Assembly: GCF_019900845.1 (NCBI RefSeq)
Contig: NZ_CP074570.1
Span: forward strand, 3,906,001 to 3,970,000
DNA: 64,000 bases
Origin: Paraneptunicella aestuarii
GTDB taxonomy: Bacteria; Pseudomonadota; Gammaproteobacteria; Enterobacterales; Alteromonadaceae
Direction: 5' to 3'
In this document: one piece after another, positions 1-64,000 of the stretch
How positions within the stretch are numbered: the first letter of the stretch is position 1
Layout of the letters: every line of letters starts with the position of its first letter
Notes under the pieces: model-generated
What the model was told of the DNA's origin: nothing
Database searches by the model: none
The model's input: the letters and a program-made list of their open reading frames with translations, nothing else
Position numbers and translations under genes: made by a program

Positions 1-1400
1 GTCAGTGGGTAGTTCACATTCCAGCCATAGTTTTCTACGCGGTCATGCAAGTCCTGGAATTGATAACGAGCTGAAGTGGTACTGTTGCTCAGGCCACTTT
101 CATTGACCAAATCAAACAATCCATCTTCGTTGTCGTCTTCAAGAATAAAACGTGCAGATAAACCACCTGGAGCGTTACGGCTTGAACGCCCCAAAGAATA
201 GCGCCAGTCAACACCAAGGAAGCCAAGCTCAGGGAAGGTATGCATACCTTTGATTTGGTTAACAAACAGCTTACGCTCTTCATATAACACATCAAATTCA
301 CGGATACGCTGACCATCTTCAAGCAAGATGTTGTTACTTTGACCTTGCTTTTCTTTTAAACGGTCGCTGGTGTCATTCAATACGATGGAACTGAAATCAA
401 TGCGGTGATTACGTCTGTAATCAATACCGAAGTTCATCATGCCCGACCATTTAATGGAATGCTCAGTGGTTTGTACGTCATCGAAGAAACGTACAAAACG
501 GACGTTGTCGCCATCACGAGAAGCTTGTTCACCCAAAAACTCTTCCGACACATCCCAGCTATTGTCATAGCCAACAGTCGCTAAAAAGCCTAAGCGAAAA
601 TCTTCGTTGTAATCGAAGTTATTACCCAAAGCGAAAGTAAATCCATAGTCAGGATCTACGCTATCCAGATAAGGGTCATAATCTCGATTTAAGTCTTTAA
701 CAAAATCACGCGCTTCATTGGCAGTGATATTTTTAAAGAAATTCAAGCTGTCCCATTCTTGCTGAATTGATGCTGGCGCTGCGCGCAAACCATCATCTTT
801 ACCAAGAAAGCTACTGCCGTCATTGTATTGATAAGCATCGTCGAAATTGTCGGAGTTACCGCCAATTTTCACACTGCCATTGAAAACAAAATCCGTCGGG
901 ATCGTCTTCAAACGAATATCCACGTTACCACCACCAAATGCCGCAGGCATGGAAGGGGAATAGGATTTTTGTACCGACAGGCTTTCAATAATGTCAGATG
1001 GAAACAAATCCAGAGGGATAACCGAGCGAGTCGGATCCGGGCTAGGAACAGAACTACCATTCAATTGTGTACTGGAATAACGTTCACCCAAACCACGTAC
1101 ATAAATGAATTTGCCATCAACCAGGGTCAAACCGGTTACACGACGTAAAGCAGAAGCTGCGTCGCTGTCACCGGTACGAGAAATTTGTTCAGCACCCAGG
1201 ATATCCGCAACAAACGCTTGTTCTTTACGTTCCTGTAGCACTGCTGTTGCACTGCCTTTCAAACGTGTACCAACAGCTACCACTTCCTCGATTGTTTGTT
1301 CTTCCTCTTGCTCCTGAGCTAATGCAGGCTGCAAGCTCATCGCGGCAACGACTGCTAAAGTCACTTTTGCCAGAGGATATGCTTTAGAACGCATAGTCAT
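1..1400 (-). CDS. TonB-dependent outer-membrane receptor (partial, 3' end beyond window)
   Basis: Reading the minus strand from ATG at 1400 gives an open frame of 466 codons that leaves the window at base 1, so the C-terminal beta-barrel is missing. The start has a GAGG ribosome-binding site five to six bases upstream. Residues 1-28 form a signal peptide ending LQPALA. An acidic EQEEEQTIEEVVAVGTR stretch resembles a TonB box. A plug domain follows, with the typical RRVTGLTLVDGKFIYVRGLG run and PLDLFPSDIIESLSV. Such receptors import bulky nutrients across the outer membrane using TonB energy. The gene lies 149 bp downstream of a large lipoprotein gene on the same strand, suggesting a receptor/surface-lipoprotein pair. 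A PhoB-box-like site upstream of the lipoprotein suggests phosphate control. The substrate cannot be told. Confidence 0.9.
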   Translation of the reverse strand, partial: MTMRSKAYPLAKVTLAVVAAMSLQPALAQEQEEEQTIEEVVAVGTRLKGSATAVLQERKEQAFVADILGAEQISRTGDSDAASALRRVTGLTLVDGKFIYVRGLGERYSSTQLNGSSVPSPDPTRSVIPLDLFPSDIIESLSVQKSYSPSMPAAFGGGNVDIRLKTIPTDFVFNGSVKIGGNSDNFDDAYQYNDGSSFLGKDDGLRAAPASIQQEWDSLNFFKNITANEARDFVKDLNRDYDPYLDSVDPDYGFTFALGNNFDYNEDFRLGFLATVGYDNSWDVSEEFLGEQASRDGDNVRFVRFFDDVQTTEHSIKWSGMMNFGIDYRRNHRIDFSSIVLNDTSDRLKEKQGQSNNILLEDGQRIREFDVLYEERKLFVNQIKGMHTFPELGFLGVDWRYSLGRSSRNAPGGLSARFILEDDNEDGLFDLVNESGLSNSTTSARYQFQDLHDRVENYGWNVNYPL

Positions 1401-1496
1401 TCGTTACCTCATTTGAAATCGTTAATTCGGGATGTTCGCATGTTACGGTGTTCGTCAACCGACATCCCACCAAAAATTTCACGCGCCTTTTACAGG

Positions 1497-1522
1497 AAGT
1501 GCGCTGCCTTGGCAACGCACTT
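1497..1522 (-). promoter_or_regulatory. Strong hairpin between lipoprotein and receptor genes
   Basis: On the minus strand the sequence AAGTGCGTTGCC, AA, GGCAGCGCACTT folds into a 12-bp stem with one G-U pair and a two-base turn. No T tract follows, so it is not a classical terminator. It lies after the lipoprotein stop (1550) and about 97 bases before the receptor start (1400). It may stabilise the upstream mRNA or attenuate read-through, giving more lipoprotein than receptor. Confidence 0.6.
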
Positions 1523-1549
1523 CGTTATTCTTAAAAAGCGGTTTGAGGT

Positions 1550-4294
1550 TTACTCAAGACCAACAGTCCAGCCAGCAGTCCAGTCGTTTGACTCTTCTAC
1601 TGCACCGATGAAGTCAACATTGTCGAAGAATGTGTCACCGGAGAAGTCCTTCGCAGTACCGTTGTAAATAGTGTAGATACCATTTACTACCTCTGCCTGG
1701 CTAGCCGCTACCGCGTTACCAGATTGAGTGTTCAGGAACCAGTTTTGCAAATCCACTGCACCAGCTGCATTCTTGAAGTTCTCGCCGTTTTCACAAGCGA
1801 TAACCGAGTTAGTCATAGTGATAGTGCCATCACCCAGGTTCAATTGGCTTTCAGTTGAGTTTTCAACTTCGAAGCATTCACCCATACCAGCAGGACCAGT
1901 GATAACGAAGTTAGCCAACTGAGCACCCGTACCTTCGCGCAAGTAAACACCCTCAGAATCATCTTCACCATCGAAGTTGTTACCGATGATAGTCATGTTC
2001 GCAATTGAAGGGTTAGATTGAGGCTGCTTGTCTGGTGTAGAACCATCGTTGTCAGCTTCGATTGCACGGTTAGCATCTGAATCGTCAGCAGCGTGCTTAA
2101 CCAATACGTATTGCATCTTACCTTGATAACCGTTATCCCAGTCTACGCTGTCGTCCTGGTTACCAGTTAATACAACATATTTCAGGTTAACTGTACCACC
2201 GAAGAATTCGATACCATCGTCAGCGTTTTGGTGAACCTGAATGTACTCAACCGTTGTACCAGAACCGATACCACCGAAGGTAATACCGTTCAATTCGTTG
2301 TCAGGGGCGATTTCATAGCCCGCGTGCTTAACAACAACATAGCGAAGCGTACCAGAGTTATCTTCTGTATTCGTACCACCGAATACCGCACCTTCTTCTA
2401 CACCTTCAACTTGAAGTGCACAGTCAGAACCGTCTTGAGGACACTTGTTAGAAGGAGCGTTACCAAGAAGAACCATACCACCCCATTGACCAGCACCAGT
2501 AGTTTCACCTAACAAATCCTGGCTGGAAGTGAAAGTGATTGGTTTGGAAGCAGTACCTTCTGCCATGATTTTAGAACCACGGCTAACCACCAGGTAATCG
2601 TTACCAGAACGACCGAATACTTTAACGCCCGCTTCGATAGTCAAGGTAGCGCTGTCTGCGTTGTCACCACCCACGAATACAGGGCCAGACAATGCGTACA
2701 AGTTACCCGCAGTCAAGGTCAAATCAGAAGTAATACGGCCAGAGATTTGGCAAGTTGTGGTACCAGCAACTGGAGAAATCGCAGTAGTACCAGTAGGGCA
2801 ACCCGCTACAGGAGCAGAAGCAGTGATTTCACCACCACCGAAGCCAAATGCCCAACCTTGACGCCAATCGTTAGTGCCTACAGCACCGATGAAGTCAGTT
2901 GCATCGAAGAAACCGTCAACAGCAGAAGCGTCTGTACCAGCACCCAACAGAGGAGAACCAGCCATAGGGGCACCCGTGTTAGACAACATAACAGATTCAG
3001 AAACGCTGTTACCTGTTTGAGTGTTCAGGAACCAGTTTTCCAAATCCACTGCGCCAGCAGCACTCTTGAAGTTTTCGCCGTTAGTACAAGCCATTACAGA
3101 ACTGGTAATAGTGATAGTACCATCGCTCAGGTTAGCCTGGCTTTCGTCAGAGTTTTCAACTTCCAGACATTCACCCATTTCAGAAGGGCCAGTTACAACC
3201 ATGTTGTAAATTTGAGCACCCGTACCTTCACGAAGATAAACACCTTCAGAGTCATCTTCACCGTCGAAGTTGTTACCAATGATGGTCAAGTTAGAAATCA
3301 TTGGGTTAGATTGTGGATCTTTATCAGGAGTAGAACCATCGTTGTCAGCTTCGATACCACGGTTTGCATCGCCAGAGTTTTTGTCATGCTCGATGTAAAC
3401 GTACTGCATCTTACCGCGGTAGCCGTTATCCCAGTCTACGCTGTCGTCCTGGTTACCAGTTAATACCAAGTGCTTAAGTTCAACGTTACCACCGAAGAAC
3501 TCAACACCGTCGTCAGCATTTGAGTGAACTTGCAAGTAATCAACTTCAGTACCTGAACCAACACCACCGAAGGTTACACCGTTCAATTCGTTGTCAGGTG
3601 CGATTTCATAACCCGCGAACTTAACAACAACGTATTTTAAAGAACCTGAATCGTCAGCTTCGTTAGTACCACCAAAGACCGCACCTTCTTCTACACCTTC
3701 AACTTGAAGTGCGCAGTCAGAACCGTCTTGAGGACATTTGTTAGAAGGAGCATTACCAAGAATAACCATACCGCCCCACTGACCAGCGCCAGTGGTTTCA
3801 CCCACAACGTCTTGCAAAGAAGTCATGATGATAGGCGCGCTTGCCGTACCCGCTGCTTCAATTTTTGAATCACGGCTAACAACCAGATAGTCATTACCGC
3901 TTTGGCCGAAGATAACAGTACCTTCTTCAATTGTCAGAGTAGCGCTGTCAGCTTTGTCGTTACCCACAAATACAGGACCAGAAAGCGCATAGAAAGCATC
4001 ATTAGTCAGAGTTATATCTGAAGTGATGCGACCGGATAAAGTTTGAACAACAACAGACTCACCCAATGCAGCAGAAACCGCCTGACTCAAACCTGCATTG
4101 AATTCACCAGGAAGAGGAGTAGTTGGTGTAGTTGGAGTCGTAGGGGTAGTTGAACCACCATTATTCGTTGTGTTGTTGCTATTGTTAACACTGTTATCAA
4201 CATTGCCTTCATTGATGTTGATGTCGCCGCCACAGCCCACGAGTGTGATAGCTGCTGCCAGTGCAGAAACTTTAAACAAGTCTTTAAGTTCCAT
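1550..4294 (-). CDS. Large surface lipoprotein with internal duplication
   Basis: A 914-residue protein with a lipoprotein signal peptide (LVGC, lipid-bearing Cys21). A low-complexity linker rich in Asn, then Thr and Pro (residues about 25-62), is followed by two homologous modules of roughly 400 residues. Each carries SGRITSD, ALSGPVFVG, NDYLVVSR, AGQWGGMV, LGNAPSNKCPQDGSDCALQ, GNQDDSVDWDNGY and GNNFDGEDDSEGVYLREG. Repeated short beta-type turns with many Asp and Asn suggest a right-handed beta-helix, perhaps Ca-binding; that is inference. Each module has a CPQDGSDC cysteine pair. The gene precedes a TonB-dependent receptor and has a PhoB-box-like site upstream, so a phosphate-starvation surface protein serving the receptor is plausible. 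I do not recognise a named family. Confidence 0.85.
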   Translation of the reverse strand: MELKDLFKVSALAAAITLVGCGGDININEGNVDNSVNNSNNTTNNGGSTTPTTPTTPTTPLPGEFNAGLSQAVSAALGESVVVQTLSGRITSDITLTNDAFYALSGPVFVGNDKADSATLTIEEGTVIFGQSGNDYLVVSRDSKIEAAGTASAPIIMTSLQDVVGETTGAGQWGGMVILGNAPSNKCPQDGSDCALQVEGVEEGAVFGGTNEADDSGSLKYVVVKFAGYEIAPDNELNGVTFGGVGSGTEVDYLQVHSNADDGVEFFGGNVELKHLVLTGNQDDSVDWDNGYRGKMQYVYIEHDKNSGDANRGIEADNDGSTPDKDPQSNPMISNLTIIGNNFDGEDDSEGVYLREGTGAQIYNMVVTGPSEMGECLEVENSDESQANLSDGTITITSSVMACTNGENFKSAAGAVDLENWFLNTQTGNSVSESVMLSNTGAPMAGSPLLGAGTDASAVDGFFDATDFIGAVGTNDWRQGWAFGFGGGEITASAPVAGCPTGTTAISPVAGTTTCQISGRITSDLTLTAGNLYALSGPVFVGGDNADSATLTIEAGVKVFGRSGNDYLVVSRGSKIMAEGTASKPITFTSSQDLLGETTGAGQWGGMVLLGNAPSNKCPQDGSDCALQVEGVEEGAVFGGTNTEDNSGTLRYVVVKHAGYEIAPDNELNGITFGGIGSGTTVEYIQVHQNADDGIEFFGGTVNLKYVVLTGNQDDSVDWDNGYQGKMQYVLVKHAADDSDANRAIEADNDGSTPDKQPQSNPSIANMTIIGNNFDGEDDSEGVYLREGTGAQLANFVITGPAGMGECFEVENSTESQLNLGDGTITMTNSVIACENGENFKNAAGAVDLQNWFLNTQSGNAVAASQAEVVNGIYTIYNGTAKDFSGDTFFDNVDFIGAVEESNDWTAGWTVGLE
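1560..4010 (-). repeat. Intragenic tandem duplication (two modules of about 1.2 kb)
   Basis: The two halves of the lipoprotein gene (about 1.56-2.75 kb and 2.86-4.01 kb) are clearly alike at the DNA level. For example, the segments around 2400-2480 and 3690-3770 are nearly the same and encode the same CPQDGSDC region. Boundaries are approximate. This is a gene-internal duplication that could recombine, not a mobile element. Confidence 0.8.
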
Positions 4295-4358
4295 TGTTGT
4301 GCTCCGAAGTTGGAAATTCGCGTAATAAATAAAACTGGCGCAAGACTAGCGGACAACT

Positions 4359-4376
4359 GTGACATATTTGTTACAG
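4359..4376 (-). promoter_or_regulatory. Putative PhoB box upstream of the lipoprotein gene
   Basis: The minus strand reads CTGTAAC-AAAT-ATGTCAC, two 7-base repeats 11 bases apart, each matching five of seven positions of the PhoB half-site CTGTCAT. It lies 65 bases upstream of the lipoprotein ATG (4294). A further CTGTCAC occurs on the plus strand at 4384-4390. PhoB is encoded 4 kb away. The call rests on motif match and context only. Confidence 0.55.
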
Positions 4377-4586
4377 CCATTTCCTGTCACAAATGTTTAA
4401 TAATGCTTTCCATCTTGAGGGTAAATTTATTATCAGAAACAAGAGGTTATGAATGAGAGAATCAGAACCGAAAAAGATATTAGTTATCGTAAAAACAAAC
4501 CGGCTCAATGCTCAAAATAAGAAAAATTGCGCTTTTAAACTAATGACTTAGCAATATTTAATAAATACTCAACAACAGCGGAACAG

Positions 4587-5390
4587 CTACTGATTAATAG
4601 TGCGAAACCACTTGGTGATCACAAACTTTTCGCCAGCAGTTACAGGGTGAGCCTGATGTAGTGTATCGGGATTGGGCACACCATTTGGCAACAGATTGTT
4701 CCATACCAGCCCATAACCGCGGGTCGGCTGAAACTTCCGTGACACATTAAGAAACTCTGTTGCTCCACCTTTACAGTCATCATTTAAGTAAATCATCACT
4801 GTCCAGGTGCGCTGACCTCTTCGCGACGCATGCTGACGATATTCGTCTGAGCCCGGCTCAAAATAATCGGTATGCTGTTTGAACTCTTGGCCTTGCTGAT
4901 AACGTTGTGCCTGAATAACTTCATTCTCACCCACACCAAGCTGCAAGGTTTGCACGATTTTGCTTTCCACTTGCGATACAACAGGATCACTAAGGAATGA
5001 CAAGTTACAGGTGGTGGAAGTGCGAAAACCCTCGTAACCCGACTTGGCACTAATTTTTGAAGGCTGGAAATTAGCCTGAGCAATCCGAATAATATCTTCA
5101 CATTCTGATGCAGTTAACAAATCAGGCAAACCATACAATTGAATTTGAGGTGTGGAGAAATCCTCTACCTGAATATGGTCGTCAGTTAAAAAACGAGGGC
5201 GGGACAGCGTTTGATAAAACGCTTCATCAAAGGGAGTCTTTACATTATCAGGCAGGTTCTTGCCTAATAATGCTTTACATTCTTCAAACTGAAATCCGTT
5301 TTCCATCAGGGTATTGAGCAATTTAATGGCGGGCTGCCCCGCCAATAGCTGCTGCAAAATCCAGTTTTTCCAATTTCCCGGCAGGGACAT
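4587..5390 (-). CDS. Prolyl-4-hydroxylase-like 2-oxoglutarate/Fe(II) oxygenase
   Basis: A 267-residue protein whose C-terminal two thirds match the P4H-type 2OG-Fe(II) dioxygenase fold. The metal triad is visible as HTD in QEFKQHTDYFEPG and a distal His in TLHQAHPVTAGEKFVITKWF, with the usual Lys/Arg for 2-oxoglutarate just after it. MIYLNDDCKGGATEF is the typical core strand. Such enzymes hydroxylate prolyl or other residues, using O2 and releasing succinate and CO2. There is no signal peptide, so it should be cytosolic. The gene starts 3 bp after the PstS-like stop codon, as the fourth gene of phoB-phoR-pstS-like, which is an unusual neighbour. The substrate is unknown. Confidence 0.85.
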   Translation of the reverse strand: MSLPGNWKNWILQQLLAGQPAIKLLNTLMENGFQFEECKALLGKNLPDNVKTPFDEAFYQTLSRPRFLTDDHIQVEDFSTPQIQLYGLPDLLTASECEDIIRIAQANFQPSKISAKSGYEGFRTSTTCNLSFLSDPVVSQVESKIVQTLQLGVGENEVIQAQRYQQGQEFKQHTDYFEPGSDEYRQHASRRGQRTWTVMIYLNDDCKGGATEFLNVSRKFQPTRGYGLVWNNLLPNGVPNPDTLHQAHPVTAGEKFVITKWFRTINQ

Positions 5391-5393
5391 GGC

Positions 5394-6326
5394 TCAATCC
5401 TTTATCAAATAAAGTTGTCTACGAATATCCTTATCCAATACCGAAACATACCCGGCTTTGCTCACCAAAGCCTGTCCGGTTTGAGACATCACAAAATACA
5501 AAAACTCACGAGTCATGAAAGGCAAGGCTTCATCTGGAGCTTTATTCACGATCAGATACAGAGTACGAGACAGAGGGTAATCTCCTGACGCAATGTTTTC
5601 TGCATTGGCAGGAATATAAACACCACTTTCACCCGCAATTGACAATACTTTCACTCCTGAATAGGCATAACCAAAAGCGGCATAGCCCAAACCGCCTGGC
5701 GCATAGGCAACCGACTGGATAATGGAAGCCGAACTGGGCATTTCATTCACTCGTACTTTGAAATCGCCCTTACACAACGCTTTTTGTTTGAACAAACCAT
5801 ATGTACCCGATACCGAGTTACGCCCATACAGCTTTATTGGCAGTGATTTTCCTGTGCTATTTCCCGTGACCTGCATCCAGTTATCAATGCTGCGAGAACC
5901 TCCGCAGTAACGGGTCACAGAGAAAATCGCATCCACATCTTCCAGGCTTAAGCCCGATACAGGATTATCCAAAGGCACAAATAGCACAATGGCGTCCAGT
6001 GCAGCTTTTAATACAGTCGGTGCATAGCCATATTTACGACGAAAATATTCGATTTCACTGGCTTTAAGCTGACGACTCATTGAACCAATGCTTGCAACCC
6101 CTTCGGTTAGTGCAGTTGGAGCCGTAGCAGACCCAATCGCTTGCATCTGCACATTCACATGAGGATAGATTTGTTTGAAATGCTGAGACCAGAGTGCCAC
6201 AAGATTTGCCATGGTGTCAGAACCGACAATGGTAATCGTTCCGGCAACGCCGGGCTGTTTTTCATATTCATAAGCAGCGCTACCAGCACTGAGAAACAAT
6301 AGACAAGTAAAGATCAGGCTACGCAT
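5394..6326 (-). CDS. PstS-like periplasmic phosphate-binding protein
   Basis: 310 residues with a signal peptide (residues 1-18, LLFLSAGSAAYE). The PstS/SphX family features are IVGSDTMANLV near the N-terminus, a TEGVASIGSMSR loop that usually contacts phosphate, YGRNSVSGTYGLFK and GLGYAAFGYA. Family members bind phosphate for the PstCAB importer or for signalling. No pstCAB genes are in the window. The start overlaps the phoR end by 8 bp, so the two are translationally coupled. That placement suggests either a signalling role with PhoR or a phosphate scavenger made with the regulators. Whether it feeds a transporter elsewhere cannot be seen. Confidence 0.85.
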   Translation of the reverse strand: MRSLIFTCLLFLSAGSAAYEYEKQPGVAGTITIVGSDTMANLVALWSQHFKQIYPHVNVQMQAIGSATAPTALTEGVASIGSMSRQLKASEIEYFRRKYGYAPTVLKAALDAIVLFVPLDNPVSGLSLEDVDAIFSVTRYCGGSRSIDNWMQVTGNSTGKSLPIKLYGRNSVSGTYGLFKQKALCKGDFKVRVNEMPSSASIIQSVAYAPGGLGYAAFGYAYSGVKVLSIAGESGVYIPANAENIASGDYPLSRTLYLIVNKAPDEALPFMTREFLYFVMSQTGQALVSKAGYVSVLDKDIRRQLYLIKD

Positions 6327-7632
6327 GAAGAGCTCTTTTTGCTGTCATATCTTTGGTAAATCCAAATGAAAATTCACTGCCTTCTCCCACTCTACTGGCA
6401 ATTTCCAGCTTGGAATTATGATGCGACAGAACGTGCTTCACAATAGATAATCCCAGACCCGAACCTCCAGTCTTACGGGAACGCGCTTTATCAACACGAT
6501 AAAAGCGCTCGGTTAATCGGCTCAAATGCTCAGGCGCAATACCATCACCATTATCTTTCACAGAAAAACGCGCACCAGCCACATTCGCTTTCCAGTAAAC
6601 CTTGATATCACCGCCGCTGGGTGTGTAATGAATAGCATTAAAGATAAGATTGGAAAACGCACTGCGCAGTTCGGTTTCAACACCATAAACCAACAGGTTG
6701 CTATCAATCTCAAAGGATATTTGATGCCCCTTAGCCTTGTTCAACGTTGCCGCTTCGGTCTCAATAGTGCGCAATATCGCAGGCACATCAACCAACTTTT
6801 CATAGACACGTTCAGAACTCGCTTCAATACGAGACAAGGTTAACAACTCTTCCACCAGATTTTGCATTCTGGTGGCTTGTGACGCCATTTCCCCATGCGC
6901 TTTTTTCAAAAATTCAGGCGGGATCTCTTTTCCCATGGAGAACATTTCCAGATACCCGGTCAATACGGTTAATGGCGTGCGTAATTCATGAGAAACATTA
7001 GCCACGAAGTCTTTGCGCATTTGCTCCAGTTGCGACAATTGAGTCACATCACGCGCAATCAATAAATAGTGCTGCTCGCCATATGGCATGATCCGGTACT
7101 CAAGAATTTTGTCCATGTTAATCGGTGAAGGTACTTCGATAGGATAATCAAAACGACCGGCATTAAAAAAACTGACAAATTCCGGATGGCGGATCAAGTT
7201 GTCGAGTCTGCGCCCGCTATCTTCAGGCCAACGCAAACCTAATTCCAACCGAGCCAAACGGTTACACCAGAAAATATGCCCTTCGGCATCCACAACAACA
7301 ACAGCATCGGGCAACGCTTCCGAACCTTCTTTGAAGCGGCGAATAAGCACCCCAAGCTGTTTACGTTTGTTTCGCGCTCTGCGCTGAGAATAGTAAATGC
7401 CGTCGTAGATATTACCCAGTATTCCACGCGCAGTAGGGGGAGTGATCTTCTTGCTATACCAGAGCCACTGATTAAGTTTAAACAAATTCCAGTAATGAAT
7501 AACGACCAGAGAGGTCATGAAACCTGCCCATGCCAATAATGCGTGATCGAAATACGCACCAACCAGCATAACGAGCAGAAATACCAAAGACAGCTTTACC
7601 AGACTTTTAAACCAGGAAAATGGGTAGTACAC
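6319..7632 (-). CDS. phoR: Phosphate regulon sensor histidine kinase PhoR
   Basis: 437 residues, the usual PhoR length. Two N-terminal membrane segments (about 12-28 and 32-48) are joined by a very short loop, as in PhoR. They are followed by a basic linker, a PAS domain (about 100-200, with ALPDAVVVVDAEGHI), a HisKA domain with the phospho-accepting His215 in NVSHELRTP, and an HATPase domain with N, G1 (DNGDGI) and G2 (GGSGLGLSIV) boxes. It autophosphorylates and passes phosphate to PhoB when external phosphate is low. It lies 249 bp downstream of phoB and overlaps the PstS-like gene. Confidence 0.95.
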   Translation of the reverse strand: MYYPFSWFKSLVKLSLVFLLVMLVGAYFDHALLAWAGFMTSLVVIHYWNLFKLNQWLWYSKKITPPTARGILGNIYDGIYYSQRRARNKRKQLGVLIRRFKEGSEALPDAVVVVDAEGHIFWCNRLARLELGLRWPEDSGRRLDNLIRHPEFVSFFNAGRFDYPIEVPSPINMDKILEYRIMPYGEQHYLLIARDVTQLSQLEQMRKDFVANVSHELRTPLTVLTGYLEMFSMGKEIPPEFLKKAHGEMASQATRMQNLVEELLTLSRIEASSERVYEKLVDVPAILRTIETEAATLNKAKGHQISFEIDSNLLVYGVETELRSAFSNLIFNAIHYTPSGGDIKVYWKANVAGARFSVKDNGDGIAPEHLSRLTERFYRVDKARSRKTGGSGLGLSIVKHVLSHHNSKLEIASRVGEGSEFSFGFTKDMTAKRALHA

Positions 7633-7881
7633 AGGCTAATTCAAACCCCTTTGGCGCTTCCTGACGATTGGCAGCAAGAGTAAGACAACATCAGGTGAGA
7701 ACAACAGTTTATTAATCCCGGAACTCACCGTCTCACCATCTCACTTTTCTTGGCGACTGTGTGGCATGTAATAGCTATCACAACAATCCTTTCAGTCTCT
7801 AATTAAGCCAATTCATTTGGTCAGGGCTTTGTAAGAGCTTAGTTAAGTGCTTGGTAAAAATAACAGGCAAGTTCCAAACCA

Positions 7882-8571
7882 CTACATTTTAGCCGAAAAA
7901 CGATAGCCAGCGCCACGAACTGTTTGGATCATATTTTCATGACCATTACCGGAAATCGCTTTACGTAAACGACGAATGTGAACATCCACGGTACGGTCTT
8001 CAACGTAAACATTGGTTCCCCAAACGTGATCCAGCAACTGTTCACGGCTATACACACGGTCGATATGAGTCATGAAAAAGTGCAGTAACTTAAACTCCGT
8101 TGGCCCCAACTTTAAGTCTTTATCATTGGAAGACACTCGATGAGAAACCGGATCCAGAATCAAGCCATTGACATTGATCACATCATCAGCCGATGTCGGT
8201 GACGCTCTGCGCATCACAGCTTTAATACGCGCAACCAGTTCTTTCGGAGAAAAAGGCTTGGTAACGTAATCATCTGCACCAGCATCAAGGCCACGAACCT
8301 TATCTTCCTCTTCACCACGAGCGGTCAGCATAATAATGGGAATATCCCTTGTATGCTCATGCTGCTTTAACTTTTTGGCAAGCTGAATACCTGAGCCACC
8401 CGGCAACATCCAATCCAGTAATACCAAATCAGGATAGGGTTCTTTTACCTTCTGTAACCCAACATCAAAGTCCTCTGCTTCAATCACGTCATAGTCGGAT
8501 TGTTCCAGCACGAACTTCACCATGTCTCTAATAGGCGCTTCATCTTCAACAACAAGAATACGTTTAGACAT
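7882..8571 (-). CDS. phoB: Phosphate regulon response regulator PhoB
   Basis: 229 residues, OmpR/PhoB class. The receiver domain has the acidic pair EDE at 9-11, phospho-acceptor Asp53 in LLDWMLPG, the Thr in [14 protein letters not shown] and the Lys in [11 protein letters not shown]. The C-terminal winged helix has the PhoB-like [27 protein letters not shown] and [13 protein letters not shown]. It activates genes carrying Pho boxes, such as the candidate at 4359. A weaker box at 8609-8626, just upstream of its own start, suggests autoregulation. Confidence 0.96.
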
Positions 8572-8980
8572 TCGAAAACCCAGTTATCCAAAAATCGGAC
8601 GAAATTATTTGTCTATTTTGTGACAATTTCATGAAATCAGTAAAAGATTCGCGTTCTTTGCCCGTTTTCATGCCATGCTTTTAGCAATGCAAGGGAGTAT
8701 AGCTTGGATTATCAGGATGTTACAGAAATCGCCCAGAGCATTTGAATTAGCAAGCGTCGAGTCCTCTTAGCCAGGAATTAAAAGCTTGGGACATGTTTCT
8801 CTTTGTTCACAAATTTACACCATAGACAATTTCCAACATAAAAAATGAACAAAGATAAACACGCCCTCATTCAAAATAATGATTAATCACTGTATGCTAT
8901 GTTCTGTCTATGCAAACAGCGAACAAAAATATAAAAACAAGGCGTTAGGCTAAAGAACAACAAGTATAAGGTAGGAATTC
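8572..8980. other. Divergent intergenic region, phoB / histidine kinase
   Basis: 409 bp without a gene, holding the promoters of both flanking genes. Besides the weak PhoB-box-like site it has a perfect 10-bp inverted repeat, TCTTTGTTCA at 8810-8819 and its complement at 8846-8855, about 125 bp before the kinase start. The repeat could be an operator or a long-loop hairpin. No RNA gene was recognised. Confidence 0.5.
8609..8626 (-). promoter_or_regulatory. Possible PhoB box upstream of phoB
   Basis: The minus strand reads TTGTCAC-AAAA-TAGACAA, then ATAATTT downstream. The first half matches the PhoB half-site in five of seven positions and the second in about three. It lies 38 bases upstream of the phoB ATG. 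Autoregulation of phoB is common, but this match is weak. Confidence 0.35.
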
Positions 8981-10732
8981 ATGACCAAAGTCAAAACCGG
9001 GTTGTCCAGAAAGCTGCTTACCCGCGTTTTGTCAGTGTATTTTGTGCTGACTCTCGTTGTCACCGCTGGGCAAATACTGACCGAATATCTCAACGCCAAA
9101 AATCACATTATCGGCGAACTGCAAACGCTGAAAAACACCTTTAGCACCAGCCTTACCCGTGCCATCTGGGAGTTGAATACTCCACAAGCTCAATCCATTG
9201 CCGACGGCCTCATAGAATTACCGATCGTAGAAGGGGTTCAAATTCGAGACGAAAACGGCAGTTATATCGCGAATCTGGGCAAAACCTCAGTATTGGAAAT
9301 CGCCCCCGTCTCCAGCGGCATCATGCACGAGCATAAAGGCGGCACATTCGGCTATACCTTCCCGCTTATTTTTGAATTTTCAGGCCGTACCTCAAATGTC
9401 GGCGACGTTACCCTGTATTCCAGCTTTGCCATTATTTTTGAGCGCATTCAGGTTGGCGTCTATTTTCTGGTGGGTAATGCCATTCTCAAAACCGCATTTT
9501 TAGTATTTCTGTTCCTGAATGCCTTCCGCACCATGCTCACCGACCCTCTTGGTGAAATGACCCGACAAATGAACGAGTTTGATTTGGAACGTCTGGAAGA
9601 ATCGCGTTTGGTGGTCAAAATTAAAGATCAAAACGAGTTAATGGTATTGCGAGATGCTTACAACAAGCTGGTTGATGATTTGATTGATTTCCAGAGCAAG
9701 CTGGGAGGCGCTCAAATGGAACTGCGCGACGCCAACCGCAAACTCGACGAACAAAACCTGATGTTGGAACAAGAGGTCGCGCGCAAAACAGCAACGCTCA
9801 GCCGCATTATGCTGGATTTGGAACAACAGCGTGACGAGCTTATTGAAAAGCAATCGGCCTTAAAGAAGGAAAACGAAAACCGACGTCGTATAGAACAGAG
9901 ATTACTGGATAAAAACAAAGAACTGGCAGATTCAATGGAAAGCCTGAGAATGGCTCAGGATCAACTGGTTGAGTCAGAACGAATGGCGTCACTAGGCGGA
10001 CTGGTTGCCGGTATCGCTCACGACGTGAATACGCCGATTGGGGTAAGTGTTACCGCAGCGAGCTTTCTGGAAGAAAAACTTAAGCGATTACGCCTGGACT
10101 TCGATGAGAAAAAACTCACGCAGAAAGGCATGGGGACATTTCTGGATGACGCACATCAAACCACCTCACTACTGCTCAACAACCTGAATCGAGCGTCTGA
10201 TCTCATTGCCAGTTTTAAACAGGTATCGGTAGACCAGACCAGTGAAGCGGTGCGCGACGTTAACATTAAGGACTACTTGCGAGAAATCATTCAGTCTCTG
10301 GCTCCAAAACTGAAGAAAACAGAGCATACAATCAATGTTGAATGCCGAGAAAATATGATTGTATATTGTGCTCCCGGCGCCATTGCACAGATCATTACCA
10401 ACATGATCATGAACTCCCTTATTCACGGTTTTGAACATATTAATGCCGGAAAAATCAACATTATCATCCGTGATGACGACACTCAGATTTACATTGACTA
10501 TAAGGACAATGGTCGTGGTCTTAGTCCGGAAATGCTGGATAAACATTTTGATGCCTTCGTTACCACTAAGCGCGACAAAGGGGGAAGCGGCCTCGGTACT
10601 CACATTATGTACAACCTGGTTACCCAAACACTTGGCGGTAAAATCAGTGTAGAAAGTGAACCAGGAAGCGGCCTACAATACAAAATTCAGTTTCCGCATC
10701 ACCGTGTCAGCACCGAAACTGAAGCAACTTGA
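8981..10732 (+). CDS. Orphan membrane sensor histidine kinase
   Basis: 583 residues. Transmembrane segments near residues 13-33 and 159-182 enclose a periplasmic sensor domain of about 125 residues. Next come a HAMP-like region, a long coiled coil (about 230-330, rich in Glu, Lys, Gln), a HisKA-type domain with His347 in GIAHDVNTPIG, and an HATPase domain ending GGSGLGTHIMYNLV. The HDVNTP form of the H box is typical of kinases whose partner is encoded elsewhere. No receiver domain or response regulator adjoins it. It is divergent from phoB and ends at a hairpin terminator. The signal sensed is unknown. Confidence 0.88.
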   Translation: MTKVKTGLSRKLLTRVLSVYFVLTLVVTAGQILTEYLNAKNHIIGELQTLKNTFSTSLTRAIWELNTPQAQSIADGLIELPIVEGVQIRDENGSYIANLGKTSVLEIAPVSSGIMHEHKGGTFGYTFPLIFEFSGRTSNVGDVTLYSSFAIIFERIQVGVYFLVGNAILKTAFLVFLFLNAFRTMLTDPLGEMTRQMNEFDLERLEESRLVVKIKDQNELMVLRDAYNKLVDDLIDFQSKLGGAQMELRDANRKLDEQNLMLEQEVARKTATLSRIMLDLEQQRDELIEKQSALKKENENRRRIEQRLLDKNKELADSMESLRMAQDQLVESERMASLGGLVAGIAHDVNTPIGVSVTAASFLEEKLKRLRLDFDEKKLTQKGMGTFLDDAHQTTSLLLNNLNRASDLIASFKQVSVDQTSEAVRDVNIKDYLREIIQSLAPKLKKTEHTINVECRENMIVYCAPGAIAQIITNMIMNSLIHGFEHINAGKINIIIRDDDTQIYIDYKDNGRGLSPEMLDKHFDAFVTTKRDKGGSGLGTHIMYNLVTQTLGGKISVESEPGSGLQYKIQFPHHRVSTETEAT

Positions 10733-10762
10733 TTTAACATCTTCTATAAAAACCAAAAGGCT

Positions 10763-10800
10763 GGCGAGGTCTTCTATATCCTGATAACCTCGCCCCCTTA
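10763..10800 (+). terminator. Hairpin terminator after the histidine kinase
   Basis: GGCGAGGT (10763-10770) pairs perfectly with ACCTCGCC (10787-10794) across a 16-base loop, followed by CCCTTATTTTA. It lies 30 bp after the kinase stop codon. Confidence 0.6.
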
Positions 10801-10887
10801 TTTTAAATAGGTTAACCGTAGCCCAACCATGCAATGCTTCGACATTAAGCATTGATCGGTCAATATATTCGTTAGGAAAGCAATTTA

Positions 10888-11787
10888 ATGTGGTTTAAAA
10901 ATCTCAAGTTATATCGACTAACTGAGCAATTGAAGATTGATGAAGAAGCTCTACAGGACTTGTTAACAGAAAATGCATTTCGTCCTTGTGGTTCTCAAGA
11001 ACTGGCAAGCATGGGCTGGACAAACCCTCTCGGTCAGGGAGAAAGCCTGTTTCATGCCGCCAATGGCAATTATTGGTTTACGCTGAAAAAGCAAGAACGC
11101 ATTCTACCTGCTGCCGTTATTAACGCAGAACTGGATGAGAAAGTCGCTCAAATAGAATCTGACACAGGCAACCCGGTTGGCAAGAAAGCCAAACAGGATC
11201 TGAAACAGGAAATCACACACAAATTGCTACCCCAAGCGTTCACCAAAAACAGTGTGATCCACGGCTTTGTCGCACCTAAACACAACTTTGTGTTAATTGA
11301 TGCAGCAGCCGATGGCAAATCCGAAACCTTCCTTGCCATGCTGCGTAAAACACTGGGGTCACTTCCGGTTGTTCCACTTGCCAGAACCACAATCGCACAA
11401 GAACTGACAGACTGGTTAGCATCCGACAGTTGGCCAAGAGACATTGAACTACTGGAAGAAGCCGAATTTAAAGATCCAACAGAAAGCGGCTCCATCGTTA
11501 GAGTTAAAAATCAGGATCTTTTCGCCGATGAAATCCGAGCGCATATCGAAGCAGGCAAACAATTGCATAAAGTTGCTCTTAGCTGGAAAGAAACCCTTAC
11601 AGCAATTCTACAGGAAGACCTCACGGTAAAACGCATCAAATTCTCTGACGTTATGCGTGAAGAAAATGATGATATTCCGAAGGACGAAATGGCAGCCAGA
11701 GCCGATGCTGACTTTGCATTAATGGCAGGCGAGCTGATTAAACTGGCTGAATGGCTGGTTAAAGAATTCGACCTAAAAGAAGAATAA
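10888..11787 (+). CDS. rdgC: Recombination-associated protein RdgC
   Basis: 299 residues, full length for RdgC, beginning MWFKNLKLYRL as in the family and carrying the typical FRPCGSQELASMGW and VALSWKETLTAILQEDLTVKRIKFSD segments. RdgC forms a ring-shaped dimer on double-stranded DNA and restrains RecA-mediated recombination. It acts on the nucleoid and is found mainly in beta- and gammaproteobacteria, which supports the taxonomic assignment. It is monocistronic, followed by about 950 bp of AT-rich DNA. Confidence 0.95.
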   Translation: MWFKNLKLYRLTEQLKIDEEALQDLLTENAFRPCGSQELASMGWTNPLGQGESLFHAANGNYWFTLKKQERILPAAVINAELDEKVAQIESDTGNPVGKKAKQDLKQEITHKLLPQAFTKNSVIHGFVAPKHNFVLIDAAADGKSETFLAMLRKTLGSLPVVPLARTTIAQELTDWLASDSWPRDIELLEEAEFKDPTESGSIVRVKNQDLFADEIRAHIEAGKQLHKVALSWKETLTAILQEDLTVKRIKFSDVMREENDDIPKDEMAARADADFALMAGELIKLAEWLVKEFDLKEE

Positions 11788-12734
11788 AACCTTCACCTTG
11801 AATATCATTACTAATCATCTCCAGTGATTGATGATAGATTGGATTATTTGATATTTTTGAAATAATTATGGGCGGAATAGAAACCGCCCGCAATCCACAT
11901 AAAAGCCACTGCGCAAATCAAAAAGCTCCTCATAATTTCACATAAACGGTTATCGATCTTCATTTATACGACAAAATCATTTCCCTATATTTGAAATTAA
12001 ATCAGATATTCTTAAGCAAATACTGAACATGAATATATTAGAGCGTGTATATGGTCTCCTCCATCATCGCAAGATAAACAGATGCAATCCCTCACCCAAC
12101 ACTAAAAAGTATTACAAGTTCCTCTAAAACACCGACTTCTTATACCAGGCAATCATCACGCCTTCAAAAGAACAGACCGTTTAATGCATTATGATGTCAA
12201 AATTATGCCTTGAATATTAAATTTTTATTGAATTTTTATTCATATGGTAAATTTTTAATAAAATCATAAAATCTCGAATTAACACATAAACAAAAAGTAA
12301 TACAAACAAGCACCTAACTTAAACGTATTACTAATACATTTAACATGCAATTCAAAATAAATAGAACAAAAAAAACACGAAAATACGCACCATATAGAAC
12401 GAAACAAAAATTAAAAACACGAACTCACATTCATCTTTAAAAGACATAATCCATTAAAAACTTTAACGATTAAGCCTTTATGGGTATTTTATTTTTTAGA
12501 TGAAGATTTAGATAAATCCAATAGAAAAAATTCCATAAAAAGACTATAAAAAAAGATAAAATATTCATTATTTACAATTACTTATAAAGTTTAAAACAAG
12601 ATTCCAAATTCACTTAAAAACTCACAAAAATGGTGCAAAATGTTTTTAAATTAATGAAACTTGATCATTTGCGATTAATATTGGTAGAATATTTTCACTC
12701 GTTATTAATCAACTTTTTTGTAGCTCATTTTACG
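11788..12734. other. AT-rich gene-free stretch upstream of the biosynthetic cluster
   Basis: 947 bp in which I see no convincing gene. From about 12180 to 12640 the base composition is strongly AT-rich, with many A and T runs, unlike both neighbours. Near its left end GGGCGG (11870-11875) pairs with CCGCCC (11884-11889) around an eight-base loop, possibly the end of the rdgC transcript. The rest may be the leader and promoter region of the cluster, an H-NS-type silenced zone, or a decayed insertion. Confidence 0.5.
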
Positions 12735-13214
12735 ATGAAATATAAAGCCGATGATACAATCACAATAATCAAAGCAAACATTTCACATCTTAACGATGTG
12801 GCTCCTCTGTTTGCGCTTTATCGTGAATTCTATAACGGCTTACCTGAGCTAGAGGCGTCTAGAGAATTCATTAAACAGCGCCTAGCCAATAATGATTCGA
12901 CCATTTTTATCGCTTACATTGATATTAATGGTGAAAAAACTGCTTGCGGGTTTGTACAGCTTTACCCTTCTTTTTCCTCAGTATCAGCAAAGCGCAGCAT
13001 TATATTAAATGATCTATATGTAGACGAAGCTTATCGACAAAAAGGCGTGGCCAGAAGATTAATGGAGACGGCAAGAGAGTATGCGCAAAGTCAACAAGCG
13101 AATGGATTATCCTTAAGTACAGCTCACGACAATGTTAACGCTCAAGCGCTTTATGAAAGCTTGGGCTATGAGCAAGATAAGCAATATCTACACTATTTCC
13201 TGTCAATTAAATAG
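12735..13214 (+). CDS. GNAT family N-acyltransferase
   Basis: 159 residues from ATG 12735 (MKYKADDTITIIKAN). An upstream extension in frame reads as AT-rich leader and was not used. The GNAT core is clear: SIILNDLYVDEAYRQKGVARRLMETAREYA, with the acyl-CoA pyrophosphate loop (Q/R-x-x-G-x-A), and a C-terminal NVNAQALYESLGYEQD. GNATs move acetyl, succinyl or similar groups from CoA to amines. It is the first gene before the ATP-grasp run and is separated from it by 201 bp, so membership in the cluster is probable but not certain. Acylation of a hydrazine or amino acid, undone later by the DapE-like gene at 29.6 kb, is a speculative role. Confidence 0.85.
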   Translation: MKYKADDTITIIKANISHLNDVAPLFALYREFYNGLPELEASREFIKQRLANNDSTIFIAYIDINGEKTACGFVQLYPSFSSVSAKRSIILNDLYVDEAYRQKGVARRLMETAREYAQSQQANGLSLSTAHDNVNAQALYESLGYEQDKQYLHYFLSIK

Positions 13215-13415
13215 TGTTCTGTTAGGCAAATTCTAATGTTGTTGTAGTATTGGAATTATTCTTGCCTTTTCAAGGCATTAATAAAGCACCACTAATAACA
13301 ATTCAAATTGTTTCAAGCTTAACATCTCGTTGCAAACTGCAATATTTGGCTTGAACTTATTTCCAATTTGAAGTGGTAGTATTTTAACCATTATTAAGAG
13401 TTAAGAATCAATATT

Positions 13416-14624
13416 ATGAATATATTGTGTATTGGTCGCTGTTTCCCGGCGAGTGGTTTCTTTAAAGAGCGCGACCATCGTTTAAGCCTTATTGCGACAA
13501 AAGCAGACTTTGTTCAGGCCGAGTATGAATTCGACTACGACAAAGTGTTTATTAGCAAAGAGATCAACAATGACAGCGTTGTTGAGATTGTTGCTGCCTG
13601 GAATTCAGAACAAGCCATTGATGCTGTTTGCTGTTACAACGACAAATACTTTGATTTGGTCATTCAACTGGTTGAACGCTTTAATATCCGTTCTATTTTA
13701 TCCAAAGACGCCGTAGCCAATACCGACAATAAATCCCGCACCAGAGATATTCTGGTACAAAACGGCATACCATCAGCCCAATACGCCATTGTTAACGACG
13801 AGCAGGCAGCTCACGATTTTCTGGATAATGTCAGTCAATTAGCCATTCTCAAGCCATTAGCAGCCTCGGCAAGTATTGGCGTATCTCGAGTGGCTTCCCA
13901 TGATGACGTCTCTCAGGCAATAGTCGCTCTGGAACAACAAGGGCAAGGATTCCCCGCCCTAATGGAAAGCTTTCTGGAAGGCGATGAATTCAGCGTTGAA
14001 TCTTTCTCCGAAAATGGAGAGCACCGTATTCTAGCCATTACCAAGAAATATAAATACGACAATACCTTTATTGAGCAAGGGCATGCCATGCATGCCGAGT
14101 TAGACACCGAGACAGAAACCCAAGTGATTGATTATATCGTCAAGGTGCTTTCTGCTTTGGGTATCGAAAACGGGCCAGCTCACAGCGAAATTATCTTAAC
14201 CTCCGAAGGCCCGGTTCTGGTTGAATCCCATACCCGCGTCGGCGGTGATCTCATTCATGAGATAATAGAACTGGCAACAGGTGTCGACGTACTCACCTGC
14301 TCTGCTCGCCAAATTCTGGGCGAATCAGTGCTTAAAGAGATCCCGGAGCATCTACCCAAAAAGCAATCCGCAGCAGTCTGGTTTGCCTTTCCTAATGTCA
14401 CCGCTGAAACAACAGTCGAGGCATATAAAGGCAATACCAAAGCGGAAGAGCTGGATGGCATTCACACTTTGAGGTTAATGAAGCCGGCAGGAAGCAAGGT
14501 TGTTCCTGCACGCAACAGTTTCGATCGTCTGGCCGTTGCAGTAGCCACAGGTGACAGCCTCCAAGCTGCATTAACCAAAGCGCAGGCAGCGATGTCGCAA
14601 CTGCAACCACAGTATACGAAGTAG
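13416..14624 (+). CDS. ATP-grasp ligase 1
   Basis: 402 residues with the layout of BacD/carnosine-synthase-type L-amino-acid ligases. A pre-ATP-grasp domain (about 1-105) is followed by ATP-binding Lys146 in ILKPLAASASIGV, the lid segment ESFLEGDEFSVESF, and the metal site GPAHSEIILTSEGPVLVES (about 253-271) with HTRVGGD after it. Such enzymes activate a carboxylate as acyl phosphate and join it to an amine. All catalytic residues I expect are present. It is the first gene of the main operon, with 9 bp to the next ligase. Substrates cannot be deduced. Confidence 0.9.
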   Translation: MNILCIGRCFPASGFFKERDHRLSLIATKADFVQAEYEFDYDKVFISKEINNDSVVEIVAAWNSEQAIDAVCCYNDKYFDLVIQLVERFNIRSILSKDAVANTDNKSRTRDILVQNGIPSAQYAIVNDEQAAHDFLDNVSQLAILKPLAASASIGVSRVASHDDVSQAIVALEQQGQGFPALMESFLEGDEFSVESFSENGEHRILAITKKYKYDNTFIEQGHAMHAELDTETETQVIDYIVKVLSALGIENGPAHSEIILTSEGPVLVESHTRVGGDLIHEIIELATGVDVLTCSARQILGESVLKEIPEHLPKKQSAAVWFAFPNVTAETTVEAYKGNTKAEELDGIHTLRLMKPAGSKVVPARNSFDRLAVAVATGDSLQAALTKAQAAMSQLQPQYTK

Positions 14625-14633
14625 GGGAAAAGG

Positions 14634-15956
14634 ATGACTGACTCTCAATCACACTTGCAACCTCAATCTCATACTGAAATGCCACCAGTAATCGTCGTTG
14701 TAGACCCATTTTCCAGCGGCAGTCTGATTGCGCCTGAAGCCGCTAAGCGAGGGTATCGAGCAATCTGTGTCACCACCTTTGAAGAAGTGCCCACTTATTT
14801 GAAAGCGGTATTTAGTCTGGATGGCTTCGACGCACATTATTGTCTTGAAGAGCCCGTTGCTCAACTCGCCTTCGATACCGTCATCAATGAACTCAAGAAA
14901 CATAACATTGTCGCGGTGATTACAGGCAGTGAAACTGGTGTTCCGATGACAGACAAACTTCGTCATGCGCTTGAACTTCCGGGTAATGACCCTGCCACAT
15001 CACAAAATCGTCGTAGCAAATTCAAAATGCACGAAGCTTTACGCCATAACAACTTGCGCCATATTTCCCAGTTGCTCACCAGCAATAAAGAAGAAATGAT
15101 GCAATGGGCTGAAGGGCTTAACTACCGTGTTGTACTCAAGCCCGTTGATTCTGGTGGTACTGATGGTGTCCACGTATGCCAAACCAAAGAGCAAGTTGAG
15201 CAGGCTTACGACGACATCATCTCCATGCATAACATGTTCGACCTTCCTATCTCTGAAGTGCTTGGGCAACAGTTTATCGGTGGCATCGAATACGTGGTGG
15301 ATACTGTGTCGATGCAAGGCCATCATGTCGTCACCAACATTTGCCAATATGAAAAATGGGAAATGAATGGTTCCATGCTCTATCGTACCGTGGGTTTTAT
15401 TGAGCCTAATAATCCCGACTATCAAGTGCTGGTCAACTACACCAAACAAGCACTCGATGCTTTGGGTGTGTATCAGGGGGCTGCGCACTCTGAAGTCAAA
15501 ATTGATGAAGATGGTCCCGTATTGATTGAGTCTGGTGCTCGTTTACAAGGCTCCAATATTCCCAGTTTTGTTGCCCAGTTTGCCGATTTTAGCCAACTTG
15601 ATTTATTGGTTGATGCCTATCTGGATCCAGCCGAATTTGAACGCAAGGCAGAACGCGGAAACAGCTACCACAAGTGCGCCAAGATCTTTGGTTTCGTCAA
15701 TACCAAACCAGTCAAAATCAAGAAAGTGAATTCTTCCCTGATCATCAACTTGCCTTCGCATTATTCCTCTGTGGTTCGCTTTAAAGCTGGCGATACCTTG
15801 CCCCCCACCACCAGCATGCTCGACAGCCCGGGCTGGGCGCTGTTGTTGCATCCAGAAGAAAGCGTTGTCGATGACGACATGCGCAAGCTGGAAGCCATGG
15901 AACGGGATCACACCATGTACATTCTGGAAAGAGAGAGCGAGCATGAAGCAGTTTGA
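14634..15956 (+). CDS. ATP-grasp ligase 2
   Basis: 440 residues with a strong ribosome-binding site (AGGGGAAAAGG). Expected residues are intact: Lys169 in VVLKPVDSGGTDGVHV, Glu219 in GIEYVVDTVS, Glu287 in GAAHSEVKI and Glu299 in GPVLIESGARLQG. The family makes peptide or amide bonds from a carboxylate and an amine with ATP. Its 3' end overlaps the next gene by 14 bp, so the two are probably translated together. It is a different subgroup from ligase 1, suggesting a second coupling step rather than a redundant copy. Confidence 0.9.
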   Translation: MTDSQSHLQPQSHTEMPPVIVVVDPFSSGSLIAPEAAKRGYRAICVTTFEEVPTYLKAVFSLDGFDAHYCLEEPVAQLAFDTVINELKKHNIVAVITGSETGVPMTDKLRHALELPGNDPATSQNRRSKFKMHEALRHNNLRHISQLLTSNKEEMMQWAEGLNYRVVLKPVDSGGTDGVHVCQTKEQVEQAYDDIISMHNMFDLPISEVLGQQFIGGIEYVVDTVSMQGHHVVTNICQYEKWEMNGSMLYRTVGFIEPNNPDYQVLVNYTKQALDALGVYQGAAHSEVKIDEDGPVLIESGARLQGSNIPSFVAQFADFSQLDLLVDAYLDPAEFERKAERGNSYHKCAKIFGFVNTKPVKIKKVNSSLIINLPSHYSSVVRFKAGDTLPPTTSMLDSPGWALLLHPEESVVDDDMRKLEAMERDHTMYILERESEHEAV

Positions 15957-17001
15957 TGTCATCATCATCGGCGGCGGAGTATTAGGCGCCAGCACGTTTT
16001 ACCATCTGGTAGAAGCTGGCATATCTTGCTGTCTGATAGAAAAAAACACTATCGGCAGTGGCATTACCTCCTATTCAGGGGGCATTGCCAGAGTATTCCA
16101 CCTCGATGAAAAACAACGACAACAAGCTGCTTATAGCCTGGATTATTTCCAGCACTTTGAGCAACGTACAGGTGAGCCTCTCGCTTTTGTTGAACAAGGT
16201 TTCCTGTACTTCCCTGCGCCTGAAAATATCAACGCAAGCCAGCAAGCGGTCGGCGATCATGGCTATGGTTTTACCTCAAGCTGGCTAACACCCGAACAGG
16301 TCATAGAACAGTTTCCCTTTATTGCCAAAGAAGAGCTTAAGGGCGCGGTTTGGGAGCCCAAAGCAGGCTATCTTGATCCCATTGCCACCACTCAGGCATG
16401 GGTAAACGCAGGGCTTCGACTGGGTGGAACCGTACTTCCCGGATGTCGAGTGATGGAACCGTTATACGAAGGCTCCGAACTCGCTGGAGTGAAAACCAAC
16501 TTAGGCGATATTCGTGGGCAGCGCATTGTTATTGCAGCAGGCGCAGCTTCAGCAAATCTACTGAAAATGCTCGCCATCGACCTGCCCATATACAACAAAA
16601 CCATTCAGGTAGATTTGTATCAGGCTCGCGAAGTGAACGCAAAAATGCCTTGCTTTATTGATGCCGAATTTAATCTCAATGGACGCGGCGGCGAACACTA
16701 CATTTTGCAAGGCATGACTTGCCCCGATGGCTCAGAGCATGAAGAAGCGCTACCCAGCCATCAAGCCATATCACAAAACACAGCGAAAAAACGCTTCAAT
16801 TGGTCAAACACCAGTGAAGTGACTGGCTGCTATTGCAGTTTAGACACATTCAGCGATCGCGAAAGCGGCTACGCCGATTATGTGGATGAACAGAAACAGG
16901 TTCTGCTGCTATCAGGTTTCAATGGTACAGCATTCAAGTTTGCCCCGTATCTGGGGCAACACATTCAACAATTAATATTAGGCGATTCTGGAGATCGATA
17001 G
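15943..17001 (+). CDS. DAO-family FAD-dependent oxidoreductase 1
   Basis: 352 residues from ATG 15943, chosen because the FAD-binding fold starts at once (MKQFDVIIIGGGVLGASTFYHL). An upstream in-frame extension lies wholly inside ligase 2. The protein belongs to the glycine oxidase/sarcosine oxidase/D-amino-acid oxidase group, with the GxGxxG motif at about 9-14, the segment SGGIARVFH that often approaches the flavin, and LLSGFNGTAFKFAP near the C-terminus. Members oxidise secondary or primary amines to imines. In hydrazine pathways a protein of this broad type (Spb39, Tri27) cleaves the N-N-linked lysine adduct, so this gene or its paralogue at 28.46 kb may do so. Confidence 0.88.
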   Translation: MKQFDVIIIGGGVLGASTFYHLVEAGISCCLIEKNTIGSGITSYSGGIARVFHLDEKQRQQAAYSLDYFQHFEQRTGEPLAFVEQGFLYFPAPENINASQQAVGDHGYGFTSSWLTPEQVIEQFPFIAKEELKGAVWEPKAGYLDPIATTQAWVNAGLRLGGTVLPGCRVMEPLYEGSELAGVKTNLGDIRGQRIVIAAGAASANLLKMLAIDLPIYNKTIQVDLYQAREVNAKMPCFIDAEFNLNGRGGEHYILQGMTCPDGSEHEEALPSHQAISQNTAKKRFNWSNTSEVTGCYCSLDTFSDRESGYADYVDEQKQVLLLSGFNGTAFKFAPYLGQHIQQLILGDSGDR

Positions 17002-17002
17002 C

Positions 17003-17905
17003 ATGAAGGAAATTAAAGGCACACTGCCTTGTATTCTTACGCCATACGACACCAAGTTAAATGTCGATGCTGAAGACTATCAACGTCAGGTTGATCACAT
17101 CTACAACTCAGGTTGTCAGGGCGTAGTCGTAGGTCAGGTTTCTGAAGTAATGCGACTCACACAGGTAGAACGTTACGAAGTAGCGAAACTGCTTGTTGAA
17201 TGCAACAAAGACCGTGGTATTACCGTAATGAGTACCGGTGGTGAGTCTACTCGCGCCGCTATTGATTACAGTGTTCAAGCCCAGGACGCCGGTATTGATG
17301 CGTTGCTGCTTATGCATCCGTCAACAACGGCACTAAGCGAAGATCAGATGTTCCAATACTTCCGCGACGTTATCAAAGAAGTGGAAATTCCAGTCATCAT
17401 TCACCACGCCAAGAGCTATGCCAAAAGCCCGCTGTCGATTACGACGCAAGTTCGCATTCTGGATGAATTCGGTGAAGACAGAATTTACTTCAAGCCAGAA
17501 TCATCACCGACACCGCCCAAGTTAAGCCTGTTACGTGACCAAAGTAACAACCGCGCCAAAATCTTCGAAGGCGACGGCGGCATGATGTTAATCGACTGCT
17601 ATAAACGTGGTTTGAAAGGCACGATTCCAGCAGCTGAAACCGCTCGCGTCGTCAATGAACTTTGGTTGGCATTGGAAGCAGGTGATTTGGAAAGATCACG
17701 CAAAATTGCATACCCATTGTCGTACTTCATGTGCCAGATGATGAACAGCGTAGATTGCTACGAGTTCCTGGCGAAGCACTTACTAAAACGCGCAGGACTG
17801 ATGAAAAACGCTCTGGTTCGTGGCCCACACGATTACATTCCAGATCAGGAAACCTTGCGCGAAGTTGAGATCACTTACGATCACATTCTTTCACTACTTG
17901 ATTAA
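17003..17905 (+). CDS. DapA-like class I aldolase/lyase with altered active site
   Basis: 300 residues with the TIM-barrel fold of the dihydrodipicolinate synthase/N-acetylneuraminate lyase family. The Schiff-base lysine is Lys164 in IYFKPESS. The family Tyr that shuttles protons (Tyr133 in E. coli DapA) is replaced: the strand reads IPVIIHHAKSY with His134-His135. The usual GTTGE loop is GQVSE. It is therefore unlikely to be the housekeeping lysine-pathway enzyme and probably condenses or cleaves a pyruvate-like 2-oxo acid with another substrate. It starts 2 bp after the flavoprotein stop, inside the biosynthetic operon. Confidence 0.85.
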   Translation: MKEIKGTLPCILTPYDTKLNVDAEDYQRQVDHIYNSGCQGVVVGQVSEVMRLTQVERYEVAKLLVECNKDRGITVMSTGGESTRAAIDYSVQAQDAGIDALLLMHPSTTALSEDQMFQYFRDVIKEVEIPVIIHHAKSYAKSPLSITTQVRILDEFGEDRIYFKPESSPTPPKLSLLRDQSNNRAKIFEGDGGMMLIDCYKRGLKGTIPAAETARVVNELWLALEAGDLERSRKIAYPLSYFMCQMMNSVDCYEFLAKHLLKRAGLMKNALVRGPHDYIPDQETLREVEITYDHILSLLD

Positions 17906-17930
17906 TAACTAACACATATAGGAATAAGCA

Positions 17931-18305
17931 ATGAAAAGTTGGGGATTAACCGTCAATATCCGTCACGATGCAGCCGTTGAACAATACATCGAAATGCACA
18001 AAGGCGTATGGCCAGAAATCATCGGCCCAGGTGGTGCGTTAGAAGGCTTGGGCATCAAAACCATGCAAATCTTCTATTGCAAACCTTACACCCTGTTCAT
18101 GTACATGGAGACGGATGACGACTTCACTCCTGCCAATGAATTTAAACGCGCCAACATTGAGTTCGACCCTCGCGTAAAAGAGTGGGACGACATAATGCAC
18201 GGTCAACTTTTACAACGTACTCCTGGTAACGATGGCCCAACTGAATGGTTCCCATTGACCAAAGTATTCCAGTACGACGAAAGAGAAAACACAGTGGCGT
18301 ATTAA
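17931..18305 (+). CDS. L-rhamnose mutarotase-like protein
   Basis: 124 residues matching the RhaM/fucose mutarotase family: an N-terminal VNIRHDAAVEQYIEMHKGVWPEI containing the conserved His and Trp-Pro-Glu, then MQIFYCKPYTLFMYMET and a late W/D-rich segment around EWDDIM. Members are small dimeric ferredoxin-like proteins that interconvert sugar anomers. The ribosome-binding site is AGGAA, 6 bases from the ATG. No rhamnose catabolic genes are nearby, so it may have been recruited to catalyse epimerisation or tautomerisation of a cluster intermediate, or to handle a polyhydroxylated building block. Confidence 0.85.
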   Translation: MKSWGLTVNIRHDAAVEQYIEMHKGVWPEIIGPGGALEGLGIKTMQIFYCKPYTLFMYMETDDDFTPANEFKRANIEFDPRVKEWDDIMHGQLLQRTPGNDGPTEWFPLTKVFQYDERENTVAY

Positions 18306-18355
18306 TACGCCACTTTCCACCCGATCCCGATACTGATGCAAGAAGGAAGTTTACG

Positions 18356-19372
18356 GTGAAAACAAAACTATCTGTTCTGGATTGTACGCTACGCGACGGC
18401 GGTTATTACAACGAGTGGCAGTTCAGCGACGAATTCGTTGCTAACTACCTGCAAGTAATGGCCTCGACCGACGTTACAATTCTTGAAGTTGGCTATCGTC
18501 ATCCGGGCGAAATGAACGCCGAAGCTTACGAGCAATATATCAGCAGCCTTGCTGGTGATAGCAACCTGGACGCAATCACTTTGGCAGTAATGGTTGATGC
18601 TAAAAAATTTGTAGGTAAAGACAAAGACCCTAAAGCCATGGTCGATGCATTATTTCTACCTACGGAACAATCCAGAATATCAATGGTGCGAGTCGCCATT
18701 CACTACAAACAACTGGACAGCATTAAGGATCTGGTGGATGTTTTTGCCGCATTAGGTTATCGCGTTGTCGTTAACCTGATGCAAATTGATATGGCCTCCC
18801 AAGAAGAGCTGACCAGTCAGGTCAATGCCATTAATCAAATGAACAATGTTGAAGTGCTTTACATTGCCGATTCTCTGGGTTCCATGAATCCCGAGCGAGT
18901 CGCCAATCTATTCCACTTCTTTAAAGAAGCTTGCAGTATTCCGTTAGGTTTCCATGCCCACGACAACAAAGGGCTGGCGCTATTGAATACCCAAGCCGCC
19001 ATTTCCGAAGGCGCAGAATTTATTGATGCCACCTTAATGGGAATGGGACGAGGCGCAGGCAACGCCCGAACAGAACAGGCACTTCCCATGCTGTTCGCAG
19101 AACCCAAAGGGTCAAAAGAATTACAACGTTTTCTGGTTGATTACCTCACTCCCCTGCACCGTCAATACCTATGGGGAGACGATGTTATGTACCATTTTGC
19201 CGCAGACAACGCGATGCATCCCATGTACGTACAAGAGGTTAAACAACGGGTTAACACCGATATGAGCCTGGCAATGGACATATTGGAATCATTGGCAGAG
19301 CAAGAATGCCATCAGTTCAACCAAAACCTGGTTGATGAAGCCATCAACCAACATAGCACGGCTGCACAATAA
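18356..19372 (+). CDS. HMGL-like (4-hydroxy-2-oxovalerate aldolase-type) aldolase
   Basis: 338 residues from a GTG start at 18356, preceded by AGAAGGAAG. A longer upstream reading overlaps the mutarotase gene and was rejected because the domain begins at once with LSVLDCTLRDGGYYNEWQF. It is a DRE-TIM metallolyase: the LDCTLRDGG loop, GFHAHDNKGLALLNTQAA with metal ligands His200 and His202, and GAEFIDATLMGMGRGAGNA. Such enzymes make or break C-C bonds next to pyruvate or acetyl-CoA. With the DapA-like gene it gives the cluster two aldolase folds. Its stop overlaps the HAD start (TAATG). Confidence 0.88.
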   Translation: MKTKLSVLDCTLRDGGYYNEWQFSDEFVANYLQVMASTDVTILEVGYRHPGEMNAEAYEQYISSLAGDSNLDAITLAVMVDAKKFVGKDKDPKAMVDALFLPTEQSRISMVRVAIHYKQLDSIKDLVDVFAALGYRVVVNLMQIDMASQEELTSQVNAINQMNNVEVLYIADSLGSMNPERVANLFHFFKEACSIPLGFHAHDNKGLALLNTQAAISEGAEFIDATLMGMGRGAGNARTEQALPMLFAEPKGSKELQRFLVDYLTPLHRQYLWGDDVMYHFAADNAMHPMYVQEVKQRVNTDMSLAMDILESLAEQECHQFNQNLVDEAINQHSTAAQ

Positions 19373-20043
19373 TGTTAGTTCAAGACTTTATGGAGCAAGT
19401 GAAATACGTGCTATTTGACATGGATGGCACCTTGCTGGACACCAATCAGATGAAGCTGGAAGCCATGACACAAGCGCTTTCAGATTTGGAACGCGGTGAT
19501 GAATTTCTGCATCACTTTAAACGTAATTTTGGTTGGACTCGAGAAAAGCATTTTGGCTATTTAAGAGAGTCCTATCTGGAGAATGATGCCGCTTTAACAC
19601 AAGAGTACCGGAATCGTTATGAGCAAAATCTGGCAGACAATCGCCTGAATATCGAATTTTGCACCGGAGCCAAAGAATTAATTGAATCGCTGGCAAACCG
19701 CGATATTGGCATGAGCGTTGTGACAGGATCTGACCAAAATGACGCTCGAGAGATACTCATTGCGAAAGGAGTTTCACAGCATTTCGATGAAACCCTCGGT
19801 TCGCCCAATATCAAGGCCGAAAGCGTCGCCAGCATCATCAAAAAATACGGTTACAAAAGCGAGGATTGCGTGTTGATCGGTGATAGCATGAACGACCTCG
19901 AAGCGGCTGAGATCAATGACATGCCCTTCCTCTACGCAGCGAAATATACCCTGGCAGACCAGGACAAAATTCGCGCCAGAGTTAAACAGGGCGGTCATTG
20001 GGAAGTTCACAGTCTCTTGGAACTCGAAGCTGTAAACGTATAA
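19372..20043 (+). CDS. HAD-superfamily phosphatase
   Basis: 223 residues, phosphoglycolate phosphatase-like. Motif I is VLFDMDGTLLDTN, with the two Asp in DMDGT, motif II is the Thr in SVVTGSDQND, and motif IV is CVLIGDSMNDLEAA. An alpha-helical cap lies between about residues 30 and 95. The ATG overlaps the aldolase stop codon by one base, so the two are translationally coupled; an internal Met at 19390 is a weaker alternative. It probably removes phosphate from a small-molecule intermediate. The substrate is unknown. Confidence 0.9.
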   Translation: MLVQDFMEQVKYVLFDMDGTLLDTNQMKLEAMTQALSDLERGDEFLHHFKRNFGWTREKHFGYLRESYLENDAALTQEYRNRYEQNLADNRLNIEFCTGAKELIESLANRDIGMSVVTGSDQNDAREILIAKGVSQHFDETLGSPNIKAESVASIIKKYGYKSEDCVLIGDSMNDLEAAEINDMPFLYAAKYTLADQDKIRARVKQGGHWEVHSLLELEAVNV

Positions 20044-20066
20044 CCCATTAACAAGAGGTAGGAAAG

Positions 20067-20780
20067 TTGAGTGATTTGAATTTTATCGTCATCACCGGCG
20101 TCACCAAAGGCCTTGGTAAAGCACTGGCTGAGCAGTTTTTACAGCACGGTGTCAAGGTGGTTGGCTGTGCCAGAAATGCCGCTGATAGCGATTTTCAACA
20201 TGAAAACCTAACCATCGACAGTGTTGATGTCACCAATGCCCAGGCAATGAACCAATGGGCCAAGAAAGTAATGACTGAGCATGGCTTGCCCGACGTAGTG
20301 CTGCAAAGCGCAGGCACAGTCAATGCACCAGCCAATATTGAAGACATTAACCCGGAATTAGTCGCACAAGTCATGAACGTTAACTTCATGGGTGTGGTCT
20401 ACGGCATGCAAGCCTTTTTGCCCGCCATGAAAGAAGCCGCCGTAAAAGAAATCAATAAAGGTTTCATTATTAACATCAGTTCAGGCTGGGGACGCGCCGG
20501 CAAAGAAGGCTTAGCGCCTTATTGTGCATCGAAGTTCGCGGTTGAAGGTCTGGTAGATTCAGTGGCAAGAGAGCTAAATGGCGCAGTAAAAGTCTACGCA
20601 CTGGATCCAGGTGACGGCATCCAAACCGACATGCTCAATGTGTGCTTGCCCAGCTATTACCCCGATGCTCCCAAGTCAGAGGATTGGGCAGCATGCGCAT
20701 ACGACTATATACAAAAGATGTGGCAGAACCCACCAAGCGAATGCAGCTTGACCGTCGATTTATCTAATCTGCCCAAATAA
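20067..20780 (+). CDS. Short-chain dehydrogenase/reductase 1
   Basis: 237 residues from a TTG start (20067) with AGAGGTAGG just upstream. A classical SDR: TGVTKGLGKALA as the dinucleotide-binding TGxxxGxG (about 9-16), a QSAGTVN replacement of NNAG, active-site Ser in IINISSGWG and the YCASK Tyr-Lys pair. SDRs reduce ketones or oxidise alcohols with NAD(P)H. It is followed 29 bp later by a second SDR, so two adjacent redox steps on one intermediate are likely. Confidence 0.92.
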   Translation: MSDLNFIVITGVTKGLGKALAEQFLQHGVKVVGCARNAADSDFQHENLTIDSVDVTNAQAMNQWAKKVMTEHGLPDVVLQSAGTVNAPANIEDINPELVAQVMNVNFMGVVYGMQAFLPAMKEAAVKEINKGFIINISSGWGRAGKEGLAPYCASKFAVEGLVDSVARELNGAVKVYALDPGDGIQTDMLNVCLPSYYPDAPKSEDWAACAYDYIQKMWQNPPSECSLTVDLSNLPK

Positions 20781-20809
20781 ATAACGTGACAAATAACGAG
20801 GAAAAATAC

Positions 20810-21544
20810 ATGTCATTTGAACAGAAAAAAGTGTTCATCAGCGGTGCTTACCGTGACTTTGGTAGAACTTTGGCAACTCATTTCGCCGACAAAGGTGCGG
20901 AGTTGTTCCTGACAGTACGTGGCGAGCAAGCTCAACGCGAAACGCTGGATTTCTTCCAGTCACGTTGTAAACAGCCAGTACACGTTTATAACTGTGACCT
21001 GACCGATCCCAAAGCCGTTGCTGCCACGATGGCAGACATCGCAAAAGAAACCGACACCATGGACATCATCGTCAACAACGCCGCCATGTGGTTAGAAGGC
21101 AGCATGAACGACGCCTCTGACGAAGACGTGGTTAACACCGTTAACTCTGGTGTCACAGGCAGCTTATTGGTGGTTAAGAACCTGGAAAAACTGTTGTTGA
21201 ATTCCAAAACACCAGACATCGTCAACATGGTGTCTGTCTGTGGTATTTCACACTTTAAAGGTTCTTGTGCTCACGAAGCCTTTTACGCCATGAAACACGG
21301 CCAATCCGGTATGTCGCAAATGCTCACCGAACGCCTAAAAAGCAAAGGCGTGCGCGTGATTTCTCTGTACCCGCCTGACTTCCACAACATCGCTAAAGAT
21401 CCAGAGCTGTGGAATGCACCGGAAAAAGCAGAATTTGGCACATACCTGACATCGCGTGAACTGGTCGATACCATTGATTTCGCATTGACTCGTCCACGTA
21501 GTTGCATGATGAACCAAATCTTCTTTGAAGATACCAGACACTAA
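20810..21544 (+). CDS. Short-chain dehydrogenase/reductase 2
   Basis: 244 residues from ATG 20810, which has CGAGG about ten bases upstream. A GTG 24 bases earlier is in frame but lacks a good site. The SDR core is VFISGAYRDFGRTLA (a GxxxxxG variant), IIVNNAAMW, NMVSVCG with the catalytic Ser, and YAMKH with the Tyr and Lys. It diverges clearly from SDR 1, so it is not a recent duplication. It probably acts as an NAD(P)-dependent reductase in the same pathway. Confidence 0.9.
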   Translation: MSFEQKKVFISGAYRDFGRTLATHFADKGAELFLTVRGEQAQRETLDFFQSRCKQPVHVYNCDLTDPKAVAATMADIAKETDTMDIIVNNAAMWLEGSMNDASDEDVVNTVNSGVTGSLLVVKNLEKLLLNSKTPDIVNMVSVCGISHFKGSCAHEAFYAMKHGQSGMSQMLTERLKSKGVRVISLYPPDFHNIAKDPELWNAPEKAEFGTYLTSRELVDTIDFALTRPRSCMMNQIFFEDTRH

Positions 21545-21553
21545 GAGCGCATC

Positions 21554-22777
21554 ATGACAGTCCTTTGCATCGATCCTGTTAAGTCACTGCTCGAGTTCGC
21601 TGAAATCGCGGCTCGTTGTGGTCATTCCGTGTTAGTGAGTGACACACAAAGTGGATACACAATGCCCGTTGCTGCAAACCAGTATTCAACCATTAATCTG
21701 GTGAATTTGGGTGATGACGAATTACAACACGTCATTCATGAACACAATGTGCAGTACGCCTTTTCCGATACCACGGAAGGCTTTCATCTGGCAGAACGAA
21801 TTAACAGGATGATCGAAGGACTGACGCCATCTTCCGACGCGCACAAACCTTTATTTGCAGGGCTCAGCGACAAAGCACTGTTAGCCGAGCATCTGCAAAA
21901 AAACGCACCTGAATTAGCCTTCCGCGACTTTCAGGTCGTGAATTCAGAGCAGGAACTGAACCAGCTAGTGGCGAATTTGCCAGACAACGAAATGCTGGTA
22001 GTTCGTCCTAATCGTTCTTCCGACGACGGTTCCGCCTGTTTTGTTGAACGCGGCGATAGTGTTCCAGCCAGAATTCTGGATTACCTGAATACAGCGGAAC
22101 AGCATAGCTGCATCGTACACAGGCTCATTCCCGGCGACGCCTACTTTATCAACGGCTTTAAGACCCGCGATGGGCATATTCAGTACGACACCTGGCGCTG
22201 TATTTATCGCATTGCCAAACCCTTTGGTTATTTGCATTCGGTACTGGAAACCCGGTTTGAAGATCAAAAACATGCGGCAGTTAAAGCCCACATAGAGAAG
22301 CTTCTCAATGCCATTGGCCTGGAATCAGGCCCATTTCATTTAGAAGTTATTTTGGGTGATAACAGTTTTAAGGTGATCAAAGCCGCAACACGATTAGCCG
22401 GCGCGCCATTTATTTATTTCTATGAAAAACGAGGTGGTATCAGCCAGTTGGCATCCTGCTTACAGGCAGTATCCGACAGCGCAGCGGAAGAACAACAAAA
22501 AGCCGCACAAGAAACCATTAAATACAGTACCGATTTTTCATTTTATCCGCCTCAAAATGGCACGTTAAACCAACTGCGCTTTCAACAAGATCTGGAATCA
22601 CTGGCGTCGTTTGACGGCTATCTGGATTTTCCCGAGGCAGGACAAAAACTGGAAGCTAAAGGAGGAGAAGTGTCTCCTCTGACGATTTCACTGTCGAACT
22701 TCGACATTAATTGCTTAGAAAAAGACATAGAACAATGCATTGAGTTTCAGTCACAAGGGGTTTTTGAACTGGCTTAA
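21554..22777 (+). CDS. ATP-grasp-like protein 3, catalytic residues substituted
   Basis: 407 residues with overall ATP-grasp architecture but several replaced key positions. The ATP-binding Lys is Arg151 (VVRPNRSSDDGSA), the G-x-E-Y glutamate is Ala196 (GDAYFING), and the second metal-binding glutamate is Lys276 (VIKAATRLAG). The first, Glu264 in GPFHLEVI, remains. In ligases 1, 2 and 4 of this cluster the corresponding positions are intact. It may be a pseudo-ligase that acts as a partner or substrate-binding subunit, or a ligase with a shifted mechanism. It starts 9 bp after SDR 2. The reading frame is intact, so it is not a decayed gene. Confidence 0.82.
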   Translation: MTVLCIDPVKSLLEFAEIAARCGHSVLVSDTQSGYTMPVAANQYSTINLVNLGDDELQHVIHEHNVQYAFSDTTEGFHLAERINRMIEGLTPSSDAHKPLFAGLSDKALLAEHLQKNAPELAFRDFQVVNSEQELNQLVANLPDNEMLVVRPNRSSDDGSACFVERGDSVPARILDYLNTAEQHSCIVHRLIPGDAYFINGFKTRDGHIQYDTWRCIYRIAKPFGYLHSVLETRFEDQKHAAVKAHIEKLLNAIGLESGPFHLEVILGDNSFKVIKAATRLAGAPFIYFYEKRGGISQLASCLQAVSDSAAEEQQKAAQETIKYSTDFSFYPPQNGTLNQLRFQQDLESLASFDGYLDFPEAGQKLEAKGGEVSPLTISLSNFDINCLEKDIEQCIEFQSQGVFELA

Positions 22778-22864
22778 ACAAAGCCACAAAGCGGTATCCC
22801 CGCTAATGAGACAACACGCAGAGACCAAGACGAACAGTAACCAAATTGCAGGAATTAGAACGGA

Positions 22865-24139
22865 ATGAAACAACAAGCCATTATTATCCTTGAACCGCTT
22901 AACCATATGTTCAAGGTACTGCAGACAGCTCATGAAAGAGGCTACGTAGCAATTTCCATGAACAGCCTTGGCGCAAGTGCGACACCGCCTTATGAAGCCG
23001 CTCAAGCCTGTATTGATGCAGAGTATAAAGTACCATCATGGACAGACAAAGACGCGGTTCTAGAAGTATTCGAACACGTCAAAAACGACTATGACGTGGT
23101 AGGGACTTATGCTGGCTCAGAGATCACCTTGCCGTTAGATGCCATATTCCGCGAGCAACTTGGTTTACCCAATTCGGGCGTTGAAACGGTTGTCAGAAAC
23201 CTCGACAAACTGAAAGTCAGAACCTTATTGCAAGAACACGGCTTAACCAACTTGCGCACGCTTTCCATGTCGGAAATACAAAACCTGACCGAATGGCCAT
23301 TCCCCGGCAGTACTGCTTTCTTCAAGCCGAATTCAGGTGCAGGCAGCGCTAACGTATGGCATTGCCGAAACATGGAAGACATCAAAAAATGCATTGAGAA
23401 ATGGAGCCATAAAGACGAAATCCCCTACTCTATTTTGCTCGACCTGATTGACTCGACCGGCCAATACTTTTTGGAAGAAGCCGCCATCGGAAAACTATTC
23501 TCCGTTGAATCATTAGTCGTAAATGGTGAAGTCAACGTGATGGGCTTTACCGACCGCGCGGTCTCCGCAAGAGATGCTGCTATCGAAATGGGTTTGTTCT
23601 TCCCTTACAAAAACCCGTTCGAGCAACAAATTAAAGACAAGATCACCAAAATCCATCAAGCAATGGGTATCAAGCACGGGCCTACTCACGCGGAAATCAT
23701 CGTCGATGAGAAAGGCAATATTGAACTGGTTGAAATGAACCTGCGATTCGCTGGTTACGACATGCTGGCAGTGGTAAGTCATTCACTGCAACAAGACGTA
23801 TCCGAATTACTCATCGATCTGGCTTTAGGCAAACAACCTAAACTGGAGCTGCCAGAAGAAGATCGCAAAGCAGCCGCCATTTCAATGGTCATGCCGCCAC
23901 TGGATTTAGAAGTTTTTGAATCCATTAGCTTCCCGGACAGTGTGCATTTTTCCAAATTAATGAAGCCGCTGAACCACAAGGTGACATCTCACGACAGCCA
24001 ATTGGATTACATCGGCTCCTGCGTTTTCACAGCAGAAAGCTATGAAGAGCTATTGCAGAAGAACGAACAAATTAGAAAACAGATTATCGTCAACGGTAAG
24101 AGCATAGAGCACTGCCAGAACAACGAAATACATATATAA
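22865..24139 (+). CDS. ATP-grasp ligase 4
   Basis: 424 residues. ATP-binding Lys154 in AFFKPNSGAGSANV, the lid EAAIGKLFSVESLV, metal ligands Glu277 in GPTHAEIIV and Glu290 in ELVEMNLRFAGYDM are all present. An 87-bp spacer separates it from gene 3, and the N-hydroxylase follows 19 bp later. It is the ligase closest to the hydrazine-forming genes, so it is the best candidate to join the N-N building block to an amino acid. That assignment is inference from position only. Confidence 0.9.
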   Translation: MKQQAIIILEPLNHMFKVLQTAHERGYVAISMNSLGASATPPYEAAQACIDAEYKVPSWTDKDAVLEVFEHVKNDYDVVGTYAGSEITLPLDAIFREQLGLPNSGVETVVRNLDKLKVRTLLQEHGLTNLRTLSMSEIQNLTEWPFPGSTAFFKPNSGAGSANVWHCRNMEDIKKCIEKWSHKDEIPYSILLDLIDSTGQYFLEEAAIGKLFSVESLVVNGEVNVMGFTDRAVSARDAAIEMGLFFPYKNPFEQQIKDKITKIHQAMGIKHGPTHAEIIVDEKGNIELVEMNLRFAGYDMLAVVSHSLQQDVSELLIDLALGKQPKLELPEEDRKAAAISMVMPPLDLEVFESISFPDSVHFSKLMKPLNHKVTSHDSQLDYIGSCVFTAESYEELLQKNEQIRKQIIVNGKSIEHCQNNEIHI

Positions 24140-24158
24140 GTGTTAAGGGAAATCCGGT

Positions 24159-25451
24159 ATGAAAATTTATGATTTTATAGGCATTGGGTTTGGGCCAGCT
24201 AACCTTTCAGTGGCAGTTGCAATGGAAGAGTACGGCTTATTGCCCAACGGTCTTGATGTCGCTTTCATTGAAAGCAAACCAGAGTTTGTCTGGCACGGCG
24301 ACATGCTCTTGCCCGACGCAGAAATGCAGATCTCCTTCTTCAAGGATCTGGCCATGTTGCGCAACCCAACCAGTAAATTCACTTTCCTGAATTATCTGGC
24401 ACAAAAAGGCCGTTTGGAGTCATTCGCCAACTTGAAGCGCTTTTTCCCGCGTCGAGTGGAATACAACGATTACCTGAAATGGGCTGCGGAACAATTTAAC
24501 AATTACGTCAGCTACGGCGAGAAAGTCGTTAAAATCGAACCCTTTAGAGATGCTGACGACGGCACAGTAAAATATCTGGCAGTGCATAAAGAAAATATCG
24601 CCACTGGCGAAAAATCAGTGATGTATGCCAAGAATGTGTCACTGGCGACAGGTGTCAGCAAAAAGCTACCGGAAAATGTCGATGTCACGCTTAACGACAC
24701 TATCATGCACTCCAACGACTTCTTGCGTAATTTGGGTAAGAGCTTTGATGACAAAAATGCAGACTACAAATTTGTCGTGGTAGGTTCAGGCCAAAGTGCG
24801 GCTGAAATTACCATGCATTTGGCTGACGAATATCCCAACAGCAAAGTGGATTTGTGCTTCCGTGGTTATGCACTAAAACCCGCCGATGAAACTGAATTCG
24901 TGAACGAAATCTTTGGCAGCGAAGCCGCCGAAGAGTTCCAAAACTACAGTGAAAAGCTGCGCAAGCAAGTGCTAAACGCGCACCGCGATACCAACTATTC
25001 AGTCACCGACCCGGAACTGATCACAGCCTTGTATGAACGTTTATACTTCCAGCAAATCATTGGCAGTAACCAAATCACCATTAATCACTTCCATGAACTC
25101 ATGGGCGTAGATGAAGAAAGAAAGCTGGCAAAGTTCGACAACATTAAAGACGAGACCCAATCAGAACTGCCTTTTGATGGCTTGTTCCTTGCCACAGGCT
25201 ACGAGCCACGCATGGTCGAGCTGCTACAAGGCTTTGAAGATTATCTGGTGTACGACGCGCCAAATCGTCTGGCTCTGGACGAGAACTACGTGGTTAAAAC
25301 CAAAACCAATGGCTTCCTGCCCAAGCTGTTTGTGCAAGGCGCAAGTGAACACAGCCACGGTTTAAGCGAAACCTTGTTGTCTCTGTTGGCTTATCGTTCA
25401 GCCAAAATCACTGGTCAGTTAAGTCGCAGAGAAAACTCAATGGCTGTTTAA
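24159..25451 (+). CDS. Lysine/ornithine N-hydroxylase (flavin monooxygenase)
   Basis: 430 residues of the SidA/PvdA/IucD family, with a good AGGGAAA ribosome-binding site. The FAD motif GIGFGPANLS (8-17), the substrate/FAD region FFKDLAMLRNPTSKFTF, the NADPH motif VVVGSGQSAAE (about 206-216) and the LATGYEP motif near residue 345 are all visible. Members hydroxylate the side-chain amine of free L-lysine or L-ornithine using NADPH and O2. Usually this serves siderophores, but next to a cupin-MetRS gene it is the N6-hydroxylysine supplier of hydrazine synthetase (Spb38, Tri26 and PyrM type). Lysine as substrate is inferred from this context. Confidence 0.92.
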   Translation: MKIYDFIGIGFGPANLSVAVAMEEYGLLPNGLDVAFIESKPEFVWHGDMLLPDAEMQISFFKDLAMLRNPTSKFTFLNYLAQKGRLESFANLKRFFPRRVEYNDYLKWAAEQFNNYVSYGEKVVKIEPFRDADDGTVKYLAVHKENIATGEKSVMYAKNVSLATGVSKKLPENVDVTLNDTIMHSNDFLRNLGKSFDDKNADYKFVVVGSGQSAAEITMHLADEYPNSKVDLCFRGYALKPADETEFVNEIFGSEAAEEFQNYSEKLRKQVLNAHRDTNYSVTDPELITALYERLYFQQIIGSNQITINHFHELMGVDEERKLAKFDNIKDETQSELPFDGLFLATGYEPRMVELLQGFEDYLVYDAPNRLALDENYVVKTKTNGFLPKLFVQGASEHSHGLSETLLSLLAYRSAKITGQLSRRENSMAV

Positions 25452-25517
25452 GCCGATTGATGGGAGTCGTTTTCAACGATGTTCCCTAACGCTCCAATAC
25501 ATATTGTTGTTAGCCGC

Positions 25518-25543
25518 CGGAACTGAACACTTTTTCAGTTCCG
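25518..25543 (+). promoter_or_regulatory. Hairpin between hydroxylase and hydrazine synthetase genes
   Basis: CGGAACTGA (25518-25526) pairs perfectly with TCAGTTCCG (25535-25543) around an eight-base loop inside the 146-bp spacer. No T run follows the stem, so it is more likely an mRNA processing or stability element than a terminator. The spacer is the widest within the main operon. Confidence 0.45.
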
Positions 25544-25597
25544 CGGGCTCCTGATTTGAAATGATAACTCGCAGACATGCGGATGTAGGAAAATAGA

Positions 25598-27547
25598 ATG
25601 AAAACTGTGAACCTGAATACTCAAGAAACCTTTGAAGCTTATGGTTTGAAATGCCAATCACTGATCCCTAAAGAATTGGTAGACAGACCACCGTTTGGTT
25701 CCATGAAAGCCACAGTTGCACCACTGCAAACATCAGTTCGTCATAATCATCATGAAACTGAACTCTTCTTCCTGATTAAAGGTCATGGTCGCGTTAATTC
25801 TGACCAATTTGAAGCGCCAGTGGAAAAAGATAGCGTCATTCTATTGCCCGCCTTCTCCGAGCACACTATTACCAACTTGTCGGAAGATGAGCCGTTGGAA
25901 TTCCTGACATTTTGGTGGGAAGACAGCCAAGCCATTGAGGAAGAACTCAGCAAGCTGAACTTGCAACGCGACCAAGACATTCTGGTCACTGCAACACCGC
26001 CAACGCCAAATGGCGACTTGCACTTGGGGCATATGTCGGGTCCTTATCTGGGCGCGGATATCTATTCCCGCTTTATGCGTTACCAAGGCAACCGCGTTCA
26101 TTACCTGACAGGCACAGACGTAAACCAGACTTACGTTTACACCAAAGCACAGCAGCAGGACAAAGACCCTAAAGCCTTGGCACAGTTCAACACCGACGCC
26201 ATCAAAGCCACACTGAAAAGCGGTGTTATCAATTATGACCATTTCTACAATCCTTACGAGATGCAAGGTTACAACGAAGAAATGCAAAACTTCTTTCTGG
26301 ATTTGTTCAACAAGCAAAAACTGGAAGCCAAAACCAGCACTGAATATTTTGATGGCGACAATTACCTGCACGAAGCCTATATCACCGGTACTTGCCCACA
26401 TTGTGGTGTTTCCAGCGACGGCAACTGCTGTGAAAAATGCGGTTTACCGCATGACATGCCAGAACTAATCGAACCGACCAGTTTCTATAAAGGCGACTTG
26501 AGCAAAAAAGACGTTAAGAAGCTGTATTTCCCATTAGAGCAATATCGCGAAAAGCTAATGGCCTACTTCGATGATTTAGACCTGATGGCGCATCACAAGT
26601 TGTTTATTCGCCAGCTATTTAGCAAAACCTTGCCCGATATTGCGGTATCGCATCCTGCGCCTTGGGGCATCAAACATACCGTTCCCGGATTTGAAGATCA
26701 GATCATTTATGTTTGGGCGGAAATGCTGCCTGGATATTTGATGGCAACCCAGCAATCAAGCGGCAAGCACTGGGGCGATTTCGATTCCCGTGTACAATTC
26801 TACGGCTTCGATAACACCTTCTATCATTTGGTACTGTTCCCTGCCATGTTGATGGCGGCAGGTCGTGAAGATGCACTTCCCAGCAGCTTTGTCATCAATG
26901 AGTTTTTGCATCTGGATGGCAGTAAATTCTCCACCAGCCGCGAACATTTGATTTGGGCGAAAGACTTTTTTGGCAGTAATTCTCCCGATCTGGTACGCAT
27001 GTATCTGGCGCGAGTTCGTCCTGAGCAAGCGGTAAACAACTTCTCGGTAAGCGGCTTCGACCTGTTCACTGAAAACTTCGTAGAACAGCGTTTGTTGTCT
27101 GGCATAAATCGCTTCTGGGCATTAATGGCAGAAACCAGCAACAATGAAATTCCTGAAGCGGGTGCCTGGAATTCGGCAACCAAGCAGCACTATCAAATTT
27201 TGTTAAACGCTTACCAAACCATTTTAAGCGCGCATCAGGCAGATTCTTTCTCCACTCACACCATTATGAGTGCCGTTGAGCAAGCGTCTGAAATCATGGG
27301 CACATGCAGCGACATGATCGATTTCCTGAAACAAGCCGAAGAAGAGCGCGCTTTGGTGCGTACTTTGTTGGCATTGTCTGCGCTGAGCTTGAAGATTATC
27401 AGTGTTGCCCTGATTGGTATTGCGCCGAATTTCTCAGCTCGACTAATGCAAGAACTTGGCATTGATGCCGCAGCAGGACTGGAAGAACAAGCGAACTTCT
27501 TCCCGGGCGGACAAGCGGTTAAACCTGAAAACAAGGCTTATTTCTAA
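25598..27547 (+). CDS. Hydrazine synthetase: cupin fused to methionyl-tRNA-synthetase-like domain
   Basis: 649 residues in two parts. Residues about 1-110 are a cupin with likely metal ligands His49, His51, Glu55 and His89 (RHNHHETE and FSEHT). Residues about 127-640 are a class I MetRS-like catalytic domain with the HIGH-type HLGH (142-145), a zinc knuckle with Cys266, Cys269, Cys278 and Cys281, and the KMSKS-type KFSTS (443-447). No separate C-terminal tRNA-binding domain is seen. This fusion beside an N-hydroxylase is known from Spb40, Tri28, PyrN and related enzymes. There the synthetase part esterifies N6-hydroxylysine with an amino acid and the zinc cupin rearranges it to an N-N bond. 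The ribosome-binding site TAGGAAAA supports the start. Confidence 0.92.
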   Translation: MKTVNLNTQETFEAYGLKCQSLIPKELVDRPPFGSMKATVAPLQTSVRHNHHETELFFLIKGHGRVNSDQFEAPVEKDSVILLPAFSEHTITNLSEDEPLEFLTFWWEDSQAIEEELSKLNLQRDQDILVTATPPTPNGDLHLGHMSGPYLGADIYSRFMRYQGNRVHYLTGTDVNQTYVYTKAQQQDKDPKALAQFNTDAIKATLKSGVINYDHFYNPYEMQGYNEEMQNFFLDLFNKQKLEAKTSTEYFDGDNYLHEAYITGTCPHCGVSSDGNCCEKCGLPHDMPELIEPTSFYKGDLSKKDVKKLYFPLEQYREKLMAYFDDLDLMAHHKLFIRQLFSKTLPDIAVSHPAPWGIKHTVPGFEDQIIYVWAEMLPGYLMATQQSSGKHWGDFDSRVQFYGFDNTFYHLVLFPAMLMAAGREDALPSSFVINEFLHLDGSKFSTSREHLIWAKDFFGSNSPDLVRMYLARVRPEQAVNNFSVSGFDLFTENFVEQRLLSGINRFWALMAETSNNEIPEAGAWNSATKQHYQILLNAYQTILSAHQADSFSTHTIMSAVEQASEIMGTCSDMIDFLKQAEEERALVRTLLALSALSLKIISVALIGIAPNFSARLMQELGIDAAAGLEEQANFFPGGQAVKPENKAYF

Positions 27548-27548
27548 T

Positions 27549-28451
27549 ATGGATCAGGATCGCTTGTCTATGGTTCGCTTGTCTATAGATCGCTCAGTAA
27601 ATATCGCGGTGTGCGGGCCATTAACCGGCCCTCGCAGCGCTTATGGTGACATGCTCAAAGCTGAATGCGAGCACTTGCGCCAAGCGAATGTGCACCTACA
27701 GCACTTCGACGATATGGCGAATCCGGAACAGGCTATCGCGGTAGCCAAAACCGTAATCGCTGAGCAATTTGATGTGGTCATCGGCCATTTCAACAGCTAT
27801 TGCAGTCTGGCAGTTAAAAACCTGTATCGTGAAGCGAAAATCGGCTTTATTTCACCTTTGTCGACCAATCCAGAACTCACTCTTGAACAAGGCGGCGCTC
27901 TGTTTTGTCCATCAGACGACGATCAATTACAAGCTCTGGTCAGTGAAGCAGAGAAAGCAGGAAAGCGAATTTATGTGTTTCACGATGGTTCACCCTATAG
28001 CAAAAATCTGATCTCCCAGTTAGGACAAAGATTCCCCGAAGAACGCATATTGAATGCCTTTGAACAATTTCCAACAGAAGCAGCAGGCGACAGCATGGTA
28101 TTTCTGGCTGGAGCCCACTGTAATCTGGTGCAACCGCATATTGCATTACGCAAGGCTTATCCGACATTAAAGATTGTCGGCTGCGATGATTGTTACATCG
28201 ACGAGTATTTCGATGATCTGGCACACGTCGCAAACCAACATGATTTTGTGATGGGGCAAGCCAAGGGTCATGAAGGCAACTTGCGTAATGCGGTGCAATA
28301 CTTGAATGATGTGATCCATTCCATCCCTAAAGACACGCCGTTCTTCAATGTGATAGGCCAAAACACAGCCAACTACCAATTTAACGCCAATGGCCGTGTT
28401 GCCAGTGCAGTTTGGCAATTATTGCCGCTGCAATCTCTGGTTAAACCCTGA
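27549..28451 (+). CDS. Cytosolic periplasmic-binding-protein-fold (type I, LivJ-like) protein
   Basis: 300 residues from ATG 27549, 1 bp after the hydrazine synthetase stop. A longer reading into that gene was rejected. The fold is indicated by VNIAVCGPLTGPRSAYGDML, typical of branched-chain amino-acid and amide-binding proteins, and by later DDDQLQALVSEAEKAGKRIYVFHDG. There is no signal peptide or lipobox, so it should stay in the cytosol. The N-terminus contains an imperfect 15-base tandem repeat (DRLSM, VRLSI). AmiC/FmdD-like sensors share this fold, so it may bind an intermediate or the product as a sensor or carrier. I know of no enzymatic role. Confidence 0.82.
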   Translation: MDQDRLSMVRLSIDRSVNIAVCGPLTGPRSAYGDMLKAECEHLRQANVHLQHFDDMANPEQAIAVAKTVIAEQFDVVIGHFNSYCSLAVKNLYREAKIGFISPLSTNPELTLEQGGALFCPSDDDQLQALVSEAEKAGKRIYVFHDGSPYSKNLISQLGQRFPEERILNAFEQFPTEAAGDSMVFLAGAHCNLVQPHIALRKAYPTLKIVGCDDCYIDEYFDDLAHVANQHDFVMGQAKGHEGNLRNAVQYLNDVIHSIPKDTPFFNVIGQNTANYQFNANGRVASAVWQLLPLQSLVKP

Positions 28452-28462
28452 TAGGTATTGTG

Positions 28463-29569
28463 ATGCAAAAGACCCATTTTGATATAGCAATTGTCGGTGG
28501 TGGCATCATGGGGTTGGCAACCTTGTACCATATCGCCACCCGCACAGACTTGAGTGTTGCGCTGTTTGAGCAGGGCAGATTAGGCGGTGGCTCTACACAT
28601 AAATCCGGCGGATTTGTTCGAGCGTTTCATGCTAACCCGCAAGAAATCGAATGGTCAGTGCAAACTTTGCGTTTTCTCCGTCAGTACCAATCGGAAACCG
28701 CGTTTAATCCGATTGGCTGCTTTTATTTGGCAGACGGTATTGATTCAAATGCAGTGGGACAGGCGCTGGAAACCATGACTCAATTAGGTGAAAAGGTTGA
28801 CGCATGTTCTGAGCAAGAGATTGTAACCTATTTGCCACAACTGCAACATCAAGCTCGCAAAACCGTGATTCACGAGCCCAATGCCGGGTTCGCAGACCCG
28901 TTAAAAACCAGCCTGCTGTATGCTGAATTAGCCAAGCAAGCTGGCGCGACAATATTTGAGTGTGCCCAAATTACCGATATTGAGCAAACTCATATAGAAC
29001 AGAATGATATTGCAGCAGACAGCCCCCTTACTCTGCACATTAACGGAAGCGAAACACCCATTACCGCAAAAGCAGTGAGCATCAACTTAGGGGCTTGGTC
29101 GCCAGAGTTTTTGCACAAACTTGGCCTTCCCAGTGACGTGTTCAAAAAAGGCATACAAGCCGACACTTATTTGGTGAATGAGGAAGACTTTCCTCCTTTC
29201 TGTGTGCTGGATTATCAAACCGATATCTACACACGCCCTTTCGGGCATCAGCAACAACTGATTGGCATCGCCACCCAGAAGTTCGATGTTGATTTACACC
29301 ATCACCATCAATCCGATCCAGCTCAACAGGCTGCCTGTTTGACGCAACTGAATACGCTTATGAATCCGCAACAGGATAAACCTGTCGCGCTAGGCGGCAG
29401 AATTGGCTTTGATGGATACAGCAAAGATTTTCGCGGCAAGATTTACCTTAGCAAAGCGATTCCCAACCTTTGCATTTCAGAAGGATGGAGTGGCGCAGGA
29501 TTTAAAATGGCTCATGGTGCTGGCGAACACACCATGAAGACCCTGTTATCAGCAATATCGGCAATATAG
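28463..29569 (+). CDS. DAO-family FAD-dependent oxidoreductase 2
   Basis: 368 residues from ATG 28463; a GTG one codon earlier is the alternative. The FAD-binding motif is FDIAIVGGGIMGLATLYH, followed by GGGSTHKSGGFVRAFH and a C-terminal CISEGWSGAGFKMAHGAGE. It is of the glycine oxidase/D-amino-acid dehydrogenase group, like the gene at 15.94 kb but clearly divergent. Being two genes downstream of the cupin-MetRS gene, it is my first choice for the enzyme that oxidatively cleaves the lysine-hydrazine adduct, as Spb39 and Tri27 do, to release a hydrazino acid. The assignment is by analogy. Confidence 0.88.
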   Translation: MQKTHFDIAIVGGGIMGLATLYHIATRTDLSVALFEQGRLGGGSTHKSGGFVRAFHANPQEIEWSVQTLRFLRQYQSETAFNPIGCFYLADGIDSNAVGQALETMTQLGEKVDACSEQEIVTYLPQLQHQARKTVIHEPNAGFADPLKTSLLYAELAKQAGATIFECAQITDIEQTHIEQNDIAADSPLTLHINGSETPITAKAVSINLGAWSPEFLHKLGLPSDVFKKGIQADTYLVNEEDFPPFCVLDYQTDIYTRPFGHQQQLIGIATQKFDVDLHHHHQSDPAQQAACLTQLNTLMNPQQDKPVALGGRIGFDGYSKDFRGKIYLSKAIPNLCISEGWSGAGFKMAHGAGEHTMKTLLSAISAI

Positions 29570-29579
29570 GGAATCACAT

Positions 29580-30833
29580 ATGAGCGGGTCGACTTCAGTT
29601 TCATCACAAGATGCATTATCCCAAGAGCATGTCTCTAACCTTTATGATGACATCCATCCATTGCACTCCCCTTTGGAAAGTGCCGAATTAGCCGATGAAT
29701 GTCACCCAGCGGTCAGCTACAGCAAAGAGCTGATAAACCGAAAGTCACTTACGCCTGAAGATGCCGGATGCCAAATGTGGCTGGCAGAAAAGCTGACACA
29801 TCTGGGCTTTGAGTTTCACCAGTTCATGAGCAAGGATGTGAGCAATTTTATCGCCATTTATGGTAACAAAGGCCCCCTACTGGCATTTTGCGGTCATACC
29901 GATGTCGTTCCTGTTGGAGACGCTAACAAATGGCTCACCGATCCGTTTTCGGGCGAGATAATAGAAGGTGAATTATATGGTCGAGGCGTTACCGACATGA
30001 AAGGTGGTATAGCGGCCATGCTCAGCGCAGTTGAACGCTTGATTGAATCTGGTAAAGTACCCGACGTCCGAATAATGTTCCTTATCACTTCGGACGAGGA
30101 AGGTGAAGCGGATGAAGGCAGTATCCGAATTGTTGAATACCTGAAAAGCAAAAATCTTTTACCTGATTTTTGCCTGATAGGAGAACCTTCCAGCCGTGAA
30201 CATAGTGGTGACGCCATGTTAGTGGGGCGGCGAGGCGCGATATCAGGGCAATTTGATGTTATCGGAAAGTTAGGCCATGTTGCCTATCCAACCATGCATC
30301 ACAATGCCGCTCATCATGCGACCCGTATGATGAATGCATTGTTGCAGTTGGAATGGGACAAGGGTTCGCCCAATTTTCCAGGAACCACGTTACAAGTGAC
30401 CGGCATCGAAACCGGGCACTTTACCGATAATCTGGTGCCAGCAAATTGTACAGTGCTGTTCAATGTTCGATATAGCCATAACTATACCGAGCAGGAAGTC
30501 AGAGAACGCATTGAAGAAACATTGAATGCTGTTTATGAAAAGTTTTCCATGTCCTGGACTCGGCCTTGTTTACCTTACATTACGCACTTGCAGGAAGACG
30601 AAGAAACGCTGGTGAAGCGACTGGAAAAAGTCATCAAACAGCGTTGCGGTCGTTACCCCATTTTATGTACCACTGGCGGCACTTCTGATGGACGTTTTTT
30701 CACAGATATTTGTGATCAGGTGGTGGAATTAGGCTTGCCCAATAAAACCATCCATCAGGTAAACGAACGAGTAAAAGTATCAGACATCATTGAGCTGGAA
30801 GGCATTTACTACGATTTGCTGTCCAGCTTCTGA
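29580..30833 (+). CDS. DapE/ArgE-like M20 metallohydrolase
   Basis: 417 residues. The protein follows DapE closely: FCGHTDVVPVGD (His106), GRGVTDMKGG with the bridging Asp, TSDEEGEADEG (Glu173-Glu174), CLIGEPSS, GHVAYP and TGGTSDGRF. An N-terminal extension of about 40 residues, Ser/Glu/His-rich, is extra relative to E. coli DapE. M20 enzymes hydrolyse amide bonds, often N-succinyl or N-acetyl groups, with two zinc ions. Its place in the operon makes deprotection of an N-acylated intermediate likelier than lysine biosynthesis. A matching acyl donor could be the GNAT at 12.7 kb; this pairing is speculation. Confidence 0.88.
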   Translation: MSGSTSVSSQDALSQEHVSNLYDDIHPLHSPLESAELADECHPAVSYSKELINRKSLTPEDAGCQMWLAEKLTHLGFEFHQFMSKDVSNFIAIYGNKGPLLAFCGHTDVVPVGDANKWLTDPFSGEIIEGELYGRGVTDMKGGIAAMLSAVERLIESGKVPDVRIMFLITSDEEGEADEGSIRIVEYLKSKNLLPDFCLIGEPSSREHSGDAMLVGRRGAISGQFDVIGKLGHVAYPTMHHNAAHHATRMMNALLQLEWDKGSPNFPGTTLQVTGIETGHFTDNLVPANCTVLFNVRYSHNYTEQEVRERIEETLNAVYEKFSMSWTRPCLPYITHLQEDEETLVKRLEKVIKQRCGRYPILCTTGGTSDGRFFTDICDQVVELGLPNKTIHQVNERVKVSDIIELEGIYYDLLSSF

Positions 30834-30853
30834 GCAATTGGGAGTTTTGGGAT

Positions 30854-32023
30854 TTGAAATTTGTCATTAAATTATTGTGTGGTCTGTCGGTTGTGGGCGT
30901 AATTGCCTACTTCGCCATGCAAGATACCAACGCGCTGGTTTTCGACAATGCCTATATCAGCGGTCGTACCCTGACAATCACCGCCAACAACAATGGTCGT
31001 TTGGAGCTTATTGGCAACCTGAAAGACAAGCGCCTGAAAAAAGGCCAAATCATTGCCTACGTCAACCCAACCATCAACGAGTTGGAAATTGACGAGTTAC
31101 AGGAAGAACTGCGTTTAAGCTTAAATGAAGAACTCAAAACCTGCCTGCAAAAAGACGTAACCGTACTGAAACGCACTGTGGAAGAGCTGGATTTGGAACT
31201 GTCGCAGAAAAAATTAAAGCGTTTAACGTCGCTGTCTAAAACGGCTGCGGTTTCTGATGAAGCTGTGGATCAGGCTGATATCGAATTCCATCGCTCGCAG
31301 CAGTTAATCAAAATCCGTGAGAAAGAACACCAAATCGACACGCTCGATAATCATTTTGAGATCCTGCAACGCCCTCGCATCAGCTTATTGCTGGCGCGAT
31401 TGAAGAAAGCATTTTTTACTCGTGAACAACTGATTATTCGCGCCCCTTACGATGGCTATGTTTACGAATACTACGTTTACAACGGTCAGCAAGTGGAATT
31501 GGGCGACAAGCTGGTGCTGTTCGTACCGAAAGAAGACATGATCGTTGAAGCCAACGTACTGGAATCAAAACTGGATATGATCCGCCCGAATGACCCGGTT
31601 GAAGTTACGTCATTCGTATTCGGTAAAGAGCGTATTTTTGAAGGCAGTATCATTTCGGTGGTTCCTTCCGCTACCTCAACCTTCGCCGGATTACCACGTA
31701 ATATCAGCGACTCTAACTGGGTTAAGGTTGAGCAACGTGTGCCCGTGCGTATTCTGCTTCAAGGCTCGGAAAAAGAGCTGGACATGCTGCCCATCGGCAG
31801 CTCGGTTGAAGTGAAAATGAATCTGGAACAACCCACTCACTACACTTCGGTGCAAGCCAGTTCGGAACCTGAGCCAGCAGCGCCGACAGAGCTACAGCTT
31901 GGCATCAATGCGGCCGAGCCAGACCCGAAATGGCTGCGTGAGTATAAAGATCGGCTTAGTCTTATCATTGATGAAACCAGAAAAGCACAAGAGGCCGTCT
32001 CCCCCAACGAGTGCGTAATATGA
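30854..32023 (+). CDS. HlyD/EmrA-type membrane fusion protein
   Basis: 389 residues from a TTG start with GGGAGTTTTGGGA upstream; no suitable ATG is nearby. One N-terminal transmembrane helix (about 5-22), a split lipoyl/barrel-sandwich domain (VFDNAYISGRTLTITANNNGRL and IIRAPYDGYVYEYYVYNGQQV), and a coiled-coil hairpin between about residues 75 and 180. It would bridge the inner-membrane transporter encoded next to an outer-membrane TolC-like channel, which is not in this window. The overlap with the MFS gene fixes the pairing. Confidence 0.9.
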   Translation: MKFVIKLLCGLSVVGVIAYFAMQDTNALVFDNAYISGRTLTITANNNGRLELIGNLKDKRLKKGQIIAYVNPTINELEIDELQEELRLSLNEELKTCLQKDVTVLKRTVEELDLELSQKKLKRLTSLSKTAAVSDEAVDQADIEFHRSQQLIKIREKEHQIDTLDNHFEILQRPRISLLLARLKKAFFTREQLIIRAPYDGYVYEYYVYNGQQVELGDKLVLFVPKEDMIVEANVLESKLDMIRPNDPVEVTSFVFGKERIFEGSIISVVPSATSTFAGLPRNISDSNWVKVEQRVPVRILLQGSEKELDMLPIGSSVEVKMNLEQPTHYTSVQASSEPEPAAPTELQLGINAAEPDPKWLREYKDRLSLIIDETRKAQEAVSPNECVI

Positions 32024-33501
32024 AGAACAGCTTGCAAGTATGGGCAGCGGTATGCAGTCTCTATATGATTCTGTTTACCCAAATGCTCGATACTTCCATA
32101 GCTATTTTGTCGTTATTGGTCATCTCCATTGACCTGCATCTGGATGTATACCAATCCGCCGGGATCATGACCTTTTACGGTGTCGGGCTGGTTATCGCAT
32201 TTCCTATGGGCGCCTTCCTGACCAAGTTCTGGAGTGAAGGCTTGCTGTTTATTATCGGCTGCCTGATCTTTATGGTCACATCACTGGCCTGTGGCCTTGC
32301 TCAGAATTCCGATCTGTTTCTGTTCTTCCGCTTTATTCAAGGTATTGGCGCAGGATTCAGCGTGGTGGTTTGCCAGTCGTTAATGATTAAAGTATTAGGC
32401 GACGATAAACGCCCGTTAGCCTTATCTCTCACCATGAGCGCAGTTACGCTAGCACCGGTTTTTGGCCCTTTAATTGGCAGCATTATTACTGAATATCTGG
32501 ATTGGCGCTGGCTATTCCTGAGCAACGTGCCTTTATGTGCCATTGGTGTGTTTTTTGTGGTGTCTTATCTGGAATTCAGCGTTAAGAAAGACGAAAAGTT
32601 CCAGCGAGGCTACTTTGTATCACTGCTGTTGTTCTCCGTATTTGTATCCACGGTTCAATTCATCTTTGATTTTGGTGAGAAATTCGGTTGGTTCAAATCT
32701 TTCGAGATCCAGACCGCATTGGCTATAGCAATGTCGGTGGCGATTCTGTTCTACTTTTCCAACCGACGCGAAACCGCTCAGATCTTCAATTTCAAACTGC
32801 TTTCAGAGCCTGGCTATGGCTTACCCACTCTGGTGCTGACATTCGGCAACGGTTTGATCGTGTCGTCACTGGTAATTTTGCCTATTTGGCTTCAAACCGA
32901 TTATGGCCTGTCGATTATTCAGGCGGGCTTGATTGTGTCGGTTGCCAGTGCTTTGGCGGCGGTGATATCGCCCATGATAGGTAAGTATTACCCGGAAAAA
33001 TATTATGTGCCGTTGTCGCTGTTTAGTGTCAGTGCCACCGCTTGCGCTTTCTTCGCCATGTCGCGCTTCTCGCCCGACACCTCGCAAGAATACATTGTGT
33101 TCACCCGCATTATTGCAGGATTAGGTATCGCCACCTTTACTGCGCCACTGCTGACAGTTTCCTTTAAAAAGCTGGCGGTGGAAGAAATCACCAAGGCAAA
33201 TTCGCTATCGCTGACCATGCGCTTATATTCAGCAAACCTGTTCATCACCTTGTCGTTGTTGATATGGAAGCACAAGCAATCGGAACTCTACAGCACCATT
33301 ACACATGGCGTAGACCGAGCTTATATTATGAATGCATTGGAAAATGGGATTTCAACCGGATTCGGGCATATTGCCAGCACGTTGCGCGTTGATGCCATGA
33401 GCCAGATTATGCTGTATTTCGGTATCGCCTTTGCGATAGCCATTATCCCTGTTGGCTACCTGAAATTTCACTTTAGAGTAGAAGAGAAAGCGGCTGATTA
33501 A
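32020..33501 (+). CDS. MFS drug exporter, DHA2 (EmrB/QacA-like)
   Basis: 493 residues from ATG 32020, overlapping the HlyD stop by four bases (ATGA). About 14 hydrophobic segments are seen, as in the DHA2 family. LDTSIAILSLLVISIDL in helix 1, RFIQGIGAGFSVVVCQSLM, and APVFGPLIGSIITEYLDWRWLFLSNVPL (motif C plus helix 5) are typical. It uses the proton gradient to export small molecules. As the last gene of the cluster it is the likely exporter, and perhaps self-resistance determinant, for the product. The stop lies 40 bp from the convergent HDOD gene. Confidence 0.92.
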   Translation: MKNSLQVWAAVCSLYMILFTQMLDTSIAILSLLVISIDLHLDVYQSAGIMTFYGVGLVIAFPMGAFLTKFWSEGLLFIIGCLIFMVTSLACGLAQNSDLFLFFRFIQGIGAGFSVVVCQSLMIKVLGDDKRPLALSLTMSAVTLAPVFGPLIGSIITEYLDWRWLFLSNVPLCAIGVFFVVSYLEFSVKKDEKFQRGYFVSLLLFSVFVSTVQFIFDFGEKFGWFKSFEIQTALAIAMSVAILFYFSNRRETAQIFNFKLLSEPGYGLPTLVLTFGNGLIVSSLVILPIWLQTDYGLSIIQAGLIVSVASALAAVISPMIGKYYPEKYYVPLSLFSVSATACAFFAMSRFSPDTSQEYIVFTRIIAGLGIATFTAPLLTVSFKKLAVEEITKANSLSLTMRLYSANLFITLSLLIWKHKQSELYSTITHGVDRAYIMNALENGISTGFGHIASTLRVDAMSQIMLYFGIAFAIAIIPVGYLKFHFRVEEKAAD

Positions 33502-33541
33502 CACTAAGCAGAACTGAGTAGAAAATACGCTCAGCGCATGA

Positions 33542-34375
33542 TCAGATAAAAATATCTCTCACCGTTGCCAAACGATCCTTATATTCGTTGCTTTGAAACA
33601 TATCCATATCTTCAATAACACGTTTTTGCATACACACATTAATCACTGAATTTTTCTTGGACTCAATGAAGCCAGCAGCAACCGCGCCCATGCGTACAAA
33701 ATCAAGATAGCTTACTTTGTCCGACTGCACTTTCATATCACGCCAACTTTCGGCGACTTGAACGAACTCGTCACCAAACCCCCATTCACGGGTAATAGCA
33801 CCGCCAATGCGTCCAGCCAGTTTCTGAATGGCCTGATTTAAAAACTTGGGATCAGCAAACTCATTATGGCGCTCTGCTTCAGTTAAAATAGGCAGCACGC
33901 CGATATTGTGCATTAACGCCGCCAACGTCATCACATCAATGTTAAGGCCTTTCACCTGATGACGTTCAGAATATGCTTGAAATACAGCCAATGAATTCGC
34001 GACCACCTTAACACTGCGATCCCAAACCTGGTTCAGATAAGTCTTCACCACCTCATTCTTGCTTACGAATAGCTGCTCCATCGCCAAAGCAGTGGCAATG
34101 TTTTTGATTTGAGTTAATCCAATTCGGGTAACGGCCTGTTGCAAAGATTCAGCACGAATAGAACGACCAAGATAAGCACTGTTGGCAAGCTTGATAATAC
34201 GAGCACTTAAAGAAGGATCCAAGGCAATGACTTCCGCCATTTTACTCAAACTCACTGTTGGATTTTCAGCGGTTTTACGTACCTTTAATGCGATAGCCGG
34301 AAGCGTAGGAAGCACCAGAGTATCGTTGTTTATTTTTTCAACTAAAATCGTTAATAAGGTGTTTTCCGTTGACAT
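33542..34375 (-). CDS. HDOD domain protein
   Basis: 277 residues; nearly the whole protein is one HDOD domain (LPTLPAIALKVRKTAENP, then LDPSLSARIIKLANSAYLGR, and LAALMHNIGVLPIL). HDOD proteins are HD-domain relatives that lack the catalytic metal residues and serve as regulatory scaffolds in signalling, motility and biofilm control. It is monocistronic and convergent with the MFS gene, so it marks the right boundary of the biosynthetic cluster. The partner is unknown. Confidence 0.9.
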   Translation of the reverse strand: MSTENTLLTILVEKINNDTLVLPTLPAIALKVRKTAENPTVSLSKMAEVIALDPSLSARIIKLANSAYLGRSIRAESLQQAVTRIGLTQIKNIATALAMEQLFVSKNEVVKTYLNQVWDRSVKVVANSLAVFQAYSERHQVKGLNIDVMTLAALMHNIGVLPILTEAERHNEFADPKFLNQAIQKLAGRIGGAITREWGFGDEFVQVAESWRDMKVQSDKVSYLDFVRMGAVAAGFIESKKNSVINVCMQKRVIEDMDMFQSNEYKDRLATVRDIFI

Positions 34376-34732
34376 CTTTCGACCTAAATTATTGAGCGAT
34401 AAGCAATTTCCAAACGCGCAACGACAAAGAATAATTCACGCTGAAAACCCAATTAAAAACTCGCCCTAAAAAATAACCTAATCAGAATTTGTTTACTGGC
34501 TAGTATCCGCATATTAAAACAGAAGTAAATAGCGCTAACCGCTTCCAGGTATAATTACAGATATCCAATAGCGATGCCTTATTCCGAATTCAGCAAGAAG
34601 ATAATACAAAGCCTTTTCATTACAGCCCAACAACGGCAGAATAGGCTCACATAGCACTCTGTTCTAGCCGATGCTTCATGTGGCAAGTTCAGAATCGATA
34701 CCATAATTATAATCAAATCGGGAACGTTCAGA
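34376..34732. other. Divergent intergenic region, HDOD / metallopeptidase
   Basis: 357 bp without a gene. TATAAT at 34708-34713, 20 bases before the lipoprotein start, may be a -10 element, but the spacing leaves a very short leader and the -35 is poor. Nothing else was recognised. Confidence 0.4.
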
Positions 34733-36415
34733 ATGAAAAAACACTTACTCGGCACAGCACTCATTGCCGGTGGTCTCATCTTAAGCGGCTGCGGTCAGGC
34801 TCCAACCACTGAAAACAAGCCAGCAACCGTTGCAGAAAGTAAAAGTGAAGCCCTGACTTTAAAACCAGAATTTAAGTCTCGTTTAGACATCTACCGCCCG
34901 GTAGAACTGACATCTGACATTTCTAAACTGAGCGATAACCAAAAGGCCATGCTAGCTATTTTGATCGACGCATCAGAAATTATGGACGACCTGTTCTGGA
35001 AACAATCCTACGGTAAAGATTATCAGGATATGTTGAACAAAATCGCCGATCCTGAAACCAGAAAGTTCACCGTCATCAATTACGGCCCCTGGGATCGCCT
35101 GCAAGGTGATGAAGCATTCCTGACTGGCGTTGAAGAAAAGCCACTCGGCGCACAGTTCTACCCTGCCGATATGACCAAAGAAGAGCTGCAAAACAGCGGC
35201 TTAAAAGACGCTCGGGGCTTGTATTCCATGATTGTTCGTGGTGACGATGGCAAATTAGCCAGCGTGCCTTTCTCTGAATACTTCAATGAAGAATTGACTC
35301 GCGCAGCCAAACTACTGCAACAAGCGGCTGAACTGGCTGACAACAAAGAATTCGCTAACTACCTGAACATGCGCGCCAAAGCCTTGTTAACCGATGATTA
35401 CCAAGCCTCTGACTTCGCATGGATGGACATGAAAACCAACCCAATCGAATTGGTATACGGCCCTATCGAAACCTACGAAGACCAATTGTTCGGCTACCGC
35501 GCCAGCTTCGAAGCTTATGTCCTGCTGAAAGATTTGGATTGGAGCGCGCGTTTAGCCAAATACGCAGCCTTCTTGCCAGAATTACAACGCGGCTTGCCAG
35601 TTGATAACAAATACAAACAAGAAATGCCAGGTGCCAATGCCGACCTGAACGCCTATGACGTAATCTACTACGCAGGCCATTCCAACGCAGGCAGCAAAAC
35701 CATCGCCATTAACTTGCCAAACGACGAACAGGTTCAATTACAAAAAGGCACTCGCCGCCTACAGTTGAAAAACGCCATGCGCGCCAAGTTCGACAACATT
35801 CTGGTGCCAATCGCAGACCAGTTAATCGTGCCAGAACAGCGTAAACACATCACCTTCGATGCCTTCTTTGCCAACACCATGTTCCACGAAGTAGCGCACG
35901 GCCTGGGCATCAAGAACACATTGAACGACAAAGGCACAGTACGCCAGGCACTACAAGAACACGCATCAGCCCTGGAAGAAGGTAAAGCCGACATTCTAGG
36001 CTTATACATGGTTCGCCAATTGTTGGAAAAAGGTGAAATCACCGAAGGCGTATTAGCTGACTACTACGTGACCTTTATGGCAGGTATCTTCCGTTCATCA
36101 CGCTTTGGCGCATCCAGCGCACACGGCAGAGCCAACATGGTTCGCTTCAACTACTTCCAGGATCAAGGCGTATTCGAGCGCAATGAACAAGGTTTTTACA
36201 AAGTCAACCTGGACAAAATGGGCGCAGCAGTAGATAGCCTGTCTGAACTAATTCTGACCCTGCAAGGCAACGGCGACTACGAAGGCGTAGACAAATTAGT
36301 GAAAGAAAAAGGCATCATCGGCGACCTGCTACAAGCCGACCTGGATAAACTGGCCAACGCCAACATCCCGGTAGACATCACCTTCAAACAAGGCAAGGAC
36401 GTGATGGGATTGTAA
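34733..36415 (+). CDS. Lipoprotein metallopeptidase, M49-like
   Basis: 560 residues with a lipoprotein signal (LILSGC, Cys20). The zinc motif is HEVAH (385-389) with a second acidic motif EEGKAD (415-420), the HExxH...EExxAD spacing used by M49 dipeptidyl-peptidase III-like proteins without the extra residue of the classical HExxxH. It should hydrolyse peptides in the periplasm or at the outer membrane. Related proteins in gammaproteobacteria are annotated as zinc-dependent hydrolases. Codon use is strikingly biased to frequent codons, as for a highly expressed gene. It stands alone and ends at a strong terminator. Confidence 0.85.
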   Translation: MKKHLLGTALIAGGLILSGCGQAPTTENKPATVAESKSEALTLKPEFKSRLDIYRPVELTSDISKLSDNQKAMLAILIDASEIMDDLFWKQSYGKDYQDMLNKIADPETRKFTVINYGPWDRLQGDEAFLTGVEEKPLGAQFYPADMTKEELQNSGLKDARGLYSMIVRGDDGKLASVPFSEYFNEELTRAAKLLQQAAELADNKEFANYLNMRAKALLTDDYQASDFAWMDMKTNPIELVYGPIETYEDQLFGYRASFEAYVLLKDLDWSARLAKYAAFLPELQRGLPVDNKYKQEMPGANADLNAYDVIYYAGHSNAGSKTIAINLPNDEQVQLQKGTRRLQLKNAMRAKFDNILVPIADQLIVPEQRKHITFDAFFANTMFHEVAHGLGIKNTLNDKGTVRQALQEHASALEEGKADILGLYMVRQLLEKGEITEGVLADYYVTFMAGIFRSSRFGASSAHGRANMVRFNYFQDQGVFERNEQGFYKVNLDKMGAAVDSLSELILTLQGNGDYEGVDKLVKEKGIIGDLLQADLDKLANANIPVDITFKQGKDVMGL

Positions 36416-36480
36416 GGCTGCTTTGAGTAGAACAGCTATTTGAATAGACCTGCTGTTTAAATAAAAATGTAGATGTTAGA

Positions 36481-36504
36481 AACCGGAGCTTGCTCCGGTT
36501 TTTT
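36481..36504 (+). terminator. Rho-independent terminator after metallopeptidase
   Basis: AACCGGAGC, TT, GCTCCGGTT, then TTTT: a perfect 9-bp stem with a T run, 65 bp after the stop codon. The same stem recurs at 43532-43551. Confidence 0.9.
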
Positions 36505-36664
36505 GTGATAATAGATATTACGCCTAGCCAACCTCACACTTGGACAATATAATACACTTAAATCAAAAATAATATTCGATGAAAAATTCAAATTGAGCTT
36601 GTCAAACACAAAGACTCAAAAGCTTTATGGATTTAGTTGATTAGTTAAATCACCAAGGAAACGC

Positions 36665-38269
36665 ATGGTTACCCTACAAGATAGTGACCTAGAAGTCTTA
36701 AGAAGGCATTTTAAAGCTCTTTCTCATTTAAGAGAGAGGAAGAATTCGGAAAGAATTGCTTTATTCTTAGGAGCAGGAGCATCAAAGGCTCTTGGCTTTC
36801 CAAACTGGCTCGATCTTGTGACAAGAATAGAAAATGAGCCAGAATTTAAAGACTATCAGCCAAATATTGGAAATAATGACCTAACTGTTCGAACACAAGG
36901 ACTACTTCAACACCTTATTAAAAAAGAAACATTAAAAGACAAGCAAGTGGATGCGGCTTCTGAACGCGCAGCAAAATACAAATGGCTACACATTGTTCAT
37001 AAGTGTTTATATGCCGAAACCAGTATTGCTAAAGGAAATCTGGCTCATCCCTATTTACCTAGTTTCCTGAGCCTAATAAAAGAATCGCCGTTAACTATCA
37101 ATTACAATTTCGATGATTGTATCGAACAGATGCTTTCTCAGGCTTACTACCAAGAACAGATTAATAATAAAGAGAAAGTATTTGAAACGGTTTGGGAGCC
37201 ATCCACTCAATACCAACGATCAAAAGGTGTAATTTACCACCCTAATGGTTTTCTACCTTTTAAATTAGTTGAAGGATATAGCGATAATATAGTATTTGCC
37301 GAATCTGAGTTTGCTGATCAACTTATACAGACAATGCATGGTCACTACTCTACTTTAGTTTCACACCTTTCAAGATACACTTCACTCTTAATCGGTTTAT
37401 CTCTCAATGACCCAACTCTAAAGCACTTGTTAAGGCAAAATACGCAACTAAATCCAGGGCATGTTCATTACTATTTAAAATATTGCAATGAGTTACCTAA
37501 CGAACATTCAATGAAGGCCGAGCAAGAGGTTAATTTTGAGGTGTATGGTGTCATTACAATTCATTTGACTGACGAAGAATTCTCTTCTTTTGGAAGGTTA
37601 CTCTCATGTGGAGACGAACATTATGAAGAGTTTACTGACCGCTTAGGATTGCCTGTACAGCGTATTTATTATGTAACTGGTGCCGTTGGTGCAGGTAAAA
37701 CCACTACCGTTAATAAAATGAAAAGTTTACGATGGTTTGGAGAATGGGTTGAAAGTAAACCCGAAGAATTAGCGAAACCACATACGGAACTAACAAAATC
37801 CGAGCGAGATAAAATTGATATTTGGATTTCAGAACAGTTCAGAAAGAAAGACTTTAAAATATCAGGGGTCAAGTGTGGGGTAGTCATTAGTGACAGATCT
37901 CCTTTAGATCCTTTGGCATTTGCGAAAGAAAATGCTATCAGAGAAAGAGCATCACAACATTTAGAAATTTTATCCCCGGCAGTGTCCGATAGAAGGCTAA
38001 AACCCGGACACATTATACTGTTATCAGCATCAGGCAGTGAATTGCTTTCGAGAGCAAAGCATAGACATAATGTAAGTTCAGAATATTTCGAAACTCAAGA
38101 AAAATTAATTCGAAATCTTTATAAAGAACCAAATCCTACAATAACTGAAATATCCACTAGTAATAGAAGCATTACTCAGGTTGTCAAACAAATTGCAAAG
38201 GTTATCCATCTGAATCCTTATGAAGAATTTGACATTCACAGCAGACTTGAGGAGTTATCGAATGATTAA
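36665..38269 (+). CDS. SIR2-domain protein fused to a P-loop kinase-like domain (candidate defence effector)
   Basis: 534 residues. Residues about 28-270 are a SIR2-type NAD-binding domain: FLGAGASKALGFPNW (33-47), TINYNFDDCIEQ near 145 in place of TNYDD, and LLIGLSLNDPTLKHLL. Residues about 333-520 are a P-loop NTPase with Walker A TGAVGAGKTTTV near 337-348 and DRSPLDPLAF (about 410), reminiscent of deoxynucleoside/thymidylate kinases. SIR2 domains in anti-phage systems (Thoeris, DSR, SIR2-pAgo) destroy NAD to stop infection. The gene overlaps the next by 8 bp. Its DNA is much more AT-rich than its neighbours, suggesting acquisition. A function in defence is inference. Confidence 0.85.
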   Translation: MVTLQDSDLEVLRRHFKALSHLRERKNSERIALFLGAGASKALGFPNWLDLVTRIENEPEFKDYQPNIGNNDLTVRTQGLLQHLIKKETLKDKQVDAASERAAKYKWLHIVHKCLYAETSIAKGNLAHPYLPSFLSLIKESPLTINYNFDDCIEQMLSQAYYQEQINNKEKVFETVWEPSTQYQRSKGVIYHPNGFLPFKLVEGYSDNIVFAESEFADQLIQTMHGHYSTLVSHLSRYTSLLIGLSLNDPTLKHLLRQNTQLNPGHVHYYLKYCNELPNEHSMKAEQEVNFEVYGVITIHLTDEEFSSFGRLLSCGDEHYEEFTDRLGLPVQRIYYVTGAVGAGKTTTVNKMKSLRWFGEWVESKPEELAKPHTELTKSERDKIDIWISEQFRKKDFKISGVKCGVVISDRSPLDPLAFAKENAIRERASQHLEILSPAVSDRRLKPGHIILLSASGSELLSRAKHRHNVSSEYFETQEKLIRNLYKEPNPTITEISTSNRSITQVVKQIAKVIHLNPYEEFDIHSRLEELSND

Positions 38270-38717
38270 TGAACGGAATGTAGATGTATACTTTGCAGCT
38301 CCATTTTTCTGTGAAGCAGAGAGAGATTTCAACCTAAAGCTTATATCAGTTCTAGAAAATGCCGGGATTTCAGTTTTTTACCCACCAAGAGATGGAATGG
38401 TAGCGAAAAGTGAACTTATGGCTACTCCAGATTGGGAAGAAATCTCTAACAAAACATGGGAATGTGACACGACAGCAATAATAAATAGTAAAGTGCTCTT
38501 GGCCGTTACTGATGGAAGATCTATTGACGAAGGAGTTTGTGTAGAAATAGGGTTTGCGGCAGCACATTGTGTGCCCATTTTAGCTTATTCCAGTGATGAT
38601 AGAACTCAATTCCCTTGGGGTCACAATCCGATGCTAGTAAGACCTATTAGTGAATTTATTTCAAGCCCATCAAATATGATAAGTAAAATTCACAACATGC
38701 TGGATGCTGCTAAATAA
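38262..38717 (+). CDS. Nucleoside 2-deoxyribosyltransferase-like protein
   Basis: 151 residues from ATG 38262, with GAGGAG seven bases upstream and an 8-bp overlap with the SIR2-kinase gene; an in-frame upstream extension inside that gene was rejected. VDVYFAAPFFCEAERDFN, GISVFYPPRDG, SKVLLAVTDGRSIDEGVCVEIGFAAAH (probable nucleophile Glu95) and LAYSSDDR match the NDT family closely. NDTs break or swap the N-glycosidic bond of deoxynucleosides; relatives cleave nucleotides or NAD-derived signals. Coupled translation with the SIR2-kinase indicates one two-component system, perhaps making, modifying or removing a nucleotide signal. Confidence 0.88.
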   Translation: MINERNVDVYFAAPFFCEAERDFNLKLISVLENAGISVFYPPRDGMVAKSELMATPDWEEISNKTWECDTTAIINSKVLLAVTDGRSIDEGVCVEIGFAAAHCVPILAYSSDDRTQFPWGHNPMLVRPISEFISSPSNMISKIHNMLDAAK

Positions 38718-38863
38718 CGAATGAAAAAGACCAAATACTTTTTAATAAATAGATGAATTGAACACAAAATTTGAATGCATCCATGACCTAATTATCTGTT
38801 AGAAAAGACTTTTTCTCGTTTATAACTGCCGATTAAGAACAGTACTAAGCCCCGCCCCCAACC

Positions 38864-39670
38864 TCAATAATCCACATCAACCACATCGTCTTTGCCATCG
38901 TTCAACTTTCTCTCCAATTTGCCACCCACATAAAGAGCTAAGGTTCTGGCACGATCACAAAGCACGTTTGCGCTGTACAAATGTCGGCGCTCCTCACCGC
39001 CTATTCCCCATTGTTCCAGCAGAAATCTGGCACTTTCAATACATTGATAAGCATCGGTTTTATTGTTGCCATCTGGCATGATAAAAATAATGTCTTCCAG
39101 CATATGGATTCGTTTAAACACTTTATCCATTTGCACGCTGGAATATTCGGTTTTGTAAATATCAAGTTCTGAGCGAAAGGCTTTGAAGGGCAGCAAAACA
39201 CTCATCAAAATTACCGCGTTATCCAGATTCACAAATATGCTTCTCACCGTCCATAACCACCATGCACTTTCAAGCTCGCGATTGGGTTGTAAGGCACTAT
39301 TGAGTGCAACAATATTTCTGTCGATATGAAGGGAAAGATGTAAAACGATTTCAATTAATAAAAGCGAAATAGCTAATTTGGCAGGCCAGTGAAATACAAA
39401 ACCTTGTATGTGATGATCGACAACCAGGCACAGGATGATAAAACCACATGCCGCAGCCCAATACAGGTAGTAAATGCTCAGCAGGTGTTCTTGAGGCAAT
39501 ATAAATTGCGAATAGATAACTTTTGAAACGGCAAACGTGCAGGCAAGAACAAGAGACATATGAAGAACAGGCTTGTATTCCTTGCGAAAATAGAAGTTAT
39601 ACAAGCCTGCAACTAGAAAGCAGATAGCCCAGACATTACCTATGATAAAAGCGACAGCATAATCAATCAT
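38864..39670 (-). CDS. Hypothetical multipass membrane protein
   Basis: 268 residues, family not recognised. About five hydrophobic helices (near 5-25, 33-52, 62-84, 92-113 and 143-165) precede a cytosolic tail of about 100 residues, with KVFKRIHMLEDIIFIMPDG and an Asp-rich end (DGKDDVVDVDY). No motif tied to a function is visible. It is followed on the same strand, going downstream, by the convergent NDT gene, and upstream by a small secreted-protein gene 66 bp away. Confidence 0.75.
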   Translation of the reverse strand: MIDYAVAFIIGNVWAICFLVAGLYNFYFRKEYKPVLHMSLVLACTFAVSKVIYSQFILPQEHLLSIYYLYWAAACGFIILCLVVDHHIQGFVFHWPAKLAISLLLIEIVLHLSLHIDRNIVALNSALQPNRELESAWWLWTVRSIFVNLDNAVILMSVLLPFKAFRSELDIYKTEYSSVQMDKVFKRIHMLEDIIFIMPDGNNKTDAYQCIESARFLLEQWGIGGEERRHLYSANVLCDRARTLALYVGGKLERKLNDGKDDVVDVDY

Positions 39671-39736
39671 TATTATTCTCTTTATCTGACTGGCTCTACT
39701 GCTTATCTCACCGTAAAATAAAAACGTCTATCCAAT

Positions 39737-39934
39737 TTAGTTAGGATCAGGAGGCGGATCGCCACCACCATCGGGTCCCATTGGAACTGGGTTACTCGGA
39801 ACACTTGTGCAAAAAATCAACCAACAGCCTGAATTTGCAAAACCGGCTTCGCTTTCCGCCTGTAATTCAATAGCACCTGACACACCAGAAACTGCTACTA
39901 ACATTAACGTTAAAAGGTATTTTTTTAGTTTCAT
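39737..39934 (-). CDS. Small secreted peptide, Cys pair and Pro/Gly tail
   Basis: 65 residues. A clear signal peptide (KKYLLTLMLVAVSGVSGA, cleavage near 21) leaves about 44 residues. These hold two cysteines in SGCWLIFCTS and a tail rich in Pro, Gly and Asp. An upstream AGGAGTG gives a good ribosome-binding site. The family is not recognised. A secreted peptide or a small periplasmic partner of the adjacent membrane protein is possible. Confidence 0.65.
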   Translation of the reverse strand: MKLKKYLLTLMLVAVSGVSGAIELQAESEAGFANSGCWLIFCTSVPSNPVPMGPDGGGDPPPDPN

Positions 39935-40239
39935 AACTCACTCCTATAGAGCCTTGATGCCACAAGGCAAACAAGACAGGTAAATATAGTAACCTGAATG
40001 AATGATGAAACAAAAAGCTAAAACAGACTGATGCTTAACCTTTGCCTTAGCACAAAATACAGCTAGTTTCAGAAGCCTCTTCTTACCTGGAAGTAGATTC
40101 TTTTTGAGCGGTTTTACACGCTTTTACACGAACACTGCAAGGTAAGAATAACACCCTAAAAGCGAGAGAATAACGATAAAAATAAACTTTTCAAGATTTT
40201 TTAATAAAATGCACGGGAACGTATAAAAATCAAACAACT
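39935..40239. other. Intergenic region, 305 bp
   Basis: No gene recognised. A short direct repeat TTTTACACG occurs twice in tandem near 40113-40131. The promoter of the small secreted peptide gene is expected here. Confidence 0.35.
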
Positions 40240-40488
40240 TTACTGAGATTGCTTCGTACCTAATACGAACTCTTCAAGTGTTATGCCTTTCGTATCCGTA
40301 TTTTTCAGAAGAAGCTCAAGAAAATCCAAGTTGTAGTTACCCCGATTAACATAGTTGATAAACCGTTGTAGCTCATTCGAGGTTTCAGGCTCATGACCAT
40401 AAAGTAGCAAGTAAAAATCCCTGTATCCGCCGTATATGTCCTTTAGCTTTTTCACATAAAGTCGCGCTGGATGGATTGTCTTGGACAA
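40240..40488 (-). CDS. Small hypothetical protein (82 aa)
   Basis: 82 residues, basic in the first half (ARLYVKKLKDIYGGYRDFY), predicted helical, with no signal peptide and no recognised domain. Codon use and a proper stop support a real gene, but no partner is evident. It lies between the secreted peptide gene and the anti-sigma gene, all on the minus strand. Confidence 0.5.
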   Translation of the reverse strand: MSKTIHPARLYVKKLKDIYGGYRDFYLLLYGHEPETSNELQRFINYVNRGNYNLDFLELLLKNTDTKGITLEEFVLGTKQSQ

Positions 40489-40597
40489 TGGATGTTCTCA
40501 AGTAGAAGAAAACGAAACTATATTGAAACGGGAAATAAAGGTCAAAAAGTTGCAGAAGGATTGATCAACAACATTGCGATCTAGCCTTGCCTAACCC

Positions 40598-41296
40598 TCA
40601 CTCACTACAATACAGCGGCGTTTCAGCCTCAATAATCTTCATAATATGCCCATGCTGATCCAGATAAACTTCTACCCAACTTCCTGATGGCAAGGTGTCG
40701 GCTAGCATTTCTTCGCTGTTCATCATACTTAGCATATTCAGCAGCTCATTAGACACTTGCAGCACGGTGTCTTCGCAGTTTTCCAGTTCCCAGCCTTGGT
40801 CGAAGTGGGTTAGCAGCATGGTTTTTCGGTGAAAGCGTTCCAGGTTGTCGGTTCGGTTGGCGTATTCTGAGGCATATTCCTGATAGTTAACGCCGATTTG
40901 TTCGGATGGGGTTTGTTGCGGTGTGTCGTCGATAGAATGAATTTGAACCACCTTGATGTTTTCGGGAGTATTCCAACCTCGCATTGTGACCGAGATAATG
41001 CCAACAAACAGCATTACACTGGCAGCTAACGTAACACCTGAGAGTAAGCGGAACCAATTGATTTCCTGTATTAGCTCTTGCATTAGCTCGTGCTTATTTT
41101 TCTGCTGATTGTTGTCTCGGCGATTTAATCCAGCAAATACCGACGTTTTAATCGACTCTGGCGCAACCACTTGCTTCTTACGTTGCTGATAGAGCTGATC
41201 TAATAACTCGTCTTGACCGTGAGAGCTTTGATCGTGAGTGCCTTGTTCTTGAGCCTCTTGTCCTTGAGCTTTTTGATTGTGGACATCTTTACTCAC
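40598..41296 (-). CDS. Putative membrane anti-sigma factor
   Basis: 232 residues. A Gln/His/Glu-rich N-terminus (1-30), a cytosolic helical part with DELLDQLYQQRKKQ, one transmembrane helix near 83-103 (LLSGVTLAASVMLFVGIIS), and a periplasmic domain of about 125 residues. It overlaps the sigma-factor gene by 8 bp, the usual arrangement of an anti-sigma factor that holds its sigma at the membrane. Sequence likeness to named families is not evident; the role is inferred from position and topology. Confidence 0.7.
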   Translation of the reverse strand: MSKDVHNQKAQGQEAQEQGTHDQSSHGQDELLDQLYQQRKKQVVAPESIKTSVFAGLNRRDNNQQKNKHELMQELIQEINWFRLLSGVTLAASVMLFVGIISVTMRGWNTPENIKVVQIHSIDDTPQQTPSEQIGVNYQEYASEYANRTDNLERFHRKTMLLTHFDQGWELENCEDTVLQVSNELLNMLSMMNSEEMLADTLPSGSWVEVYLDQHGHIMKIIEAETPLYCSE

Positions 41297-41876
41297 GGTA
41301 TTTCTCCAACGACTGGCTTAAGGTTTGTTTGGCGTAACGAATTCGAGATTTAATAGCTTCATAAGGTTCGGCTGTAATCTCGCTGATTTCGGCGACACCA
41401 AATCCTTCTTGATACAACACGAAGGCTTCTCTTTGTAGCCAGGGCAATGTCGCCAAAGCCTGATTAAATGCCTGTTGCAGCTCTTGACCTTTGAAAGCCA
41501 CTTGTTCCGACGGAGATTCCGATGGCGATGCTGAAAGAGTATGTTCAACATCCCCTTCAAGGCTTTGCCAGCGATTCGTTTTACGATATTCATCCACCAG
41601 CAAGTTGCGCCCGATGGTGAACAACCAGGGTTGAAAGCGACTATCGGAACGATATTTGTGCCGTTGTTCGATAACCCGTAGCCAGGATTTTTGACAAATA
41701 TCCTTGGCTAAATCGGCATCTGACAGGGTCAACAGGAAGTGGTACAAGTCCTGATTTGAAGCATTAAATAGCTGCTCCAGGTACTTCTTTTCGCCCGACA
41801 CGGCATATTGCCCCATCAGCCATTCTTGACTGATGGGTACGGAAAAGAATCCTTTTAACGCTAATGTAATGCTCAC
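41289..41876 (-). CDS. ECF-type RNA polymerase sigma factor
   Basis: 195 residues with sigma-70 regions 2 and 4. Region 2 is DLAKDICQKSWLRVIEQRHKYRSDSRFQPWLFTIGRN, including the DICQKSWLR core-binding helix; region 4 is LATLPWLQREAFVLYQEGFGVAEISEITAEPYEAIKSRIRYAKQ, a helix-turn-helix for the -35 element. It lies between a tonB-like gene (8 bp upstream) and the anti-sigma gene. An ECF system driving its own TonB protein suggests control of outer-membrane transport or an envelope signal. Confidence 0.92.
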   Translation of the reverse strand: MSITLALKGFFSVPISQEWLMGQYAVSGEKKYLEQLFNASNQDLYHFLLTLSDADLAKDICQKSWLRVIEQRHKYRSDSRFQPWLFTIGRNLLVDEYRKTNRWQSLEGDVEHTLSASPSESPSEQVAFKGQELQQAFNQALATLPWLQREAFVLYQEGFGVAEISEITAEPYEAIKSRIRYAKQTLSQSLEKYRE

Positions 41877-41884
41877 AAATATCC

Positions 41885-42526
41885 TTAATTGTTGCCCAAG
41901 TTGAATTCTAACTGTATCAACACATCCGTTTGTTTTACTGACCGCCCATTTTCCATTTTGGGTTTATATTTCCAGCGTTTCAGTGCCCTTTTGGCTTCGG
42001 CTTCAAACACTCTTTTGGGTTCAGCATCCAATATTCTGACATTCTCCACCAAGCCTTGAGCATTGATATCGAACATCAGTTTTACCCAGCCTTCAATGCC
42101 ATTTTGCGCCGCTTTTGCCGGGTACTTAGGTTCAATTTGTACCACGGGTCGTGCATCCCCGCCACCACTGGTTAAATCAATGGTGGTGTCATAGGTATTC
42201 CTCGGCACATCAATTGTAAAATCCGTTGGCTCAGAAATTTCATCATTTCCGTCATCACTGATATCCGGAGGTATGTTTTTAGGTTGCACTTTAGGTTCTG
42301 GTAGAGCAGGAATTTTTGGTCTGGCCACGACGGCTGAATCTTGCTCTTCAAAGAACGGACTAATAATCGGAGTATCCTTTATTGGCTCCGCCCACTGCTC
42401 ATTCGTAGTAATCAATTGCTGCATTAGCACGAACAACAGAAAGGTTATGGTGATCGCAGCCAGAGAAAACGCCAAAGCCTTTAACGCAATTCTTGGTAAG
42501 CTCATATCAATAGCATGTTGATGCAT
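41885..42526 (-). CDS. TonB-family energy transducer
   Basis: 213 residues. One N-terminal membrane helix (about 15-37), a Pro-rich periplasmic linker (RPKIPALPEPKVQPKNIPP) and a C-terminal TonB domain: PVVQIEPKYPAKAAQNGIEG, then GLVENVRILDAEP and ALKRWKYKPK. It couples ExbBD-derived energy to outer-membrane receptors. It is first in a three-gene operon with an ECF sigma and anti-sigma factor. exbB and exbD are not in the window. Confidence 0.93.
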   Translation of the reverse strand: MHQHAIDMSLPRIALKALAFSLAAITITFLLFVLMQQLITTNEQWAEPIKDTPIISPFFEEQDSAVVARPKIPALPEPKVQPKNIPPDISDDGNDEISEPTDFTIDVPRNTYDTTIDLTSGGGDARPVVQIEPKYPAKAAQNGIEGWVKLMFDINAQGLVENVRILDAEPKRVFEAEAKRALKRWKYKPKMENGRSVKQTDVLIQLEFNLGNN

Positions 42527-42690
42527 AGCAACTCCTTGTGTGTTTTCTCCTTATACGTATTAGGTCTGGCAATGGGGTTAAATAAATTGAAATTTTTTTA
42601 AACACAGCTCAAAAAACATTCACTCTTGCAATCTACAAACCTTGAGTTATACTCAGGCCATAACAACATTAAGGTAAGGGATGAACCAAT

Positions 42691-43077
42691 ATGTATTGCA
42701 TTGACCATGGATTAGAAGCATTGCTCGCTCTTGCAGGTGAAGAAATGCATAGAGAAGACGGTTATTGGTGGAAAATTGAAGCGTGGCAAGTGCACCCGTC
42801 GAAGCATATTCCTCATGGAATTCGCTATAACTTGGCTTTCCACAAGAGACTTCATAACAAACATAACACCCGCATTTTCGCCTTAGATAATGCTCACGGG
42901 ATAAAAATGCCAAAGAAAGGGAAAGTAAGTGGAAAAAGGCATGAATATGATCATCAACATCGCCATGCAACAGACAAAGGAACGCCTTATGAGTTTATCT
43001 CAGCCTTTCAGTTGCTACAGGATTTTTTCACAGGGGTAGACAACACCATTGCAAATATCGAGCGTTCTAATGTCTAA
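42691..43077 (+). CDS. DUF6516-like protein, putative toxin
   Basis: 128 residues. The pattern GYWWKIEAWQV, PHGIRYNLAFHKR, RIFALDNAHGI, KRHEYDHQHRH and PYEFISAFQLLQDFF matches the DUF6516 family as I remember it, which is generally found as the first gene of a pair with a small winged-helix protein and treated as the toxin of a toxin-antitoxin module. The many His residues suggest a metal-dependent or nuclease activity, unproven. An AAGGTAAGGG site precedes the ATG. The partner gene starts 25 bp downstream. Confidence 0.7.
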   Translation: MYCIDHGLEALLALAGEEMHREDGYWWKIEAWQVHPSKHIPHGIRYNLAFHKRLHNKHNTRIFALDNAHGIKMPKKGKVSGKRHEYDHQHRHATDKGTPYEFISAFQLLQDFFTGVDNTIANIERSNV

Positions 43078-43102
43078 ATTATTTGAATTAAAGGAGCAAA
43101 AT

Positions 43103-43504
43103 ATGAAAGCTAGAATTGGCATTATGTCAGAAGCGTTAGTTAGAAATAGAATGCTGGCGATTGCTTCTGGGTCTTATCAAATCGACGTAAGCGAACCCAA
43201 AATCTGGTATAGCTCAATGAACGCTATTTGCCAGATTTTAAATGAAAAAAACATCGAACTAGTTCGGCTGATTAACAAGGAAAAACCTGAAAGTTTGACG
43301 GAGCTAGCCCTGCTAACAGGTCGACAAAAATCTAACTTATCCAATACACTCAAAGCACTTTCTGAAAAGGGATTTATCCGATTAGAAAAAAGCCACGGCA
43401 ATGTGTTAAAACCTGTCGCTCTGTATACCGACTTTGAAATCGTTGTTGATAGCTATTATGAAGACAAGGTACTTAAAGCGGTTGAGGCCATGAAAGCAGC
43501 TTGA
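43103..43504 (+). CDS. Winged-helix DNA-binding protein, putative antitoxin
   Basis: 133 residues from ATG 43103, preceded by a strong AAAGGAGC. Starts further upstream overlap the toxin gene and lack such a site. A MarR/ArsR-like winged helix occupies about 60-115: ESLTELALLTGRQKSNLSNTLKALSEKGFIRLEKS. It would repress its own operon and, by analogy with DUF6516 pairs, neutralise the upstream protein. It ends 27 bp before a strong bidirectional terminator. Confidence 0.8.
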   Translation: MKARIGIMSEALVRNRMLAIASGSYQIDVSEPKIWYSSMNAICQILNEKNIELVRLINKEKPESLTELALLTGRQKSNLSNTLKALSEKGFIRLEKSHGNVLKPVALYTDFEIVVDSYYEDKVLKAVEAMKAA

Positions 43505-43531
43505 AAATATCAGTAAAGAACAAGATTAAAA

Positions 43532-43551
43532 AACCGGAGCAAGCTCCGGTT
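43532..43551. terminator. Bidirectional hairpin terminator
   Basis: AACCGGAGC, AA, GCTCCGGTT: a perfect 9-bp stem with TCTTTAAT on the plus side and a complementary run of T on the minus side (TTTTTAATC). It lies between convergent antitoxin and pntB genes and shares its stem sequence with the terminator at 36481. Confidence 0.85.
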
Positions 43552-43627
43552 CTTTAATATCTATTTTTGTCTCTATTTTTCATTTAAGAGACAAAACGCG
43601 TTTTAAGCGCGATTAATCAACAAAGGA

Positions 43628-45043
43628 TTAATCATCACCAAATTCACGAATGATAGAGTTCAGCGTTTCTTTCGCGTCACCGTAGATCATACGAGTGTTT
43701 TCGCGGAAGAACAGTGGGTTATCTACACCAGCAAAACCCGCGTTAGCAGAGCGTTTCAGTACAAATACGGTACGAGCACGTTCTACTTCAATAACAGGCA
43801 TACCGTAAATAGGGCTACCTTTCATCTCTTTCGCTGCCGGGTTAACAACGTCGTTAGCACCGATAACAATCGCTACATCGAAGGTTTCCATGCGCTGGTT
43901 AACTGCATCCATTTCTAACAATAAGTCGTAAGAGACGTCCGCTTCCGCAAGCAGTACGTTCATGTGCCCGGGCATACGTCCCGCAACCGGGTGAATACCG
44001 TAAACCACTTCGCCACCATTTTCTTCCACCAGCTCTTGCAGTTCTTTTACTGCGTGCTGGGCTTGCGCAACCGCCATACCATAACCAGGCACAACCAATA
44101 CGCTTTGCGCCGCTTCCAATACATAGAAAGCGTCATCAGGTGTCATGGCTTTCAGTTCGCCTTCGATTTTCATGGTGCTGTCAACTGGCTTGCTGAAACC
44201 GGATAGCAATACATTCATCAACGAACGGTTCATGGCTTTACACATGATGTTGGTCAGAATGATACCGCTGGCTCCTACTAACAAACCCGCTACAATCAGG
44301 ATGTTGTTACCGATAGCAAAACCTGCTGCGGTCGCTGCAATACCTGAGTAACTGTTTAATAGCGAGATAACCACTGGCATATCTGCGCCACCGATTGGGA
44401 TAACCGCCAGAACGCCGAACATGATGGAAACCGCGATGGCTGCGTAAATCCACATTGGATCCTGTGGGTTTTGTACCAACAAGTAACCGACAACAAAGAA
44501 ATCAACAATAAAGCTGATATTGACCCAGTTTTGGCCTTTAAAGGTAATCGCGCCTGTGGTCATTCTCTCGCCCAATTTGGCCCAGGCGATCACACTTCCC
44601 GAGAAAGTGATACCACCAATGAGAATAGAAATATAGGCAATACTTAACAGCAAGCTGGTATTGGTTCCGCCACCCGTAACTGCCGCCGCCATATCAGCAA
44701 CATCAGGATTAGCCAGTTCGATAACGGTCGTCCAGCCAACAGCCAAACTCGCCAAGCCGCCAAAGCCGTTAAACAATGACACCAATTCTGGCATCGCTGT
44801 CATTTCAACACGTTTGGCAAAAACCGCTCCAACCGCACCACCAACAATAATGCCGGCAATGATCCATTGATATTCAATGATATCTTTATGAATCAAAGTA
44901 ATGACTACCGCCAGGAACATACCCACGGCTGAAACCATGTTTCCCTTACGGGAAGTGGATGGGTGGCTAAGCAGCTTTAACCCCAGAATAAATAAACATG
45001 CAGCAACAATGTAAACCGCATTAATCAGTATTTCATTTGACAT
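43628..45043 (-). CDS. pntB: NAD(P) transhydrogenase subunit beta
   Basis: 471 residues, the usual PntB size. About nine membrane helices (1-280) precede the NADP-binding domain III with VLVVPGYGMAVAQAQHAV, GIHPVAGRMPGHMNVLLAEA, VIGANDVVNPAA and SPIYGMPVIEVERA. It moves protons inward while reducing NADP with NADH. The three genes pntAA-pntAB-pntB run in order on the minus strand with 13-16 bp spacers. Confidence 0.96.
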   Translation of the reverse strand: MSNEILINAVYIVAACLFILGLKLLSHPSTSRKGNMVSAVGMFLAVVITLIHKDIIEYQWIIAGIIVGGAVGAVFAKRVEMTAMPELVSLFNGFGGLASLAVGWTTVIELANPDVADMAAAVTGGGTNTSLLLSIAYISILIGGITFSGSVIAWAKLGERMTTGAITFKGQNWVNISFIVDFFVVGYLLVQNPQDPMWIYAAIAVSIMFGVLAVIPIGGADMPVVISLLNSYSGIAATAAGFAIGNNILIVAGLLVGASGIILTNIMCKAMNRSLMNVLLSGFSKPVDSTMKIEGELKAMTPDDAFYVLEAAQSVLVVPGYGMAVAQAQHAVKELQELVEENGGEVVYGIHPVAGRMPGHMNVLLAEADVSYDLLLEMDAVNQRMETFDVAIVIGANDVVNPAAKEMKGSPIYGMPVIEVERARTVFVLKRSANAGFAGVDNPLFFRENTRMIYGDAKETLNSIIREFGDD

Positions 45044-45056
45044 CGTGAACTACTCC

Positions 45057-45362
45057 TTATGCGCCGCTGCCCGGCTTCTTGGAGCCAGATTTCTTTTTAA
45101 ACATCGCCAGCATGCGGTCTGTTACCATGTAGCCACCCACCACGTTAATCGTTGCCAAAGCAACGGCTGCCGTGCCGATAATGGTGGTTAGGGTATCGTT
45201 ACCCGAGCCAGATGAAATCAACGCCCCAACAAGCGTGATCCCGGAAATTGCGTTAGCTCCCGACATCAAAGGGGTATGGAGTGTGGCAGGCACTTTACGG
45301 ATCAATTCAAATCCTAAAAAGGCCGCTAATACCACGATAAATAACAGGTAAATAGTTTCCAT
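45057..45362 (-). CDS. pntAB: NAD(P) transhydrogenase subunit alpha part 2 (membrane segment)
   Basis: 101 residues, three hydrophobic helices (IYLLFIVVLAAFLGFELI, then ANAISGITLVGALIS and GTAAVALATINVVGGYMV). This corresponds to the membrane tail of E. coli PntA, here a separate gene as in Rhodospirillum and many marine gammaproteobacteria. The C-terminus is Lys/Ser/Gly-rich. It lies 16 bp after pntAA. Confidence 0.94.
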   Translation of the reverse strand: METIYLLFIVVLAAFLGFELIRKVPATLHTPLMSGANAISGITLVGALISSGSGNDTLTTIIGTAAVALATINVVGGYMVTDRMLAMFKKKSGSKKPGSGA

Positions 45363-45378
45363 TTTGCGAACCCCCTAA

Positions 45379-46545
45379 TTAAGCTTGATAATGCTTTTGC
45401 AGCATCTCACTGCGAACTGAACCGTCGTGTGCAATCACACAGGCAGTGAGGATGTCATCCTCAAAATCCAACAGGAAATCACCTTTTTCCTTGTCCCAAT
45501 ATTCATCCAGTAGATTGAATACGTTGTTGGAATACATGGCGCTAGCGTCGGTAGAAACCTGATTAGCCCAGTTACCTGTACCAACCACTTTCACACCATT
45601 AACATCCACGACTTTGCCGCCTTCGGAACCTTCAACGTTACCACCGTTTTCTGCTGCCATATCCACAACAACACTGCCGGGCTTCATTTCAGCAAGCATA
45701 TCTTTGGTAACTATTACAGGGGGTTTACGACCAAACAACTGAGCAGTGGTAATGACAATATCAGACTCGGCGATAGCCTGTTTTTGCCCATCTTTCTGCT
45801 TCTGCATTTGTTCTTCGGTAAGCGCGTTGGCGTAACCATCCTTGGTTTGCCCAGTCTCACCGAGATTAATTTTCAAGAATTTCGCACCTAGCGATTCAAC
45901 CTGTTCAGCCACCACTTCACGAGTATCAAAAGCAAGCACGCTAGCGCCCAGACGCTTAGCCGTCGCAATAGCCTGCAAGCCAGCAACGCCCGCGCCGATA
46001 ATGAATACTTTGGCAGGTTTGATCGTACCTGATGGCGTCATCATCATGGGAAGGATGGTAGGTAGTTGTTGTACCGCTTCCATCACCATGACGTAACCGG
46101 CAAGGTTAGTTTGGGAGCTCAGTGCATCCATTTTTTGCGAGCGTGTTGTTCTTGGGATCATTTCCATACTGAGCAACGACACGTTTTTCGCGGTTAATTG
46201 TTCTATGAGTGGTTGCTGGAAGAATGGGTCAAGGTGTCCAATAACCAGTTTACCGGCACTAAGTGCCTCTACATCAGACGCTGTAGGTCTACTCACATAT
46301 AAAATAATGTCAGCAGACTGTATAGCCGCCGCCCGGTCATCGACCAGTTGAGCCCCAGCCTCTTCATACTCAGAGTCCTGGTATCCAGATAGTGTCCCCG
46401 CACCACGTTCAACCAAGATACTAGCATTGGCAAGCTTGAGCTTTTTTACGGTTGCCGGTGTTGCAGCGCAACGCCGTTCAGTAGCCGTAGTAGCATCTTG
46501 CGGCGCAATGCCTGGAGATTCATTCACTACAAAAATTGTCGACAT
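45379..46545 (-). CDS. pntAA: NAD(P) transhydrogenase subunit alpha part 1 (NAD-binding)
   Basis: 388 residues of the alanine dehydrogenase/PntA N-terminal family. Catalytic-domain features are ERRCAATPATVKKL, LSMEMIPRTTRSQKMDALSSQ, the NAD-binding VFIIGAGVAGLQAIATAKRLGA and PGSVVVDMAAENGGN. The protein is soluble domain I, docking on the PntB NADP domain to pass hydride. First gene of the pnt operon. Confidence 0.95.
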   Translation of the reverse strand: MSTIFVVNESPGIAPQDATTATERRCAATPATVKKLKLANASILVERGAGTLSGYQDSEYEEAGAQLVDDRAAAIQSADIILYVSRPTASDVEALSAGKLVIGHLDPFFQQPLIEQLTAKNVSLLSMEMIPRTTRSQKMDALSSQTNLAGYVMVMEAVQQLPTILPMMMTPSGTIKPAKVFIIGAGVAGLQAIATAKRLGASVLAFDTREVVAEQVESLGAKFLKINLGETGQTKDGYANALTEEQMQKQKDGQKQAIAESDIVITTAQLFGRKPPVIVTKDMLAEMKPGSVVVDMAAENGGNVEGSEGGKVVDVNGVKVVGTGNWANQVSTDASAMYSNNVFNLLDEYWDKEKGDFLLDFEDDILTACVIAHDGSVRSEMLQKHYQA

Positions 46546-46718
46546 CGGGTACTTTCCTCCGAGAGTCTTATCAATAGTCCTACACTTGGCTAGCTAAGCC
46601 AGCCAAGCCTGCTTCTTCTCACGTGTTTTTGAGTCTAAGTGGACTCTACTAACCAGGAAAATCAATAATTCCTATTGTGACAATCATGTATTGATATGAA
46701 GGTCACCGAGTTATTCGG

Positions 46719-47084
46719 TTACTCGATTTTTAGTCCTTCTTGATACGGAGGCCAGCCTAACGGCTTTCCAGCTAACACATGCAAGTGAATGTGATAAACA
46801 GTTTGACCACCGAACTTATTGCAATTCATTACGACGCGAAAGCCTTCTTCAGCAAAGCCTTTTTCGTTAGCAATTTTTGCCGCAACAAAGTGCAAATGCC
46901 CTACAACTTCTCTGTCTTCCTCTGCGATATCATTAATCGTAGCGATGGGCTTTTTCGGGATAACCAAAAAGTGTACTGGTGCTTGAGGATTAATATCATT
47001 AAATGCGATGGCTAAGTCATCTTCATAAATAATATCAGCCGGAATTTCTCTATTTATTATTTTTGTAAAAATGGTTTCTGACAT
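46719..47084 (-). CDS. HIT-family (HinT-like) nucleotide hydrolase
   Basis: 121 residues from the ATG at 47084, preceded by AGGAAGAGG. A longer upstream reading was rejected because family members start at MSETIFTKIINREIPADIIYEDD. The catalytic HIT motif is HIHLHVLAG, near residue 98. HinT-like enzymes hydrolyse AMP-lysine or adenylated phosphoramidates. Monocistronic by its surroundings. Confidence 0.93.
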   Translation of the reverse strand: MSETIFTKIINREIPADIIYEDDLAIAFNDINPQAPVHFLVIPKKPIATINDIAEEDREVVGHLHFVAAKIANEKGFAEEGFRVVMNCNKFGGQTVYHIHLHVLAGKPLGWPPYQEGLKIE

Positions 47085-47211
47085 ACCTCTTCCTTTGAAA
47101 ATAAAAATAACAAAGGGCACCCTTTTTCTTAGAAAATTAGAAAAAAAACACCCTACTACAAAAAACGTTTAGAAAATAGCCCCGAATTTTTAGCGCATTC
47201 GAAGCCGGTTA

Positions 47212-48009
47212 TTAAATCAACAGAATCAGTAACAGTATGCCAAGGAAAAGACGATAAATCACGAACGGCAACATACCAATTCGGCCTATCCAGGAAAGGA
47301 AGAAGTAGATACAAAGGTAAGCACTTACAAACGACAAAATACTGCCATATAGAATAGCTGACCAATCAACAAGGGAAGGTTCGGAGAGTAAATCCAACGT
47401 TAATAATGTGCCTGCGCCAATTATAACTGGAATAGATAACATAAAAGAAAATCGTGCAGCGCTATAACGATCCAGGCCAATCATTAACCCTGCAGTCATG
47501 GTAATTCCCGAACGAGATGTTCCCGGAATTAATGCTAAAACCTGAAACACACCAATTAATAAAGCGCCTTTCCATCCCAGCTCTTTTATATTCCGGGTTT
47601 GCTTTGCGGTTCGGTCTGCCCATAACAATAACAATCCGAAGAAAATAGTTGTGAAGGCAATCACCCAACCGGATCTGGCGTAATGTTCAATTAAACCTTT
47701 TGCCAAAAATCCGATAACAACGGCGGGTAAAGTAGCGGCAATTAACCACCATGCCATTCTGCTTTCATGAGTCGCTTCTGCCCCGGCTAATTGCCCAAAC
47801 CAGGCATACGCCATTTTGATTAGGTCACGTCGGAAATAAATCACAACGGCAGCAAGGCTACCAACATGAACGGCAACATCAAAAGCCAGCCCTTGTTCTT
47901 TCCAGCCAAGGATAATATTGGGTAACAATAAGTGTGCGGAACTGGAAATGGGGAGAAATTCGGTCAATCCCTGAATGATTGCCAAGATGATAATTTCAAA
48001 TAACGTCAC
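47212..48009 (-). CDS. uppP: Undecaprenyl-diphosphate phosphatase
   Basis: 265 residues of the BacA/UppP family, about eight membrane helices. The active-site segments are GLTEFLPISSSAHLLL near the N-terminus and ALIPGTSRSGITMTAG (about 168-183). It recycles undecaprenyl diphosphate to the lipid carrier used for peptidoglycan and other envelope polymers. It runs on the minus strand together with folK and folB. Confidence 0.95.
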   Translation of the reverse strand: MTLFEIIILAIIQGLTEFLPISSSAHLLLPNIILGWKEQGLAFDVAVHVGSLAAVVIYFRRDLIKMAYAWFGQLAGAEATHESRMAWWLIAATLPAVVIGFLAKGLIEHYARSGWVIAFTTIFFGLLLLWADRTAKQTRNIKELGWKGALLIGVFQVLALIPGTSRSGITMTAGLMIGLDRYSAARFSFMLSIPVIIGAGTLLTLDLLSEPSLVDWSAILYGSILSFVSAYLCIYFFLSWIGRIGMLPFVIYRLFLGILLLILLI

Positions 48010-48053
48010 GACTTTTTCCTATTATTATCTTTTCCTGTTTAAATCTTTGCTGT

Positions 48054-48542
48054 TCAAGGCCACTTGAACTCAACTTGCCAAAGCTTTTGAGAAGGATTGT
48101 CGAATGCATTCCATAGCGCTTGATAGGTCTTGCCTGCAACAGGGTGAACAGATTCAGGAATGATGTCAGCCAACGGCAAAAGCACAAACGCGTTATACAG
48201 CACTTCAGCTCTGGGTAACACAATAGGCTCATCAACAACCTGGTCATTAAACAGCAGCAAATCTAAATCTAATGTTCTGGGTGCGAATTTCTTTTCAGAA
48301 GTCACTCGACCATTGTCTCGCTCTATTTGTTTTAGAAGGCGACAAATGTCTTCCAGTTGCATGTCGGTTTGGGCTCCAACAACCAGGTTATAGAAAGCAC
48401 TACCGTCAAAACCAACCGCTTCACTTTCGTAAACAGGACTTACTTGCAGTTCGCCAAAAGCAGCCTGCAAAGCATCTAACCCTGAACGCGTATGTTTTTC
48501 ACGCTCAATGTTGCTACCCAGACTGATGTAAATTTGATTCAT
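48054..48542 (-). CDS. folK: 6-hydroxymethyl-7,8-dihydropterin pyrophosphokinase
   Basis: 162 residues with the FolK hallmarks ISLGSNIEREKH at the start and RFAPRTLDLDLLLF-type APRTLDLDLLLF near 88-99, plus LPRAEVLYNAFVLLPLADI. It transfers pyrophosphate from ATP in folate synthesis. folB lies 56 bp upstream, so the two folate genes are likely co-transcribed with uppP. Confidence 0.95.
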   Translation of the reverse strand: MNQIYISLGSNIEREKHTRSGLDALQAAFGELQVSPVYESEAVGFDGSAFYNLVVGAQTDMQLEDICRLLKQIERDNGRVTSEKKFAPRTLDLDLLLFNDQVVDEPIVLPRAEVLYNAFVLLPLADIIPESVHPVAGKTYQALWNAFDNPSQKLWQVEFKWP

Positions 48543-48598
48543 TCTTACGCTTTTCTCTGAGTGATATTAAAGGTGTATGTGTGTAATTGTGTGAAGGT

Positions 48599-48964
48599 TC
48601 ATTTTTCCGTTGCGAGTTTGCTGCGAACCATTTGCACTGCAACATTATTCGCCTTAGCCAAAATGTCTGGCTTACTGAGTTTAATCTCAACGGTCTGAAC
48701 CGGGTAGTTTTCCAGAATAAGTTGGCACATCTTGCCGGCCAAATGTTCTAGTAACTTGGGCTGGCAGGTGTTGGTCAGAGTTTCTAAATCACCGGCAACC
48801 TGAGCATAATCGACGGTGTCTTCCAAGGAGTCGGTCATCGCCGCCTGTTCAAGGGAAATGTGCAACACAACATCAACAATCAGTTTTTGAGGAGATAGTC
48901 GTTCCCAATCATATACACCAATAACAGCAAATAACTGTAAACCTTCGATATGAATTTTATCCAT
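48599..48964 (-). CDS. folB: Dihydroneopterin aldolase
   Basis: 121 residues from ATG 48964; an in-frame extension of 14 residues upstream is not family-like. MDKIHIEGLQLFAVIGVYDWERLSPQKLIVDV and the conserved YAQVAGDLE, LLEHLAGKMC and VEIKLSKPDILAKANNVAV segments are typical. It cleaves dihydroneopterin to the FolK substrate. Divergent from plsY, from which it is separated by 120 bp. Confidence 0.95.
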   Translation of the reverse strand: MDKIHIEGLQLFAVIGVYDWERLSPQKLIVDVVLHISLEQAAMTDSLEDTVDYAQVAGDLETLTNTCQPKLLEHLAGKMCQLILENYPVQTVEIKLSKPDILAKANNVAVQMVRSKLATEK

Positions 48965-49084
48965 TAAGGTGATACCTTTAGTTTTTGATTGGGATAGATA
49001 TGACAATTATTGAGGTAAAGTACACCTGAAGGTCATATCAAAAACCGGGGCAGTGTACCTGTTTTATTGGATGGGTCAAAGAAC

Positions 49085-49681
49085 ATGACAGCACTTAGTG
49101 TACTTCTTATTTGTATGGGATACCTTGCAGGCTCCATTATTGGTGCATTGTTAATTGGTCAACTGATGCCTTTGCCTGATCCTCGCGAGTTTGGTTCAGG
49201 CAACCCAGGTGCCACCAATATGCTGAGAACAGGTGGCAAATGGCCAGCCCTGTTCACTCTTTTGTTTGATGTCGCCAAAGGCGCGGTTCCGGTAATTATC
49301 GCTCTCGTATTGCAGCAACCAGATTTTGTTGTGAACGCCGTTGCCACCGCCGCGATTGTGGGGCACATGTTCCCGCTGTTTTATGGTTTCAAAGGCGGTA
49401 AAGGCGTTGCCACGGCTTTGGGTGTATTAATGCCATTATCCATGACGGTTGCCAGTGGATTAGTGGGGATCTGGATCCTTACCTTTGGCATTTTTAGATA
49501 CAGCTCATTAGCATCAATAACAGGAGCAATAAGCGCCCCTGTTCTGGGCTACTTGTACTCACCTACTTTTTTGCCAGCAATTTTGGTGATAAGCGTGTTA
49601 ATTATGCTGCGCCACAAATCCAACATTCAAAATTTATTGGCAGGAACAGAACCTCGATTCGACATTAAAAAAGAAGAGTAG
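49085..49681 (+). CDS. plsY: Acyl-phosphate glycerol-3-phosphate acyltransferase
   Basis: 198 residues from ATG 49085, which matches the family N-terminus; a TTG six codons earlier (49067) is the alternative. Five membrane helices and the three PlsY motifs are seen: SGNPGATNMLRTGGK, then HMFPLFYGFKGGKGVATALGV, and RHKSNIQNLLAGTE. It makes lysophosphatidic acid for phospholipid synthesis. The folB-plsY-tsaD neighbourhood is conserved in gammaproteobacteria. Confidence 0.94.
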   Translation: MTALSVLLICMGYLAGSIIGALLIGQLMPLPDPREFGSGNPGATNMLRTGGKWPALFTLLFDVAKGAVPVIIALVLQQPDFVVNAVATAAIVGHMFPLFYGFKGGKGVATALGVLMPLSMTVASGLVGIWILTFGIFRYSSLASITGAISAPVLGYLYSPTFLPAILVISVLIMLRHKSNIQNLLAGTEPRFDIKKEE

Positions 49682-49727
49682 CCTCTTTATAAAGAAGAAT
49701 AGTCCCGCTTATATATGCTTATGTGAA

Positions 49728-50762
49728 TTAAAGACCAGGCAAACTGTCCAGAGACCAGCGAGGCTGAACCTGCTCGCTAATGTCACCACACTGCCCCGCT
49801 TTTAAACGTTGCGCGCCAGCAAAAGCGATCATGGCGCCATTATCAGTACAGAACTCCAAACGAGGATAATACACCTGACCTTGTAGCTTTCTGGTCATGG
49901 CTTTGAGTTCTGAACGTAACGCCGAATTAGCACCTACGCCACCGGCAATCACCAATCGTTTCAAGCCGGTATGCTGCAAAGCTCTGCGACATTTAATCGC
50001 CAAGGTTTCAACCACTGCAGTTTGAAATGCCAGCGCAATATCAGCCTTATCTTGTTCTGTAAGTCCTTCAGAAGCATTTTCTGATTCCACAGCTTTAATG
50101 GTGTTCGCCGCAAAGGTTTTAAGACCGCTAAAGCTGAAATCCAAACCAGGGCGATCCGTCATAGGACGAGGAAAGACAAAGCGCCCCGGAGTACCTTGTT
50201 CAGCCATTTTCGCTAACACGGGGCCGCCGGGATAATCCAGACCAAGCAACTTGGCTGTTTTATCAAACGCTTCGCCTGCTGCATCATCCAATGTTTCGCC
50301 CAAGGTTTCATATTCGCCGATGCCGTCCACTCGAACCATCATGGAATGCCCACCAGAAACCAGCAAGGCAACAAAAGGGAATTCGGGAGCAGGATCATCC
50401 AGCATAGGGGCAAGCAAATGCCCTTCCATGTGGTGAACACCGATAGCAGGAACATTCCAGCCAAAAGACAAACTGCGTGCAAATGAAGAACCAACCAACA
50501 AAGCGCCAACTAAACCGGGGCCTCGAGTATAAGCAATACCGTCGATATCCGACGCAACGCAGTTAGCTTCCGCTAATGCCTTTTGCACCAACGGAACCAG
50601 CTTGCGAATATGGTCTCTTGATGCCAGTTCAGGCACAACACCACCATAATCTGCATGGAGTTTTACCTGGCTATATAAAGCGTGGCTTAATAAACCTTGT
50701 TCGCAATCATAAACGGCGACTCCGGTTTCATCACAAGAGGTTTCAATTCCCAATACTCGCAT
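49728..50762 (-). CDS. tsaD: tRNA N6-threonylcarbamoyladenosine synthase subunit TsaD
   Basis: 344 residues, full length. [16 protein letters not shown] and the metal-binding [11 protein letters not shown], then [27 protein letters not shown], the loop [11 protein letters not shown] and [13 protein letters not shown] identify TsaD (YgjD/Gcp). With TsaB, TsaE and TsaC it makes t6A37 in ANN-decoding tRNAs. It is divergent from rpsU, as in many gammaproteobacteria. Confidence 0.97.
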
Positions 50763-51120
50763 GAAGTTGTCTATACTCTCTTTTTGGTTGTCTATTTACA
50801 GTTTAGTTGTATGGCAATTTTCATGATGGAAGATATGCCAATTTAGATGGCGGCATTCTACCCAAATTTGGCCTGTTTCCCCAAATAGATTTCATCACGG
50901 GAACGCCCGAAAGCAGCAGAGAAAATCCATAGCCATTCCTTTCAGGACAACATCTGAACAACATTTGTTCAAACAAGCGGCACAACAGGGAATTATTTCC
51001 TTACTCAAACTTTACTTTGTCTGAGGATATGATTAGAATTGCGCACCATTTTAAAGACCCAGGTTATTTTTTAACCGTTAAATTTGAATTAATAGAATTC
51101 ATTATTGAAGTGAGAGATTA
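50763..51120. promoter_or_regulatory. Divergent promoter region, tsaD / rpsU
   Basis: 358 bp without a gene. It holds the promoters of both flanking genes and the long leader of rpsU. A plausible rpsU -10 lies in GATATGATTAGAAT near 51027-51040. No clear operator or RNA structure was recognised. Confidence 0.45.
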
Positions 51121-51336
51121 ATGCCAATAGTTAAAGTCAGAGAAAACGAGCCGTTTGACGTAGCATTGCGCCGTTTCAAACGTTCTTGCGAAAAAGCAGG
51201 TGTATTGTCAGAAGTACGTCGCCGTGAGTTTTTTGAAAAACCTACATGGGAACGTAAGCGTAAAAAAGCAGCAGCTAAAAAGCGTCATCTGAAAAAACTT
51301 GCTCGCGAAAACGCTCGTAGAATTAAATTGTACTAA
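51121..51336 (+). CDS. rpsU: 30S ribosomal protein S21
   Basis: 71 residues, exactly the family length, [20 protein letters not shown] and a Lys/Arg-rich tail. S21 aids initiation by base-pairing of the 16S 3' end. First gene of the macromolecular-synthesis block with yqeY, dnaG and rpoD. Confidence 0.98.
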
Positions 51337-51396
51337 GCGGCTATCTCTCAGCTAGCCGTTGTGCAACATTGTTAAATTAAAGGTTATTGCTATCCA

Positions 51397-51843
51397 ATGT
51401 CTCTAATTACGACATTAAAAGAAGCTCAAAAAGATGCGATGCGCGCCAAAGACAAAATTCGTCTTGGTACAATCCGCCTTGCTTTGGCAGAGGTGAAGCA
51501 ACGTGAAGTTGATACTCGTGAAGAGCTGACAGATGAAGATGTCATCGCTTTGCTAACCAAAATGGTTAAGCAACGTCACGATTCCATCGCACAATTTAAA
51601 AAGGCCGACCGTCAAGATTTAGTCGACCAAGAGCAAGCAGAACTGGAAGTTATACAAGAATTCTTACCTGAGCCCTTGTCCGATCAAGAGCTGCAAGACT
51701 TAATCGCCCAAGCCATTTCAGAGAGTGGCGCAAGCGGTATGCAAGATATGGGGAAAGTCATGGCTTGGCTTAAACCTAAAGTGCAAGGTCGTGCAGACAT
51801 GGGCAAACTAAGCGGGCAAATTAAAGCCAAACTAAACGGCTAG
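51397..51843 (+). CDS. yqeY: GatB/YqeY domain protein
   Basis: 148 residues with the YqeY pattern: LKEAQKDAMRAKDKIRLGTIRLALAE, VIALLTKMVKQRHDSIAQF, QAELEVIQEFLPEPLSDQEL and GKVMAWLKPKVQGRADMGKLSG. It shares the tRNA-binding tail fold of GatB but its role is not settled. It lies between rpsU and dnaG, a common arrangement in gammaproteobacteria. Confidence 0.95.
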   Translation: MSLITTLKEAQKDAMRAKDKIRLGTIRLALAEVKQREVDTREELTDEDVIALLTKMVKQRHDSIAQFKKADRQDLVDQEQAELEVIQEFLPEPLSDQELQDLIAQAISESGASGMQDMGKVMAWLKPKVQGRADMGKLSGQIKAKLNG

Positions 51844-52299
51844 TTTATACAGGTTGGCGTCCAGCCAATTTCGGGGTTTTCCATCAAAACAAGATTTTTA
51901 TTCTCTTGTATATCAAGTGGAATTCCCCCGTTATTTCTTCCCCAGAATGACACTCTTACCTCGACGACATTTAACCCGTGCATTTTGCAGAATTTATTCT
52001 CTATAATGACTCGCTTTAGTCTTGTAGCAATAGTTAGTGTATTAACTCCTGATTTGGCTTAATTAACCTCAACTCGGGATAATAAGTAGTGATGAAAATA
52101 GTTAACTATTTGTTATAAAAAGAATTATTTTTTAATGTTCAGATACAGCCCTATAGAATACTTTGAGATGAGATACTTTTTAGCGAATTTGAGGCAAATT
52201 TACGCGTCAATAGCAAGTCTATTGCAAGTAAATTTAACGAAGAAGTCGCCAAAAATAGCCGTATCAAAGCTCTTCCTTATCCCGAGTCGGGGTTAATAA
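51844..52299. other. Gene-free stretch before dnaG
   Basis: 456 bp. The first 220 bp hold nothing recognised apart from weak AT-rich promoter-like sequence. The last 234 bp are a palindromic MITE-like element (52063-52296). Confidence 0.6.
52063..52296. mobile_element. MITE-like palindromic element abutting dnaG
   Basis: Terminal inverted repeats of 20 bp: the left end at 52063-52082 and the right end at 52277-52296 match in 18 of 20 positions after inversion. Both ends finish in TTAA, perhaps part of the target duplication. Inside is a nested hairpin: TTTTTAGCGA (52177-52186) with TCGCCAAAAA (52246-52255), AAATTTAC (52196-52203) with GTAAATTT (52228-52235), and CAATAG (52208-52213) with CTATTG (52219-52224). 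There is no coding capacity. The right end lies 3 bp before the dnaG ATG and its GGGG (52289-52292) is the only purine-rich site at proper spacing. Confidence 0.72.
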
Positions 52300-54078
52300 A
52301 TGTCTGGCAGAATTCCACGTAATTTTATTGATGATTTACTTGCTCGTACCGACATTGTTGAGTTGATCGATGGTTTCGTCCCTCTAAAAAAAGCAGGGAG
52401 AAACTATCAGGCATGCTGCCCCTTCCATAATGAAAAATCGCCATCATTCACCGTAAGCCAGGACAAGCAGTTCTATCATTGCTTTGGCTGTGGCGCACAT
52501 GGCAATGCCATCTCGTTTTTAATTGAATATGAGCGTTTGGAATTCCCGGAAGCAGTAGAAGAACTAGCGAGATATCACCACTTGGAAGTGCCTCGTGAGC
52601 AAGGCAGTTTTAGCAATTCGCCACAACAGCAAGCTAACCGTTCTCAACTGGAAGATGATTTTCAAATCATGGAAAAAGCCAGCCGCTTTTTTGAATCTCA
52701 GTTGAAACAAAAAGGGCAAGACTCCGGGGCAATCGAATATCTGAAAGGCCGAGGATTAAGCGGCGAAATCGTCAAACAATATAATATTGGCTACGCCCCT
52801 AACGAGTGGGACGCCATTTTAAAAACCTTCGGACAAACACCAGAAAGACAGCAACAATTGCTGGATTTAAAAATGATCACGGAAAATGATCAGCAACGAC
52901 GCTTCGACTTTTTCCGGGATCGCATTATGTTCCCTATTCGCGATAAACGTGGTCGAGTCATTGGTTTTGGTGGTCGAGTCATGGGCGATGGCAGCCCGAA
53001 ATATCTTAACTCCCCGGAAACTCGTATTTTCCATAAAGGCAGTGAGCTTTATGGCTTTTATCAAGCTAGGCAACAAAACAGAAAGCTGGAAAGGGTGCTG
53101 GTTGTAGAAGGCTATATGGACGTTATCGCACTGGCTCAGTTTGGCATTAGCTATGCGGTCGCGGCATTGGGAACTGCAACCACGCCAGAGCATATTCAAA
53201 TGCTATTTCGCGCCACCAAACAAGTGATCTGTTGTTATGACGGAGACCGTGCCGGGCGTGATGCCGCTTGGCGTGCTTTGGTTAACGCTTTGCCCCAGTT
53301 AAAAGACGGCGTGCATATGAAATTCCTGTTTCTACCTGATGGTGAAGATCCGGATACGATGGTTCGTCGCATTGGCAAAGAGGCCTTTGAGCAATTAATG
53401 GAAGAAAAAGCGGTTCCTCTATCGAAGTTTATCTTCGATAACCTGCTACAACGTCATTCTGTCGCCACTTCCGAAGGCAAAGCCTCGTTAAAAGCAGAGG
53501 CTGAGCCACTTATTTCCCAAATTCCAGGGGAATACCAAAAGCAGCTGCTGGAAGAAGCCTTAAGCGAACTTACCGGCGAATGGGACAAACATAAAATTCG
53601 TAAAGACACCGAACTAGCTAACGCTCAACAAGGTGTTGCCAAACTTGGCTATCAAACACCGCAAGCTCCTAGTTTTTCTCCCGGCAGAATGATGCTTCGC
53701 CTGCTAATGGATAAACCATCACTAGCAAAACAATGTCCGGAAATTACCCCTGATGCTTTAAAGGGGCTCAATGTAGGCAATTTGGAAATGCTCATAGAAA
53801 TGCTATCGCTTTGCTTGCAAAACCCGGATTACTCAACCGCGCAAATTCTTGAACATTTTCGCACTCACCGATTCTCGAAAGCTTTAGGGAAACTCATTGC
53901 ATGGGATCACGCCGTTCGCTCAAAAGCCATGACAACCGTTTACCGGGACAGCTTCAAGCGATTGATTGACTGGCACTTAAAGGGTCGAATGGAAGAACTA
54001 CTTTCTAAAGCCCGCATAGGCCAAATCAGTCAGGATGAGAAAAAAGAGCTCACTTTGCTAAGTAAACACAACCAATGA
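52300..54078 (+). CDS. dnaG: DNA primase
   Basis: 592 residues. The start is fixed by the family N-terminus SGRIPRNFIDDLLARTDIVELID. The zinc-binding domain has CCPFHNEKSPSF and YHCFGCGAHGN; the TOPRIM core has VVEGYMDVIAL and CYDGDRAGRDAAWRA; a C-terminal DnaB-binding helical domain follows (about 440-592). It makes RNA primers at replication forks. The upstream MITE-like element seems to supply its ribosome-binding site. Confidence 0.97.
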   Translation: MSGRIPRNFIDDLLARTDIVELIDGFVPLKKAGRNYQACCPFHNEKSPSFTVSQDKQFYHCFGCGAHGNAISFLIEYERLEFPEAVEELARYHHLEVPREQGSFSNSPQQQANRSQLEDDFQIMEKASRFFESQLKQKGQDSGAIEYLKGRGLSGEIVKQYNIGYAPNEWDAILKTFGQTPERQQQLLDLKMITENDQQRRFDFFRDRIMFPIRDKRGRVIGFGGRVMGDGSPKYLNSPETRIFHKGSELYGFYQARQQNRKLERVLVVEGYMDVIALAQFGISYAVAALGTATTPEHIQMLFRATKQVICCYDGDRAGRDAAWRALVNALPQLKDGVHMKFLFLPDGEDPDTMVRRIGKEAFEQLMEEKAVPLSKFIFDNLLQRHSVATSEGKASLKAEAEPLISQIPGEYQKQLLEEALSELTGEWDKHKIRKDTELANAQQGVAKLGYQTPQAPSFSPGRMMLRLLMDKPSLAKQCPEITPDALKGLNVGNLEMLIEMLSLCLQNPDYSTAQILEHFRTHRFSKALGKLIAWDHAVRSKAMTTVYRDSFKRLIDWHLKGRMEELLSKARIGQISQDEKKELTLLSKHNQ

Positions 54079-54458
54079 AAGATGTTCTGCTAACATTAAA
54101 ACCTATGCTCAGAATTGTTCTGAATTAGTCTAAAACAAGCAAGTGTTCACTATTGCGTACATTTGCCTGAATAATATTCAAACAAACATAGGATTCAACG
54201 AAAGATAATGACTTGAAAAATCTACTCTAAATCCCATATCAACAAAACGTAGAATGCGCTGTAATTTTTCTGCTATAATGGTCGATTCTGTGTGCATATG
54301 AGCAGCAAAAGTTTTACGTTGCTAACTAGGGTTATTTTGTTGGTTGTTATCCTGTTATAGCGCTTTATCACAACAGGATGCACTTATAAAAATGCAACAG
54401 AATTAAGAAGTCGAGTGCCCAGAGGGGCTGGTTCTATATTAATTGGTCGCGGAAGTAT
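54079..54458 (+). promoter_or_regulatory. Intergenic region with likely rpoD promoter
   Basis: 380 bp between dnaG and rpoD. TATAAT at 54274-54279 in the context GCTATAATGG is a good -10; the -35 about 17 bp upstream is poor. A long leader of about 175 bases follows. An internal promoter before rpoD is normal in this operon. Confidence 0.5.
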
Positions 54459-56297
54459 ATGGCAAGCAAGCAGTCTCAGATAAAACTCCTCATTGCTAAA
54501 GGCAAAGAGCAAGGTTATCTCACATTTTCAGAGGTCAATGACCACCTTCCACAAGATATTGTCGATTCAGACCAGATTGAAGACATTATCAGAATGATCA
54601 ACGACATGGGTATTCAGGTATTTGAAAATGCGCCTGATGCCGATGAATTGTTGATGCAAGAGACTACCACTGACGAAGAAGTGGCAGAAGCTGCAGCACA
54701 AGCTTTAGCTACGGTTGAAAGCGAAATCGGACGCACCACTGACCCGGTACGCATGTATATGCGTGAAATGGGTACGGTTGAGCTATTGACCCGAGAAGGG
54801 GAAATTGAAATAGCCAAACGTATTGAAGATGGTATCAATCAGGTTCAATGCTCTGTTGCTGAATACCCTGAAGCAATTACTTATTTGCTGGATCAGTGGG
54901 ATCTATACGAAGCGGAAGAAATTCGTCTAAGCGATATTATTCTGGGCTTCATTGATCCAAATGAAGAACAGGATCTCGCTCCAACGGCCACTCATATCGG
55001 CTCTGAGTTATCACAAAAAGATTTGGATGACGAAGATGATGATGAGGACGAGGATGACGACAACAACGAAGAAGAAGAAGATAACAGCATAGATCCTGAA
55101 GTCGCGAGAGTGAAGTTCTCACAATTGAGAGTTCAGTACGATAAAACACGCTCTGTGATTTCAAGCAAAGGTCGTTCTCATAATGATGCGAAGAAAGAAA
55201 TTGCAGAATTAAGCGATATCTTCAAAGAATTTCGTCTGGTTCCAAAACAGTTCGACCGCATGGTGCGTAATATGCGCGACATGATGGATCGCGTTCGTGT
55301 ACAAGAGCGTTTGGTTATGAAATTCTGTGTAGCCAACGCGAAAATGCCGAAAAAAGATTTCATCCAGATGTTTGCAGGCAACGAAACATCGACTGATTGG
55401 CTAAGAGCAGCGATTTCTTCTGGTGCTGAATTTTCCGAAATGCTGGAAAGTCTTCAAGAAGAAATTGAACGTTGCATCAGCAAAATCAATCAGGTGGAAG
55501 AAGAAACCGGCCTGTGTATAGAAGACATCAAAGACATTAACCGTCGTATGTCTATCGGTGAAGCGAAAGCTCGTCGTGCTAAAAAGGAAATGGTTGAAGC
55601 CAACTTACGTTTGGTTATCTCCATTGCCAAGAAATACACCAACAGAGGTTTGCAATTCCTGGATTTGATTCAGGAAGGTAACATCGGTTTGATGAAAGCC
55701 GTAGACAAGTTTGAATACCGTCGCGGTTACAAGTTCTCAACCTATGCAACATGGTGGATCCGTCAGGCGATTACTCGTTCCATTGCGGATCAGGCTCGTA
55801 CTATTCGTATTCCGGTTCATATGATTGAAACTATCAACAAGTTGAACCGTATTTCTCGTCAAATGCTGCAGGAAATCGGTCGTGAACCCACACCTGAGGA
55901 ATTGTCTGAGCGCATGATGATGCCAGAAGACAAAATCCGTAAAGTGCTTAAAATCGCGAAAGAACCTATTTCAATGGAGACACCAATCGGTGATGATGAA
56001 GATTCGCATTTAGGTGATTTCATTGAGGACAATACCATTGTCCAACCGTTGGATTCAGCTACAGGCCACAACCTGAAACTGGCAACACAAGATGTATTGG
56101 CTGGTTTGACCGCAAGAGAAGCAAAAGTATTGCGCATGCGCTTTGGTATCGACATGAACACTGACCACACTTTGGAAGAAGTGGGTAAACAGTTCGACGT
56201 TACTCGTGAGCGTATTCGTCAAATTGAAGCAAAAGCATTACGTAAATTGCGTCATCCAAGCCGTTCAGAGCAACTACGTAGCTTCCTGGACGAGTAA
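54459..56297 (+). CDS. rpoD: RNA polymerase primary sigma factor RpoD
   Basis: 612 residues, in the size range of gammaproteobacterial RpoD. Region 1.1 lies at the start ([20 protein letters not shown]), region 1.2 is [21 protein letters not shown], and a non-conserved region carries a very acidic run of Asp and Glu (about residues 190-210). Region 2 includes [20 protein letters not shown], region 3 [14 protein letters not shown], region 4 [20 protein letters not shown]. It directs housekeeping transcription. A terminator follows 26 bp after the stop. Confidence 0.98.
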
Positions 56298-56323
56298 AAA
56301 AACGCAAATCAATGTACCTATCT

Positions 56324-56351
56324 AAAAGACGGCCTCAAGGTCGTCTTTTTT
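56324..56351 (+). terminator. Rho-independent terminator after rpoD
   Basis: AAAAGACG (56324-56331) pairs with CGTCTTTT (56342-56349), extended inward by further pairs CC/GG, and followed by TTTTATT. It closes the rpsU-dnaG-rpoD block. Confidence 0.9.
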
Positions 56352-56565
56352 ATTATGCCCCCAAAATCCTACGAAATCCCCCTTCAACAAAATAGAAATA
56401 TCGTCGTAGAGTCGGAAACTACAGCGATTTAAATGTATCCCTCTCTCACTTTCTAAAAAATATTCAGACAGATAGCTCAAAAAGCGCAATAAATTTAAAT
56501 ATATCCTAAACTTAAGGTTGGTATTAAGCACAATCTTGGTAAGAGATAGATGTGACGCATTGAGA

Positions 56566-59500
56566 ATGAAACCACTAAAATTAAGAAACATATTAATTCT
56601 TCCATTCAGCATACTCATTTTAACGTTTTCGTTATTAGTCGGAATACAATCTATTCGCAGTAATGAGGTTTCAATCGAAAACCAAATGCGAGAGATCATG
56701 CTGGATACGAATCAGATGATAATGACAGAAATCAATCATCGTCTCATCGTTCCAGAACAGCTTAACGAAGCAAACCGCGACTTCATCAAGAAATATCCAC
56801 CACAGGAAAACCCCGAACAAATTAATGCCCTGATGCTCAATCAACTTGTGTCATTTAAGGGAGTCGATGCAGTGTATTACAGTTCCAGAGATAACTGGTT
56901 CACTGGTTATGCTCGTTTTGGGGACAACCTGGTTCATATGTACGCCAATGAAGAAACCAATTTCAGCATTCATTTTGATCGCCTGGATAAACAGCTTAAA
57001 GCGTCTAATACCATAGAAAAAGCACCCGATTTCTACGCTACTCATACTCCTTGGTATAAAGATGCCAGCATTAATGCCTCGAATGGTTGGGGGGAAGTCT
57101 TTTCCTACTACGCTTTCCCCACCCTTGCCTTACCTAACAGTATCCGCGTCACCGATGACAAAAATCAGGTCACAGGGGTCATTGGCAATAACCTGTTCCT
57201 GGATAATCTCGGCGACTTCCTACGTGACTTATTTAAAAGCCGCACAGGTAGCGCTTTCATCATAGAACCAAATGGTGCCTTAATCGGTAGTTCAACCCTT
57301 TATCGTCCCTATATTTTCAACAACGGCAACATCGCTCAAATCAATGCCAATACCAGTCAGGATGCAGTTATTCAATCCGGGATGGAAGTATTTAAAGATA
57401 ATTACTTGCAGCCTCTTAATGAAGAACCTCATATTCAATCCATTGAAATTGACGGCAAACCTTACCAACTCGGCATCTTTAACCTGAATCACGGTAGCAA
57501 GGTTAATTGGTATCTATTTGTATTTTTGTCACAACAAAGCATTTTGGAACAAGCCAACGAAAGCATAAAACAGTCTATCGCCACGATTATTGGAGGCATG
57601 CTGCTCACCATTGCCCTGGCCACCTTCCTGGCGAATCGCATCTCGGTTCCCATTTCCCGGTTAAATGATCGCATTAGAGCATGGCGGGATAATCCGGGAT
57701 TAACGGTGAATCTTGATAACGAAACCTATCCATTTAAGGAAATCCAGCAACTGTCTGACTCAACCTTTCAAATGCAGCGAAGAATTACCAGCGCCTTACA
57801 GGAATTAAGAAAGAAAATCACTGAAAATCAGCACTTTATAACCGAAATTGAAAAACTGGCGATGGTGGCAGAGAACACCGATGACATGGTGTTAATTTGT
57901 AATGACAAACAACAAATTGAATGGGCTAACGAAAGCTTTTTAACCCAATATGGCCTGTCGTTAAGCAATGTTTTCGACAAAAACGCCTTCGATTTACTCA
58001 CCCCTCCCGATACCAGCAAAGAAGACATTAAACGCCTGGAAGTACAGCTGGAAATTGAAGGTAGTGCCAGTGTTCAACAGGTTCACTACGACCACAATGG
58101 CTCTCCCCATTGGGTTTTGCTCAACATTCACCAGATTAAGGGCAATACAGGCGAAGTACAGCACTATATTCACATCATGCAAGATATTACCGCTCAAAAG
58201 AACTACGAGCAGGAACTGACCAAGTGGAAAACCGTGTTCTATGCGGCAGACTGGGGTATTGCCATTTCCGAAGGTGAAAGCATGAACTTGTCATTAGCCA
58301 ATCCGGCTTTTGCCAAATTGCACGGTTTTGAGCTCAACGAACTGGTCGACATGCATGCCAAACAGTTCTACCCCGATGATGTATTCAACACCATTAAAAG
58401 CTACATTGAAGTGGCCAAAAAAACCGGTTCAGTCACCTTTGAAACCGAGCACATTAACAAAGAAAACGTGCGTTTTCCTGTGCTGCAAAACATCTCGATA
58501 TTCCACGACCAGCAAGGTGAAATTCGCGGTCTGATCTTCTCTGTACAAGATATTTCCGAGAGTAAATCCTTGCACTCACAGCTTGTTCAGTCGCAAAAAA
58601 TGGAAGCGATGGGAACGCTGGCAGGCGGCATGGCGCACGACTTTAACAACATTCTCGCTTCGATTATGGGTAATGCTGAACTGAGTACCATTTATATCTC
58701 CCAGCTTGAACAGCTCACAGAAAGTAAGCCCATACATGACTTGTCGGAACGCCTGGAAGGCATTATTAAATCCTGTAATCGGGCATCGGACTTAACCAAC
58801 AAAATATTATCGTACAGTCGCATGGATTCGCCTGATTTTGAAAACCTGCACCTGTCGGATGTATTAAAAGAATCCGTGGCAATGGTTGAACCAATGTTGC
58901 CAGCCAACATCACAATTCAGCAAAACCTGCAAACAGAACTCGATAGCGTTCTGGGCAATGCATCACAATTGCAACAGGTATTTGTGAACCTGATGACTAA
59001 CGCTTTCCACGCAATTCAGTCGATACATCGTAAAAATGGTATGGTAACCATCGAAATGAGCAATGTTACCAACCTCGAAGGGCAAATACTGGTTCAACTG
59101 AGATTTAAAGACAACGGCTGCGGTATTCCAAAAGCCTCTCTGGCGCATGTTTTCGACCCCTTCTTCACCACAAAGGAAAAAGGCAAAGGAACTGGTTTAG
59201 GGTTATCGGTGGTCACCGGTATTTTGCGTGCTCATAGTGTAGAGATAAAAGTCGAAAGCCAGGAAAAAGAAGGTACTGAATTTATTCTGTCTTTCCCAAT
59301 GAGTACCTTCTCCCAAGCCACAAAAGAAAAGGAAAACAATAAGGTGGTAGATATCATAGGACTTGGGAACCCACATATTGTTATGGTTGATGATGAACAT
59401 ACAATCACCGAAGTATGGGGACAAATCCTGAGTCAGAAGAAATTTCAAGTCACCACCTTCAATCAGCCTGAAAAGGCATGGGAATATATTCAAACTCACC

Positions 59501-59763
59501 ACGAAAGCATTGATCTTCTGCTCTCCGACTATGATATGAAAGTGATGACGGGTGCTGAGCTGTGTGCCAAAACCCGTAAAATTTGCCCTACTCTGCCGAT
59601 CATCATGCTGACTGGCTTCTCTGAACAAATGGATGAAAAACGAGCTAAAAAAATTGGCATAAAACGTTTATTACTTAAGCCCATTACGCTTAAAGCTTTA
59701 CTGGAAGCGATTACCTCGGCCTTATCAGAGAAGCCTTCGGAAACAGAAAGTGAAACAGCCTGA
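56566..59763 (+). CDS. Hybrid sensor histidine kinase with Cache, PAS and receiver domains
   Basis: 1065 residues from ATG 56566; a TTG sixteen codons earlier is less likely. Membrane helix at about 10-30, a large periplasmic double-Cache-like sensor domain (about 40-335), a second helix (near 340-362), HAMP, two PAS domains (about 425-545 and 550-675), HisKA with His691 in GGMAHDFNNILASI, HATPase with DNGCGI and GTGLGLSVV, and a C-terminal receiver domain with Asp988 in LLLSDYDM. No output regulator gene adjoins it. The signal could be a small organic ligand, as for other Cache sensors. Confidence 0.92.
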   Translation: MKPLKLRNILILPFSILILTFSLLVGIQSIRSNEVSIENQMREIMLDTNQMIMTEINHRLIVPEQLNEANRDFIKKYPPQENPEQINALMLNQLVSFKGVDAVYYSSRDNWFTGYARFGDNLVHMYANEETNFSIHFDRLDKQLKASNTIEKAPDFYATHTPWYKDASINASNGWGEVFSYYAFPTLALPNSIRVTDDKNQVTGVIGNNLFLDNLGDFLRDLFKSRTGSAFIIEPNGALIGSSTLYRPYIFNNGNIAQINANTSQDAVIQSGMEVFKDNYLQPLNEEPHIQSIEIDGKPYQLGIFNLNHGSKVNWYLFVFLSQQSILEQANESIKQSIATIIGGMLLTIALATFLANRISVPISRLNDRIRAWRDNPGLTVNLDNETYPFKEIQQLSDSTFQMQRRITSALQELRKKITENQHFITEIEKLAMVAENTDDMVLICNDKQQIEWANESFLTQYGLSLSNVFDKNAFDLLTPPDTSKEDIKRLEVQLEIEGSASVQQVHYDHNGSPHWVLLNIHQIKGNTGEVQHYIHIMQDITAQKNYEQELTKWKTVFYAADWGIAISEGESMNLSLANPAFAKLHGFELNELVDMHAKQFYPDDVFNTIKSYIEVAKKTGSVTFETEHINKENVRFPVLQNISIFHDQQGEIRGLIFSVQDISESKSLHSQLVQSQKMEAMGTLAGGMAHDFNNILASIMGNAELSTIYISQLEQLTESKPIHDLSERLEGIIKSCNRASDLTNKILSYSRMDSPDFENLHLSDVLKESVAMVEPMLPANITIQQNLQTELDSVLGNASQLQQVFVNLMTNAFHAIQSIHRKNGMVTIEMSNVTNLEGQILVQLRFKDNGCGIPKASLAHVFDPFFTTKEKGKGTGLGLSVVTGILRAHSVEIKVESQEKEGTEFILSFPMSTFSQATKEKENNKVVDIIGLGNPHIVMVDDEHTITEVWGQILSQKKFQVTTFNQPEKAWEYIQTHHESIDLLLSDYDMKVMTGAELCAKTRKICPTLPIIMLTGFSEQMDEKRAKKIGIKRLLLKPITLKALLEAITSALSEKPSETESETA

Positions 59764-59923
59764 ACATTATCAAGATAAGCGTGCATAACCGTGGGCGGCT
59801 GATAATTCTGAGTAGCAATTTAGTGGTCAAACCAATTTAACCAGAGAATGGCAATATCTCATTTGCACTTAAAGCAAAATTCCAGTTTAATATCAGGAAA
59901 AACAAAGATGTAGCACTTCTATT

Positions 59924-60454
59924 TTGCGATACCTTACAATCCTAGCCAGCGTATTCCTACTCTCAGCCTGTTCAGGAGATTCCCCCTCGGAACCCATGTG
60001 CCGAATCAATCAGGATTTTTATGAAGATATATCCTCAAATGCAGGATGTATTGTTCGAGTTGGAGACCGCATTCTAAGCCTGACCAATCGAAAAAGTAGC
60101 AAATTCGATATTCCAGGCGGCAATATGATTGTAGGTGAATCTGCGCAATGCACCGCGCACAGAGAAACCTGGGAAGAAACCGGTTTCAACGTAGAAGTAG
60201 GTGAGTATCTGGGTACAAGCCCGAAAGGATTTCGTTTCTATGCCTGCGAACTGGACGATGATTTTGGTGGCAAAGTACAAAAGTTCCCGGTTCCTGATTG
60301 GGCACAATTTGAAGTCGTCAGTATTCAACTGGTTGATCCATTTATTACCTCGCCGAAAGAATGGCGCTTCCCTGATCAGGTAGTTCAAATCAGAGACATG
60401 TTTAATCATATTGGAAGTGAAGAACATAAAGCTCATAACACCTCCAATCAGTAG
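59924..60454 (+). CDS. Nudix hydrolase with lipoprotein signal peptide
   Basis: 176 residues from a TTG start; no ATG fits and the ribosome-binding site is weak, so the start is uncertain. Lipoprotein signal VFLLSAC (Cys16). The Nudix box is complete: GGNMIVGESAQCTAHRETWEETGF, that is G-x5-E-x7-RExxEExGF. Nudix enzymes hydrolyse nucleoside diphosphates linked to other groups. A periplasm-side, lipid-anchored Nudix protein is uncommon because most are cytosolic. It may process extracellular nucleotide or dinucleotide compounds. It lies 42 bp upstream of a beta-lactamase-fold gene, probably co-transcribed. Confidence 0.85.
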   Translation: MRYLTILASVFLLSACSGDSPSEPMCRINQDFYEDISSNAGCIVRVGDRILSLTNRKSSKFDIPGGNMIVGESAQCTAHRETWEETGFNVEVGEYLGTSPKGFRFYACELDDDFGGKVQKFPVPDWAQFEVVSIQLVDPFITSPKEWRFPDQVVQIRDMFNHIGSEEHKAHNTSNQ

Positions 60455-60496
60455 TTGTCCTAAAGAAGTAGTAATCAAAAATAAGCGTTTAACACA

Positions 60497-61738
60497 ATGG
60501 AATATGTAAAGAAAATCGCAGGCGTATGCCTGTTCATCCTCATTTGGTCAGTAATTTCAGTCTATGGAGGGCTATCAGGTTGGTGGTTGAAACCCATCGC
60601 TCCCCCTAATGATGCAGAACAATTCTTCTCTTCAACCGTGGAACTGATAGAACAAAATACCAAGGGAAATATCGCATTTGCCTTGATAGAAAACGGCGAA
60701 GTGGCAAAAGAATATTTCGTCAGTAAAGACCAGCATATTGATAGAAATTCCCTGTTTCCAACGGCATCGTTCAGTAAATGGATGACCGCTTACGGCGTGA
60801 TGAAGTTAATAGAACAAGGGAAAATTGACCTCGACCAACCGATTTCCAACTACCTGACCCGCTGGAGTCTACCCAGTAGTGAGTTTGGTTCAGAAAAAGT
60901 TACGGTTCGTCATCTGCTTAGCCACACATCAGGCTTAACCGACAAACTAGGGTTTGCAGATTATCGACCAAACGAAACCATGCCTTCTTTGATTGAATCC
61001 CTTAACCAACCTAAAGCAAGCAGCGGAAAACAAGTTAAGATAACGCTTGGCGTTCCGGTTGGCGAAGAATGGATTTACTCTGGCGGCGGCTATTTGATCC
61101 TGCAATTACTTATCGAAGAAGTCACTCAACAAGGGTTTGCTGAATACATGCAACAAGCCGTGTTCGCCCCCTTATCCATGCAACGTTCAAACTATGATTT
61201 CATCGGTTCTCACGAGAATATTTCGAATTTCTACGACCAGGAAGGCAACCCATCGGAGATGTATCAATATGCCTCCAGCGCAGCCACAGGGCTTTCCTCT
61301 TCTATCGCCGATTTAACCCGATTTGTGCAAGCCAACATACATCCAGCACAACAGAACGGTGCAATAAGCAAGAATACGATTGATAGCATGCGAACTCCTC
61401 TTGGCCACAAACTAGGCGCTGATATTTGGGGATTAGGCGTCATGTTATATGCACCAACAGCCAGTGGTGATTATGTTTATGGACACGATGGCAGTAACGA
61501 ACCGGCAATCAATAGCGCGGTTCGAATCAACCCGGAAACGGGCGATGCGGTTATAGTTCTGGCATCCGGCAATAAAACATTGGCATCCACCATCGGCTAT
61601 CACTGGGTATTGTGGCAAACCGGCTATCCAGATTTTCTCGCCTTCGAAGCCGCTTTGCAGAGTGCATTTCAGCCCTGGGCAATTGGCAGCCTGTTGATTA
61701 TTTTGTTGATGAGCATTCTGTTTATCCGAAGAAGATAG
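60497..61738 (+). CDS. Membrane-anchored serine beta-lactamase-fold hydrolase
   Basis: 413 residues. A membrane helix at about 5-25, a periplasmic class C beta-lactamase/esterase-like domain, and a second helix at the end (about 393-410). The catalytic SxxK is Ser91-Lys94 in TASFSKWMTAYG; the YxN position is Tyr194-Ser-Gly, as in esterases of the family. The third motif is probably HDGSNEP near 331-337. Such proteins are usually peptidases or esterases rather than true beta-lactamases. Its 3' end faces the chemotaxis receptor gene across a terminator. Confidence 0.88.
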   Translation: MEYVKKIAGVCLFILIWSVISVYGGLSGWWLKPIAPPNDAEQFFSSTVELIEQNTKGNIAFALIENGEVAKEYFVSKDQHIDRNSLFPTASFSKWMTAYGVMKLIEQGKIDLDQPISNYLTRWSLPSSEFGSEKVTVRHLLSHTSGLTDKLGFADYRPNETMPSLIESLNQPKASSGKQVKITLGVPVGEEWIYSGGGYLILQLLIEEVTQQGFAEYMQQAVFAPLSMQRSNYDFIGSHENISNFYDQEGNPSEMYQYASSAATGLSSSIADLTRFVQANIHPAQQNGAISKNTIDSMRTPLGHKLGADIWGLGVMLYAPTASGDYVYGHDGSNEPAINSAVRINPETGDAVIVLASGNKTLASTIGYHWVLWQTGYPDFLAFEAALQSAFQPWAIGSLLIILLMSILFIRRR

Positions 61739-61762
61739 CAACAAATCTCATCTAAAGAGAAA

Positions 61763-61782
61763 AAGGCCACGCTCGTGGCCTT
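61763..61782. terminator. Bidirectional hairpin terminator
   Basis: AAGGCCACG, CT, CGTGGCCTT: a perfect 9-bp stem. The minus-strand side continues TTTCTC, so it serves mainly the chemotaxis receptor gene; the plus side has only a short T run. Confidence 0.85.
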
Positions 61783-61801
61783 ATCTCCATTCCCCAAAGT
61801 A

Positions 61802-63715
61802 TCAGGAACGATAAGAAGCCACTTGAGCGTCAAGCTGTCCAGACAAGCGCTGTAAAATATCACTGGCTTTCGCAACTTCATTGGAAGCCGCAACGCTTTC
61901 TTCTGTCTCACGTTGAATTTGTCTCAAATTTTGACTGATATTTTGCGCTACCTGAGCCTGCTCTTCTGTCGCTGTCGCCACCTGATTATTGATACCGCGT
62001 AACTGAGAAATCCCACGAGTGATACTAACCAAGGCTTGCTCTGCCGCGAGCATGGAATCAACGCCTTGTTGCGCCTGACCTTTACTGTCACCCATTAAAG
62101 CCACGGCTTTATTGGCTTCTTTTTGCAATTCATCAATGGTACGTTGAATCTCTTCTGTTGATTCAGCTGTACGTTTCGCCAGCGCTCTTACTTCGTCCGC
62201 AACCACCGCAAAACCACGCCCCATTTCACCGGCACGGGCGGCTTCAATAGCCGCATTTAAGGCAAGCAAATTGGTTTGGTCAGATACGCCTCGAATCACT
62301 TCTAAGACACCACCGATCGCTACCGTATGTTGCGCTAGCTTATCCACAACACTCGCCACCCTATCAACGTGACCAGAAAGCTGCTCAATAGAAGCTTTAG
62401 CCTTCAGAGACACATCTTGCCCTTGGGCACTGGCCTGTTCCAGCTCATTGGCAGTATCGGCAGCGGCATGAGCATTACTCGCTACTTCATTAACCGACTC
62501 GCCCATTTGACTAATCGCTACCACGACGTCTTCGGTATGAGTCGATTGCTGCTTACCTCTAGCCAAAAATAATTGCGCAGACTCAGCCACTCTGTCAGCT
62601 TCGCTACGAAGTCCATTACTGGTATTCGCCACTTCTTCCACTGTCTTTTGGATCTTGCTGACAAACGCATTGAATCCTTTTTGTAGCGCCACTAACTCTT
62701 CCGCTTGCTGTTCTTCCAATCGAATATCCAGGTTCGCTTCTGCCTTACCCAATTCAGCAAAAACATTTGCTAATTGAGTAATAGGTTTCGTCACCCTGTT
62801 AGCTGACCAAAATGCCATTACAGTAAAGCCAACGGCGACCACCAATATCCACAACAACATTTGTGTCAGGTTATCGTTTAACTCGGCAAAGACCTCACTT
62901 TCAGGCACCTGAGCCACAACATACCACCCCGCAGATTCAATATAACTACTGGCTATGTATGTGCTCTCTCCCTCAATATCGGTCTTTTTGAGAGTGAATG
63001 CTCGCTTACCTAAAAGGCTTTTACTAACATCGTTGCCATATAAGCCAGAAATATCGGTATTCAGTAATTTGCTGTTCTTATGGATCTGGATCATGCCGGC
63101 ATGATCAACCAAGTAAACAAATCCGGTTTTCGCAATTTTGAAACTGTTCAGCATCTCAACCATTTGGTTAACTGAACGCCCAAAGCCCGCCAACATGCGT
63201 CCATCTGTTTGCTGGTAATTAACAAATAGCTTGGTCACACCATCCTCGGTGTATAAGCTTTTCATGCTCGATTGTCCGCTATCACGAAATGCAAAAAACC
63301 AGCTATCGTATTGGTCATTTTGCAACACGCGCAAAAAGCCCCCCTGATTCCAATAACGCGCTGTTTGGCGATCGGCTACCGAGACGTTGGTCAGGTCATA
63401 TTGCTTTTGCAAGTGATTCAGGTATCGGATCAGCTTAGCCTCCTGATCAGCAGGATAGCCCGCCTTGTACCAATCCAGAATAAATTCATCTTGTGCTAAT
63501 TGCTGAGTCGCATTTTGTAAAAGAGAGATTTCTTTATCGATTTGATTTCGGATCTGCCAAAGAATATTGGGTAATTCAACTTCCTGTAAGCGCTCCGACA
63601 CCATATTTCTTGAGGATAGCTGCCCAATTAAACCAACCATTAGGGTTGAACTGATAACAGCGACTAATAACGACAATGTGAGTTTTTGTTTTATCGATAA
63701 AGCAGATAAATTCAT
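61802..63715 (-). CDS. Methyl-accepting chemotaxis protein with Cache sensor
   Basis: 637 residues from ATG 63715; a longer reading upstream is not signal-like. Membrane helix at about 10-30, a periplasmic Cache-type sensor domain (to about 280), a second helix (about 285-305), HAMP, and the cytosolic signalling hairpin with [33 protein letters not shown] at the tip. It controls swimming through CheA and CheW, encoded elsewhere. The final residues lack an NWETF-type CheR tether. Confidence 0.93.
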
Positions 63716-63993
63716 ACAATTAGATAACCTTCGTTCAAACAGCTTCCTTTTCAACACTAATATTCCTATCCCCAACCGGGAATTCGACTGACCCTCAACC
63801 TTAAATAAAAAATCGGCTAAAGCAAGTTTTTTAACCGAGCTTTATTTTAGAACCTGAGTTTAACGATCATAAGTGGATAGATATCTACACAATCGGCGCA
63901 AATAAGAGCTGATAAAGTTACTGGCACTTGGCAAGGGTATTCGCTAAACTAATCAACTCATCTGACCACTTAAATATTAACCAGGAGTTACCC

Positions 63994-64000
63994 ATGCCGG
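63994..64000 (+). CDS. Start of a gene cut by the window edge
   Basis: ATG at 63994, with CCAGGAG seven bases upstream, begins a reading frame (Met-Pro) of which only seven bases are in the window. The product cannot be judged. Confidence 0.4.

What the first reader, a model, noticed from the sequence alone, without database searches (positions are those of the whole stretch)
12735..33501. Candidate new hydrazine (N-N bond) natural-product cluster built on ATP-grasp ligases
The sequence shows a lysine/ornithine N-hydroxylase directly followed by a cupin + MetRS-like fusion. This pair is known from the s56-p1, triacsin, formycin and pyrazofurin pathways, where it makes an N-N bond between N6-hydroxylysine and an amino acid. 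Those examples are mainly actinobacterial. Here the pair sits in a gammaproteobacterial operon with four ATP-grasp-type proteins, two DAO flavoproteins, two aldolase folds, two SDRs, a HAD phosphatase, a mutarotase, a DapE-like hydrolase and a HlyD-MFS exporter, and no NRPS or PKS. I infer a small hydrazine-containing peptide or conjugate. I do not know this combination.
Basis: partly seen in the sequence, partly recalled or inferred. Interest (0 to 1): 0.95.

Follow-up and report, generated by a model that had tools for sequence, protein, structure and literature searches.

The report
Marine nitrogen-nitrogen bond biosynthesis gene cluster
A marine bacterium carries a rare operon that very probably joins two nitrogen atoms to build a small exported compound, and its core matches orphan clusters in soil and plant bacteria that may explain how nature makes pyridazine rings.

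Summary
The cupin-MetRS fusion passes the sequence tests I ran for a hydrazine synthetase. Two interpretive points change. (1) The combination is not unknown: a DHDPS-RhaM-HMGL-HAD-SDR-hydroxylase-DAO-synthetase core recurs in Pseudomonas, Xenorhabdus, a Legionellaceae bin and Streptomyces. Por9 and Por11 of P. orientalis are published enzymes; their product is listed as unknown. (2) The hydroxylase sits on the side of Por9 (ornithine), not with those of azaserine and N-nitroglycine producers (lysine). Best reading: an acquired 'por-type' cluster that hydroxylates an ornithine-like diamino acid, couples it to an amino acid, builds a carbon acid by aldol chemistry and closes an N-N heterocycle; ligases then make a small peptide. 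Boldest reading: a pyridazinium peptide. Some Streptomyces relatives add an asparagine-synthetase-like gene, and pyridazomycin is believed to come from ornithine, oxaloacetate and glycine (PMC7347517, passages). Product and activity are untested.

The parts
12735..13214 (+). GNAT acetyltransferase, about 200 bases upstream of the operon (longest ORF starts 12630); membership uncertain
   Evidence: Pfam Acetyltransf_1; relatives at 38-49% identity in 4 of 21 genomes searched, the own one included; one GNAT lies in the Legionellaceae por-type locus
13416..14624 (+). ATP-grasp 1 (AG1), L-amino acid ligase type with LAL_C2
   Evidence: PDB 3vot at 75 bits; relatives in Streptomyces por-type loci L143 and L144
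14634..15956 (+). ATP-grasp 2 (AG2), L-amino acid ligase / DdaF-like
   Evidence: PRK07206 342.7 bits against a cut-off of 302; PDB 30vh at 193 bits
15943..17001 (+). DAO1, FAD amine oxidase, in one clade with the DAO beside the hydroxylase in por-type loci
   Evidence: tree clade 100/99 with L026, L038, L040, L067, L084 and three loci without the aldolase core; start re-estimated
17003..17905 (+). DHDPS-family protein, marker of the por-type core; Schiff-base Lys kept, GTTGE replaced by GQVSE, YNxP by HHAK
   Evidence: rare in genome surveys
17931..18305 (+). RhaM (L-rhamnose mutarotase) family protein
   Evidence: Pfam rhaM; conserved in por-type loci
18245..19372 (+). HMGL/DRE-TIM aldolase, 4-hydroxy-2-oxovalerate aldolase-like; likely start 18356 (GTG)
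   Evidence: motifs conserved; start list
19372..20043 (+). HAD phosphatase
20067..20780 (+). SDR oxidoreductase 1
20786..21544 (+). SDR oxidoreductase 2
21554..22777 (+). ATP-grasp 3 (AG3); ATP-grasp fold with Lys where AG1, AG2 and AG4 have Glu (Mg-binding by recalled convention), in all 8 family members aligned
22865..24139 (+). ATP-grasp 4 (AG4), L-amino acid ligase type
   Evidence: no relative in the 8 DHDPS-bearing loci at E 1e-8
24159..25451 (+). flavin N-hydroxylase (lysine/ornithine monooxygenase family), Por9 side of the tree
25598..27547 (+). hydrazine synthetase: zinc cupin + MetRS-like fusion
27549..28451 (+). type I periplasmic-binding-protein fold; no export signal apparent by eye; homologues fused to a DAO in Streptomyces
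   Evidence: model pLDDT 88, Foldseek to Leu/Ile/Val-binding proteins
28460..29569 (+). DAO2, FAD amine oxidase, on the other side of the DAO tree from DAO1
29580..30833 (+). DapE/M20 hydrolase, third homologue in the genome
30854..32023 (+). HlyD/EmrA-type membrane fusion protein
32011..33501 (+). MFS exporter, DHA2/EmrB type

Best explanation
This is a probably horizontally acquired, 18-gene biosynthetic operon of the por type, a recurring but orphan class of hydrazine-synthetase cluster. Proposed mechanism: (1) the flavin enzyme hydroxylates the side-chain nitrogen of an ornithine-like diamino acid [inferred from family and tree]; (2) the MetRS-like domain adenylates an amino acid, the hydroxylamine takes it over as an ester, and the zinc cupin rearranges the ester to an N-N bond [inferred from conserved catalytic residues, established for PyrN]; (3) DAO1 oxidises the hydrazine at a C-N bond, as Spb39 and Apy10 do, releasing or activating it [inferred]; (4) the DHDPS-family protein, HMGL aldolase, HAD phosphatase, RhaM-type protein and two SDRs build a polycarbonyl acid from pyruvate/oxaloacetate and a phosphorylated aldehyde, which condenses with the hydrazine to an N-N heterocycle, most likely a six-membered pyridazine [inferred]; (5) AG1, AG2 and AG4 attach amino acids, DAO2 with its binding-protein partner and the DapE-type hydrolase finish or trim the product, and EmrAB exports it [inferred]. 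Sub-confidences: hydrazine synthetase pathway 0.93; membership of the por-type class by gene content 0.93; ornithine-like rather than lysine donor 0.7; heterocycle formation 0.5; peptide product 0.6.
For: Catalytic residues of cupin and MetRS-like domain conserved. Synthetase tree: a 98% clade of 22 rows with the P. orientalis locus, apart from the azaserine and N-nitroglycine loci. Hydroxylase tree: 100% split from the hydroxylases of those loci. Of 80 synthetase loci, 8 have the DHDPS-like gene; all 8 also have rhaM, HMGL, HAD, SDR1, hydroxylase, DAO1 and PBP, and 7 of 8 have SDR2 and AG3. Test starting from DHDPS instead: 6 of 392 Streptomyces genomes hold it, at 7 loci, and all 7 have the synthetase within the 20 kb fetched; 5 of the 7 loci, from 4 genomes, were not among the 80. 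Collinear gene order from Gammaproteobacteria to Streptomyces. The RdgC-HDOD interval that holds the operon is about 6 kb with no similarity to the operon in a same-genus genome and about 1.25 kb in another genus. Of 98 genomes searched, the own one included, only the own one has a full-length match; the best other E-value is 1.1e-41.
Against: No activity or metabolite is shown. The hydroxylase's best solved match is the lysine enzyme MbtG (283 bits), above the ornithine enzymes (257.9-265.5 bits). The window's hydroxylase is outside the 97% subclade of 15 rows that holds Por9. The synthetases of the Streptomyces por-type loci (L067, L083, L084) fall in a different clade from the window and por, and loci without the aldolase core (L024, L033, L041, L044, Vibrio) fall inside the window's 98% clade, so synthetase phylogeny and cluster type do not coincide. 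MetRS-pocket letters (WAEMLPGY) differ from both the por type (WFEMAFGY) and the azaserine type (WPEMSYGF), so the partner amino acid is open. Both trees are quick, with long-branch warnings. AG3 may not be a ligase. Step 4 is chemistry inferred from families only.
Confidence: 0.62

Rival explanations
1. A hydrazinoacetic-acid type pathway like s56-p1, triacsin or azaserine: lysine is hydroxylated, joined to glycine, and DAO1 cleaves off free hydrazinoacetic acid, which the ATP-grasp ligases couple to other amino acids. The aldolase set then makes a separate acyl part.
For: Hydroxylase, DAO and synthetase are the hydrazinoacetic acid triad (PMC11705231, passages). The best solved hydroxylase match is a lysine enzyme.
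Against: Hydroxylase and synthetase both fall outside the clades with the azaserine and N-nitroglycine loci. DAO1 hits are weak in the five loci tested (best E 6e-8 in L059, otherwise 1.8e-4 or worse). Pocket letters differ.
Confidence: 0.2
2. The core makes an open-chain or five-membered (pyrazole or pyrazoline) N-N amino acid rather than a pyridazine, and the ligases build it into a dipeptide antimetabolite.
For: Pyrazofurin and formycin use the same synthetase family to reach pyrazoles (PMC11705231, passages). A pyruvate aldolase acting on a glyoxylate hydrazone would give a five-membered ring (own reasoning).
Against: Six core carbon-unit genes seem more than a pyrazole needs (own judgement). 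The reported ornithine + glycine use of Por11 and an asparagine-synthetase-like gene in some relatives fit pyridazomycin better.
Confidence: 0.25
3. The DapE-type gene is a resistance copy of an essential target, so the product is a DapE or lysine/peptidoglycan-pathway inhibitor, the DHDPS-like gene being a second clue.
For: The DapE gene passes the curated DapE cut-off and keeps motifs shared with both other homologues of the genome.
Against: It is closer to one paralogue (52%) than to the homologue that I take for the housekeeping one by recalled motifs (41%). DapE is absent from all 80 related loci at E 1e-8. The DHDPS-like protein has altered active-site motifs.
Confidence: 0.1

Closest known systems
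por cluster of Pseudomonas orientalis DSM 17489 (Por9 N-hydroxylase, Por11 hydrazine synthetase); that L038 is this cluster is inferred from strain and gene order
   Same: Collinear DHDPS-rhaM-HMGL-HAD-SDR1-SDR2-AG3, then hydroxylase, synthetase and PBP-like gene (L038); same 98% tree clade for the synthetase
   Different: por has a PLP decarboxylase and lacks, in the 21.8 kb held, AG1, AG2, AG4, a second DAO and DapE; its only exporter-like match is a weak MFS hit (90 bits) on the other strand; DAO1 sits between hydroxylase and synthetase
   Same: The core plus, except in L147 (stretch ends after the synthetase), both a DAO1 and a PBP-DAO match; AG2 in L067, L143, L144 and L146, AG1 as well in L143 and L144
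   Different: Split cupin and MetRS genes, PBP fused to DAO; synthetase in another clade; L067, L083, L084, L146 and L147 have an asparagine-synthetase-like match, and the first four also a PNPOx-like one; no DapE, HlyD or MFS match of the window's type in the stretches held
PyrN / Spb40 / Tri28 hydrazine synthetases
   Same: Cupin-MetRS fusion with counterpart zinc and ATP-site residues
   Different: Used there with N6-hydroxylysine and glutamate or glycine; different accessory genes
Pyridazomycin (Streptomyces violaceoniger), gene cluster not identified in the papers seen
   Same: Believed precursors ornithine, oxaloacetate and glycine (PMC7347517, passages) match an ornithine hydroxylase, a glycine-using synthetase and pyruvate/oxaloacetate-type aldolase genes of the por type
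   Different: The window has no amide-forming gene of the AsnB type; pyridazomycin is not a peptide (structure recalled); the producer's genome was not examined
L-amino acid ligases (BL00235, BacD, DdaF)
   Same: AG1, AG2 and AG4 match by sequence
   Different: Several in one cluster beside a hydrazine synthetase

Membership tests
Hydrazine synthetase (cupin/MetRS-like) | Cupin metal/catalytic residues (PyrN H50, H52, E56, H90) | tested here: met
   H49, H51, E55, H89 invariant in the 13 sequences aligned; over 93 rows E55 is E in 85, D in 4 and a gap in 4, the rows lacking the motif including split-gene ones such as L067. In PyrN, H50A alone kept about 82% activity. PyrN itself not aligned
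Hydrazine synthetase (cupin/MetRS-like) | MetRS-like active site (HxGH, KFSTS lysine, taken as PyrN K458) and zinc knuckle | tested here: met
   H142, H145, K443 and four Cys present in 93 of 93 rows
Hydrazine synthetase (cupin/MetRS-like) | Phylogenetic place among hydrazine synthetases | tested here: met
   98% clade with the P. orientalis locus (quick tree, no housekeeping MetRS as outgroup); NCBIfam offers only tRNA-ligase-type models, all below their cut-offs
Hydrazine synthetase (cupin/MetRS-like) | ATP-dependent N-N bond formation | not testable with these tools
   needs an enzyme assay
por-type cluster (class defined here by gene content) | DHDPS-like, rhaM, HMGL, HAD, SDRs, AG3, N-hydroxylase, DAO1, synthetase and PBP-like in one locus | tested here: met
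por-type cluster (class defined here by gene content) | Hydroxylase acts on ornithine (Por9) and synthetase uses glycine (Por11) | tested here: inconclusive
   same 29- and 32-row hydroxylase clades but outside the Por9 subclade; synthetase pocket letters differ
Hydrazinoacetic acid pathways (s56-p1, triacsin, azaserine, N-nitroglycine) | Hydroxylase and synthetase in the clade of those loci | tested here: not met
   with loci of azaserine (L063, L072) and N-nitroglycine (L069) producers as anchors; s56-p1 and triacsin enzymes not included
Pyridazomycin pathway | Enzyme to form the primary carboxamide | tested here: not met
   no AsnB-type domain among the window proteins scanned; present by Pfam in L067 and by tblastn in L083, L084, L146, L147
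Pyridazomycin pathway | Cluster present in the producer strain | not tested
   producer genome not examined; S. malaysiensis subsp. samsunensis is in the S. violaceusniger group, S. antioxidans and S. beigongshangae are not filed there
Pyrazofurin/formycin C-nucleoside pathways | C-glycoside forming and pyrazole genes | tested here: not met
   no such domain in the Pfam scans of the operon; the defining genes themselves are recalled

The most novel reading that the evidence does not exclude
The por-type core is nature's route to the pyridazine ring: an ornithine side-chain nitrogen joined to glycine nitrogen by the hydrazine synthetase and closed to a pyridazinium with an aldolase-made carbon acid. 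The asparagine-synthetase-bearing Streptomyces versions are the missing pyridazomycin cluster, and the marine operon in this window makes a new pyridazinium-containing peptide assembled by ATP-grasp ligases.
Probability: 0.3. Interest if true: 0.82.

Novelty: new variant of a known kind. Interest (0 to 1): 0.62.

Why it matters
Few natural routes to N-N heterocycles are known; the 2024 review speaks of the absence of confirmed enzymes directly forming aromatic N-N heterocycles such as pyridazines (PMC11705231, passage). The comparison turns one odd marine operon into a defined, rare cluster class that crosses phyla, has a sharp genetic marker (the DHDPS-like gene) and already has two characterised enzymes in P. 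orientalis. It gives a concrete candidate for pyridazomycin biosynthesis, described in 2020 as not well understood (PMC7347517, passage), and names tractable hosts in which to test it.

Tried and rejected
Rejected or left open:
- Target-duplication immunity by DapE. The cluster copy is nearer one paralogue (52%) than the one I take for housekeeping (41%), and none of the 80 related loci has one.
- GNAT as a firm cluster member. Relatives at 38-49% identity occur outside the cluster in 4 of 21 genomes searched, the own one included.
- Phage or plasmid carriage. The viral-contig scan gave no relative. On plasmids, 22 of 351 matching records cover at least 80% of the synthetase; the 20 best rows listed are all under 36% identical.
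- Promoter, terminator and RNA-family signals. Promoter matches were at the shuffled level (4 against 5.3; 12 against 11.9). Terminator-like sites were 2 against 0.7 (sd 0.9) in 12300-13600, not pursued, and 8 against 10.0 in 25400-33700. No Rfam match.
- Predicting the partner amino acid from the MetRS pocket. Letters differ from the por and azaserine types, with no key to read them.
The primary papers on Por9/Por11 and Bockholt 1994 were not seen, only passages of the reviews. Of PMC13274452 (N-nitroglycine) I saw the search listing with the start of its abstract.
- AG3 model: residues 1-103 are unreliable (pLDDT under 50; homologues in the alignment are shorter), so only the ATP-grasp part counts.

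Recalled, not from any call: the pyridazomycin structure, cupin, ATP-grasp and DRE-TIM motif conventions, E. coli MetRS pocket positions, housekeeping DapE motifs.


Full report
WHAT IS THERE. The window is positions 3906001-3970000 of a 4.91 Mb genome in one contig. Eighteen genes run head to tail on the + strand from 13416 to 33501, mostly with gaps under 30 bases; the largest, 146 bases, lies before the synthetase gene (starts re-estimated). Three refinements: a gene for a type I periplasmic-binding-protein-like protein lies between the synthetase and DAO2 (27549-28451); the third ATP-grasp protein is below Pfam's cut-off but has the fold; the GNAT at the left edge cannot be assigned.

THE FUSION PROTEIN IS A HYDRAZINE SYNTHETASE BY SEQUENCE. 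It aligns over its full length with cupin-MetRS proteins; the six best database relatives are 89%, 64%, 62%, 60%, 56% and 47% identical (source tags jgi, lgn, ena, no organism names). The PyrN residues tested by mutation (H50, H52, E56, H90 and K458; PMC8664883, passages) have counterparts by spacing and motif at H49, H51, E55, H89 and K443. In PyrN, E56A and K458A were dead or nearly so and H52A kept under 3%, while H50A kept about 82% and H90A about 27%. In a 93-row tree the protein falls in a 98% clade of 22 rows with the P. orientalis (Por11) locus, apart from the loci of azaserine and N-nitroglycine producers. The tree is quick (SH-aLRT only) and warns of long branches. It does not mirror cluster type: the Streptomyces por-type synthetases lie in another clade, and several loci without the aldolase core lie inside the window's clade.

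WHICH AMINO ACIDS. In a 72-row tree (one 135-residue row dropped) the N-hydroxylases split with 100% support into 40 rows that include the producers of azaserine (L063, L072) and N-nitroglycine (L069), whose pathways use lysine (PMC11705231 passages; PMC13274452 listing), and 32 rows that include the P. orientalis hydroxylase and the window's. The review reports Por9's specificity toward N5-hydroxy-ornithine, which I read as ornithine hydroxylation, and that Por11 joins N5-hydroxy-ornithine or N4-hydroxy-DABA with glycine (PMC11705231, passages). Against a firm ornithine call: the best solved match is the lysine enzyme MbtG, and the window's nearest relatives are Vibrio penaeicida proteins of unknown substrate, outside the Por9 subclade. 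The MetRS pocket letters differ from both types compared, so the partner amino acid is open.

THE CORE IS SHARED AND RARE. A scan of one genome per GTDB species with a synthetase alignment gave 368 relatives, of which the best 80 were kept as loci. At E 1e-8 the DHDPS-like gene is in 8 of 80. All 8 also hold rhaM, HMGL, HAD, SDR1, hydroxylase, DAO1 and PBP; 7 hold SDR2 and AG3; none holds DapE, HlyD or AG4; one (L067) holds AG2, and its AG1 hit overlaps that AG2 hit; one (L038) has a weak MFS hit. The 8 are a Legionellaceae bin, Pseudomonas entomophila, Pantoea sp. Cy-639, P. orientalis DSM 17489, Xenorhabdus sp. BG5, Streptomyces beigongshangae, S. samsunensis and S. antioxidans; a short Serratia contig (L025) holds part of the set. 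To avoid circularity I searched with the DHDPS-like protein instead: 2 of 394 genomes of the order (the own one and one whose 65,209-base contig is evidently that Xenorhabdus), 1 of 398 of the phylum (the own one) and 6 of 392 Streptomyces genomes, at 7 loci. In the protein database 81 of 84 listed relatives are at least 36% identical and the last 3 are 25% or less. So this protein behaves as a marker of the cluster class.

GENE ORDER. DHDPS-rhaM-HMGL-HAD-SDR1-SDR2-AG3 has the same order and strand in the window, L034, L035, L038, L040, L143, L144 and L145. The two SDRs swap in L067, L083, L084 and L146, an AsnB match stands before AG3 in L147, and L026 is rearranged. L038 fits por: hydroxylase, DAO and synthetase stand as ninth, tenth and eleventh if DHDPS is second, as the published names want (inference). 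Accessory genes sort into types: PLP decarboxylase (L034, L035, L038, L040, and a weaker match in L145); asparagine-synthetase-like (L067, L083, L084, L146, L147, and a weak match in L025); ATP-grasp ligases AG1+AG2 (window, L143, L144). The window adds AG4, DapE and EmrAB.

TWO OXIDASES AND A BINDING PROTEIN. A 20-row careful tree puts DAO1 in a 9-row clade (100/99) with the DAO beside the hydroxylase in five por-type loci and in three loci without the aldolase core. DAO2 is on the other side of that branch, with six DAOs that follow or are fused to a PBP-like protein and four that are not so linked; its exact place has weak support and a long branch. In L067, L079, L083, L084 and L085 the PBP-like and DAO matches lie in one reading frame of 666-753 residues; L071 has a frame of 833 residues with a 370-bit match to the L067 fusion. 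The window's PBP-like protein models well (mean pLDDT 88) and matches Leu/Ile/Val-binding proteins, and shows no export signal by eye. A cytosolic amino-acid-binding domain wedded to an amine oxidase is unusual to my knowledge; I suggest it presents or shields the hydrazine intermediate (inference).

CARBON-UNIT ENZYMES. The DHDPS-like protein keeps the Schiff-base lysine but has GQ(V/I)SE for GTTGE and HHAK for YNxP, in all 9 rows aligned, so it is no ordinary dihydrodipicolinate synthase. The HMGL protein keeps its DCTxRDGG and HxH motifs and is closest to a putative aldolase (3dxi, 145 bits) and to 4-hydroxy-2-oxovalerate aldolases. With a HAD phosphatase next door, an aldol of pyruvate or oxaloacetate with a phosphorylated aldehyde followed by dephosphorylation is the natural reading (inference). 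AG3 has lysine in place of the glutamate of the other three in all 8 family members aligned, so its role may not be ligation.

PYRIDAZINE HYPOTHESIS. A 2020 review lists pyridazomycin with ornithine and oxaloacetate, hydroxylase unknown, and says it is believed to come from ornithine, oxaloacetate and glycine (PMC7347517, passages; primary paper not seen). An ornithine hydroxylase, a glycine-using synthetase, pyruvate/oxaloacetate-type aldolases and an asparagine-synthetase-like gene (for the carboxamide; structure recalled) are what one would draw for it. S. malaysiensis subsp. samsunensis, which has the full set, belongs to the S. violaceusniger group; S. antioxidans and S. beigongshangae are not filed in that group, and por itself and L143 to L145 lack the asparagine-synthetase-like match in the stretches held. 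The window lacks it too and has ligases instead, which suggests a peptide analogue. I give the full version 0.3.

ORIGIN. The operon sits between RdgC and an HDOD gene, 21.8 kb apart. In a same-genus genome that interval is about 6 kb of unidentified ORFs without similarity to the operon, and in another genus about 1.25 kb. Of 98 genomes searched, the own one included, only the own one has a full-length synthetase match; the others show MetRS-range matches with E no better than 1.1e-41. Acquisition at a variable site is the simplest account.

VERDICT. Real, rare and well worth a bench test.

Noticed in passing
window 36415-43628: A second stretch without a match in the same-genus locus L109; it carries a SIR2_2 + AAA protein (36665-38269) with only weak matches to ThsA and LmuA defence models, and 6 further ORFs scanned there gave none. 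Possibly a small defence island.
   Followed up: partly
window 11787-33542 (RdgC to HDOD gene): This interval is a variable site: 21.8 kb here, about 6 kb of other ORFs in G001 (L109), about 1.25 kb in G003 (L110).
   Followed up: partly
L067:11912-13951, L083 and L084:11912-13909, L079:11957-14215, L085:11840-13930: Single reading frames joining a periplasmic-binding-protein-like match to a DAO flavin oxidase, beside hydrazine synthetases.
   Followed up: partly
P0072, P0112, P0088: Database proteins of 1061-1124 residues that carry an N-hydroxylase domain (P0072, P0112) or a DAO domain (P0088) together with the cupin-MetRS synthetase in one chain, by precomputed Pfam.
   Followed up: no
L026:2972-4339: GNAT-like and SDR1-like matches in one reading frame in the Legionellaceae por-type locus.
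   Followed up: no
G000:C1:3435141-3436256 and 2853672-2854763: Two further DapE homologues in the genome, 52% and 41% identical to the cluster copy.
   Followed up: partly
L146 and L147 (genome G1036): One Streptomyces genome carries two different por-type loci about 1.5 Mb apart, both with an asparagine-synthetase-like match.
   Followed up: partly
L018:8659-16324 (Vibrio penaeicida): A related hydroxylase-synthetase-PBP-DAO-ATP-grasp set without the aldolase core in the stretch held, nearest in the hydroxylase tree to the window.
   Followed up: partly
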